A stretch of DNA of 64,000 nucleotides from Siphonodentalium dalli (lineage: Eukaryota; Mollusca; Scaphopoda; Gadilida; Siphonodentaliidae), in contig CP136061.1 in NCBI GenBank assembly GCA_032622095.1, positions 19,222,991-19,286,990 of the forward strand, given 5' to 3'. Position 1 is the first letter of the stretch. Each line of letters opens with the position of its first letter. The position numbers were made by a program, and so were the translations under genes. Shown here piece by piece: positions 1 to 64,000 of this stretch. Below the pieces are notes generated by a model, which did not search any database, was not told the origin of the DNA, and saw nothing but the letters and a program-made list of their open reading frames with translations.

Positions 1-2340
1 GCTACCCTTTGTAGATTCCGGCAGTTTGTTCCATTCAGTAATTGCCGCTGGTAAGAACGAATCCATATAATAGTCATAGTTAATATTCGAGGGTGGTCTT
101 ATATGTTCAAATCTGAAGTTATATCTAGAGTTATTTGCCTGGATTGGTCGAACATAATTTCTTAAAATTGACGGGGCAGTTCCGCGTATCATTTAAAAAA
201 ACTGGCATAGTTTGTGTTTTCTACGACGTGAGGAGAGGAGTTCCCAGCCAGTTTCTGATAAAAGACGCGCGTTACTCGTACTGATGGTTGCGCCTGTTAC
301 TATTCGGGCCATTTCATACTGAACCTTTTCAATGTCATCACTAAGATAATCAGGGCAGTTATCCCATACGGGGGAGGCGTATTCCAGTATTGGTCGGATA
401 AATGTATAATGTATTTTTTCAAGCGTTACTCTGCTTAGCCTGTATCTGTGCTTACGTACTAGATTTACTCGACTCCATGCTTTGTCAAGCATAGATCTGA
501 TATGGATAGCCCATGACCCCGTGTTGTCGAAAGTGAGCCCCAGATGTTTATGGCTGTCAACCTCAACAATTGTCGCGGTTCCCATGGTCAAGTGTGGATG
601 ATATACTGGCGTTTCTTTCCTGGAGATTAAGAGAGCTTCCGTTTTCAGGGGATTGAATTTTACAAGCCATTCTGATGCCCAACACATGGGAGTTTCGAGG
701 TCATCGTTGATTAGTTTTGCGGCCATAGTGGGGTCTTCGATAGTAAGAAATAGAGAGGTGTCATCAGCAAATAGACGAATGTTGCACCGTATATTTTCGG
801 TTATATCATTAATATAAATTAAAAACAGAAGTGGGCCTAATACTGACCCTTGTGGGACACCGGCTGTTACATCTTGCAATTCTGAGTGTGTGCCGTCAAT
901 GACAACTTGTTGTTGTCTGCATTCAAGATACGATTTCATTAAATTATACAAGTTTCCTCTTATACCAATTTTTGTCAGTTTGTTCAAGAGGCCACGGTGC
1001 CAGACCTTATCGAATGCTTTACTTATGTCGCAGAATATACACCGGACCTCTTTTCCGTCGTCTAGTGATCGACATATATTGCCATATATTTCGGTAAGTT
1101 GGAAAACTGTTGAGTCGTTGCGCATAAAACCAGCTTGGTAAAATGATAGGAGTTTGTTTTCATCGAGAAATTCCCATAGATATTTATAAATGCATTTTTC
1201 ATAGACCTTCGATATGCAGCTTAGTAGGGAAATTGGTCGATAGTTTGACATAAGACTGGGATCACCGCTCTTGAATATGGGTGTAACATGGGAACGCTTC
1301 CACTGGGGTGGGTAGTAGCTGTTTTCGTTAAATATTCTAAAATAGAATTCAAGAGGACCACAGAGCGAAGAGGCGCAGATTTTCAAAACTCTAGGACTTA
1401 GTCCGTCGGGCCCACTTGACTTTTTGAGAAATTTTGAGGCCTTTTAAAGCTTTGTAAATGTCAGGGGCTGTGATTTTTATTTCGCTTAATGTAGATATGG
1501 GGTTATCGGGGTCGAGCACTGGTAGGCGTTTCCCGACGTCATCAACTGATGAAATATTACAGAAATAGGAGTTGAAAGCATTTGCTTTTTCAGTTGGTGA
1601 TATCAGGAAGTCGCCGTTTGTGTTTAAGGGGGGTATTGTTCGATCACGGGTTGCAAAAATTACTTTTTGAAGGGTTTTCCACCAGGAAGACTGGTCATTT
1701 GATGGATTGTTCAATGTATTTTCATTATTGGTGTCATAATCGCGTTTGCTTTTTCTAATAGCCGATGTTGTTTCATTACGTTTAGATCGAAAGTTTGCCC
1801 ATGTTTGTGGTGTGTTTTGCTTTTTAGCTATCTTATGTAATCGATTTCTTTGCCTCATCAGCTTCCGTACATTACACGTAAGCCATTGGGGACTACCTTT
1901 TCGGATCTGTATTATCTTATTGGGGATATTTTCACTGCATACCTTCTTAATTTTTGCAGTCAACTTGTCTGCATGAGCTGACAATTCAGATGTTGTGTCA
2001 TAATTCCAGCTCAAGAAGTCTTCGTTCATGGTATCGAAGTCAGCCAGATTGTAATTCCAGACACATCTAGTTAGGGTTGTAGCCGATTTATTTTTCAGAA
2101 GTTTTATCCGAGCTACAACTGGACAGTGATACCTAATTGTGTTGTCGAATACGTTGCCAAGAACACTAGGGGAATCAACAAGATCAGGGTTGCTAGTCAT
2201 GAGCAAGTCGAGAGTAGACGAGGAGTTTTCAGTAAAATGCGTTTTATCCTCGACCAATTGGGACAGACCTCGTTCGCTACATATGCCGTTTAGTTTTCCA
2301 TTACCGTTGGGCCAGGTGTTTGTGGATGGGGGGGGGGGGG
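1..2340 (-). mobile_element. LINE A: non-LTR retrotransposon ORF2 fragment (endonuclease end, linker, reverse transcriptase), cut by the window edge
   Basis: Read on the minus strand from about 2330 down to position 1. The first part (coding from about 2326) holds the end of an APE-type endonuclease, with the WPNGNGKLNGIC segment and the final catalytic His region (RYHCPVVARI). A basic linker follows, then a reverse transcriptase with motif A FCDISKAFDKVW, motif B GVPQGSVLGP and motif C FADDT, and the post-RT region. The protein is typical of the Jockey/CR1 superfamily; I cannot name the clade. It is open except for two single-base frame changes, one beside a T5 run at 1421-1425 and one at an A7 run at 195-201, after which the frame continues (MIRGTAPSILRNYVRP) off the left edge. 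The 5' side degrades at a G13 run at 2328-2340. Most of the endonuclease is missing, so the copy is 5'-truncated or rearranged there. Confidence 0.92.
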
Positions 2341-3311
2341 CATATGAACATTCACCTTTTGGGATGCAAAGAACCTTGCCTTACATCAGTACATTTAAGC
2401 ACGTTTAGTGTTATAACTATATTTGTCTGGGACACGTGTTTGAGAAGGAGTCAGTTTTAAATCTAATAATCTATTTGAGGGTTGTATACTCTACCAGCCT
2501 GGTGTATACCCTTTGTTTTCTAAATAATTAATGCCGAGTAGTTCCCTTAGGAAATGTCAACATCATATCTGTTTGTTGAACTTATTATTTGAGAATTTAC
2601 CACAATACATAGGACTAGCTCCTTCTATATGTGCATTATATGTTCGTCTGTATCGCATCTCATCTCCTTGTGTTTACCGAGAATCCATTCAGATTAATAA
2701 TAGACCATTCTAATGTACATTTTATAACCGAAAGGTAGCATCCATTCAGTAACGAACAGGTTAAATACATATTATGGAATTATACTTCATTTAATAAAAC
2801 CTATTAGGTAGTATCCAAACATTATCTCCACTGGAAAGAATGTATAGCAATCGAAGATTATAAAAAAATTCAACAACGTCGACTGTATCATTTCAGAGAA
2901 CACATTGTTTAAAGGGAGACAAATTCAATAAATTTCCGGTAATAACAGCGATCTAATATCGAGATTATATAGAAAAAATAATTGATTTGAGTCGAAGATG
3001 TCTTTTTTAGACGTTCAGGTTAGAAGGTAAACTTAAAATAAAAGTTGATAATTTAATATAAATTTACTTTATGTCGCCAGCCATAAACTAAGTTACGAAA
3101 TTCCACGTATACATGATGTAATCTAATTAATTGATGGAAAGTTGATTGGGCAAATCGTGTCATGGCACTCGTGTAAATAATTATGTTGATACGGGCGTGA
3201 AACCAAGCCACTCACTGGATATACAAGACAATTAATGAGTATCTGGGACTATTATGCATATTATATAACATTTATTTGACACATTTGAATTTGAAACTAT
3301 CCATATTTCAG
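2341..3311. other. AT-rich non-coding DNA, possible intron
   Basis: No coding feature or clear repeat is seen. The short open frames here have no recognisable protein character. The right end is a pyrimidine-rich stretch ending in a good splice acceptor (tatttcag at 3304-3311), so at least the right part is plausibly the last intron of the gene whose terminal exon follows. Confidence 0.45.
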
Positions 3312-3595
3312 CCCAGCCACAGCCACCTCCTGCGTACGCGGCGTCGATGGGGAATCCGCCACCATATACAGCACAACCAAGGCATCAACCGGGATACCAA
3401 GGGCCGGCTCTACTTCAACCTTACGGTCAACACAACCAGGGGTTCCAGCAAACATATCCTCCTAATCAACCGATGAACGCCGCATACCCTCCAGGGGCGC
3501 CACCACCTCCTGCTATATATAACTCGCCCCCTTCGACGGCCGCCATCCTGCCGGTCACCCATCAGTCCGTTCACCCTCCACCCGTCACTCACTGA
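3312..3595 (+). CDS. Terminal coding exon of a host gene: proline-rich tail with two PPxY motifs
   Basis: The reading frame is open from a splice acceptor (AG at 3310-3311) to a TGA at 3593-3595 and gives about 93 residues. The exon begins with two bases of a split codon, then QPQPPPAYAAS. The tail is rich in Pro, Gln, Tyr and Ala, with PPAY and PPPY near its start, then NPPPYTAQP, YPPNQP, YPPGAPPPPAIYNSP and a final HPPPVTH. PPxY motifs are known ligands of WW domains such as those of Nedd4-type ubiquitin ligases, and tails like this are common on the cytoplasmic side of small membrane proteins (Shisa-like, CYYR1-like, WBP-like). Which family it belongs to cannot be told from this exon, and the upstream exons are not recognisable in this window. 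GC content is clearly higher than in the flanks, which supports a real exon. The ATG at 3347 is internal, not the start. Confidence 0.6.
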
Positions 3596-3795
3596 AGTGG
3601 AATTGGTCACTGTGTGTCGGATGGCTCTGGGGAGTTCGTTATCCACGATTTCCAAAAAAATGAGAGTTTCAATCATCTTCGTAATCTAATTCCCAGAGCA
3701 AAGCTATGAGGCAATGTCCAGTACATACTGGAAGACACGGCGCACTATATTCGTGGATTAAAAGTCTCAGACATTGCATGGCATCTCTGTCACTG
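3596..3795 (+). other. Probable 3' untranslated region, no distinct feature
   Basis: Sequence directly after the stop codon of the proline-rich exon. No AATAAA signal occurs before the transposon at 3796; the first one downstream is at 4046-4051, inside the element, so where this transcript ends is unclear. The last 35 bases (about 3765-3800) already belong to the 19-bp minisatellite that resumes at 5081. Confidence 0.35.
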
Positions 3796-4126
3796 CATGG
3801 AATTGAATCCCGGACATTTCCCCACCGGACATTTCCCCACCCGCCCTTGAAATGGCAAAGCGGACATTTCCCCACCGGACAGTTCCCCACCGGACAGTTC
3901 CCCACTTTCAAAATATAAAAGCGGACATTTACCCACCTTTGACTGTTACTAGGGGCGTGTGGTATATTCACTCATACTATGGGTATGTGTTAAAATCAAT
4001 GTATATTTCAATTAACGAAATTATATACATTTCCACAGGAATAACAATAAATAGTAACGATTATAGCCAATGATGTCGAGGAAATCTTTCATGCTCTTCA
4101 TGCCGCTGTCGAAATCCACACACAGC

Positions 4127-4317
4127 TTATGAAGTTTGGTCTGAAGGGCCGACATCTGTAGTGGATAGTGCTAGTGGATATTCTGCCAACTTGTCTTTAA
4201 CTATTTGGACCGTCTTTCCTCGGTTGCAGACGACTGTTTCTTTTATGTCAATGAGAGCTTTCATGGCAGCAATAGCTGTCTTGTCGCTGTCATGACAATG
4301 TTGTGTGCTGCTGATAA
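4127..4317 (-). pseudogene. FLYWCH exon, second half (His pair and helical continuation)
   Basis: Begins after a minus-strand acceptor (tttttaatgttaaaacag, ending at 4318). The frame reads ISSTQHCHDSDKTAIAAM and then a helical KALIDIKETVVCNRGKTVQ region. The H-x-H pair (QHCH) would complete the two-Cys two-His zinc site started by the exon at 4680-4781. As drawn, the join is one base out of frame: the upstream exon ends in phase 0, while this frame needs one extra base. After about 4150 coding character moves to another minus frame (LQTKLHKLCVDFDSGMKSMK, to about 4056). So the gene is broken or its true splice sites differ from those I see. Confidence 0.45.
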
Positions 4318-4369
4318 CTGTTTTAACATTAAAAAAGCACAAAAATTTACACATTCATTATTTGAGTTT

Positions 4370-4650
4370 TTACATATTATTTGATGATAAACTAAGAACG
4401 CTCTTTATATCTGTTCTTCAGAAAAAATATCAAAATAAATGTTCATTATAGAAATTTGCACACATATTATTGGATAATTAACTAAGAACGCTCTGTTTGT
4501 TCTTCAGAAAATATATCAAATTAAATGTTCATTATAGAAATTATGTGTTCTTCAGAAAAAATATCAAATTAAATGTTCATAATAGAAATGTGCACACATA
4601 TTATTGGATAAATAACTAAGAACGCTCTTTATATCTGTTCTTCAGAAAAT
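4370..4650 (-). repeat. Imperfect tandem repeat filling the putative FLYWCH intron
   Basis: Three degenerate copies of a segment of roughly 90-130 bp: ACTAAGAACGCTCT, then TGTTCTTCAGAAAA, ATATCAAATTAAATGTTCAT and a run ending in CACACATATTATTGGATAA. The copies start near 4391, 4481 and 4615. They lie between the donor and acceptor of the two FLYWCH exons, so they would be spliced out. Each carries the 12-bp motif AACGCTCTTTAT or a variant, which also occurs in unrelated elements at 41-44 kb. Confidence 0.7.
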
Positions 4651-4679
4651 GAATTAACATCAAGGAAATTGATACTTAC

Positions 4680-4781
4680 CTCGTCATCAGTTGTGACACA
4701 CCCCTTGCATGAGAGAGTTTTTCGCTGCGAACACTCCCATCTGATAGACGATTTGTTGACTTTCTTTTTGGTGTATGCATA
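4680..4781 (-). pseudogene. FLYWCH zinc-finger exon, first half
   Basis: Minus-strand open segment of 34 codons bounded by a splice acceptor (cacag at 4782-4786) and a strong donor (GAG then GTAAGT, 4674-4682). It encodes YAYTKKKVNKSSIRWE followed by CSQRKTLSCKGCVTTDDE. The W-x-C core with a second Cys about eight residues later and a basic approach is the pattern of the FLYWCH DNA-binding zinc finger, a domain often found in Mutator-like transposases and their host-domesticated relatives. The N-terminal F-L-Y part of the domain is not seen. The exon lies inside the small transposon described at 3805-5078. Confidence 0.55.
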
Positions 4782-5080
4782 CTGTGATCATAATTGTCAC
4801 AACATTGTTTCAACTGCGTTGATGTCCCAAACTATCGTAAAAACATTCTTTCATGTTTGTCAAAACACGCTTTCATGTCTGTCAAAACATTACATCGGCT
4901 GAGTTGACATCGCTTGAGATGGCCTCACTGACCAGGCTTCACTGATCAGTCAAAACACTCTTTGATGTCCGCATTTTATTAGCAGGGTGGGGAAATGTCC
5001 GGTGGGTAAATGTCCGGGTGGGGAAATGTCCGGGTGGGGAAATGTCCGCTTATGAAAGTGGGGAAATGTCCGTATACCCA

Positions 5081-5535
5081 TGGAATTTCAGACCCTGCAT
5101 GGTATCTCCGACACCGCACGCCATCCCAGACACTGCATGTCCTCTCAGACACTACATATATATAGTATGGCATCTCAACAAATGTATGGCATCTCAGACA
5201 ATGTATGCTGGCATCTCAACCAATGTATGGCATCTCAGACAATGTATGTCATTTCAGACACTGCATGCCATCTCAGACACTGCATGTCATCTCCGACACC
5301 GCACGCCATCCCAGACACTGCATGTCCTCTCAGACACTACATATATATAGTATGGCATCTCAACAAATGTATGGCATCTCAGACAATGTATGCTGGCATC
5401 TCAACCAATGTATGGCATCTCAGACAATGTATGTCATTTCAGACACTGCATGCCATCTCAGACACTACATATATATAGTATGGCATCTCAACCAATGTAT
5501 GGCAGCTCAGACAATGTATGGCATCTCAGACAATA
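5081..5535 (+). repeat. 19-bp minisatellite with a 185-bp higher-order repeat
   Basis: Tandem units of about 19 bp around CATCTCAGACACTGCATGG, with CAATGTATGG and CACCGCACGCC variants. A larger block is repeated at 185-bp spacing (the TATATATAGTATGGCATCTC junction is at about 5156, 5341 and, shortened, 5466). The same unit occurs left of the transposon at about 3765-3800. Three overlapping plus-strand frames through the array are products of its periodicity, not a gene. Confidence 0.9.
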
Positions 5536-6144
5536 CAGGCGAAGATTCTGTGGGAAATATGGCGAGGGATCAGTACAATTCCAAAATATGACTTCCAGAT
5601 TCGACAGAATATACACGCGAAAACTGACTTAACTCTGTTATATTACAAAATAAAGTTTTTATTTTTATTTACAATCCATGTGTTAAATTAATGTTTTTCG
5701 GTATATGATATACTCCATTTCTAAATTGGTTTCGGGGATTTCTGATCAAATTCAAGTTTCTGGATACCAAAACAAAAATGACGTAAAGACACCAGAGATG
5801 ACATTGTTCCAAGAGAAAACATGATGGCGTCGATATAACATACACAATCCAGGCACATGCACAGGGGCAGCAACGTGCACTCTGTATACACTGAACCAAA
5901 GCTCCCGACAAAATAAACATCACAAAATTAACACATTCGTCAAAACTACACCAATAATATAATTGGTAGTGGTATGTCCAAAATCAACAGAGACTGTTCT
6001 TTAACATGGTACGTATACTGAAGTAAATACGTACTCTTTTCAAAGTCTTTCGACCAGCTGATATCCCTTGTCGATGCTTTAATTGTAATGGTAATATGTA
6101 TCGGCACGAGTCTCTATTAAATATGTACGAAATCGCATTAGGAC
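5536..6144. other. AT-rich intergenic sequence, nothing recognised
   Basis: No coding segment, repeat family or RNA gene is visible. Open frames here are short and lack protein-like composition. Confidence 0.6.
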
Positions 6145-6700
6145 CACCAATTCAATTCAATTATTTCAATTATTTATTCACTCAAATCGTCAAATATGAC
6201 ACAATAGAGCGTGGAATACAGTGCATATATATAATTTCTGTGCAAATTACAAAAGTGGTGCGCGGTGAACATTACACATATTATAATAACACAGTTGATT
6301 GAGAACAGCCCATGGTTGTGTACATGTCGGCTTTTAACGTATTATGTATATAGTATGCATCAGGAGTTTTTGAATACAATCAGGACCCGTCTAATGAAAA
6401 GAGATAGGTTTTTCAAGGTTTTACGTCGTTTACAGTTAAAAAGTTCGCTTAATTTGATGGTATTTGGTCGACAATAATAATATTTGTGGATGTATTTGAC
6501 TAGCAGGTCTTTTAAACACCATGAACACGGGCATTGCAATATTACGTGGAATTCGTCCCCTATATTTGTACCGCATAGCGTACATAGTCTATTGGAATAA
6601 TCTGAGTTAATCCATGCACCGGATTCGATTGGTAAGTGGTGGTTGCGGGTACGAAATCTGTATTTGGACGGTGTCGTTTTTCACGAAAGAGAGGATTTTT
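6145..6700 (-). mobile_element. LINE D: 3' end of a non-LTR retrotransposon (C-terminal zinc-binding region and 3' UTR)
   Basis: Minus frame from about 6695 to a TGA at 6360-6362 reads KYRFRTRNHHLPIESGAW, then CTLCGTNIGDEFHVILQC, and ends near FIRRVLIVFKNS. The C-x2-C...H...C pattern after an R-x-x-x-H-x-L-x-I-E-x-G segment is the usual C-terminal zinc-knuckle region of LINE ORF2 proteins. It aligns along its length with the C-terminus of LINE C (NHRLGVEVARW, CPLCKVSISDEYHF, LKNLAKFIRI), so the two share a clade. The remaining 210 bp to 6145 is a short 3' UTR ending in a (TTGAA)n-like tail. In-frame decay appears just upstream (a stop near 6690), with further coding traces in another frame to about 6757. 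The copy is strongly 5'-truncated. Confidence 0.8.
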
Positions 6701-7022
6701 TCTTTGGTGAAGTCGTGTTTTATAATTCACCACTGCACTGCACCCCCAGATATACAAATATATATTACATGTTCTTAATTCTACAAGTCGTTATAACAAC
6801 TTCCGACTTGCAAGTCATTATAACGAGTTGTGTATCTGTATATTTGGGGTACGGTGGTGTTTCGGATCGCCCTATAATGCACTTTCGTAAATCTTGACTA
6901 TAAACGTCAGCATAGATCAACTCACCTGTTCAATACCTGGTAACCGTTGGATGTTCTGCATGACAGGGACGTTTATAACATGACAACACAATGCAGGTAA
7001 TATATTTCTTTGTTAATACCTG
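6701..7022. other. Intergenic sequence with possible decayed LINE D remains
   Basis: The first 60 bases may continue LINE D in another frame (YKTRLHQRKNPLF on the minus strand). The rest shows only a small imperfect inverted repeat around 6782-6832 (CAAGTCGTTATAAC and relatives). No gene is supported. Confidence 0.4.
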
Positions 7023-7132
7023 TTTTTACAATAGCTGAAGGTCCCAGTTCGAGATTGTATTATTTAGATGACCTTGTGATCACAAAAAACATGCATGTTA
7101 TCTCGAGCTGGGACCACAACCTGCTGTAAAAT
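7023..7132. mobile_element. Small foldback (inverted-repeat) element
   Basis: Two arms of about 32 bp face each other around a loop of about 45 bp. The inner 16 bp match almost exactly (GGTCCCAGTTCGAGAT against GGTCCCAGCTCGAGAT) and the outer part is looser (TTTTTACAATAGCTGAA against TTTTACAGCAGGTTGT). This is the form of a short MITE. I do not see a convincing target duplication. Confidence 0.5.
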
Positions 7133-7256
7133 AGATTATTTAGCATCACGTATTCATAAAATACCGATAGACCACGCGTCGTACGTATAATTTGGCTTTA
7201 TTTGACCAGTGGCGTTTTGTTAGAAATAAAAAATAGATTCTGTGAATGTGATCCCA

Positions 7257-7475
7257 TTTGAACAAATCTGAATCCCAGTCACCCAAAGGAACCTCCATAC
7301 CAAATATAAGCTAAATAGGCCCGAATAAGCCATTTGAAGAATTACTATGGAGGGAAAGAGTTATGGCCCTGGCTTCATTTGAACAATCTGAATGGGAGTC
7401 ACATAGAGAACACTCATACCAAATATGAAACCATTCGGTCTTATGGTTTTGGAGAATAATATTTAAGGACGAGGA
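7257..7475. repeat. Two tandem copies of a 120-bp dispersed repeat
   Basis: TTTGAACAAATCTGAATCCC at 7257 and TTTGAACAATCTGAATGGGA at 7379 begin two related segments. Both contain 'ATACCAAATAT' about 40 bases later and end in a 'GGAGAATAAT'-like tail. Repeats of the style 'catttgaacaa...ataccaa...ggttttggagaa' are, as I recall, very common in mollusc genomes, which is one reason for the suggested phylum. No coding role is evident. Confidence 0.55.
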
Positions 7476-7923
7476 GTGATGATTAGCTCCACCGGAGACT
7501 TTGTTTGAGGTGAGCTCCCAGGTTTTGTACTGGTGGAATATGATGATATATATCACGATGCAGAAATTCGAACTAAATCATCACCGAAGGTTGTTTCATA
7601 TTTTATTGAGCATCCCATATTAACATTTCAAACAAAACTTATTTATAACACATTAATGTAGGATGAGCGAATAGGGATTGGAGCACAAGTTATAACAACT
7701 TAGGTGGAGCTCCTCTCCCCGGGGAAAAGATGGTGATGCACAGATGAAAAATTTAAGTACATAAATGTTGACCACAAAACAAAAAGAAATCTGACAAAAT
7801 ACACAAATACAATATGGAATGTTCAAGATTGGTATGGGGTAAGGGAAGATAGTTTTATATCATATGTTTATGTTTAGTGCATGTTGTTCTCAATTTAGGT
7901 TAATATACAACTGATAATGTTCA
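7476..7923. other. 3' flank of LINE B, no gene seen
   Basis: Lies downstream of the LINE B stop codon on the minus strand, so part of it is presumably that element's 3' UTR. I do not see a poly-A or microsatellite tail that would mark the element's end. Confidence 0.4.
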
Positions 7924-9843
7924 CTAAATGTAATGCATCTGTTCATCGCCAAATCGCAATGAGTTTATAATATATTTTTGCACAGCTGCGAACAATTGGT
8001 AATTTCCTTCATTGGAAAGTGAGACTGATCCACAAAGTAGATCAGCAACATGAACTTGATATAATCCTATTCGCATTATTTTTTCTTCGAGGTTAGCCCT
8101 TTCTGTTCGATAATAGGGACAAGTGAAAAAGTAATGATCAGCGTCCTCGTTTAGGTAGCCACAACTACATTCCGGGTTACTTATTAAATGATTTTGAGAT
8201 TTGTCCCCATTCAAATCACTGCATTTATTTCGGAGTCTACGTAACAAAATGTTAGCTTTCCTTTTGCCGCCAGAATAAAACATTGGTGGTTTAAGTGTCC
8301 CAAATTGTGGGTTTACAAGATTAGAGAAGGTAGTAATTGATGCGCTTTGTTGTGCTATTTTCTCTAGGCCATTCCATATCGAAATCATGGAAGGAAGGAA
8401 ACTACTATTTGTATGCTGAGAGCCTGGTACAAAATGTCTAACAAAGTTTGGATTTCTGAACTCATATCTGTTGTCCGTTATGTCGCCAGATGTTGGAGGG
8501 ATTTTGTTTAGTATATAGGATGGTGCATGATTAGTCATGATTTGATAAGTGAGACGTAATTTATGCCAGTCTCTGTGTTGTTGGAGAGTATTCCAACCAA
8601 GTTCACGTAATAAGTTAGCGTTTGAGACAGATCTAGTGACACCACCGACAATTCGTGCTGCATCGTAATGTAGATCATCTAATTTACTGATGCGGTATGC
8701 TGGTGTATTTTTCCAGATGACATCACCATAATTGATTAAAGGAAGAATGAAAACGTTATACATAATCTCAAGTGTGCGTCTATTCAAAAAATATTTTAAC
8801 TTTCTGAGTTGTGATAGTCTTGATGCTACTCTCTTACACATATTATTTATTTGGATATCCCAGTCCAGGTTTGATTGTAGAACAATTCCTAGATGCCTAT
8901 GAGATGAGACAATTTCTATGGCGGAGTCATCCAGTGACAAATCCATGACATTTGTACTGGAGGGTATAAAAGAGAACACGATTGCCTTTGTTTTGTCAGG
9001 ATTAAAATTTACAAGCCATTGTTTAGCCCAAGCAGAGATACGATCAAGATCGGCCGATAGATTAGAGTTGGTTTCTTCAATTGAAGGACTGGCATTCGTG
9101 AAACAAGTGTCATCAGCATACATACGCGTAAAAGAATGAATTGTATCAGACAAATCATTTATAAATACAAGAAATAAGAAAGGCCCCAATATATATCCTT
9201 CAGTGACTCCTGTGTGGAGATACATATAGTCAGACGCGGCATCAGAAACGACCACACACTGTTTTCTGTTTGATATATAGTCACTAATCCACAATAAAAG
9301 GTCTCCCTCAACTCCATATTCTTTAAGTTTGTGTATCAGACCAGTGTGCCAGATTCTTTCGAACAATTTAGAAATATCACAGAATATAGAACAAGTCACA
9401 AGTTTGTTGTCGAGAGACTGGCACAGGGAATAATATAAGTCAATTACTAGTAATTGAAAAGTAGTTGAATGGCCAGGCAAAAAACCAGACTGATGCTTAT
9501 ACAACAATTCATTGTTATCGAAATGAGACATTAAGTATTTCAAAATAATCTTCTAAAATTTTTTAGATAAATATGGTAATAAGGATATAGGACGATAGTT
9601 TCCTGGATTTGAGCGGCCATCTTTTTTATGAATCGGGATAACATTTGCCTTTTTCCACTCAGCAGGAAAAGATTTCAAGGAAAGAGATTTGGTGAACATT
9701 ATTTTGAGTGGCACAACAACAGTATAGACAGTTTCTTTCGGCATTTTTGTAGTTATACCGTCATGACCGTTTGCTTTTCCAACCTTTAAGCTTTTTATAG
9801 CATGTATAATATCCACGTCTTCAAATTCAATTTCTGATATCTT
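7924..9843 (-). mobile_element. LINE B, 3' half: reverse transcriptase and C-terminal region
   Basis: A single minus-strand frame from 9843 to 7924, broken only by one in-frame amber codon at 9553-9555 (SKKF, stop, KIILKYL). It starts in the linker (KISEIEFEDVDIIHAIKSLK), then shows the RT start (NVIPIHKKDGRSNPGNYRPI), motif A FCDISKLFERIW, a degraded motif B (GVTEGYILGP where GVPQGSVLGP is usual) and motif C YADDT. The post-RT part ends in a C-x-C...H...C zinc-like segment (CSCGYLNEDADHYFFTC). Length and order fit the Jockey/CR1 superfamily. The altered motif B and the stop suggest an inactive copy. Its 5' boundary abuts a (ATTG)4 tract that is the 3' tail of LINE C. The missing endonuclease half appears to be the segment at 40905-42820. 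Confidence 0.9.
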
Positions 9844-12501
9844 ATTGATTGATTGATTGTTTATTTCCAGCCATTTTGACATGATACAAGGAAAATATAA
9901 CATATAATGACATGCATAATGTAGAACATATGTACACATATAATAATATATACAAGTATCCACCCGCGAACATATTAAATGAATACAGTTTCGATTACCA
10001 TCGACAATTGCTTATATAACTATATACCCCAAAATATAAAGAATCAATAGATACCACGTAAAAGTAAAATTAGTTCACGAGTTACTTTGTTTTGATTGCG
10101 GTGCTCGACAATATAACATGAATCGAGATATAGGGGCCTACTACTTATTCTTAATCATGCTGTATGCTGGGGTATTAATCATCGTTATCTTTGCGTGTAG
10201 TATAGAATATTCAATAGAGTATACTCACGTATAAGAGATATTTAAGTCATCAAATATCGAATAGTCATGATACAATATGCACCAAGTATTAATGAGGACT
10301 GATTAATAACTGGTTAGCACTAAAATTGTCAGTTGTGACCCTTAAATTTACCATTCCGTCTGCCTCAGTTGTCTTCATATCGCTTCATGCCTATGCGTAT
10401 GAATTTTGCGAGATTTTTTAGTTGAATGAGATCAGTAGAGTACAAAAGTTTATACAGATAATCAATGGATCCATTTGTCCAATACTCATTTGAGATAAGT
10501 TTTTCTCTAATGTCTGCTAACTTCGGAAAAACTATTATAAAATGATACTCGTCTGATATAGAGACCTTACAAAGAGGGCACACAAGCTGCGTTTTATTCC
10601 TCTTTTTATTTTTGCCCCATCTAGCCACTTCTACTCCCAATCTATGATTCGCTGTTCGGATTTTTTGAATACTTACTCTGTCATTAAATGACAATTCATA
10701 ATAAAAAATACTGAGAGTGGGCTTGGTTTTAAGATGTCTGTATAATTCACCACGAGAAGAAGAGGCAGATATATCCCTATCCCAATCTGATTTAAAAGTA
10801 TTAATCAAAGCTGAGTGCATACTGCCTATCATCGAAGGTGTCATCGTCTTTTGGCGATGCCAAGTATCATCGAACCCAGTAGACTGAAGGGTTATCCTAT
10901 AGCAATCAATCAATCGAACCTTTTTCCCACTCATTTCAACGGAGATCAACAGTCTGTACAGTTTGTGCATTAGTCTGTGGTCAGGTTGGGTTATCAGTCT
11001 TGACCAATATGATATCATTCTCTTTTTTACCTCAATGTAAAGAGGCCAACGACCGAGCTCACCGTATACCATGTAATTTGGAGTACTATTCTTCATATGT
11101 GTTAATGACTTGCAAAAATTTAAATGGACGGCTTCTATGTCCCTTAGATTTTCGCACCCCCAAACTTCGCACCCATACAGAAGGATTGGCTTGATGAGCC
11201 AGTCAAAAAGTTTCAATGCCAGGTCGGTTGATAGGGACAGTTTTCGAACCTTGGAGAGTAGTCCATACATAGCCTTTGTTGCTTTCAAGCGGTTATGTTT
11301 TATCGCGCGACAAAATCGTCCGTTATAAAATAATTTAACACCAAGGTAAATGAATTCATCAACAACTTCTAGTTCATGTCCATCAATATAGAATTTTATG
11401 TCAGATTCAGCCCTTTTGTTGCCAAAAATCATAACCTTAGTCTTCTGTGTGTTTACCTTCAGTTCCCATGAACTTGCATAATCGCTGAAGGCATCTAGTG
11501 AACGTTGCATATCACGTGCATTGTCGGAAAAAATAACAGTGTCGTCTGCATAAAGAATGCAGAACAAATTCAAATATGCGCCAAGGTGTGCATACATACT
11601 AGATGACAGGTATTTCAAACCGTCGATAGAGCAGCTTTCTAGGAAATCCTCAAGGTCATTCAGATACAGCGAGAATAGAAGAGGCGAAAGATTTACCCCT
11701 TGTTTCACTCCTGTTGTGCATAAAAATATTCAGATCTCCGACCACCCCTCATAACGCAAGCTTTGGTGGTCTGGTACATACATCTGATTACCTGGAAGAA
11801 TTTTCCGTTTATTCCACTTCTCAAGAGTTTTACCCACAGACCCTGTCGCCAAACGGTATCAAATGCTTTCTTGAAGTCTACGAAAGTGCAAAAGAGTTTC
11901 TTCCCACCTCTCAAATAAATTTCAAAAAGTGCGTATAATATATAAATATTGTCTAAAGTGGAACGTTGTTTCCTGAACCCAGACTGATTATCGCTCAAAA
12001 TTCCCTGCCGTTCTATGTAGTCTGATAGCCGCTTATTTAGAATGCCGGTAAACACTTTTCCAATACAACTAAGCAAAGTTATTCCCCTATATGAATCTGG
12101 GTTGTTACGATAACCTTTATTTTTTATATAGGGGTACAATTAACCCTGTTGTCCATTCGTCGGGGAAAACGCCAGTATCAAGTATAGAGTTGAATAGACG
12201 AGTGTAGTATGGTAACATAATGTCTCTAGTTGTCTTGATGTACTCATTCGAGACCCGATCAACACCACTTGATTTATTGAATTTTAACTTGTCAATAACA
12301 CTAGCGATTTCTTCTGAACTGATGGGGTTGTTCAATTCGTCAGTTGTTTCTAGACCAAACATTTCGTTAATTAGGGGTTCTAGTTGAGTTGTTTCCTCTT
12401 CCACATTCAGGGATTTAAAGTGTTCAAAGAAATCGTCCACCCCAATGGGAATTTCAGTTTGGGCCGTTCTGCTGGATGAGTACTTTTCGAGCGTTCGCCC
12501 G
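9844..12501 (-). mobile_element. LINE C: 5'-truncated non-LTR retrotransposon inserted in LINE B
   Basis: On the minus strand: pre-RT region (VDDFFEHFKSLN, then NNPISSEEIASVIDKLKF), RT start (NNPDSYRGITLLSCIGKVF), motif A FVDFKKAFDTVW, motif B GVKQGVNLSP, motif C YADDT, then KPILLYGCEVWG and NYMVYGELGRWPLY, a C-terminal zinc-like segment (CPLCKVSISDEYHF) and a stop at 10365. Two frame changes occur, one in an A6 stretch near 12120-12126 and one at an A5/T5 run near 11730. From 10364 to 9844 is the 3' UTR, ending in a (CAAT)4 tail at 9844-9859. It resembles the 3' end of LINE D. There is no endonuclease: the 5' end stops where satellite 1 begins. All catalytic aspartates are present. Clade not assigned; it differs clearly from LINEs A and B. 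Confidence 0.9.
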
Positions 12502-15500
12502 TAGAACATTTATATATAAGGCTTGGTAGTTTTACATTTATATATAAGGCATGGTAGTTAACATTTATATATAAGGCTTGGTAGTTTAACATTTATATAT
12601 AAGGCTTGGTAGTTTACATTTATATATAAGGCTTGGTAGTTAACATTTATATATAAGGCTTGGTAGTTTAACATTTATATATAAGGCTTGGTAGTTTAAC
12701 ATTTATATATAAGGCTTGGTAGTTAACATTTATATATAAGGCTTGGTAGTTTATATATAAGGCTTGGTAGAACATTTATATATAAGGCTTGGTAGTTTAA
12801 CATTTATATATAAGGCTTGGTAGTTTAACATTTATATATAAGGCTTGGTAGTTAACATTTATATATAAGGCTTGGTAGTTAACATTTATATATAAGGCTT
12901 GGTAGTTAACATTTATATATAAGGCTTGGTAGTTTAACATTTATATATAAGGCTTGGTAGTTTAACATTTATATGTAAGGCTTGGTAGTTAACATTTATA
13001 TATAAGGCTTGGTAGTTTAACATTTATATATAAGGCTTGGTAGTTTTACATTTATATATAAGGCATGGTAGTTAACATTTATATATAAGGCTTGGTAGTT
13101 TAACATTTATATATAAGGCTTGGTAGTTTACATTTATATATAAGGCTTGGTAGTTAACATTTATATATAAGGCTTGGTAGTTTATATATAAGGCTTGGTA
13201 GTTAACATTTATATATAAGGCTTGGTAGTTTAACATTTATATATAAGGCTTGGTAGTTTACATTTATATATAAGGCTTGGTAGTTAACATTTATATATAA
13301 GGCTTGGTAGTTTAACATTTATATATAAGGCTTGGTAGTTAACATTTATATATAAGGCTTGGTAGTTTAACATTTATATATAAGGCTTGGTAGTTTAACA
13401 TTTATATATAAGGCTTGGTAGTTAACATTTATATATAAGGCTTGGTAGTTAACATTTATATATAAGGCTTGGTAGTTTATATATAAGGCTTGGTAGTTTA
13501 TATATAAGGCTTGGTAGTTTATATATAAGGCTTGGTAGTTAACATTTATATATAAGGCTTGGTAGTTTAACATTTATATATAAGGCTTGGTAGTTTAACA
13601 TTTATATATAAGGCTTGGTAGTTAACATTTATATATAAGGCTTGGTAGTTTAACATTTATATATAAGGCTTGGTAGTTTAACATTTATATATAAGGCTTG
13701 GTAGTTTATATATAAGGCTTGGTAGTTTATATATAAGGCTTGGTAGTTAACATTTATATATAAAGCTTGGTAGTTAACATTTATATATAAGGCTTGGTAG
13801 TTAACATTTATATATAAGGCTTGGTAGTTTAACATTTATATATAAGGCTTGGTAGTTAACATTTATATATAAGGCTTGGTAGTTTAACATTTATATATAA
13901 GGCTTGGTAGTTTAACATTTATATATAAGGCTTGGTAGTTTAACATTTATATATAAGGCTTGGTAGTTTAACATTTATATATAAGGCTTGGTAGTTTAAC
14001 ATTTATATATAAGGCTTGGTAGTTTAACATTTATATATAAGGCTTGGTAGTTTAACATTTATATATAAGGCTTGGTAGTTAACATTTATATATAAGGCTT
14101 GGTAGTTTAACATTTATATATAAGGCTTGGTAGTTTAACATTTATATATAAGGCTTGGTAGTTTAACATTTATATATAAGGCTTGGTAGTTTAACATTTA
14201 TATATAAGGCTTGGTAGTTAACATTTATATATAAGGCTTGGTAGTTTAACATTTATATATAAGGCTTGGTATTTTAACATTTATATATAAGGCTTGGTAG
14301 TTTAACATTTATATATAAGGCTTGGTAGTTTAACATTTATATATAAGGCTTGGTAGTTAACATTTATATATAAGGCTTGGTAGTTTAACATTTATATATA
14401 AGGCTTGGTAGTTTAACATTTATATATAAGGCTTGGTAGTTTAACATTTATATATAAGGCTTGGTAGTTAACATTTATATATAAGGCTTGGTAGTTTAAC
14501 ATTTATATATAAAGCTTGGTAGTTAACATTTATATATAAGGCTTGGTAGTTAACATTTATATGTAAGGCTTGGTAGTTAACATTTATATGTAAGGCTTGG
14601 TAGTTAACATTTATATGTAAGGCTTGGTAGTTTAACATTTATATATAAGGCTTGGTAGTTTAACATTTATATATAAGGCTTGGTAGTTTAACATTTATAT
14701 ATAAGGCTTGGTAGTTAACATTTATATATAAGGCTTGGTAGTTTAACATTTATATATAAGGCTTGGTAGTTTAACATTTATATGTAAGGCTTGGTAGTTA
14801 ACATTTATATGTAAGGCTTGGTAGTTAACATTTATATGTAAGGCTTGGTAGTTAACATTTATATGTAAGGCTTGGTAGTTTAACATTTATATATAAGGCT
14901 TGGTAGTTAACATTTATATGTAAGGCTTGGTAGTTTAACATTTATATGTAAGGCTTGGTAGTTAACATTTATATGTAAGGCTTGGTAGTTAACATTTATA
15001 TGTAAGGCTTGGTAGTTTAACATTTATATGTAAAGCTTGGTAGTTTAACATTTATATATAAGGCTTGGTAGTTAACATTTATATGTAAGGCTTGGTAGTT
15101 AACATTTATATATAAGGCTTGGTAGTTAACATTTATATATAAGGCTTGGTAGTTAACATTTATATATAAGGCTTGGTAGTTTAACATTTATATATAAGGC
15201 TTGGTAGTTAAACATTTATATATAAGGCTTGGTAGTTTAACATTTATATATAAGGCTTGGTAGTTTAACATTTATATATAAGGCTTGGTAGTTTAACATT
15301 TATATATAAGGCTTGGTAGTTTAACATTTATATATAAGGCTTGGTAGTTAACATTTATATATAAGGCTTGGTAGTTAACATTTATATATAAGGCTTGGTA
15401 GTTAACATTTATATGTAAGGCTTGGTAGTTAACATTTATATATAAGGCTTGGTAGTTAACATTTATATATAAGGCTTGGTAGTTTAACATTTATATATAA

Positions 15501-18500
15501 GGCTTGGTAGTTAACATTTATATATAAGGCTTGGTAGTTTAACATTTATATATAAGGCTTGGTAGTTTAACATTTATATATAAGGCTTGGTAGTTTAACA
15601 TTTATATATAAGGCTTGGTAGTTTAACATTTATATATAAGGCTTGGTAGTTTAACATTTATATATAAGGCTTGGTAGTTTAACATTTATATATAAGGCTT
15701 GGTAGTTTAACATTTATATATAAGGCTTGGTAGTTTAACATTTATATATAAGGCTTGGTAGTTTAACATTTATATATAAGGCTTGGTAGTTAACATTTAT
15801 ATATAAGGCTTGGTAGTTAACATTTATATATAAGGCTTGGTAGTTTAACATTTATATATAAGGCTTGGTAGTTAACATTTATATATAAGGCTTGGTAGTT
15901 AACATTTATATATAAGGCTTGGTAGTTAACATTTATATATAAGGCTTGGTAGTTAACATTTATATATAAGGCTTGGTAGTTAACATTTATATGTAAGGCT
16001 TGGTAGTTTAACATTTATATATTAGGCTTGGTAGTTTAACATTTATATATAAGGCTTGGTAGTTAACATTTATATATAAGGCTTGGTAGTTAACATTTAT
16101 ATATAAGGCTTGGTAGTTTAACATTTATATATAAGGCTTGGTAGTTAACATTTATATATAAGGCTTGGTAGTTAACATTTATATATAAGGCTTGGTAGTT
16201 AACATGTATATATAAGGCTTGGTAGTTAACATTTATATGTAAGGCTTGGTAGTTTAACATTTATATATAAGGCTTGGTAGTTTAACATGTATATATAAGG
16301 CTTGGTAGTTTAACATTTATATATAAGGCTTGGTAGTTAACATTTATATGTAAGGCTTGGTAGTTTAACATTTATATATAAGGCTTGGTAGTTTAACATG
16401 TATATATAAGGCTTGGTAGTTTAACATGTATATATAAGGCTTGGTAGTTAACATTTATATGTAAGGCTTGGTAGTTTAACATTTATATATAAGGCTTGGT
16501 AGTTTAACATTTATATATAAGGCTTGGTAGTTTAACATTTATATATAAGGCTTGGTAGTTAACATTTATATATAAGGCTTGGTAGTTAACATTTATATAT
16601 AAGGCTTGGTAGTTAACATTTATATATAAGGCTTGGTAGTTTAACATTTATATATAAGGCTTGGTAGTTTAACATTTATATATAAGGCTTGGTAGTTTAA
16701 CATGTATATATAAGGCTTGGTAGTTAACATTTATATATAAGGCATGGTAGTTTAACATTTATATATAAGGCTTGGTAGTTAACATTTATATATAAGGCTT
16801 GGTAGTTAACATTTATATATAAGGCTTGGTAGTTAACATTTATATATAAGGCTTGGTAGTTTAACATTTATATATAAGGCTTGGTAGTTTAACATTTATA
16901 TATAAGGCTTGGTAGTTTAACATGTATATATAAGGCTTGGTAGTTAACATTTATATGTAAGGCTTGGTAGTTTAACATTTATATATAAGGCTTGGTAGTT
17001 TAACATTTATATATAAGGCTTGGTAGTTTAACATTTATATATAAGGCTTGGTAGTTTAACATTTATATATAAGGCTTGGTAGTTTAACATTTATATATAA
17101 GGCTTGGTAGTTTAACATTTATATATAAGGCTTGGTAGTTAACATTTATATATAAGGCTTGGTAGTTAACATTTATATATAAGGCTTGGTAGTTTAACAT
17201 TTATATATAAGGCTTGGTAGTTAACATTTATATATAAGGCTTGGTAGTTTAACATTTATATATAAGGCTTGGTAGTTTAACATTTATATATAAGGCTTGG
17301 TAGTTTAACATTTATATATAAGGCTTGGTAGTTTAACATTTATATATAAGGCTTGGTAGTTAACATTTATATATAAGGCTTGGTAGTTAACATTTATATA
17401 TAAGGCTTGGTAGTTAACATTTATATATAAGGCTTGGTAGTTTAACATTTATATATAAGGCTTGGTAGTTAACATTTATATATAAGGCTTGGTAGTTAAC
17501 ATTTATATATAAGGCTTGGTAGTTTAACATTTATATATAAGGCTTGGTAGTTAACATTTATATATAAGGCTTGGTAGTTAACATTTATATATAAGGCTTG
17601 GTAGTTAACATTTATATATAAGGCTTGGTAGTTTAACATTTATATATAAGGCTTGGTAGTTTAACATTTATATGTAAGGCTTGGTAGTTTAACATTTATA
17701 TGTAAGGCTTGGTAGTTTAACATTTATATATAAGGCTTGGTAGTTTAACATTTATATATAAGGCTTGGTAGTTTAACATTTATATATAAGGCTTGGTAGT
17801 TTAACATTTATATATAAGGCTTGGTAGTTTAACATTTATATATAAGGCTTGGTAGTTTAACATTTATATATAAGGCTTGGTAGTTTAACATTTATATGTA
17901 AGGCTTGGTAGTTTAACATTTATATATAAGGCTTGGTAGTTTAACATTTATATATAAGGCTTGGTAGTTTAACATTTATATATAAGGCTTGGTAGTTTAA
18001 CATTTATATATAAGGCTTGGTAGTTTAACATTTATATATAAGGCTTGGTAGTTTAACATTTATATGTAAGGCTTGGTAGTTTAACATTTATATATAAGGC
18101 TTGGTAGTTTAACATTTATATATAAGGCTTGGTAGTTTAACATTTATATATAAGGCTTGGTAGTTTAACATTTATATATAAGGCTTGGTAGTTTAACATT
18201 TATATATAAGGCTTGGTAGTTTACATTTATATATAAGGCTTGGTAGTTTAACATTTATATATAAGGCTTGGTAGTTAACATTTATATATAAGGCTTGGTA
18301 GTTAACATTTATATATAAGGCTTGGTAGTTAAACATTTATATATAAGGCTTGGTAGTTAACATTTATATATAAGGCTTGGTAGTTAACATTTATATATAA
18401 GGCTTGGTAGTTAACATTTATATATAAGGCTTGGTAGTTAACATTTATATATAAGGCTTGGTAGTTAACATTTATATGTACGGCTTGGTAGTTAACATTT

Positions 18501-21500
18501 ATATATAAGGCTTGGTAGTTAACATTTATATATAAGGCTTGGTAGTTAACATTTATATATAAGGCTTGGTAGTTAACATTTATATGTAAGGCTCGGTAGT
18601 TAACATTTATATGTAAGGCTTGGTAGTTAACATTTATATATAAGGCTTGGTAGTTAACATTTATATATAAGGCTTGGTAGTTAACATTTATATATAAGGC
18701 TTGGTAGTTAACATTTATATATAAGGCTTGGTAGTTTAACATGTATATGTAAGGCTTGGTAGTTAACATTTATATGTAAGGCTTGGTAGTTAACATTTAT
18801 ATGTAAGGCTTGGTAGTTAACATTTATATATAAGGCTTGGTAGTTAACATTTATATGTAAGGCTTGGTAGTTTAACATTTATATGTAAGGCTTGGTAGTT
18901 TAACATTTATATGTAAGGCTTGGTAGTTAACATTTATATGTAAGGCTTGGTAGTTTAACATTTATATGTAAGGCTTGGTAGTTTAACATTTATATGTAAG
19001 GCTTGGTAGTTTAACATTTATATGTAAGGCTTGGTAGTTTAACATTTATATATAAGGCTTGGTAGTTAACATTTATATATAAGGCTTGGTAGTTAACATT
19101 TATATATAAGGCTTGGTAGTTAACATTTATATATAAGGCTTGGTAGTTAACATTTATATATAAGGCTTGGTAGTTAACATTTATATGTAAGGCTTGGTAG
19201 TTTAACATTTATATGTAAGGCTTGGTAGTTTAACATTTATATGTAAGGCTTGGTAGTTTAACATTTATATGTAAGGCTTGGTAGTTTAACATTTATATAT
19301 AAGGCTTGGTAGTTAACATTTATATATAAGGCTTGGTAGTTAACATTTATATATAAGGCTTGGTAGTTAACATTTATATATAAGGCTTGGTAGTTAACAT
19401 TTATATGTAAGGCTTGGTAGTTAACATTTATATATAAGGCTTGGTAGTTAACATTTATATGTAAGGCTTGGTAGTTTAACATTTATATGTAAGGCTTGGT
19501 AGTTTAACATTTATATGTAAGGCTTGGTAGTTAACATTTATATGTAAGGCTTGGTAGTTTAACATTTATATGTAAGGCTTGGTAGTTTAACATTTATATG
19601 TAAGGCTTGGTAGTTTAACATTTATATGTAAGGCTTGGTAGTTTAACATTTATATATAAGGCTTGGTAGTTTAACATTTATATGTAAGGCTTGGTAGTTT
19701 AACATTTATATGTAAGGCTTGGTAGTTTAACATTTATATATAAGGCTTGGTAGTTTAACATTTATATATAAGGCTTGGTAGTTTAACATTTATATATAAG
19801 GCTTGGTAGTTTAACATTTATATGTAAGGCTTGGTAGTTAACATTTATATATAAGGCTTGGTAGTTAACATTTATATATAAGGCTTGGTAGTTAACATTT
19901 ATATATAAGGCTTGGTAGTTAACATTTATATGTAAGGCTCGGTAGTTAACATTTATATGTAAGGCTTGGTAGTTAACATTTATATATAAGGCTTGGTAGT
20001 TAACATTTATATATAAGGCTTGGTAGTTAACATTTATATATAAGGCTTGGTAGTTAACATTTATATATAAGGCTTGGTAGTTAACATTTATATGTAAGGC
20101 TCGGTAGTTAACATTTATATGTAAGGCTCGGTAGTTAACATTTATATGTAAGGCTTGGTAGTTAACATTTATATGTAAGGCTTGGTAGGTAACATTTATA
20201 TATAAGGCTTGGTAGTTAACATTTATATATAAGGCTTGGTAGTTAACATTTATATATAAGGCTTGGTAGTTAACATTTATATATAAGGCTTGGTAGTTAA
20301 CATTTATATATAAGGCTTGGTAGTTAACATTTATATATAAGGCTTGGTAGGTAACATTTATATATAAGGCTTGGTAGTTAACATTTATATATAAGGCTTG
20401 GTAGTTTAACATTTATATATAAGGCTTGGTAGTTAACATTTATATATAAGGCTTGGTAGTTTAACATTTATATATAAGGCTTGGTAGTTTAACATTTATA
20501 TATAAGGCTTGGTAGTTAACATTTATATATAAGGCTTGGTAGTTAACATTTATATATAAGGCTTGGTAGTTAACATTTATATATAAGGCTTGGTAGTTTA
20601 TATATAAGGCTCGGTAGTTAACTTTTATATATAAGGCTTGGTAGTTAACATTTATATATAAGGCTTGGTAGTTAACATTTATATATAAGGCTTGGTAGTT
20701 AACATTTATATATAAGGCTTGGTACTTAACATTTATATATAAGGCTTGGTAGTTAACATTTATATATAAGGCTTGGTAGTTAACATTTATATATAAGGCT
20801 TGGTAGTTTAACATTTATATATAAGGCTTGGTAGTTAACATTTATATATAAGGCTTGGTAGTTAACATTTATATATAAGGCTTGGTAGTTAACATTTATA
20901 TATAAGGCTTGGTAGTTAACATTTATATATAAGGCTTGGTAGTTAACATTTATATATAAGGCTTGGTAGTTAACATTTATATATAAGGCTTGGTAGTTAA
21001 CATTTATATATAAGGCTTGGTAGTTTAACATTTATATATAAGGCTTGGTAGTTTAACATTTATATGTAAGGCTTGGTAGTTAACATTTATATGTAAGGCT
21101 TGGTAGTTTATATATAAGGCTTGGTAGTTAACATTTATATATAAGGCTTGGTAGTTAACATTTATATATAAGGCTTGGTAGTTAACATTTATATATAAGG
21201 CTTGGTAGTTAACATTTATATATAAGGCTTGGTAGTTAACATTTATATATAAGGCTTGGTAGTTTAACATTTATATATAAGGCTTGGTAGTTAACATTTA
21301 TATATAAGGCTTGGTAGTTAACATTTATATATAAGGCTTGGTAGTTTAACATTTATATGTAAGGCTTGGTAGTTTAACATTTATATGTAAGGCTTGGTAG
21401 TTTAACATTTATATATAAGGCTTGGTAGTTTAACATTTATATATAAGGCTTGGTAGTTTAACATTTATATGTAAGGCTTGGTAGTTTAACATTTATATGT

Positions 21501-24500
21501 AAGGCTTGGTAGTTTAACATTTATATATAAGGCTTGGTAGTTTAACATTTATATATAAGGCTTGGTAGTTTAACATTTATATATAAGGCTTGGTAGTTTA
21601 ACATTTATATGTAAGGCTTGGTAGTTTAACATTTATATGTAAGGCTTGGTAGTTTAACATTTATATATAAGGCTTGGTAGTTTAACATTTATATGTAAGG
21701 CTTGGTAGTTTAACATTTATATATAAGGCTTGGTAGTTTAACATTTATATATAAGGCTTGGTAGTTTAACATTTATATGTAAGGCTTGGTAGTTTAACAT
21801 TTATATGTAAGGCTTGGTAGTTTAACATTTATATATAAGGCTTGGTAGTTTAACATTTATATGTAAGGCTTGGTAGTTTAACATTTATATGTAAGGCTTG
21901 GTAGTTTAACATTTATATATAAGGCTTGGTAGTTTAACATTTATATGTAAGGCTTGGTAGTTTAACATTTATATGTAAGGCTTGGTAGTTTAACATTTAT
22001 ATGTAAGGCTTGGTAGTTTAACATTTATATATAAGGCTTGGTAGTTTAACATTTATATATAAGGCTTGGTAGTTTAACATTTATATGTAAGGCTTGGTAG
22101 TTTAACATTTATATGTAAGGCTTGGTAGTTTAACATTTATATGTAAGGCTTGGTAGTTTAACATTTATATGTAAGGCTTGGTAGTTTAACATTTATATAT
22201 AAGGCTTGGTAGTTTAACATTTATATGTAAGGCTTGGTAGTTTAACATTTATATGTAAGGCTTGGTAGTTTAACATTTATATGTAAGGCTTGGTAGTTTA
22301 ACATTTATATATAAGGCTTGGTAGTTTAACATTTATATGTAAGGCTTGGTAGTTAACATTTATATGTAAGGCTTGGTAGTTTATATATAAGGCTTGGTAG
22401 TTAACATTTATATATAAGGCTTGGTAGTTAACATTTATATATAAGGCTTGGTAGTTAACATTTATATATAAGGCTTGGTAGTTAACATTTATATATAAGG
22501 CTTGGTAGTTTATATATAAGGCTTGGTAGTTTATATATAAGGCTTGGTAGTTTATATATAAGGCTTGGTAGTTAACATTTATATATAAGGCTTGGTAGTT
22601 AACATTTATATATAAGGCTTGGTAGTTTAACATTTATATATAAGGCTTGGTAGTTTAACATTTATATATAAGGCTTGGTAGTTAACATTTATATATAAGG
22701 CTTGGTAGTTTAACATTTATATATAAGGCTTGGTAGTTAACATTTATATATAAGGCTTGGTAGTTTAACATTTATATATAAGGCTTGGTAGTTTAACATT
22801 TATATATAAGGCTTGGTAGGTAACATTTATATGTAAGGCTTGGTAGTTTAACATTTATATGTAAGGCTTGGTAGTTTAACATTTATATATAAGGCTTGGT
22901 AGGTAACATTTATATGTAAGGCTTGGTAGTTTAACATTTATATATAAGGCTTGGTAGTTAACATTTATATATAAGGCTTGGTAGTTAACATTTATATATA
23001 AGGCTTGGTAGTTTACATTTATATATAAGGCTTGGTAGTTAACATTTATATATAAGGCTTGGTAGTTTAACATTTATATATAAGGCTTGGTAGTTTAACA
23101 TTTATATATAAGGCTTGGTAGTTAACATTTATATATAAGGCTTGGTAGTTTACATTTATATATAAGGCTTGGTAGTTTAACATTTATATATAAGGCTTGG
23201 TAGTTAACATTTATATGTAAGGCTTGGTAGGTAACATTTATATGTAAGGCTTGGTAGTTTAACATTTATATGTAAGGCTTGGTAGTTAACATTTATATGT
23301 AAGGCTTGGTAGTTAACATTTATATATAAGGCTTGGTAGTTAACATTTATATGTAAGGCTTGGTAGTTAACATTTATATGTAAGGCTTGGTAGTTAACAT
23401 TTATATGTAAGGCTTGGTAGTTAACATTTATATATAAGGCTTGGTAGTTTAACATTTATATATAAGGCTTGGTAGTTTAACATTTATATATAAGGCTTGG
23501 TAGTTTAACATTTATATGTAAGGCTTGGTAGTTTAACATTTATATGTAAGGCTTGGTAGTTAAACATTTATATGTAAGGCTTGGTAGTTAACATTTATAT
23601 GTAAGGCTTGGTAGTTAACATTTATATATAAGGCTTGGTAGTTAACATTTATATATAAGGCTTGGTAGTTTAACATTTATATATAAGGCTTGGTAGTTAA
23701 CATTTATATATAAGGCTTGGTAGTTAAACATTTATATATAAGGCTTGGTAGGTAACATTTATATGTAAGGCTTGGTAGTTAATATTTATATGTAAGGCTT
23801 GGTAGTTAACATTTATATGTAAGGCTTGGTAGTTAACATTTATATGTAAGGCTTGGTAGTTTAACATTTATATATAAGGCTTGGTAGTTTAACATTTATA
23901 TATAAGGCTTGGTAGTTTAACATTTATATATAAGGCTTGGTAGTTTAACATTTATATATAAGGCTTGGTAGTTTAACATTTATATATAAGGCTTGGTAGT
24001 TTAACATTTATATATAAGGCTTGGTAGTTTAACATTTATATATAAGGCTTGGTAGTTAACATTTATATATAAGGCTTGGTAGTTTAACATTTATATATAA
24101 GGCTTGGTAGTTTAACATTTATATATAAGGCTTGGTAGTTTAACATTTATATATAAGGCTTGGTAGTTTAACATTTATATATAAGGCTTGGTAGTTAACA
24201 TTTATATATAAGGCTTGGTAGTTTAACATTTATATATAAGGCTTGGTAGTTTAACATTTATATATAAGGCTTGGTAGTTAACATTTATATGTAAGGCTTG
24301 GTAGTTTAACATTTATATATAAGGCTTGGTAGTTTAACATTTATATATAAGGCTTGGTAGTTTAACATTTATATATAAGGCTTGGTAGTTTAACATTTAT
24401 ATATAAGGCTTGGTAGTTTAACATTTATATATAAGGCTTGGTAGTTTAACATTTATATATAAGGCTTGGTAGTTTAACATTTATATATAAGGCTTGGTAG

Positions 24501-27500
24501 TTTAACATTTATATATAAGGCTTGGTAGTTTAACATTTATATATAAGGCTTGGTAGTTTAACATTTATATATAAGGCTTGGTAGTTTAACATTTATATAT
24601 AAGGCTTGGTAGTTTAACATTTATATATAAGGCTTGGTAGTTAACATTTATATATAAGGCTTGGTAGTTTAACATTTATATATAAGGCTTGGTAGTTTAA
24701 CATTTATATATAAGGCTTGGTAGTTTAACATTTATATATAAGGCTTGGTAGTTTAACATTTATATATAAGGCTTGGTAGTTTAACATTTATATATAAGGC
24801 TTGGTAGTTTAACATTTATATATAAGGCTTGGTAGTTTAACATTTATATATAAGGCTTGGTAGTTTAACATTTATATATAAGGCTTGGTAGTTTAACATT
24901 TATATATAAGGCTTGGTAGTTTAACATTTATATATAAGGCTTGGTAGTTTAACATTTATATATAAGGCTTGGTAGTTTAACATTTATATATAAGGCTTGG
25001 TAGTTTAACATTTATATATAAGGCTTGGTAGTTAACATTTATATATAAGGCTTGGTAGTTTAACATTTATATATAAGGCTTGGTAGTTTAACATTTATAT
25101 ATAAGGCTTGGTAGTTTAACATTTATATATAAGGCTTGGTAGTTTAACATTTATATATAAGGCTTGGTAGTTAACATTTATATATAAGGCTTGGTAGTTT
25201 AACATTTATATATAAGGCTTGGTAGTTTAACATTTATATATAAGGCTTGGTAGTTAACATTTATATGTAAGGCTTGGTAGTTTAACATTTATATATAAGG
25301 CTTGGTAGTTTAACATTTATATATAAGGCTTGGTAGTTTAACATTTATATATAAGGCTTGGTAGTTTAACATTTATATATAAGGCTTGGTAGTTTAACAT
25401 TTATATATAAGGCTTGGTAGTTTAACATTTATATATAAGGCTTGGTAGTTTAACATTTATATATAAGGCTTGGTAGTTTAACATTTATATATAAGGCTTG
25501 GTAGTTTAACATTTATATATAAGGCTTGGTAGTTTAACATTTATATATAAGGCTTGGTAGTTTAACATTTATATATAAGGCTTGGTAGTTTAACATTTAT
25601 ATATAAGGCTTGGTAGTTTAACATTTATATATAAGGCTTGGTAGTTTAACATTTATATATAAGGCTTGGTAGTTTAACATTTATATATAAGGCTTGGTAG
25701 TTAACATTTATATATAAGGCTTGGTAGTTTAACATTTATATATAAGGCTTGGTAGTTTAACATTTATATATAAGGCTTGGTAGTTAACATTTATATGTAA
25801 GGCTTGGTAGTTTAACATTTATATGTAAGGCTTGGTAGTTAACATTTATATATAAGGCTTGGTAGTTTAACATTTATATATAAGGCTTGGTAGTTTAACA
25901 TTTATATATAAGGCTTGGTAGTTTAACATTTATATATAAGGCTTGGTAGTTTAACATTTATATATAAGGCTTGGTAGTTAACATTTATATATAAGGCTTG
26001 GTAGTTTAACATTTATATGTAAGGCTTGGTAGTTTAACATTTATATGTAAGGCTTGGTAGTTAACATTTATATATAAGGCTTGGTAGTTAACATTTATAT
26101 GTAAGGCTTGGTAGTTTAACATTTATATGTAAGGCTTGGTAGTTAACATTTATATATAAGGCTTGGTAGTTTAACATTTATATATAAGGCTTGGTAGTTT
26201 AACATTTATATATAAGGCTTGGTAGTTAACATTTATATATAAGGCTTGGTAGTTTAACATTTATATGTAAGGCTTGGTAGAACATTTATAAATAAGGCTT
26301 GGTAGTTTACATTTATATATAAGGCTTGGTAGTTTAACATTTATATGTAAGGCTTGGTAGTTTAACATTTATATGTAAGGCTTGGTAGGTAACATTTATA
26401 TGTAAGGCTTGGTAGTTAACATTTATATATAAGGCTTGGTAGTTTAACATTTATATATAAGGCTTGGTAGGTAACATTTATATGTAAGGCTTGGTAGTTT
26501 AACATTTATATGTAAGGCTTGGTAGTTAACATTTATATGTAAGGCGTGGTAGTTAACATTTATATGTAAGGCTTGGTAGTTAACATTTATATGTAAGACT
26601 TGGTAGTTTAACATTTATATGTAAGGCTTGGTAGTTTAACATTTATATGTAAGGCTTGGTAGTTAACATTTATATGTAAGGCTTGGTAGTTTAACATTTA
26701 TATGTAAGGCGTGGTAGTTAACATTTATATGTAAGGCTTGGTAGTTTAACATTTATATGTAAGGCTTGGTAGTTTAACATTTATATGTAAGGCTTGGTAG
26801 TTTAACATTTATATGTAAGGCTTGGTAGTTAACATTTATATATAAGGCTTGGTAGTTAACATTTATATGTAAGGCTTGGTAGTTTAACATGTATATGTAA
26901 GGCTTGGTAGTTTAACATTTATATGTAAGGCTTGGTAGTTTAACATGTATATGTAAGGCTTGGTAGTTTAACATGTATATGTAAGGCTTGGTAGTTTAAC
27001 ATTTATATGTAAGGCTTGGTAGGTAACATTTATATATAAGGCTTGGTAGCTAACATTTATATATAAGGCTTGGTAGTTAACATTTATATATAAGGCTTGG
27101 TAGTTTAACATGTATATGTAAGGCTTGGTAGTTAACATTTATATGTAAGGCTTGGTAGTTAACATTTATATGTAAGGCTTGGTAGTTAACATTTATATGT
27201 AAGGCTTGGTAGTTAACATTTATATGTAAGGCTTGGTAGTTAACATTTATATGTAAGGCTTGGTAGTTAACATTTATATGTAAGGCTTTGTAGTTTAACA
27301 TTTATATGTAAGGCTTGGTAGTTTAACATTTATATGTAAGGCTTGGTAGTTTAACATTTATATGTAAGGCTTGGTAGTTTAACATGTATATGTAAGGCTT
27401 GGTAGTTTAACATTTATATATAAGGCTTGGTAGTTAACATTTATATGTAAGGCGTGGTAGTTAACATTTATATGTAAGGCTTGGTAGTTTAACATGTATA

Positions 27501-30500
27501 TGTAAGGCTTGGTAGTGTAACATTTATATGTAAGGCTTGGTAGTTTAACATTTATATGTAAGGCGTGGTAGTTAACATTTATATGTAAGGCTTGGTAGTT
27601 TAACATGTATATGTAAGGCTTGGTAGTGTAACATTTATATGTAAGGCTTGGTAGTTTAACATTTATATGTAAGGCGTGGTAGTTAACATTTATATGTAAG
27701 GCTTGGTAGTTTAACATGTATATGTAAGGCTTGGTAGTTTAACATTTATATGTAAGGCGTGGTAGTTTAACATTTATATGTAAGGCTTGGTAGTTAACAT
27801 GTATATGTAAGGCTTGGTAGTGTAACATTTATATATAAGGCTTGGTAGTTTAACATTTATATGTAAGGCTTGGTAGTTTAACATGTATATGTAAGGCTTG
27901 GTAGTTTAACATTTATATGTAAGGCTTGGTAGTTAACATGTATATGTAAGGCTTGGTAGTTTAACATTTATATGTAAGGCTTGGTAGTTTAACATTTATA
28001 TGTAAGGCTTGGTAGTTTAACATGTATATGTAAGGCTTGGTAGTTTAACATTTATATATAAGGCTTGGTAGTTTAACATTTATATATAAGGCTTGGTAGT
28101 TTAACATTTATATGTAAGGCTTGGTAGTTTAACATTTATATGTAAGGCTTGGTAGTTTAACATTTATATGTAAGGCTTGGTAGTTTAACATTTATATGTA
28201 AGGCTTGGTAGTTTAACATTTATATATAAGGCTTGGTAGTTTAACATTTATATGTAAGGCTTGGTAGTTTAACATTTATATGTAAGGCTTGGTAGTTTAA
28301 CATTTATATGTAAGGCTTGGTAGTTTAACATTTATATATAAGGCTTGGTAGTTTAACATTTATATGTAAGGCTTGGTAGTTTAACATTTATATGTAAGGC
28401 TTGGTAGTTTAACATTTATATATAAGGCATGGTAGTTAACATGTATATGTAAGGCTTGGTAGTGTAACATTTATATGTAAGGCTTGGTAGTTTAACATTT
28501 ATATGTAAGGCTTGGTAGTTTAACATGTATATGTAAGGCTTGGTAGTTTACATTTATATATAAGGCTTGGTAGTTTACATTTATATATAAGGCTTGGTAG
28601 TTAACATTTATATGTAAGGCTTGGTAGGTAACATTTATATGTAAGGCTTGGTAGGTAACATTTATATGTAAGGCTTGGTAGGTAACATTTATATGTAAGG
28701 CTTGGTAGTTAACATTTATATGTAAGGCTTGGTAGTTTAACATGTATATGTAAGGCTTGGTAGGTAACATTTATATATAAGGCTTGGTAGTTAACATTTA
28801 TATATAAGGCTTGGTAGTTTAACATTTATATGTAAGGCTTGGTAGTTTAACATTTATATGTAAGGCTTGTTAGTTTAACATTTATATGTAAGGCTTGGTA
28901 GTTTAACATTTATATGTAAGGCTTGTTAGTTTAACATTTATATGTAAGGCTTGGTAGTTAACATTTATATGTAAGGCTTGGTAGTTAACATTTATATGTA
29001 AGGCTTGGTAGTTTAACATGTATATGTAAGGCTTGGTAGTTAACATTTATATATAAGGCTTGGTAGTTAACATTTATATATAAGGCTTGGTAGTTTAACA
29101 TTTATATGTAAGGCTTGGTAGTTAACATTTATATGTAAGGCTTGGTAGTTTAACATTTATATGTAAGGCTTGTTTGTTTAACATTTATATGTAAGGCTTG
29201 GTAGTTTAACATTTATATGTAAGGCTTGTTAGTTTAACATTTATATGTAAGGCTTGGTAGTTAACATTTATATGTAAGGCTTGGTAGTTAACATTTATAT
29301 GTAAGGCTTGGTAGTTTAACATGTATATGTAAGGCTTGGTAGTTTAACATTTATATGTAAGGCTTGTTAGTTTAACATTTATATGTAAGGCTTGGTAGTT
29401 TAACATGTATATGTAAGGCTTGGTAGTTTAACATTTATATATAAGGCTTGTTAGTTTAACATTTATATATAAGGCTTGGTAGTTTAACATGTATATGTAA
29501 GGCTTGGTAGTTTAACATTTATATATAAGGCTTGGTAGTTTAACATTTATATATAAGGCTTGGTAGTTTAACATTTATATATAAGGCTTGGTAGTTAACA
29601 TTTATATATAAGGCTTGGTAGTTAACATTTATATGTAAGGCTTGGTAGTTTAACATTTATATATAAGGCTTGGTAGTTAACATTTATATGTAAGGCTTGG
29701 TAGTTAACATTTATATGTAAGGCTTGGTAGTTAACATTTATATGTAAGGCTTGGTAGGTAACATTTATATGTAAGGCTTGTTAGTTTAACATTTATATGT
29801 AAGGCTTGGTAGTTAACATTTATATGTAAGGCTTGGTAGTTTAACATTTATATGTAAGGCTTGGTAGTTTAACATTTATATGTAAGGCTTGGTAGTTAAC
29901 ATTTATATGTAAGGCTTGGTAGTTAACATTTATATGTAAGGCTTGGTAGTTAACATTTATATGTAAGGCTTGGTAGTTAACATTTATATGTAAGGCTTGG
30001 TAGTTAACATTTATATGTAAGGCTTGGTAGTTTAACATTTATATGTAAGGCTTGGTAGTTAACATTTATATGTAAGGCTTGGTAGTTAACATTTATATGT
30101 AAGGCTTGTTAGTTTAACATTTATATGTAAGGCTTGGTAGTTAACATTTATATGTAAGGCTTGGTAGTTTAACATTTATATGTAAGGCTTGGTAGTTTAA
30201 CATTTATATGTAAGGCTTGGTAGTTTAACATTTATATGTAAGGCTTGGTAGGTAACATTTATATGTAAGGCTTGGTAGGTAACATTTATATATAAGGCTT
30301 GGTAGTTTAACATTTATATGTAAGGCTTGGTAGGTAACATTTATATGTAAGGCTTGGTAGGTAACATTTATATGTAAGGCTTGGTAGTTAACATTTATAT
30401 ATAAGGCTTGGTAGTTTAACATTTATATGTAAGGCTTGGTAGGTAACATTTATATGTAAGGCTTGGTAGGTAACATTTATATGTAAGGCTTGGTAGGTAA

Positions 30501-33500
30501 CATTTATATGTAAGGCTTGGTAGTTTAACATTTATATGTAAGGCTTGGTAGTTTAACATTTATATGTAAGGCTTGGTAGGTAACATTTATATGTAAGGCT
30601 TGGTAGGTAACATTTATATGTAAGGCTTGGTAGGTAACATTTATATGTAAGGCTTGGTAGTTTAACATTTATATGTAAGGCTTGGTAGTTTAACATTTAT
30701 ATGTAAGGCTTGGTAGGTAACATTTATATGTAAGGCTTGGTAGGTAACATTTATATGTAAGGCTTGGTAGGTAACATTTATATGTAAGGCTTGGTAGTTT
30801 AACATTTATATGTAAGGCTTGGTAGTTTAACATTTATATGTAAGGCTTGGTAGGTAACATTTATATGTAAGGCTTGGTAGGTAACATTTATATGTAAGGC
30901 TTGGTAGTTTAACATTTATATGTAAGGCTTGGTAGTTAACATTTATATATAAGGCTTGGTAGTTTAACATTTATATGTAAGGCTTGGTAGGTAACATTTA
31001 TATGTAAGGCTTGGTAGTTAACATTTATATGTAAGGCTTGGTAGTTAACATTTATATATAAGGCTTGGTAGTTTAACATTTATATGTAAGGCTTGGTAGG
31101 TAACATTTATATGTAAGGCTTGGTAGTTAACATTTATATGTAAGGCTTGGTAGTTAACATTTATATATAAGGCTTGGTAGTTTAACATTTATATGTAAGG
31201 CTTGGTAGGTAACATTTATATGTAAGGCTTGGTAGTTAACATTTATATGTAAGGCTTGGTAGTTTAACATTTATATGTAAGGCTTGGTAGTTTAACATTT
31301 ATATGTAAGGCTTGGTAGTTTAACATTTATATGTAAGGCTTGGTAGCTAACATTTATATGTAAGGCTTGGTAGTTAACATTTATATGTAAGGCTTGGTAG
31401 TTAACATTTATATGTAAGGCTTGGTAGTTAACATTTATATGTAAGGCTTGGTAGTTAACATTTATATGTAAGGCTTGGTAGTTTAACATTTATATGTAAG
31501 GCTTGGTAGGTAACATTTATATGTAAGGCTTGGTAGGTAACATTTATATGTAAGGCTTGGTAGGTAACATTTATATGTAAGGCTTGGTAGGTAACATTTA
31601 TATGTAAGGCTTGGTAGTTTAACATTTATATGTAAGGCTTGGTAGGTAACATGTATATGTAAGGCTTGGTAGGTAACATTTATATGTAAGGCTTGGTAGT
31701 TAACATTTATATGTAAGGCTTGGTAGTTTAACATTTATATGTAAGGCTTGGTAGGTAACATTTATATGTAAGGCTTGGTAGTTAACATTTATATGTAAGG
31801 CTTGGTAGGTAACATTTATATGTAAGGCTTGGTAGTTAACATTTATATGTAAGGCTTGGTAGGTAACATTTATATGTAAGGCTTGGTAGTTAACATTTAT
31901 ATGTAAGGCTTGGTAGGTAACATTTATATGTAAGGCTTGGTAGGTAACATTTATATATAAGGCTTGGTAGGTAACATTTATATATAAGGCTTGGTAGTTA
32001 ACATTTATATGTAAGGCGTGGTAGTTAACATTTATATGTAAGGCTTGGTAGTTAACATTTATATGTAAGGCTTGGTAGTTTAACATTTATATGTAAGGCT
32101 TGGTAGGTAACATTTATATGTAAGGCTTGGTAGTTTAACATTTCTATGTAAAGCTTGGTAGTTTAACATTTATATGTAAGGCTTGGTAGGTAACATTTAT
32201 ATGTAAGGCTTGGTAGTTAACATTTATATGTAAGGCTTGGTAGTTTAACATTTATATGTAAGGCTTGGTAGTTAACATTTATATATAAGGCTTGGTAGTT
32301 TAACATTTATATGTAAGGCTTGGTAGTTTAACATTTATATGTAAGGCTTGGTAGTTTAACATTTATATGTAAGGCTTGGTAGTTAACATTTATATGTAAG
32401 GCTTGGTAGTTTAACATTTATATGTAAGGCTTGGTAGGTAACATTTATATGTAAGGCTTGGTAGTTTAACATTTATATATAAGGCTTGGTAGTTAACATT
32501 TATATGTAAGGCTTGGTAGTTTAACATTTATATGTAAGGCTTGGTAGGTAACATTTATATGTAAGGCTTGGTAGTTTAACATTTCTATGTAAAGCTTGGT
32601 AGTTTAACATTTATATGTAAGGCTTGGTAGTTAACATTTATATGTAAGGCTTGGTAGGTAACATTTATATGTAAGGCTTGGTAGTTTAACATTTATATGT
32701 AAGGCTTGGTAGGTAACATTTATATGTAAGGCTTGGTAGTTAACATTTATATATAAGGCTTGGTAGTTTAACATTTATATGTAAGGCTTGGTAGGTAACA
32801 TTTATATGTAAGGCTTGGTAGTTTAACATTTATATGTAAGGCTTGGTAGTTTAACATTTATATGTAAGGCTTGGTAGTTTAATATTTATATGTAAGGCTT
32901 GGTAGGTAACATTTATATGTAAGGCTTGGTAGTTTAATATTTATATATAAGGCTTGGTAGTTAATATTTATATATAAGGCTTGGTAGTCTAACATTTATA
33001 TGTAAGGCTTGGTAGGTAACATTTATATGTAAGGCTTGGTAGGTAACATTTATATGTAAGGCTTGGTAGTTTAACATTTATATGTAAGGCTTGGTAGTTT
33101 AACATTTATATGTAAGGCTTGGTAGTTTAACATTTATATGTAAGGCTTGGTAGGTAACATTTATATGTAAGGCTTGGTAGTTTAACATTTATATGTAAGG
33201 CTTGGTAGTTTAACATTTATATGTAAGGCTTGGTAGTTTAATATTTATATATAAGGCTTGGTAGTTAATATTTATATATAAGGCTTGGTAGTCTAACATT
33301 TATATGTAAGGCTTGGTAGGTAACATTTATATGTAAGGCTTGGTAGTTTAACATTTATATGTAAGGCTTGGTAGTTTAACATTTATATGTAAGGCTTGGT
33401 AGTTTAACATTTATATGTAAGGCTTGGTAGTTAATATTTATATATAAGGCTTGGTAGTTTAACATTTATATGTTAGGCTTGGTAGTTTAACATGTATATG

Positions 33501-36500
33501 TAAGGCTTGGTAGTTAACATTTATATGTAAGGCTTGGTAGTTTAACATGTATATGTAAGGCTTGGTAGTTAACATGTATATGTAAGGCTTGGTAGTTAAC
33601 ATTTATATGTAAGGCTTGGTAGGTAACATTTATATGTAAGGCTTGGTAGGTAACATTTATATGTAAGGCTTGGTAGTTAACATTTATATGTAAGGCTTGG
33701 TAGTTTAACATTTATATGTAAGGCTTGGTAGTTAACATTTATATGTAAGGCTTGGTAGTTAACATTTATATGTAAGGCTTGGTAGTTTAACATTTATATG
33801 TAAGGCTTGGTAGTTTAACATTTATATATAAGGCTTGGTAGTTTAACATTTATATGTAAGGCTTGGTAGCTAACATTTATATGTAAGGCTTGGTAGTTAA
33901 CATTTATATATAAGGCTTGGTAGTTTAACATTTATATGTAAGGCTTGGTAGTTTAACATTTATATGTAAGGCTTGGTAGTTTAACATTTATATGTAAGGC
34001 TTGGTAGTTAACATTTATATGTAAGGCTTGGTAGTTTAACATTTATATGTAAGGCTTGGTAGCTAACATTTATATGTAAGGCTTGGTAGTTTAACATTTA
34101 TATGTAAGGCTTGGTAGTTTAACATTTATATGTAAGGCTTGGTAGTTTAACATTTATATATAAGGCTTGGTAGTTTAACATTTATATGTAAGGCTTGGTA
34201 GCTAACATTTATATGTAAGGCTTGGTAGTTTAACATTTATATGTAAGGCTTGGTAGTTTAACATTTATATGTAAGGCTTGGTAGGTAACATTTATATGTA
34301 AGGCTTGGTAGTTTAACATTTATATGTAAGGCTTGGTAGTTTAACATTTATATGTAAGGCTTGGTAGTTAACATTTATATGTAAGGCTTGGTAGGTAACA
34401 TTTATATGTAAGGCTTGGTAGTTTAACATTTATATGTAAGGCTTGGTAGCTAACATTTATATGTAAGGCTTGGTAGTTTAACATTTATATGTAAGGCTTG
34501 GTAGTTTAACATTTATATGTAAGGCTTGGTAGTTTAACATTTATATATAAGGCTTGGTAGTTTAACATTTATATGTAAGGCTTGGTAGCTAACATTTATA
34601 TGTAAGGCTTGGTAGTTTAACATTTATATGTAAGGCTTGGTAGTTTAACATTTATATGTAAGGCTTGGTAGGTAACATTTATATGTAAGGCTTGGTAGTT
34701 TAACATTTATATGTAAGGCTTGGTAGGTAACATTTATATGTAAGGCTTGGTAGTTTAACATTTATATGTAAGGCTTGGTAGTTAACATTTATATGTAAGG
34801 CTTGGTAGGTAACATTTATATATAAGGCTTGGTAGTTTAACATTTATATATAAGGCTTGGTAGTTTAACATTTATATATAAGGCTTGGTAGGTAACATTT
34901 ATATGTAAGGCTTGGTAGTTTAACATTTATATGTAAGGCTTGGTAGTTTAACATTTATATGTTAGGCTTGGTAGGTAACATTTATATGTAAGGCTTGGTA
35001 GCTAACATTTATATGTAAGGCTTGGTAGTTAACATTTATATGTAAGGCTTGGTAGTTAACATTTATATGTAAGGCTTGGTAGTTTAACATTTATATGTAA
35101 GGCTTGGTAGTTAACATTTATATGTAAGGCTTGGTAGTTTAACATTTATATGTAAGGCTTGGTAGTTAACATTTATATGTAAGGCTTGGTAGGTAACATT
35201 TATATGTAAGGCTTGGTAGTTTAACATTTATATGTAAGGCTTGGTAGCTAACATTTATATGTAAGGCTTGGTAGCTAACATTTATATGTAAGGCTTGGTA
35301 GTTTAACATTTATATGTAAGGCTTGGTAGTTTAACATTTATATGTAAGGCTTGGTAGTTAACATTTATATGTAAGGCTTGGTAGGTAACATTTATATGTA
35401 AGGCTTGGTAGTTAACATTTATATGTAAGGCTTGGTAGTTAACATTTATATGTAAGGCTTGGTAGTATAACATTTATATGTAAGGCTTGGTAGTTAACAT
35501 TTATATATAAGGCTTGGTAGTTTAACATTTATATGTAAGGCTTGGTAGTTTACATTTATATGTAAGGCTTGGTAGTTTAACATTTATATATAAGGCTTGG
35601 TAGCTAACATTTATATGTAAGGCTTGGTAGCTAACATTTATATGTAAGGCTTGGTAGCTAACATTTATATGTAAGGCTTGGTAGTTAACATTTATATGTA
35701 AGGCTTGGTAGTTTAACATTTATATGTAAGGCTTGGTAGTTTAACATTTATATATAAGGCTTGGTAGTTTAACATTTATATATAAGGCTTGGTAGTTTAA
35801 CATTTATATGTAAGGCTTGGTAGTTTAACATTTATATGTAAGGCTTGGTAGTTTAACATTTATATGTAAGGCTTGGTAGTTAACATTTATATGTAAGGCT
35901 TGGTAGTTTAACATTTATATGTAAGGCTTGGTAGTTTAACATTTATATGTAAGGCTTGGTAGTTTAACATTTATATATAAGGCTTGGTAGTTTAACATTT
36001 ATATGTAAGGCTTGGTAGTTTAACATTTATATGTAAGGCTTGGTAGTTAACATTTATATGTAAGGCTTGGTAGTTAACATTTATATGTAAGGCTTGGTAG
36101 TTTAACATTTATATGTAAGGCTTGGTAGGTAACATTTATATGTAAGGCTTGGTAGTTTAACATTTATATGTAAGGCTTGGTAGGTAACATTTATATGTAA
36201 GGCTTGGTAGTTTAACATTTATATGTAAGGCTTGGTAGGTAACATTTATATGTAAGGCTTGGTAGTTAACATTTATATGTAAGGCTTGGTAGTTTAACAT
36301 TTATATGTAAGGCTTGGTAGTTTAACATTTATATGTAAGGCTTGGTAGTTAACATTTATATGTAAGGCTTGGTAGTTAACATTTATATGTAAGGCTTGGT
36401 AGTTTAACATTTATATGTAAGGCTTGGTAGTTTAACATTTATATGTAAGGCTTGGTAGTTTAACATTTATATATAAGGCTTGGTAGTTTAACATTTATAT

Positions 36501-39500
36501 GTAAGGCTTGGTAGTTTAACATTTATATGTAAGGCTTGGTAGTTTAACATTTATATGTAAGGCTTGGTAGCTAACATTTATATGTAAGGCTTGGTAGTTT
36601 AACATTTATATGTAAGGCTTGGTAGTTTAACATGTATATGTAAGGCTTGGTAGTTTAACATTTATATGTAAGGCTTGGTAGTTTAACATTTATATGTAAG
36701 GCTTGGTAGGTAACATTTATATGTAAGGCTTGGTAGGTAACATTTATATGTAAGGCTTGGTAGTTAACATTTATATGTAAGGCTTGGTAGTTAACATTTA
36801 TATGTAAGGCTTGGTAGTTTAACATTTATATGTAAGGCTTGGTAGGTAACATTTATATGTAAGGCTTGGTAGTTTAACATTTATATGTAAGGCTTGGTAG
36901 TTTAACATTTATATGTAAGGCTTGGTAGTAAACATGTATATGTAAGGCTTGGTAGTTTAACATTTATATGTAAGGCTTGGTAGTTTAACATGTATATGTA
37001 AGGCTTGGTAGTTTAACATTTATATGTAAGGCTTGGTAGTTTAACATGTATATGTAAGGCTTGGTAGTTTAACATTTATATGTAAGGCTTGGTAGCTAAC
37101 ATTTATATGTAAGGCTTGGTAGTTTAACATTTATATGTAAGGCTTGGTAGTTAACATTTATATGTAAGGCTTGGTAGTTAACATTTATATGTAAGGCTTG
37201 GTAGTTAACATTTATATATAAGGCTTGGTAGGTAACATTTATATGTAAGGCTTGGTAGTTAACATTTATATGTAAGGCTTGGTAGCTAACATTTATATAT
37301 AAGGCTTGGTAGTTAACATTTATATATAAGGCTTGGTAGTTTAACATTTATATGTAAGGCTTGGTAGTTTAACATTTATATGTAAGGCTTGGTAGTTTAA
37401 CATTTATATGTAAGGCTTGGTAGTTAACATTTATATGTAAGGCTTGGTAGTTAACATTTATATGTAAGGCTTGGTAGTTAACATTTATATGTAAGGCTTG
37501 GTAGTTAACATTTATATGTAAGGCTTGGTAGTTTAACATGTATATGTAAGGCTTGGTAGTTTAACATTTATATGTAAGGCTTGGTAGCTAACATTTATAT
37601 GTAAGGCTTGGTAGTTTAACATTTATATGTAAGGCTTGGTAGTTAACATTTATATGTAAGGCTTGGTAGTTAACATTTATATGTAAGGCTTGGTAGTTAA
37701 CATTTATATATAAGGCTTGGTAGTTAACATTTATATGTAAGGCTTGGTAGGTAACATTTATATGTAAGGCTTGGTAGGTAACATTTATATGTAAGGCTTG
37801 GTAGGTAACATTTATATGTAAGGCTTGGTAGTTAACATTTATATATAAGGCTTGGTAGTTTAACATTTATATATAAGGCTTGGTAGTTTAACATTTATAT
37901 ATAAGGCTTGGTAGTTAACATTTATATATAAGGCTTGGTAGTTAACATTTATATATAAGGCTTGGTAGTTAACATTTATATGTAAGGCTTGGTAGTTAAC
38001 ATTTATATGTAAGGCTTGGTAGTTAACATTTATATGTAAGGCTTGGTAGTTTAACATTTATATGTAAGGCTTGGTAGTTAACATTTATATGTAAGGCTTG
38101 GTAGTAAACATGTATATGTAAGGCTTGGTAGTTTAACATTTATATGTAAGGCTTGGTAGTTAACATTTATATGTAAGGCTTGGTAGTTTAACATTTATAT
38201 GTAAGGCTTGGTAGTTAACATTTATATGTAAGGCTTGGTAGGTAACATTTATATGTAAGGCTTGGTAGTTAACATTTATATGTAAGGCTTGGTAGTTAAC
38301 ATTTATATGTAAGGCTTGGTAGTTTAACATTTATATGTAAGGCTTGGTAGTTAACATTTATATGTAAGGCTTGGTAGTTTAACATGTATATGTAAGGCTT
38401 GGTAGTTTAACATTTATATGTAAGGCTTGGTAGTTTAACATGTATATGTAAGGCTTGGTAGTTTAACATGTATATGTAAGGCTTGGTAGTTTAACATTTA
38501 TATGTAAGGCTTAGTAGTTAACATTTATATGTAAGGCTTGGTAGTTTAACATGTATATGTAAGGCTTGGTAGGTAACATTTATATGTAAGGCTTGGTAGT
38601 TTAAGATTTATATGTAAGGCTTGGTAGCTAACATTTATATGTAAGGCTTGGTAGCTAACATTTATATGTAAGGCTTGGTAGTTTAACATTTATATGTAAG
38701 GCTTGGTAGTTTAACATGTATATGTAAGGCTTGGTAGGTTAACATTTATATATAAGGCTTGGTAGCTAACATTTATATGTAAGGCTTGGTAGTTTAACAT
38801 TTATATATAAGGCTTGGTAGTTTAACATTTATATGTAAGGCTTGGTAGTTTAACATTTATATATAAGGCTTGGTAGTTTAACATTTATATATAAGGCTTG
38901 GTAGTTTAACATTTATATATAAGGCTTGGTAGTTTAACATTTATATATAAGGCTTGGTAGTTAACATTTATATATAAGGCTTGGTAGTTAACATTTATAT
39001 ATAAGGCTTGGTAGCTAACATTTATATGTAAGGCTTGGTAGTTAACATTTATATGTAAGGCTTGGTAGTTAACATTTATATATAAGGCTTGGTAGTTAAC
39101 ATTTATATATAAGGCTTGGTAGTTTAACATTTATATGTAAGGCTTGGTAGTTTAACATTTATATATAAGGCATGGTAGCTAACATTTATATGTAAGGCTT
39201 GGTAGTTTAACATTTATATATAAGGCTTGGTAGTTTAACATTTATATATAAGGCATGGTAGCTAACATTTATATGTAAGGCTTGGTAGTTTAACATTTAT
39301 ATATAAGGCTTGGTAGTTTAACATTTATATATAAGGCATGGTAGCTAACATTTATATGTAAGGCTTGGTAGTTAACATTTATATATAAGGCTTGGTAGTT
39401 AACATTTATATGTAAGGCTTGGTAGGTAACATTTATATGTAAGGCTTGGTAGGTAACATTTATATGTAAGGCTTGGTAGTTAACATTTATATGTAAGGCT

Positions 39501-40904
39501 TGGTAGTTAACATGTATATGTAAGGCTTGGTAGTTAACATTTATATGTAAGGCTTGGTAGTTAACATTTATATGTAAGGCTTGGTAGTTTAACATTTATA
39601 TGTAAGGCTTGGTAGTTAACATTTATATGTAAGGCTTGGTAGTTTAACATTTATATGTAAGGCTTGGTAGGTAACATTTATATGTAAGGCTTGGTAGTTA
39701 ACATTTATATGTAAGGCTTGGTAGTTAACATTTATATATAAGGCTTGGTAGTTAACATTTATATGTAAGGCTTGGTAGGTAACATTTATATATAAGGCTT
39801 GGTAGTTAACATTTATATGTAAGGCTTGGTAGTTAACATTTATATATAAGGCTTGGTAGTTTAACATTTATATGTAAGGCTTGGTAGTTAACATTTATAT
39901 GTAAGGCTTGGTAGTTTAACATTTATATGTAAGGCTTGGTAGGTAACATTTATATGTAAGGCTTGGTAGTTAACATGTATATGTAAGGCTTGGTAGTTAA
40001 CATTTATATGTAAGGCTTGGTAGTTAACATTTATATGTAAGGCTTGGTAGTTAACATTTATATGTAAGGCTTGGTAGTTAACATTTATATGTAAGGCTTG
40101 GTAGTTTAACATTTATATATAAGGCTTGGTAGCTAACATTTATATGTAAGGCTTGGTAGCTAACATTTATATGTAAGGCTTGGTAGTTTAACATTTATAT
40201 GTAAGGCTTGGTAGTTAACATTTATATGTAAGGCTTGGTAGTTAACATTTATATGTAAGGCTTGGTAGGTAACATTTATATGTAAGGCTTGGTAGTTTAA
40301 CATTTATATGTAAGGCTTGGTAGGTAACATTTATATGTAAGGCTTGGTAGTTTAACATTTATATATAAGGCTTGGTAGTTTAACATTTATATGTAAGGCT
40401 TGGTAGGTAACATTTATATGTAAGGCTTGGTAGGTAACATTTATATGTAAGGCTTGGTAGTTAACATTTATATATAAGGCTTGGTAGTTTAACATTTATA
40501 TATAAGGCTTGGTAGTTTAACATTTATATATAAGGCTTGGTAGTTAACATTTATATATAAGGCTTGGTAGTTAACATTTATATATAAGGCTTGGTAGTTA
40601 ACATTTATATATAAGGCTTGGTAGTTAACATTTATATGTAAGGCTTGGTAGTTTAACATGTATATGTAAGGCTTGGTAGTTAACATTTATATATAAGGCT
40701 TGGTAGTTAACATTTATATATAAGGCTTGGTAGTTTAACATTTATATATAAGGCTTGGTAGTTTAACATTTATATATAAGGCTTGGTAGTTTAACATTTA
40801 TATATAAGGCTTGGTAGTTTATATATAAGGCTTGGTAGTTTATATATAAGGCTTGGTAGTTTATATATAAGGCTTGGTAGTTTATATATAAGGCTTCGTA
40901 GTTT
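12502..40904. repeat. Satellite 1: 28.4-kb tandem array of a 27/28-bp unit (about 1,000 copies)
   Basis: The unit has the core ATAAGGCTTGGTAGTT followed by (T)AACATTTATAT. Units of 27 and 28 bp are mixed, with a rarer 21-bp form lacking AACATT(T). Runs of 27-bp units keep one minus-strand frame open (repeating NYQALYINV), which explains the 60-209-codon open frames in the array; 28-bp units break it. Variants are regional. TATATAAGG dominates from 12.5 to about 18 kb and in 24-26 kb, TATATGTAAGG dominates from about 26 kb to the right end, GGTAGGTAAC is frequent at 28.6-36 kb, and GGTAGCTAAC from about 27 kb on. Several local higher-order periods are visible. The array begins at the 5' end of LINE C and ends inside LINE B coding sequence. 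No gene, spacer or other element interrupts it. Confidence 0.98.
40811..40904. repeat. Run of 21-bp short units at the LINE-proximal end of satellite 1
   Basis: Four consecutive 21-bp units (GTTTATATATAAGGCTTGGTA) replace the 27/28-bp form at the right edge. On the minus strand each reads LPSLIYK, continuing directly and in frame from the LINE B protein (SHCKL, then RSLIYK, LPSLIYK). Isolated 21-bp units also occur near the left end (about 12750, 13180, 13480-13530, 13700) and at 22380-22560. The position suggests that the short unit is the older form and the 27/28-bp unit gained six or seven bases. Confidence 0.8.
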
Positions 40905-42820
40905 ACAGTGTGACGCATCGAGAGATGAATGTTTTATAAACGTCTCATTTAAAATATTTGCTTTTTCATAATCATCAATTATAAGATTACCATTTGGTGA
41001 TTTGATAGGTGGAATAACGCTATTTGGATTTTTATTCAAAATATCTTTAAAGGCACGTGAGGCCTTAGTGTCGAAAATATTCCTATTTGTTCAAATCACC
41101 GTAAACAGAAAAAAACAGTAAAACGCATACAGTTTCGTTCATATATACCATGACCATCGCGTAAACAGCATGTTATCATAAAGACGTACTATATTTTACC
41201 TAAGCAAGAGCCTGATTGTGTTACAGAAGACAGCACAATGCTACTGGCTAATCACACACAAATGGCATAAACGCTCTTTATTAGTTCCATATCAGGAATT
41301 CACCCACAAAGAACGCTCTTTATGTTTACCATCATAATATAAACAAACACCAGAAAAGTAACTTTTTATGCTTTTGTTTACATAACAATGGTCAACTATA
41401 TGACAATAACATACTGTTTATGCGATATTTCTTATTTGTATACGGACAAAGTCTGTCTACATTTGATGTTCTTTCTGTTTGTGGCGGTTTTTGACGGTTG
41501 GAAATATTTTCACAGGATACCCACCGCCAAGGCCAACCGTACCTTTAACCGTTTGCCAGAAAAATTTCGGGTTACTAGACAATTTGCTGAGGAGATGGCT
41601 CCATATAAGCGCCTGGCGCTTGATGTCAAATCCTCTTCTCTCTCGGACTTATCATACTTACATATATATATTAACATCATTTTGTAAATTGTTGTATAAA
41701 TCTGGGATACTAAATAAATAATGTTTACACCAATTTGCTTTCATATTCAAGTTTTGCGTGTTTTTTTTATATTGTTAACTTTATTTCTCATTGATTTATA
41801 TTTCGTCCAAGCGTTAATTTTATCAGTGCGGATAGCCGCGCGTCTAAGTTTGTCTCGCTTACGAATAGCGGTTATTAATTATGATGTAAACCAATGTTTA
41901 TCGTTTCGTCTGATTATCACTTCTTTGTGTGGGATACAAGTTTTCATTATGTTAATGTAGATGTCTGTAAAAGTTTGTACTATATGGTCAATATCCAAAG
42001 AAGGAGCCAATAATTTATGCCAATCAATTTCATTAATAATAGTATTAGATCTAGGAAAGTCGGGATAATTGGCCTTTGTTCTTGAGATGGAGCGTAGTCG
42101 AAATATACAGAGGCCATCACTGCATAGTAATCAGATATAGTACGCCCAAAATCGATTGTTTCGTGTTCGTATGACACGACCTGGTCGCTTACTTTATGTG
42201 GTCTAATGATGTACCAACGCGAGTCGCAGTTGAGATGAGGTTACGTAGACTTAGTTTGTCAATAAGATCATTTATATCTGAGTTTAAACCTAGTTGATCA
42301 GAGTTGAGATCGCCTACCAAGATGAGGGGAGTGTTACTACTGAGTATCGTATCCAGTGCAGAGTGAAGTTTTTCCCAATAATTAGAATTTCAAAACTGTT
42401 GGGATCTATACGTGAGTGCAATTATGTACTTTACTGATTTGGAACGTATCTGAAAACATAGTATATACTCTCGTCAAATTCTAGATATTCTAAGCGTTTA
42501 TAAACGATATGATTAGCCACATAGGCGCAGATGCCTCCTCCGTGACTGTCGCGATCTTTCCTTATTGGCTGGTAGAAATTGGGAATATGTATATGGTCCG
42601 AGCTATATACTAATAAAGGGTCTAGATGAGTTTCTGTAAAACATATGATATCATATTCGTTTATGGATGTTAATATTTTGTCTAGTTTATTTCTTAAACT
42701 ACGGATATTTAAATGGAATATTGAGAGAGTATGTCCGTTCATATTTACTGGTCCGGGAAAATGGTGAATATCTCCGCAAATCATCAGCAAAAGGGATGCG
42801 ATCAGTACAAATTTCAAATT
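40905..42820 (-). mobile_element. LINE B, 5' half: endonuclease and linker, interrupted by a TTAA element
   Basis: Minus strand from 42817: a hydrophobic start with the CGDIHHFPGP motif, typical of the N-terminus of CR1/L2-like ORF2, then an APE endonuclease (LSIFHLNIRSLRNKLDKI, CFTETHLD, GGGICAYVAN) to about 42430. Decayed endonuclease follows in other frames (LILVGDLNSDQLGLNSD near 42310, SYEHETIDFGRTISDYYAVM near 42160). The linker (KHWFTS, stop, LITAIRKRDKLRR) runs to about 41730. After the nested element at 41047-41548 the linker resumes as FFWQTVKDILNKNPNSVIPP and ends at SSLDASHCKL, where satellite 1 begins. There are several stops and frame changes, so this half is decayed. Orientation, order and the join point match the RT half at 7924-9843. 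Confidence 0.85.
41047..41548. mobile_element. Non-autonomous TTAA element, copy 1, inside LINE B
   Basis: Bounded by TTAA at 41047-41050 and 41545-41548. The inner termini are imperfect inverted repeats: AGGCACGTGAGGCCTTAG at the left and AGGTACGGTTGGCCTTGG reading inward from the right. TTAA duplication is the hallmark of piggyBac-type transposition, although these termini do not begin with the usual CCC. Removing the element plus one TTAA joins LINE B as FFWQTVKDILNKNP without a gap, which fixes both boundaries. The 494-bp interior is AT-rich with no gene and contains two AACGCTCTTTAT motifs 42 bp apart. A second copy lies at 43286-43908. Confidence 0.85.
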
Positions 42821-43107
42821 CGGAAATCTTAATCTGAGGAAACTGTTTTTCCAGGTTTAGGTCTACACGCACAACTCTTGATTGCATCGAAGAGACCTAT
42901 GGACTGTCTGTATCGTGTCAGGTCAACTCACATCCCAAGAGGGAGGAATTGAGACAGCCAGGTCCAGACAGCCCACCAGTCTGGTCAATGCATACTTAAA
43001 TAAAAGTTCCCCTGCCGAAGGCCAGGTGTTCATTTACTTATATACAGCATTAATATTGGTTGAACTTGTTTGAGACAATCCTAGACAATCGAAATAAAAA
43101 TAACTTG
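42821..43107. other. 5' flank of LINE B, no gene seen
   Basis: The 70 bases nearest LINE B may be its 5' leader. The rest shows no coding segment or recognisable repeat. A G/A-rich patch (CCCAAGAGGGAGGAATTGAG) and a short CAGACAGCCCACCAGTCTGG palindrome-like stretch near 42965-42985 are the only local structure. Confidence 0.4.
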
Positions 43108-43253
43108 GATAAAATCACAGTTGTTGGAAATTTGTGTCAATAACCGCGAAAACAGATATATCCCCACCCTACTTACTATATAATTGACAATAGGGGTGGG
43201 GATATATGTTTTCGGGGTCTTTGACACAAATTTCCAACAACTGTGGATAAAAT
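43108..43253. mobile_element. Foldback element 1 with an 8-bp target duplication
   Basis: A 130-bp near-palindrome (43116-43245), starting CACAGTTGTTGGAAATTTGT and ending in its reverse complement, with arms of about 55 bp and a short AT-rich centre. It is flanked by a perfect 8-bp direct repeat GATAAAAT at 43108-43115 and 43246-43253. An 8-bp duplication fits the hAT superfamily. It has no coding capacity, so it would depend on a transposase supplied elsewhere. Confidence 0.8.
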
Positions 43254-43285
43254 GAACTAATCGTATGCATAAATACTTACGCATG

Positions 43286-43908
43286 TTAAAGGCACGGGAG
43301 GCCTTAGTTGTCGAAAATATTCAATATTTGTTCCAATCACCGTAAACAGAAAAACATTAAAACGCACACAGTTTCGTTCATATATATACCATGACCATCG
43401 CGTAAACAGCATGCTATCATCAAGACCACAGGTCCCCAGAACAAAAATTGACCCCACCCCCAATAATACTTAATTCTATAGAATTAAGTATTATTGGGGG
43501 TGGGGTCAATTTTTGTTCTGGGGACCTGTGATAAAGACCTACTATATGTTACCTAAGCAAGAGCCGATTGTGTTACGGTACAGAAGACAGCACAGTGTTA
43601 CTGGCTAATCACACACAAATGATATAAACGCTCTTTATTAGTTCCATATCAGGAATTCAGCAACAAAGAACGCTCTTTATGTTTACCATCATAATATAAA
43701 CAAACACAAGGAAAGTAACTTTTTATGCATTTTTTTACATAACTATGGTCAAACATATGACAATAACATACTGTTTATGCGATTTTTTTTATTTGTATAT
43801 ACGGACAAAGTCTGTCTACATTTTAATATTCTTTTTGTTTGTGGCGGTTTTTGACCGTTGGAAATATTTTCACAGCATACCCACCGCCAAGACCTCCCGT
43901 ACCCTTAA
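43286..43908. mobile_element. Non-autonomous TTAA element, copy 2, carrying a foldback insertion
   Basis: Same family and orientation as 41047-41548 and closely similar along its length. TTAA lies at 43286-43289 and 43905-43908, with inner termini AGGCACGGGAGGCCTTAG and, inward from the right, GGGTACGGGAGGTCTTGG. Comparison with copy 1 shows that the size difference comes from the palindrome at 43427-43530, which copy 1 lacks. The paired AACGCTCTTTAT motifs (43627 and 43669) are kept at 42-bp spacing. Confidence 0.85.
43427..43530. mobile_element. Foldback element 2: perfect 104-bp palindrome
   Basis: Two perfect 52-bp arms with no loop, starting CACAGGTCCCCAGAAC and meeting at TTCTATAGAA (centre 43478/43479). 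Flanks are ATCAAGAC (43419-43426) and ATAAAGAC (43531-43538), an 8-bp duplication with one difference. The empty site in TTAA element copy 1 reads ATAAAGAC once, which supports an insertion here. It shares CACAG termini and the 8-bp duplication size with foldback element 1 about 310 bp away, although the arms differ. Confidence 0.85.
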
Positions 43909-45363
43909 TGCATGTGTTGCATGACGTGGATATCCCATCACATCACATGTGTCCCGATGCTGTGAGGCATACAACACAAAAGAGCGTTTTATGCTAGATT
44001 CGTCCTCATAAGGTGAACATAAATAGCGTTAAGGAGGCGCCACATTAGCAAATGTTAACAATCTCAATATCAAATTATCAATTTGAAGGGGGAAATTCTT
44101 ACCCCCCCCCCCCTATAACCAATATATGATCTAGACCTATAACAACACATGTCCATCCTCATAATATGAGAGATATGTTCTAACTGTGTAAAAAACAAAA
44201 GTGGTTTAATTAAACAGTTTAAACAAAATAAAAACAACTCCCAAGGCTGGTAATTGGATGGTTTGGCCTGGTTTGACAGGAAATATTTGCAACAAACGTA
44301 CTGCATTATTTAGCTTATGAACCCAACTAGAGCATGCGTTGAGTTTACTATCTGAAATCATGAATGTACGTATGCGAAGGACCAAAAACAATAAATAATT
44401 CTTCCAAATAGTTCTGCAAATGCCCCTCCCTCCAAACCGAGAAGCTAAAATGTGATATGAAAAATGTTTTATTTATTTTCTCGCAGACATTCATGATTTG
44501 AGATAGGAAACGCTCTTTATGTTTACCATATCCGGAATAGATAAACAAGGAACGCTCTTTAAGCCAACCGCACACAATATGCAACATCGTTTGATCGAAT
44601 TAGTTTGTATGTTGAAGTCAATCAATCACCCAACGCCATCCAATCACATGCATTTCAGCTCTGGGTTTTCTCCAAACTTAATCGAGGCGGACATTCTGAA
44701 AATACGCTTCCTCTGAGAATAAAAAACAACTTTTAATTCATTATAGAAAAAGCTTATGCTACTCAATTGCAAAAGAACGTAATAGACTTAGATTATCCCG
44801 AGGACCACAGTGGAAATAATTGAGCTTTGGCTTGCTTTCCTGTGCGCTCCTTGATGGCGATCGATGGCATGACTTGTCAGACGAGCGTATTCATATGTAT
44901 ATTTCTCTTCTACTACTCTATTTTCCTCTCTATCTTTCTATGTACGATGACAGTACTTGGCCAGCTGCATATATTGTCACTGCTGCCTGTATTTAGGGAT
45001 TCCATCTTTCGGTCATGGACATGCCAGTCTAAAGCCGGATATACATGGCAGCAGTGTGTATATGCAGGTGGCGAAGAGATGTTGGTTCTCTTATCTCTTA
45101 AGCAACATGACAGTCCTGTTGAGGGAGGAGGGTGGGGTAGCACGGGTTGATTTTTCATGTTTGTATATATATTAGTAGTCATTACTAAGCTAGGTTTATT
45201 CACTATCTTGTCCCTCTACAGAACTGTCAAGATGCATTCTCGTTATATTTATATATCTATACTTGTTATATTTATACTATATGAATGTCACACTCTGTTT
45301 TACTCTTTTGTATATATGCTTATGCTCATATGTCTGCAAATTTTGCATCTTTTAGCCATTAAT
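43909..45363. other. AT-rich intergenic sequence with a fragment of the TTAA-element family
   Basis: At 44509-44562 two AACGCTCTTTA motifs 42 bp apart, with CCATATCCGGAAT between them, match the middle of the TTAA elements at 41 and 43 kb, so this is a fragment of that family or a shared module. A C-run lies at about 44103-44112. An open frame at 44827-45150 (+) contains a hydrophobic stretch but no family I recognise, and is probably spurious. No exon, RNA gene or complete element is supported. Confidence 0.5.
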
Positions 45364-45390
45364 TATCTATCTATCTATCTATCTATCTAT
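45364..45390. repeat. (CTAT)n microsatellite
   Basis: Nearly seven uninterrupted tetranucleotide units. Confidence 0.95.
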
Positions 45391-47484
45391 ATTAACAAAC
45401 TACACTTTTTGTTGTGAAATATTTCATCTTTGGTACATTCTTTCTGTCAATATTCTGCTATTTGTTTTAGCAATTTGAGCCCCACGATCAACAGCAAGCT
45501 ATACATCTTCCCAGTATAAATTTTCTATTAGTATTCAGGCACTATGAGGAATGTGGCATTCTATTATATTAACATTGCCGAAAATCTCAAACAAATCTAC
45601 CATACCACTCCATAGAAAACATCGTCTGAAATACGCCCAATTGTAAATATTTACTTCAAGATTCGGGACGCAACTATCGGCGATAAAGAAACGAAAACAA
45701 TTTCGTCATCGAGAGTCACTGAATTTAGTTGATAAGATAGTTATAAGAATGACAATGTGCGTTGTCAATATGCATGGATATAATATTTGTAAACATAACA
45801 AATGTGAGCAAGATTGTTCTCCATTTCAATTTGATCACCCTTATGGGCGGCCATTCGGTCGGAAATTACACGAAATAAAAGTTAATGGTGGTTTGTGAAA
45901 ACAATTACAATCTATTTCAAACCAATAGTCCCCAGTTTCAAACCAATAGTCGTTCTTGGATTCAATAAGAGACAGTTCCGTTTTAATAGATATAGATTCA
46001 TAATCAATGTTGACCGATGCAAAATTAATGTTCTATTTTAATTTAATAGTATTCATTGTTCAACTAATATCTAATAACACACAATTAGTAAGATTCGCGC
46101 ATATTCAATAAACGTACATTCCGTTTCAATATCCATATATTCTTAACAACACCTCGAGGATACAGGTAAAGGTGAGTGACGAGATGGCCGAGGGGGTCGG
46201 ACATGAAAGCATTTTCTTCCCAAAGATATGAAAAATTACCTCCATATTAATGTGATTGTTTTGTTCTCATCAACTGTTGTAAATTTCCAGCCTGACACTT
46301 CGTAAGTTTGGAAAATTTCCAACTGATGGCCATTTCAAACCAAAAATTCGACCAAAAGTACAAAAATATCACACTATTGGTTTAAAGATAACAAATTCCC
46401 AAATAAATAATTACTGGTTGTAATATCAATATATGAGAACAATTTCAATATATATGCTGTGTAGAATTTTCAACAAATGTTGTGCCAGGCATGAAATTTC
46501 CAACTTGAACATTTTGACCAAACCACCTTTGGCCGGGCCTGTCTGCACATATTATCTTAATAACACAGCTAACGAATAATAAATGCTTTATGTATGTTCA
46601 AACTTGAACTTCCGCGGGTGATTGTATTGGTGTTTTGTAAGATATTGAAAGGTTTGAGCAAATATAAGTCTTACAATCACTGACTTGTGTAGTATATATT
46701 TAATTGCAACTCGGCAAAATGGTTATTTGTGTTGATTTTTTTTTTAAACAATTAATCACTTGGACGAGTTTCCTAGAACAATGGCCACCGCCAAACAAAA
46801 TTACCAGTGTGTGAATGCAGCATTTGTGTAAATATCTTGAGGAATTCCCACACAGAGGGACGTGCGACAGGACACAGGGACTGGTGGTGTCTCCACCGAC
46901 TTTGATATCCAATATTCAGGTGGAAAGTTCATTAAAAAGTATATATATATGAAAATATATAATTTAGACCAAATGTATATAAGGGTGTGTGACTATGTGC
47001 TACTTTGGAAATTTTAAACAGTTGGAAAGCTTGACCCCCTCCCCCAACGAACTTCTTGTGGCAGCTGAACTGATTCTTATAAAATGTAATGGTCCGAGAC
47101 TGAGATTCAAACAATAAGACGAACTACTGATTAACACATGTTTAATTTGCAATATTAACAACATATCATCAATCAGCAAACAATCAATATACATACATAC
47201 ATATATACATACATACATACAAATACATTTATATTGCAGAATTATATAGCATGATGGCGGATTTATGATTGAATTCATTGAATAATTGCTACGAAATATT
47301 ACATAGCAACATCAAGATCTATATTTACTTTAAATAGCAAACAAAAAGTACAAGATTTTGTTGCAAAGAAAACAAAATCCGAAAAGTGGAATACATATAA
47401 TACAGGGTGTAGTCATAGATGTTAGAAAGCTATGCTAGTATATATTCTTTTATATATCCTCCTGTATGACAATGTGGAATTCGC
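45391..47484. other. AT-rich intergenic sequence, nothing recognised apart from microsatellites
   Basis: Low-complexity patches only: short TTTCAAACCAATAG repeats near 45913-45950, a T9-10 run near 46736-46745, and (ATAC)n with ATAT interruptions at about 47188-47222. The last 80 bases (47406-47484) recur at 49126-49204. No coding segment is supported. Confidence 0.5.
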
Positions 47485-47885
47485 TTAACCCTTTACCCAA
47501 CAAAACGGCCAAAACCGGCCAAATAAAGCTTCAACAGCCTAAAATATCTTCGGACTGTCTCAATAGAACCATACAAATATGGATATCATTGGAACCGGCT
47601 CCTTGACCACATTGTGATAGTTACAGTTATGCCCTGTGCCAATGCATTCTCTTATATATGCGAGTCGACCATAGGTCGCCTCGCATATATAAGAGAATGC
47701 ATTGGCCTAAAAAAATCCTTTTTTTTAACACTTTTTACCATTTTTTCTTACATTCTTTAACAACTTTATAATTTTTAATGTGTTAAGCCAATGCATTCTC
47801 TTATATATGCGAGGCGACCTATGGTCGACTCGCATATATAAGAGAATGCATTGGCACAGGGCCCTTCTGTTGGGTAAAGGGTTAA
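47485..47885. mobile_element. piggyBac-type MITE with nested palindromes
   Basis: TTAA at 47485-47488 and 47882-47885 flank perfect inverted termini CCCTTTACCCAACA (47489-47502) and TGTTGGGTAAAGGG (47868-47881). TTAA followed by CCC is the classical piggyBac end. The 393-bp interior has no transposase. It contains two 67-bp near-perfect palindromes (47639-47705 and 47788-47854), each starting CCAATGCATTCTCTTATATA, and the second is the reverse complement of the first. Around both lies a further CCCTGTG/CACAGGG inverted pair. The whole right two-thirds can therefore fold at two levels. Confidence 0.88.
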
Positions 47886-48224
47886 AGGCATATTAAGCAC
47901 ACCGTTGGGGCTTCTATACATTTTATTTTGACCTATTGGTGAGTATTGTATCAAAATATCTTTATGATTATCAATGCATGGAACATTCAGCTTTTGGTGA
48001 AATCTTATCATTAAATTACTTATTAAATGCCTCTTTTTAGTTGTTTATTTCATTAGTTCAGGAATTATCATCAGTTCAGAAGAATTCCTGTTCATTGGTG
48101 AAAATATTTCAGACACAAACAAACGCGCCAAAATTTAACTTCTGTTTTCTTTAACTATTTCATTACTAAATACTAATTGACGAGTACTCAGAGGGAATAC
48201 TCATTGACGAGTAGTTCGGATGGA
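47886..48224. other. AT-rich spacer before satellite 2, no feature
   Basis: No repeat unit of satellite 2 and no coding segment. A small direct repeat, ATTGACGAGTA, occurs at about 48176 and 48203. Confidence 0.5.
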
Positions 48225-48778
48225 ATGCAATGCTCAGATAATAAGTTCAACAAACGGTCATGTGCCGTATAGTCCGTTTGTTGAACTTATTTTCTGAACA
48301 CTTCCAAACAATTAATTGGAATCCGTCTGCATTTGTGTTAGCTGTAGTATACTCGTATTTCCTGAACAACCCTCCAGATGAATTATAGGCCAATCCAATG
48401 TACCCTAATATATAATACGCTGATATAATTTCGGGAAGAATCCATCCACTTCAGATAATAAGTTCAACAAACGGTCATGGGCTGCATAGGCCGTTTGTTG
48501 AACTTATTTTCTGAACATTTGTCACCAAAGAATAGGAATACTTCCTGATCAACCCTCAAGATGAATTATAGATCATTCCAATGTACGCTGATATAACTGG
48601 TGGGAGAATCCATCTCCATCAGATAATAAGTTTAACAAACGGTCATGGGCCGCATAGGCCGTTTGTTGAACTTATTTTCTGAACAATGTTCACCAATGAA
48701 TTGGAATCCTTCTGCACTTTATAGAACATTCCATACAAACATATCTTCAACAAATCTATATACAAACATTATTAGAAA

Positions 48779-49131
48779 ACAAATTAGAAAACATATTTCC
48801 TGAACTACTTTCAGGCCCATGGGTACACGGGGTACAAATGGTTACTTCTGGTTACTTTAATGTTATATTTGTGACTTTTTTTTTTTTTAGAAATCCCAAA
48901 GTACCCTGTTACATTGGTTACAAATTAGAAAACATATTTCCTGAACTAATTTCAGGACCATGGGTGCACGGGGTACAAATGGTTACTTTTGGTTACTTTA
49001 CCTATTAGTTAATGCTACATTTGTTACTTTTTTTTTCTTCTTAGAAATCTCAAAGTACCCTGTTTCATTGGTTACAAATTAGAAAACATATTTCCTGAAC
49101 TAATTTCAGGACCATGAGTGCACGGGGTAGT
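48779..49131. repeat. Tandem duplication of a roughly 145-bp segment within the left edge of satellite 2
   Basis: Two and a half copies start at 48779, 48920 and 49074 with ACAAATTAGAAAACATATTT, followed by CCTGAACTA, CACGGGGTACAAATGGTTAC, a T-rich tract and AAGTACCCTGTT. Spacings are 141 and 154 bp. The unit contains the satellite 2 phrase 'TTTCCTGAAC', so it may derive from a diverged satellite unit. Confidence 0.85.
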
Positions 49132-49266
49132 CATATATGTTAGAAAGCTATGCTAGTATATTCTGTTATAGCTTCCCGTATGACACAACGTGACATTCGC
49201 TTATAGTTCGTCTGTTGGAATTATTATTTGATAATTTGAACAATTCCCACCAATATATAGAAGTCA

Positions 49267-49324
49267 GTAATATATAGTAATCAATATATAGTAATCAATA
49301 TATAGTAATCAATATATAGTAATC
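49267..49324. repeat. 14-bp minisatellite
   Basis: Four copies of AATATATAGTAATC in a row, inside a diverged part of satellite 2. Confidence 0.95.
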
Positions 49325-52300
49325 ATTCTGCACGTTTATTAGCTGTCGTCTACTTGTATTTTCCCCAACAACAATCCACGTGAATTATAGACCATTCCAA
49401 TGTATGTTTATATATTACCAGTTGTACTTATTATCTTAACATTTTTTGCCAATTAATATGAATCCTTCTGCACCCCTCCGGGTGAATTATAGATTTGTCC
49501 AATTTACGTTTAAATAACTGTTGGGAGAATCCATCTCGTTCAGATAATAAGTTCAACAAACGGTCATGGGCCGCATAGGCCGTTTGTTGAACTTATTATC
49601 TGAAATTTTTTCAACAAATTGAAACGAATCCTTCTGCATTTGTATTTCGTAAAAATCCCTCCAGATGAATTAAAGTCCATTCGAATGTTCGCTAATATAA
49701 TACTCTTAAATAACTGGTGTGAGAATCTATCCAGTTCAGATAAGTTCCACAAACTTATGTTCTGAAAATGTTTCACCAAATGAAAAGGAATCCTTTCAGG
49801 ACTTGTATTGCCTGAACAGTCCTCAAATGAATTATAAACCATTCAAATGTACACTTATAACTGATGGGGGAATCCATCTCGTTCAGATAATAAGTTCAAC
49901 AAACGGTCATAGGCCATCTAGTTAGTTTGTTGAACGTATTTTCTGAAACAATTTCATCAATTAATAGGAATCCTTTTGCACTTGTATTTCCTGAACAACC
50001 CTCAAATGAATTATAGACCATTCCAATTATATAACTGATGGGGGAATCCATCTCGTTCAGATAATAAGTTCAACAAACGGTCATGGGCCGCATAGGCCGT
50101 TTGTTGAATTTATTTTCTGAACATTTTTGTATCTGAATACCCCACTCCAGATGCATTATAGACCATTCCAATGTACCCTACCATAATACGATATGGGGGA
50201 ATCCATATCGATCAGATAAATGTACGCTTATATAATACCAGTTTAACTTATTTTATGAACATATTTCGCCAATAACTAGAAATTGTTCCGCACTTGTAAT
50301 GCCTGAACAACCCTCAAATGAATTATAGATGTACGCTTAACTAACTGGTGGGAGAATCCATCTCTATCAGATAATAAGTTCAACAAATGGTCACGGGCCG
50401 CATAGGCCGTTTGTTGAACTTAGTTTATGATCATGTTCACCAATGAATTGGAATCCCTGAATTATAGGCCATTCCTATGTACGTTTATATAATACCAGTT
50501 GAACGTATTAACTGAACAGTTTTCGCCAATTAAAAGGAATCCTTCTGCACTTGTATTTCATGAACACCGATCCAGATAAATTATTATAGACCATTCCAAT
50601 GTACGCTTATATAATACCAGTTTAACTTATTTTATGAACATATTTCGCCAATAACTAGAAATTGTTCCGCACTTGTATTGCATGAACAACCCTCAAAATG
50701 AATTATAGACCATTCCAATGTACGCTTAACTAACTGGTGGGAGAATCCATCTCTATCAGATAATAAGTTCAACAAACGGTCACGGGCCGCATAGGCCGTT
50801 TGTTGAACTTATTTTCTGAACATTATTCACCAAATGAATAGGAATCCATCCTGAATTATATTTCATGAACTAAATCACTCCAGATGAATTTTATAACATT
50901 CCAATGCACGCTTATACAATACCAACTGAACTTATTAACTGAACATTTTCGAAAACTAAAAGGAACCTTTCTGCTCTAGTATGTCATGACCAACCGTCCG
51001 GATGAATTTTAGACCATCCCAATATACGCTCATATCATACCAGTTGAACTTATTATCTGAACATCTTTCGCCAATTAAAAGGAATCCTTCTGCACTCGTA
51101 TTTTATGAACAACCGTCAAGATGAAATATAGACCATTCGAAGGTACGCTTATATAATGCCAGTTAAACATACTATAAGAACAACTTTCGCAAATTAATAG
51201 GAATCCTTCGGTACTTCTATTTCATGAATGCCCCTCCAGATGAGTTATAGACTATTCCAATGTACACTTAAATAATTAGTGGCAGAATCCATCTCAATCA
51301 GATAATAAGTTCAAGACACGGTCATGGGCCGCATAGGTCGTTTGTTGAACTTATTTTCTGAACATTTTTCAACAAATTAAAACGAATCCTTCTGCACTTT
51401 TATTTCCTGAACAACCCTCGAGATTAATTGCAGACTCATTCCAATGTACGCTTAAATAATTAGTGGCAGAATCCATCTTAATCAGATAATATGTTCAACA
51501 AACGATCATGGGCCGCATAGGCCGTTTGTTGAACTTATTTTCTGAACATTTTGCACTAAATTAAAACGAATCCTTCTGCACTTTTATTTCATGAACAACC
51601 CTCGAGATTAATTGCAGACTCATTCCAATGTACGCTTAAATAATTAGAGGCAGAATCCATCTTAATCAGATAATATGTTCAACAAACGATCATGGGCCGC
51701 ATATGCCGCTTGTTGAACTTATTTTCTGAACATTTTGCACTAAATTAAAACGAATCCTTCTGCACTTTTATTTCCTGAACAACCCTCCAGATTAATTGCA
51801 GACTCATTCCAATGTACGCTTATAACTGGTGGGAGAATCCATCTCAATCAGATAATAAGTTCAAGACACGGTCATGTGCCGCATAGACCGTTTGTTGAAC
51901 TTATTTTCTGAACATTTTGCACTAAATTAAAACGAATCCTTCTGCACTTTTATTTCCTGAACAACCCTCCAGATTAATTGCAGACTCATTCCAATGTACG
52001 CTTATAACTGGTGGGAGAATCCATCTCAATCAGATAATAAGTTCAAGACACGGTCATGTGCCGCATAGGCCGTTTGTTGAACTTATTTTCTGAACATTTT
52101 GCACTAAATTAAAACGAATCCTTCTGCACTTTTATTTCCTGAACAACCCTCCAGATTAATTGCACACTCATTCCAATGTACGCTTATAACTGGTGGGAGA
52201 ATCCATCTCAATCAGATAATAAGTTCAAGACACGGTCATGTGCCGCATAGGCCGATTGTTGAACTTATTTTCTGAACATTTTTCAACAAATTAAAACGAA

Positions 52301-55300
52301 TCCTTCTGCACTTTTATTTCCTGAACAACCCTCGAGATTAATTGCAGACTCATTCCAATGTACGCTTAAATAATTAGTGGCAGAATCCATCTTAATCAGA
52401 TAATATGTTCAACAAACGATCATGGGCCGCATAGGCCGTTTGTTGAACTTATTTTCTGAACATTTGTCACTAAATTAAAACGAATCCTTCTGCACTTTTA
52501 TTTCCTGAACAACCCTCCATATTAATTACAGACTCATTCCAATGTACGCTTATAACTGGTGGGATAATCCATCTCAATCAGATAATATGTTCAACAAACG
52601 GTCAAGTGCCGCATATGCCGTTTGTTGAACTTATTTTCTGAACATTTTTTACTAAATTAAAACGAATTCTTCTGCACTTTTATTTCCTGAACAACCCTCC
52701 AGATTAATTACAGACTCGTTCCAATGTACACTTATAACTGGTGGGAGAATCCATCTCAATCAGATAATAAGTTCAACATATGGTCATGTGCCGCATAGGC
52801 CGTTTGTTGGACTTATTTTCTGAACATTTTGCACTAAATTAAAACGAATCCTTCAGCACTTTTATTTCCTGAACAACCCTCCAGATTAATTACAGACTCG
52901 TTCCAATGTACACTTATAACTGGTGGGAGAATCCATCTCAATCAGATAATATGTTCAACAAACGGTCATGTGCCGCATAGGCCGTTTGTTGAACTTATTT
53001 TCTGAACATTTTTGACTTAATTAAAACGAATCCTTCTGCACTTTTATTTCCTGAACAACCGTCCACATGTTTTATCGACTCATTCCAATGTACGCTTATA
53101 ACTGATGGCAGAATCCATCTCAATCAGATAATAAGGCAACAAACGGTCATGTGCCGCATAGGCCGTTTGCTGAACTTATTTTCTGAAGCTTTTTCACCAA
53201 ATTAAGACGAATCCTGCTGCACTTCTTATTTCCTGAACACCCCCCCCCCCCCCGATAGTTTATCGACTTATTCCAATGTACGCTTATAACTGATGGCAGA
53301 ATCCATCTCAATCAGATAACAAGTTCAACAAACGGTCATGTGCGCATAGGCCGTTAGCTGAACTTATTTTCTGAACATATTCACCAAATTAAAACGAATC
53401 ATTCTGCACTTTTATTTCCTGAACAACCCTCCAGATTAATTATCGTTAATTCCAATGTACGCTTATAACTGATGGCAGAATTCATCTCAATCAGATAACA
53501 AGTTCAACAAACGGTCATGTGCCGCACAGGCAGTTTGCTGAACTTATTTTCTGAACATATTCACCAAATTAAAACGAATCATTCTGCACTTTTATTTCCT
53601 GAACAACCCTCCAGATTAATTATCGTTAATTCCAATGTACGCTTATAACTGATGGCAGAATTCATCTCAATCAGATAATAAGTTCAACAAACGGTCATGT
53701 GCCGCATAGGCCGTTTGTTAAACTTATTTTCTGAACATTTTTCAACAAATTGAAACAAATCCAACTGCGCTTTTATTTCCTGAACAACCGTCCACAACCG
53801 TCCACATGGTTTATCATTCATTCCAATGTACGTACGCTTATAACTGATGGCAGAATCCATCTCAATCAGATAATAAGTTCAACGAACGGTTATGTGCCGC
53901 ATAGGCCGTTTGTTGAACTTATTTTCTGAACATTTTTCACCAAATTAAAACGAATCCTTTTGCACTTTCATTTCTTGAACAACCCTCCAGATGGTTTATC
54001 GACTTATTCCAATATACGCTTAAATAACTGGTGGGAGAATCCATCTCAATCAGATAATAAGTTCAACAAACGGTCATGTGCCGCATAGGCCGTTTGTTGA
54101 TCTTATTTTCTGAACATTTTCACCAAATTAAAACGAATCATTCTGCACTTTTATTTCCTGAACAACCCTCCAGGTGTTTTATCGACTTATTCCAGTGTAC
54201 GCTTATAACTGATGGCAGAATTCATCTCAATCAGATAATAAGTTCAACAAACGGTCATGTGCCGCATAGGCCGTTTGTTGCACTTATTTTCTGAACACTT
54301 TCACCAAAATAAAACGAATCCTTCTGCACTTTTATTTCCTTAGCAACCCTCCAGATTAATTACAGACTCATTCCAATATACGCTTATAACTGATGGCAGA
54401 ATCCATCTCAATCCGATAATAAGTTCAACAAACGGTCATGTGCCGCATAGGCCGTTTGTTTAACTTATTTTCTGAACATTTGTCACCAAATTAAAACGAA
54501 TATCCTTCTGCAACATTATTTTCTGAACATTTTTCACTAAATTGAAACCAATCCTTTTACACTTTTATTTCCTGATGGTTTATCGACTTTTTCCAATGTA
54601 CGCTTATAACGGGCGGCAGAATCCTTCTCAATCAGATAATAAGTTCAACAAACGGTCATGTGGCGCATAGGCCGTTTGTGGAACTTATTTTCTGAACATT
54701 TGTCACCAAATTGAAACGAATCCTTCTGCACTTTTATTTCCTTAACAACCCTCCACATGGTTTATCGACTCATTCCAATGTACGCGTATAACTGATGGCA
54801 GAATCCATCTCAATCAGATAATAAGTTCAACAAACGGTCATGTGCCGCATAGGCCGTTTGTTGAACTTATTATCTGAACATTTATAGCAAATTAAAAGGA
54901 ATCCTTCTGCACTTGTATTTCACGAACAACCCTCCAGATGAATTAGTTTATTCTAATTTACGCACAAATAACTGGTAGCAGAATCCATCTCGTTCAGATA
55001 ATAAGTTCAACAAACGGTCATGGGTAGCATAGGTCGTTTGTTGAACTTGTTTTCTGAACATTTTTCACTAAATTAAAACGAATTCTTCTGCACTTTTATT
55101 TCCTGAACAACCCTCCAGATTAATTACACTCATTCCAATGTACGCTTAAATAACTGGTGAGAGAATCCATCTCGTTCAGATAATAAGTTCAACAAACGGT
55201 CATGTGCCGCATATGCCGTTTGTTGAACTTATTATCAGAACATTTATAGCAAATTAAAAGGAATCCTTCTGCACTTTTATTTCACGAACAACCCTCCAGA

Positions 55301-58300
55301 TGAATTATCGACTCATTCCAATGTACGCTTATAACTGATGGCAGAATCCATCTCAATCAGATAATAAGTTCAACAAACGGTCATGTGCCGCATATGCCGT
55401 TTGTTGAACTTATTTCTGAACATTTTTCACCAAATTAAAACGAATCCTTCTGCACTTTTATTTCCTGAACAACCCTCCAGATGTTTTATCGACTCATTCC
55501 AATGTACGCTTATAACTGATGGCAGAATCCATCTCATTCAGATAATAAGTTCAACAAACGGTCATGTGCCGCATAGGCCGTTTGTTGAACTTATTTTCTG
55601 AACATTTTTCACTTAATTAAAACGAATCCTTCTGCAATTTTATTTCCTGAACAACCCTCTAGATTAATTACAGACTCATTCCAATGTACGCTTAAATAAC
55701 TGATGGCAGAATCCATCTCAATCAAATAATAAGTTCAACAAACGGTCATGTGCCGCATAGGCCGTTTGCTGAACTTATTTTCTGAACATTTTTCACCAAA
55801 TTAAAACGAATCCTGCTGCACTTCTTATTTCCTGAACACCCCCCAGATGGTGTATCGACTCATTCCAATGTACGCTTATAACTGATGGCAGAATCCATCT
55901 CAATCAGATAACAAGTTCAACAAACGGTCATGTGCCGTATAGGCCGTTTGCTGAACTTATTTTCTGAACCTTTTTCACCTAATTAAAACGAATCCTGCTG
56001 CACTTCTTATTTCCTGAACAACCCCCCCCCCCCAGATGGTTTATCGACTCATTCCAATGTACGCTTATAACTGATGGCAGAATCCATCTCAATCAGATAA
56101 TAAGTTCAACAAACGGTCATGTGCCGCATATGCCGTTTGCTGAACATATTTTCTGAACATTTTACACCAAATTAAAACGAATCCTGCTGCACTTCTTATT
56201 TCCTGAACACCCCCCAGATGGTGTATCGACTCATTCCAATGTACGCTTATAACTGATGGCAGAATCCATCTCAATCAGATAACAAGTTCAACAAACGGGC
56301 ATGTGCCGTATAGGCCGTTTGCTGAACTTATTTTCTGAACCTTTTTCACCAAATTAAAACGAATCCTGCTGCACTTCTTATTTCCTGAACAACCCCCCAG
56401 ATGGTTTATCGACTCATTCCAATGTACGCTTATAACTGATGGCAGAATCCATCTCAATCAGATAATAAGTTCAACAAACGGTCATGTGCCGCATAGGCCG
56501 TTTGCTGAACTTATTTTCTGAACATTTTTCACTTAATTAAAACGAATCCTTCTGCACTTTTATTTCCTGAACAACCGTCCACATGGTTTATCGACTCATT
56601 CCAATGTACGCTTATAACTGAAGGCAGAATCCATCTCAATAAGATAATAAGTTCAACAAACGGTCATGTGCCGCATAGGCCGTTTGCTGAACTTATTTTC
56701 TGAACCTTTTTCACCAAATTAAAACGAATCCTGCTGCATTTCTTATTTCCTGAACAACCCCCCAGATGGTTTATCGACTCATTCCAATGTACGCTTATAA
56801 CTGATGGCAGAATCCATCTCAATCAGTTAATAAGTTCAACAAACGGTCATGTGCCGCATAGGCCGTTTGCTGAACTTATTTTCTGAACATTTTCACCAAA
56901 TTAAAACGAATCATTCTGCACTTTTATTTCCTGAACAACCCTCCAGATTAATTATCGTTAATTCCAATGTACGTTTATAACTGATGGTAGAATCCATCTC
57001 AATCAGATAATATGTTCAACAAACGGTCATGTGCCGCATAGGCCGTTTGTTGAACTTATTTCTGAACATTTTTCACCGAATTGAAACGAATCCTTCTGCA
57101 CTTTTATTTCCTGAACACCCCCCCCCCCCCCCTGATGGTTTATCGACGTATTCCAATGTACGCTTATAACAGATGGCAGAATCCATCTCAATCAGATAAT
57201 AAGTTCAACAAACGGTCATGTGCCGCATAGGCCGTTTGTGGAACTTATTTTCTGAACATTTTTCAACAAATTAAAACGAATCCTTCTGCCGCATTATTTT
57301 CTGAACATTTTTCACCAAATTAAAACGAATCATTCTGCACTTTTATTTCCTGAACAACCGTCCAGATTAATTATCGTTAATTCCAATGTAAGTTTATAAC
57401 TGATGGTAGAATCCAACTCAATCAGAAAATAAGTTCAACAAACGGTCATGTGCCGCATAGGCCGTTTGTTGAACTTATTTCTGAACATTTTTCACCAAAT
57501 TGAAACGAATCCTTCTGCAACATTATTTTCTGAACATTTTTCACCAAATTAAAACGAATCCTTCTTCACATTTATTTCCTGAACAGCCCTCCAGACGGGT
57601 TTTAGACTTATTCCAATGTACGCTTAAAACTAATGGCAGAATCCATCTCAATCAGATAATACGTTCAACAAACGGTCATGTGCCGCATAGGCCGTTTGTT
57701 GGACTTATTTTCTGAATATTTTGCACTAATTTAAAACGAATCCTTCTGCACTTTTATTTCCTGAACAACCCTCCAGATTAATTATCGTTAATTCCAATGT
57801 ACGCTTATAACTGATGGCAGAATTCATCTCAATCAGTTAATAAGTTCAACAAACGGTCATGTGCCGCATAGGCCGTTTGCTGAACTTATTTTCTGAACCT
57901 TGTTCGCCAAATTAAAACGAATCCTGCTGCACTTCTTATTTCCTGAACACCCCCCCAGATGGTTTATCGACTTATTCCAATGTACGCTTATAACTGATGG
58001 CAGAATCCATCTCAATCAGATAATAAGTTCAACAAACGGTCATGTGCCGCATAGGCCGTTTGTGAAACTTATTTTCTGAACATTTTTCAACAAATTAAAA
58101 GGAATCCTTCTGCCGCATTATTTTCTGAACATTTTCACCAAATTAAAACGAATCATTCTGCACTTTTATTTCCTGAACAACCCTCCAGATTAATTATCGT
58201 AATTCCAATGTACGCTTATAACTGATGGCAGAATTCATCTCAATCAGATAATAAGTTCAACAAACGGTCATGTGCCGCATAGGTCGTTTGTTGAACTTAT

Positions 58301-61300
58301 TTTCAGAACATTTTTCACTAAATTAAAACGAATCCTTCGCCACTTTTATTTCCTGAACAACCCTCCAGATGAATTATCGACTCATTCCCATGTACGCTTA
58401 TAACTAATAGCAGAATCCATCTCAATCAGATAATAAGTTCAACAAACGGTCATGGGCCGCATAGGCCGTTTGTTGAACTTATTTTCTGTACATTTTTCAC
58501 TAAATTAAAACGAATCTTTCTGCACTTTTATTTCCCGAACAACCCTCCAGATTAATTACAGACTCATTCCAATGTACGTTTATAACTGATGGCAGAATCC
58601 ATCTCAATCAGATAATAAGTTCAACAAACGGTCATGTGCCGCATAGGCCGTTTGTTGAACTTATTTCTGAACATTTTTCACCAAATTGAAACGAATCCTT
58701 CTGCACTTTTATTTCCTGAAAACCCCCCCCCCTGATGGTTTATCGACTTATTCCAATGTACGCTTATAACTGATGGCACAATCCATCTCAATCAGATAAT
58801 AAGTTCAACAAACGGTCATGGGTCGCATAGGTCGTTTGTTGAACTTATTTTCTGAACATTTTTCACTAAATTAAAACGAATCTTTCTGCACTTTTATTTC
58901 CCGAACAACCCTCCAGATTAATTATCGTTAATTCCAATGTACGCTTATAACTGATGGCAGAATTCATCTCAATCAGATAATAAGTTCAACAAACGGTCAT
59001 GTGCCGCATAGGCCGTTTGTTGAACTTATTTCTGAACATTTTTCACCAAATTGAAACGAATCCTTCTGCACTTTTATTTCCTGAACAAACCCCCTGATGG
59101 TTTATCGACTTATTCCAATGTACGCTTATAACTGATGGCAGAATCCATCTCAATCAGATAATAAGTTCAACAAACGGTCATGTGCCGCATAGGTCGTTTG
59201 TTGAACTTATTTTCTGAACATTTTTCAACAAATTAAAACGAATCCTTCTGCCGCATTATTTTCTGAACATTTTCACTAAATTAAAACGAATCTTTCTGCA
59301 CTTTTATTTCCCGAACAACCCTCCAGATTAATTATCGTTAATTCCAATGTACGCTTATAACTGATGGCAGAATTCATCTCAATCAGATAATAAGTTCAAC
59401 AAACGGTCATGTGCCGCATAGGTCGTTTGCTGAACTTATTTTCTGAACATTTTTCACTAAATTAAAACGAATCCTTCGCACTTTTATTTCCTGAACAACC
59501 CTGCAGATGAATTATCGACTCATTCCAATGTACGCTTATAACTGATGGCAGAATTCATCTCAATCAGATAATAAGTTCAACAAACGGTCATGTGCCGCAT
59601 AGGTCGTTTGTTGAACTTATTTTCTGAACATTTTTCACTAAATTAAAACGAATCTTTCTGCACTTTTATTTCCCGAACAACCCTCCAGATTAATTATCGT
59701 TAATTCCAATGTACGCTTATAACTGATGGCAGAATTCATCTCAATCAGATAATAAGTTCAACAAACGGTCATGTGCCGCATAGGTCGTTTGTTGAACTTA
59801 TTTTCAGAACATTTTTCACTAAATTAAAACGAATCATTCTGCACTTTTATTTCCTGAACAACCCTCCAGATTAATTATCGTTAATTCCAATGTACGCTTA
59901 TAACTGATGGCAGAATTCATCTCAATCAGATAATAAGTTCAACAAACGGTCATGTACCGCATAGGCCGTTTGTGAAACTTATTTTCTGAACATTTTTCAA
60001 CAAATTAAAAGGAATCCTTCTGCCGCATTATTTTCAGAACATTTTCACCAAATTAAAACGAATCCTTCTGCACTTTTATTTCCTGAACAACCCTCCAGAT
60101 TAATTATCGTAATTCCAATGTACGCTTATAACTGATGGCAGAATTCATCTCAATCATATAATAAGTTCAACAAACGGTCATGTGCCGCATAGGCCGTTTC
60201 TTGGACTTATTTTCTGAACATTTTGCACTAAATTAAAACGAATTCTTCTGCACTTTTATTTCCTGAACAACCCTCCAGATGAATTATCGACTTATTCCAA
60301 TGTACGCTTATAACTGATGGCAGAATCCATCTCAATCAGATAATAAGTTCAACAAACGGTCATGTGCCGCATAGGCCGTTTGTTAAACTTATTTTCTGAA
60401 CATTTTTCACTAAATTAAAACGAATTCTTCTGCACTTTTATTTCCTGAACAACCCACCAGATTAATTACAGACTCGTTCCAATGTACGCTTATAACTGGT
60501 GGGAGAATCCATCTCAATCAAATAATAAGTTCAACAAACTGTCATGGGCCGCATATGTCGTTTGTTGAACTTATTTTCTGAACATTTTGCACTAAATTAA
60601 AACGAATTCTTCTGCACTTTATTTCATGAACAACCCTCCATATTAATTACAGACCCATTCCAATGTACGCTTAAATAACTCGTGGGAGAATCCATCTCGT
60701 TCAGATAATAAGTTCAACAAACGGTCATGTGCCGCATAGGTCGTTTGTTGAACTTATTATCTGAACATTTTTCAACAAATTAAAACGAATCCTTCTGCAC
60801 TTTTATTTCCTGAACAACCCTCCAGATTAATTACACTCATTCCAAGGTACGCTTAAATAACTGGTGAGAGAATCCATCTCGTTCAGATAATAAGTTCAAC
60901 AAACGGTCTGAACATTTGTAGCAAATTAAAAGGAATCCTTCTGCACTTTTATTTCACGAACAACCCTCCATATGAATTATCGACTCATTCCAATGTACGC
61001 TTATAACTGATGGCAGAATCCATCTCAATCAGATAATAAGTTCAACAAACGGTCATGTGCCGCATATGCCGTTTGTTGAACTTATTTTCTGAACATTTTC
61101 ACCAAATTTAAAGGAATCCTTCTGCACTTTAAGTTCCTGAACAACCCTCCAGATGAATAATACACCACCCCAATCTACGCTTATATGGTAGCAGTTGAAC
61201 TTATTAGCTGAACATATTTCGCCAACAAAAAGGAACCTCTCTGCTCTAGTATGTCATGACCAACCCTCCAGATGAATTATATACCATTCCAATGTACGCT

Positions 61301-62510
61301 TATATAATGCCAGTTAATCATATTATCTGAACATTTATCGTCAATTAATAGGAATCCATCTGCACTTGTAATTCATGTACGCCCCTCCAGATGAGTTATC
61401 GACCATTCCAATTTACGCTTAAATAACTGGTGGCAGAATTCATCTTGTTCAGTTAATAAGTTCAACAAACGGACATGGACCGCATAGGCCGTTTATTGAA
61501 CTTAGGTTTTGAACATTTTTAATCAAATGAAATGGAAAGCATCCTCACTTTTATTTCATGAACAACACTCCAGTTAATGTATAGACCATTCCAAGTTACG
61601 CTTATATAAAACAAGTTGAACTTATTATCTGAACCCTTTTCTTCGAGAATTAATAGGAATCCTACGGCACTATTATTGTACGAACGCCCCTCCAGATGAG
61701 TTATAGAACATTCCAATTTACGCTTAAATAACTGGTTGGAGAATCCATCTCGTTCAGATAATAAGTTCAACAAACGGTCATGGGCAGCATAGGCCGTTTG
61801 TTGAACTTAGGTTTTGAACATTTTTCACCAAAGTAAAAGGAATCTTTCTGCACTTTTATTTTATGACCAACCCTCCTGATGAATTATAGACCATTCCATG
61901 GTTCGCTTATATAATACCAGTTGAACTTATTAACTGAACATCTTTCGCCAATTAATAGGAATCCTTTTATTTATTTTAATTATTTCACGAACACCCCTCC
62001 AGATGTATAGTTCATTCCAATTTACGCATAAGTTACTGGCGGAGGAATCGATCTGGTTCAGATAATAAGTTCAACAAACGGCCATGGGCCGCATAGGCCG
62101 ATTGATGAACTTATTTTCTGAACATTTATCACCAAATGAATTGAAATCCACCCTCAATTATATTTCAAGAACAACACTCCAGATTAATTATAATCCATCC
62201 CAATGTACACTTATAGAATACCAGTTGAACTTATTAACTGAACATTTTCGCCAACTAAAGGGAACCGTTCTGCTCTAGTATGTTATGACCAACGCCCTCA
62301 AGATGAATTATATACCATTCGAATATACGCTTATATAATACCAGCTAAACTTATTATTTGAACAACTTTCGTAATTAATAGGAATCCGTCTGCACTTGTA
62401 TTTCACACCCCGCCAGATGAATTAGTCCCAATTTACGCTTAAGTGACTCATGTGTGACTCCATCTCGTTCAGATAATAAGTTCAACAAATGGTCATGGGC
62501 CGCATACATA

Positions 62511-62809
62511 TCTCAACCAATATCGTGGTGTGAGTCCATGACAATTGTTTCTCACATAACAGATCAGTTCACATCATTTCGCATCAATTGCCTTATTGAT
62601 GTTATGTAAGCCACAGCTTTGTGTTTAATATGCGTTTAATTGAACGCCACATTTAGTCATACATGAAGATATGATTATGAAACTATGCACCATTCGACGG
62701 ATTTTCAATTTCATTAGAAATAAATATGTCAAATCCTCCATTCATCCGTAATTTTTTCCATCCACCGCATTTAAAAACTGTGGAGATAAATATCAATCAA
62801 GCGTTTCCC
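62511..62809. other. Intergenic sequence right of satellite 2
   Basis: Satellite 2 stops abruptly within a hairpin loop (GGGCCGCATA, then unrelated sequence). No feature is recognised up to the SINE. Confidence 0.5.
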
Positions 62810-63100
62810 ATAATAATAATCAATAAGATTATTACCCCGGTCACAGGGCATTGGGTACCCATCCTCCTTTAGGATGAATCAACCCGAGCAGCTAACATGC
62901 TGATAACAATCGACTCCTGACCGGGTACTCAGTTAACGGGCGAGTCCCCCGTGACAAATGTGGTACGAGATCGCTTGTCGAGGGCAACCAACGCAGTGTT
63001 TATGTCCAATGGCAGAGAGCGGAATTCGACCGCATGATGTTTTCACACCACGATGTTACGTATCGAGCTGGCTACCATTGGACCACGGCGCCACCATAAC
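62810..63100 (-). mobile_element. tRNA-derived SINE
   Basis: Minus strand: a tRNA-like head starts near 63095 (GGCGCCGTGGTCCAATGG), with an A-box-like TGGTCCAATGGTAGC at 63071-63085 and a B-box-like GGTCGAATTCC at 63021-63031, spaced as in an RNA polymerase III promoter. A GC-richer body of about 180 bp follows, then CCTGTGACCGGGGTAATAAT and an (ATT)n tail at 62811-62825. SINEs of this form are transcribed by polymerase III and mobilised by a partner LINE. The tRNA part has diverged and lacks a proper acceptor stem, so it is not a functional tRNA. I cannot name the family. Confidence 0.75.
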
Positions 63101-63331
63101 GGTAGAGGGGTAATGTTACATGAGCTATACTCGACATTCACCCCAGAATTGTCAGTCATGTTAATAAACGGAGCTCTTTTCGGTGGTTTAAAAAACATCA
63201 AAGTGGGTGGAATATGGATGTATAAGTCAAATTGCACATACGGGGTGGGGTCGATTGAGATTATAAATACCGTTAAATGAGCTCAATGACGAGTATAACT
63301 CTTGCAACATTACCCCTCTAACCACCATAAC
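63093..63331. mobile_element. MITE with an 8-bp target duplication, inserted at the 5' end of the SINE
   Basis: A 223-bp element (63101-63323) with about 38-bp imperfect inverted ends, GGTAGAGGGGTAATGTT on the left and GGTTAGAGGGGTAATGTT inward from the right, continuing into GAGCTATACTCG against GAGTTATACTCG. It is flanked by the direct repeat ACCATAAC at 63093-63100 and 63324-63331. The duplication size suggests hAT; a 9-bp reading (adding G) is possible. The short open frames on either strand have no recognisable product. Confidence 0.85.
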
Positions 63332-63809
63332 GAATAAAATAGAGTTGCATTCAGGATTCCAGACCTCATGTTACAACAACAACATAAAGCATACGATTAA
63401 ATGTTTTCTGCATTGTACTTTTGAATTTTTTTTTAAATCAGATATGACATATAAACTAGACTTATATATAAGATAAATATATTTTATTTTTGATAAATTA
63501 TTAAATATATTTTTTGTGTCCCTCTAAAACATCGAATTGGTATGAAATTAATTCGTAGAGAATTCAATGTCACACAAAAGAGCGTAATTTATCGGTCCAA
63601 ACATGTTATTTTACACTTTAATCTAAATAAAAAGTAAAAATGATTTGTATAAATAAGAATGGAACCCTGAATATATTTTAAAAACAATATAATTAAAAAA
63701 TAACTTAATAAATATAAGTAGCATAGTGTAAAGAACTAATTATGTCTGAAGAGCTTCTTTTGAAGTTTGTGCATTACCAGTTAAGGCCAATATAAATACA
63801 ATTGCTTGA
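63332..63809. other. Very AT-rich intergenic sequence
   Basis: No coding segment. An inverted copy of the AACGCTCTTT motif (AAAGAGCGT) occurs at 63577-63585. Confidence 0.5.
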
Positions 63810-63941
63810 TTTACATCCCATCCCGACCATATTAGCATCCCCTCCCGACCATATTTACATCCCCTCCCGACCATATTCACATCTTCCTCCCGACCATATT
63901 TACATCCCCTCCCGACCATATTTACATCCCCTCCCGATGAT
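63810..63941. repeat. 22-bp minisatellite, six units
   Basis: Six units with the core TTTACATCCCCTCCCGACCA. One unit has an extra base (TTCACATCTTCCTCCCG) and the last is diverged (CCCGATGATA). Confidence 0.95.
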
Positions 63942-64000
63942 ATGTTTAGTCCCCTTTTGTTATTGGATATCTTGTATATAATTAGTGTTCATCAAATTAC

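Follow-up and report, generated by a model that had tools for sequence, protein, structure and literature searches.

A 28-kb satellite array that appears to have grown in place from LINE coding sequence beside a second, nested LINE in Siphonodentalium dalli

Satellites containing coding sequence of LINE retrotransposons have been described in several animals. HinfI (SCR1) of the chicken derives from a CR1 LINE, while PROsat of Phodopus and Pvc20 of the harbour seal derive from LINE-1 ORF2 (PMC9659126); by that review, only a small region of PROsat resembles the LINE (88%), and HinfI corresponds to a 3' UTR and a partial ORF2. The maize CRM1TR and CRM4TR are retrotransposon-derived tandem arrays for which the parent is known and an initiating rearrangement has been proposed, CRM1TR being reported at two neighbouring loci of one chromosome (PMC3648361). 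In the limpet Patella caerulea, PcH-sat originated from Nin-SINE, and its 179-bp unit occupies several chromosome pairs and about 10% of the genome (PMC11121367). The origin of minisatellites has been attributed to slippage between flanking repeats of 5-10 bp (Haber and Louis 1998, cited in PMC6947457). The sources of satellites given in a 2025 review are gag or pol domains, LTRs, untranslated regions of LINEs and portions of DNA transposons (PMC12628747). A satellite seeded at the 5' junction of a LINE was named in none of the titles and abstract openings of the literature searched.

The array described here lies in a window of 64,000 nucleotides (the whole stretch of DNA analysed) on contig C1 of the nine-contig, 2.2-Gb genome assembly of S. 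dalli. It is a further LINE-ORF-derived satellite, of a kind already known, and an unusually complete example. Like HinfI, PROsat and Pvc20 it contains LINE coding sequence, but unlike these, which PMC9659126 describes as resembling a LINE in part, the whole array unit is a contiguous 28-nt LINE segment, still within its parent copy and at one locus. CRM1TR and CRM4TR come from the LTR/UTR of centromeric retrotransposons (PMC3648361), whereas the unit here is coding, 28 bp long, and has direct seed repeats of 3-4 nt. A large segment matching a retroelement is shared with PcH-sat, which differs from the present single locus in its distribution (PMC11121367). Short direct repeats flank the seed as in the model of Haber and Louis (as cited in PMC6947457), but they measure 4 bp (TAAA) and 3 bp (TGT).

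The array lies between the 5' part of one element, LINE B, and a second element, LINE C (Table 1). Both are non-LTR retrotransposons by their reverse transcriptase domains: the LINE B ORF at 7924-9543 and the LINE C ORF at 10365-11708 match Pfam RVT_1 (E 6.7e-21 and 3.8e-17, respectively). LINE B picks up again past LINE C at 9845 with ATAAGATATC (KISEIEF), and between 41051 and 41729 its 5' part includes stretches not shared with other LINE B copies. In the original prediction the satellite was bounded by the 5' end of LINE C on one side and the stop of LINE B coding sequence on the other, and this is indeed its position: the array meets LINE C at 12503-12505, and LINE B continues from 40906. 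As also proposed there, the minus strand, which is the LINE coding strand, passes in frame from SHCKL into the repeats (...SHCK-L-RSLIYK-LPSLIYK...), and the frame is kept through the first four, 21-bp units.

Table 1. Features of the nested LINEs and the satellite array (window coordinates)
Feature	Position	Strand	Description and basis
LINE B 3' part (reverse transcriptase)	7924..9845	-	Resumes at ATAAGATATC / KISEIEF; 7924 is the listed ORF limit
LINE C, 5'-truncated non-LTR retrotransposon	9846..12505	-	3' tail (AATC)n; copy comparison, RVT_1
LINE C 5' junction	12503..12505	-	3-nt overlap common to LINE B and LINE C, TCT on coding strand
Satellite array	12503..40905	-	1036 tandem copies of LINE B linker; coding-strand unit AAACTACCAAGCCTTATATATAAATGTT; TRF, unit cutting, seed identity
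Final unit, LINE C edge	12505..12529	-	25 nt identical to native LINE B linker; extends into the junction
LINE B edge of array	40818..40905	-	Four 21-bp (7-codon) units in frame with LINE B
LINE B 5' part	40906..42945	-	...SHCK at array; limits not necessarily true element ends

The 1036 units form one long head-to-tail run of about 28 kb, which TRF reports as a single array at 12505-40821 and which is continued by the 21-bp copies to 40905. Cut at the CTACC start on the minus strand, 533 units are 28 bp and 483 are 27 bp long; the remainder are 21 bp (n=17) or 25 bp (n=2), plus a terminal partial unit. The 27-bp unit predicted earlier is thus present in large number, but 28 bp is the commoner length. 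All 25 core nucleotides agree with the native LINE B linker in 440 of the 1016 long units (27/28 bp). The units fall into 57 monomer types, and an internal variant, T14>C, is unevenly distributed: it marks 437 of the 539 long units in the half towards LINE B, but 105 of the 477 towards LINE C. A single DNA strand of 111 nt from the array folded no better than shuffled DNA on either strand (z 0.28 and 0.40), so that a role for hairpins is unsupported.

The source of the unit is evident from other LINE B copies, which at the point occupied by the array read straight through as HCKLPSLIYKCSDKISEIEF. The linker between the HCK and SEIEF motifs contains the whole 28-bp unit as one uninterrupted stretch. 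A query with the LINE B flank of the array gave 40 scored places (window included) on all nine contigs, out of 1020 first-look candidates; 30 of these were fetched, including the window's own copy (L009), which is omitted from the counts of 29 given here. Of the 29 copies, 27 pass without a break across just one linker, reading CACTGTAAACTACCAAGCCTTATATATAAATGTTCTGATAAGATATC or something close to it, and the 41-nt linker pattern occurs at 37 places genome-wide with up to 3 mismatches (18 exact), while the reversed-pattern control gave 0. Intact LINE B copies encode HCKLPSL and then the codons of the repeat unit. This bears out two expectations of the original prediction, that an LP-x-L stands at the linker and that intact copies continue with unit-like codons, and unrelated native sequence after HCKL, which was to have spoken against it, was seen in none of the fetched copies. 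The two exceptions are L019, in which a deletion starts in the linker and part of it is lost, and L035, in which a TIR element sits in the linker with TAAA on both sides and the linker complete beyond; the linker is thus interrupted twice among these 29 copies. The unit is therefore homologous to a segment of a mobile element that is present elsewhere without an array, and, given its contiguity in the linker and the 440 units that match the linker core, the linker is present some thousand times within the LINE B copy of the window.

The array was found at one locus, and the many loci or heterochromatic blocks of a classical satellite were not seen. The exact head-to-tail junction AAATGTTN{1,3}ACTACCAAGC occurs 811 times in the genome, 810 of them inside the window; the remaining match, on contig C5, was rejected as a second locus, being a resemblance of only 26-31 nt without LINE B flanks. 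All 17 genome matches to the 21-bp junction (up to 1 mismatch) fall inside the array. A 250-nt satellite query, with 26 of 27 candidates scored, gave outside the array 21 exact 31-nt pieces and one 26-bp array on C2. Nineteen of the 21 pieces adjoin LINE B copies found by the flank query, and the other two lie at linkers of the 41-nt pattern. The weak array on C2 (70-72%) was rejected as kin, since, in the 701 bases read, it is a 26-bp repeat with only an AT-rich stretch in common. Thus, no second array locus was found by the satellite query, the exact junction patterns or the 21-bp junction search, which work with exact patterns or scored candidate lists and could miss a diverged second array. 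The occurrence of the same satellite at many loci without a LINE neighbour, which was also to have contradicted the earlier proposal, was accordingly not encountered.

Dispersed satellites do occur in this genome: a 182-bp satellite in the same window was seen at many loci on C1, C2, C6 and C9 by a like search, so this type of search is able to reveal a dispersed satellite. Such satellites lend some plausibility to the idea that a pre-existing satellite moved or recombined into the site from elsewhere, its resemblance to LINE B being coincidental, but this is extremely unlikely, as the unit is an uninterrupted piece of LINE B code from precisely that position, in frame at one edge, and the searches above revealed neither another locus nor an older, LINE B-free array built of this unit. 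It is also conceivable, from the AT-rich 21-28 nt unit, that slippage of LINE B's own reverse transcriptase supplied a copy that arrived with its linker already repeated. This too is very unlikely, because two units were present in 0 of the 29 other fetched copies by a looser script match, genome searches with exact patterns for a pair of units next to a native right or left flank matched no LINE B copy, and the array is far less diverged than its LINE B copy. Seed identity, both edges of the array, the location of 810 of the 811 junctions, the lack of two-unit copies among those searched and the low divergence all argue for amplification in situ without spread. On the sequence evidence, the amplification of a LINE coding segment where it stands, comprising both the origin of the seed and growth in place, is thus almost certain, and it is highly probable that the array as such is the 28-nt linker of LINE B amplified about a thousand-fold in situ, a judgement into which the odds on the trigger are not fully folded.

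The internal structure of the array provides some indication of how it grew. The seed contains two direct repeats, TAAA 21 nt apart and TGT 27 nt apart, both short of the 5-10 bp in the slippage model of Haber and Louis. The commonest joints between units are ATGTTAAAC (n=505) and ATGTTAAC (n=350), neither of which is the exact product of TGT-TGT slippage, so that one more early change would be needed. Joints as expected from TGT slippage number twelve (ATGTAAAC, n=10; ATGTAAAAC, n=2), and five of these fall among the 36 units nearest LINE C, a number that 2 of 20,000 random placements reach, although variants in arrays cluster anyway. The ten lags with the highest identity of monomer type are all at most 14 units, and the longest identical run of monomers is 28, vs 6-7 in five shuffles. 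Large higher-order blocks or rolling-circle multimers were considered, but none stood out, unit similarity peaking at short lags. The array therefore probably grew by short steps. The assembly might in principle have inflated a short real repeat through long-read mis-assembly; that the array as a whole is such an artefact is highly improbable, since 57 monomer types, a T14>C variant uneven between the two sides and locally alike units would be hard to obtain by collapse or stutter. The copy number, which is that of the assembly sequence, may still be wrong.

At its other edge the array ends at the 5' end of LINE C. Twenty-eight other LINE C copies among those fetched extend across the junction point, and 27 have GTCTACGGGCGAATTTTGGCGAACGC or a variant there (L057 is without it); L065 is truncated short of this point. 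The window copy reads AAATGTTCTACGGGCGAACGC at the same place, indicating that LINE C is truncated at TCTACGG and overlaps the LINE B sequence AAATGTTCT by TCT. The right end of the unit (ATGTT) is inside this overlap, and the last unit is native LINE B up to the joint. A 10-bp deletion private to the window LINE C lies between TTCGCC repeats (GGCGAA on the coding strand) at about 12499/12500, some twelve bases or less from the joint. At the 3' end of LINE C, the (AATC)n tail meets ATAAGATATC, with about one base lost. This tail is present in all five copies with a visible 3' end (the window, L069, L071, L073 and L075), and 5' ends vary between copies, as is characteristic of target-primed reverse transcription. 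No target-site duplication is visible for the window copy, and none was clear at L065, L072, L074 or L076, a small sample of four, with L072 read to a point short of its true 5' end; the pairs L072/L071, L076/L075 and L074/L073 were searched by script, which gave chance-like matches of 5 and 7 nt away from the ends, and L065/L069 by eye. The absence of a duplication may therefore be normal for the LINE C family. No unit-sized repeat of the target was found at the 5' flank of three other insertions (L065, L074 and L076), which have, respectively, no short repeat, an 8-nt AT-rich one and a 6-nt one. Thus, LINE C does not cause such duplication routinely.

The relative age of the three components was estimated from private substitutions, i.e. 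those unlike the majority and found in no other copy, among copies above length and identity cut-offs. The window LINE B has 15 in 1452 and 13 in 962 sites (1.2%; 22 and 16 sequences compared), a further 17 and 8 differences from the majority being common to other copies and uncounted. The window LINE C has 5 in 1518 sites (5 sequences, including the distant L065) and 3 in 1116 columns (4 sequences), or about 0.3%; the sets of 5, 22 and 16 include the window's own sequence. In the array, 108 differences in 25,400 core sites can be grouped into 38 clustered change events, about 0.15% per site, leaving out T14>C and length variants; three multi-state columns are left out of the array/LINE C count. 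Taken at face value, these sequence differences would make LINE B the oldest, LINE C younger and the present array units younger still, with unit divergence giving only a lower bound on the age of the array because of turnover within it. Through such turnover, an array of greater age could pass for a young one.

A possible course of events begins with the insertion of LINE C in the linker at AAATGTTCT^(G)ATAAG, where its truncated 5' end would have been joined through 3-nt microhomology, leaving no visible target-site duplication. In the same joining event, or shortly after it, the 21-28 nt of LINE B next to the new junction would have been duplicated by way of the short seed repeats (TAAA 21 nt apart, TGT 27 nt apart). 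Slippage and short-distance unequal exchange could then have expanded the pair to about 1036 units, with the T14>C variant spreading mainly through the LINE B half during expansion.

That the insertion of LINE C triggered the amplification is slightly favoured, given the shared breakpoint, the adjoining deletion, the lack of two-unit LINE B among the copies examined and the order of ages. Roughly estimated from about ten positions in an aligned LINE B length of 2.8 kb or more, the two breakpoints would coincide by chance with a probability of 0.4%. The two other breaks in the linker among 29 copies suggest that the spot may be fragile, which weakens the argument from coincidence and keeps the role of LINE C as trigger at this modest level. 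The same interruptions in L019 and L035, together with the direct repeats and AT-rich core of the seed, are compatible with a different order, in which the linker was duplicated and began to grow alone before LINE C inserted beside a still small array, at its edge and perhaps in a break made by the array itself. This order is possible, although less likely: no other two-unit copy of LINE B was found, the exact edge of a large array would very rarely be hit (an estimated ten or so suitable positions in about 30 kb), and change events in the array (0.15%) are fewer than private substitutions in LINE C (0.3%), though turnover could cause that. Insertion of LINE C before the first duplication is thus favoured, not proven, as a reading of the sequence. 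Of the original prediction, the part that derives the repeat unit from tandemly copied LINE coding DNA stands, the unit being a segment of the linker; its timing, during or after the insertion of LINE C, is an inference favoured by the shared breakpoint and the relative divergence. As to mechanism, the chances are even that error-prone 5' joining in target-primed reverse transcription duplicated the 28 nt of target beside the junction and that this pair became the 28-kb array.

The beginnings of satellites are usually lost, because arrays spread and diverge before they are seen. Here the parent and the seed can be seen in one genome together with the two edges of the array, the insertion next to it and 37 places where the linker is unamplified, so that the starting point of a new satellite is legible letter by letter, and its first step can be compared across alleles and sister species. 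Protein-coding LINE sequence has here become a 28-kb tandem array in the span of about 1% divergence of the parent copy. If LINE C was indeed the trigger, the satellite grew over a period in which the LINE C copy accumulated only about 0.3% divergence, and nested LINE insertions may be a recurrent nursery of new satellites.

The short LINE B segment between the HCK and SEIEF motifs, the linker that seeded the main satellite, is also interrupted in other genomic copies. In one (L035) it holds an element with terminal inverted repeats beginning CTACGGAAGCG and an interior of ~21-bp repeats of TATCTTGCTGCAGCAAGTTA, with TAAA flanking the element on either side; in another (L019), a deletion starts in the linker immediately after TATATAAA.

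Beyond the LINE B edge of the main satellite, two stretches foreign to LINE B are skipped by 26 of the 29 other fetched copies; in L011 and L016 only the piece between them aligns, and L035 does not cover the region. The larger stretch is a dispersed element: it is ~90% like 43290-43426 and 43531-43908 and is also found near LINE B at another locus (L036). The two segments at 43290-43426 and 43531-43908 form a second copy of this element, split by an inverted repeat, probably a small foldback insertion.

Features in the window and at the fetched loci
Feature	Position	Description
Pro/Tyr-rich reading frame	3310-3596	plus strand; read by eye
Larger foreign stretch	~41051-41540	from comparison with the 29 copies
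Smaller foreign stretch	~41584-41729	from the same comparison
Inverted repeat	43428-43530	ACAGGTCCCCAGAACAAAAATTGACCCC... plus complement; read by eye
Second satellite	50459-62338	unit ~182 bp; variants 365 and 410 bp
L019	C5:164839143-164842287	LINE B copy with deletion
L035	C8:55000111-55003255	linker interrupted by ~880-bp element
L070	C2:68541000-68541700	minisatellite, 26-bp unit ATCATCGTGATATATAAATGTAATCG

The minisatellite at L070 was considered as kin of the main satellite and rejected as unrelated, their likeness being confined to one AT-rich stretch. Unlike the main satellite, the 182-bp family forms arrays on several chromosomes, as found by genome search. The Pro/Tyr-rich frame looks, by eye, like a candidate last exon of a host gene.
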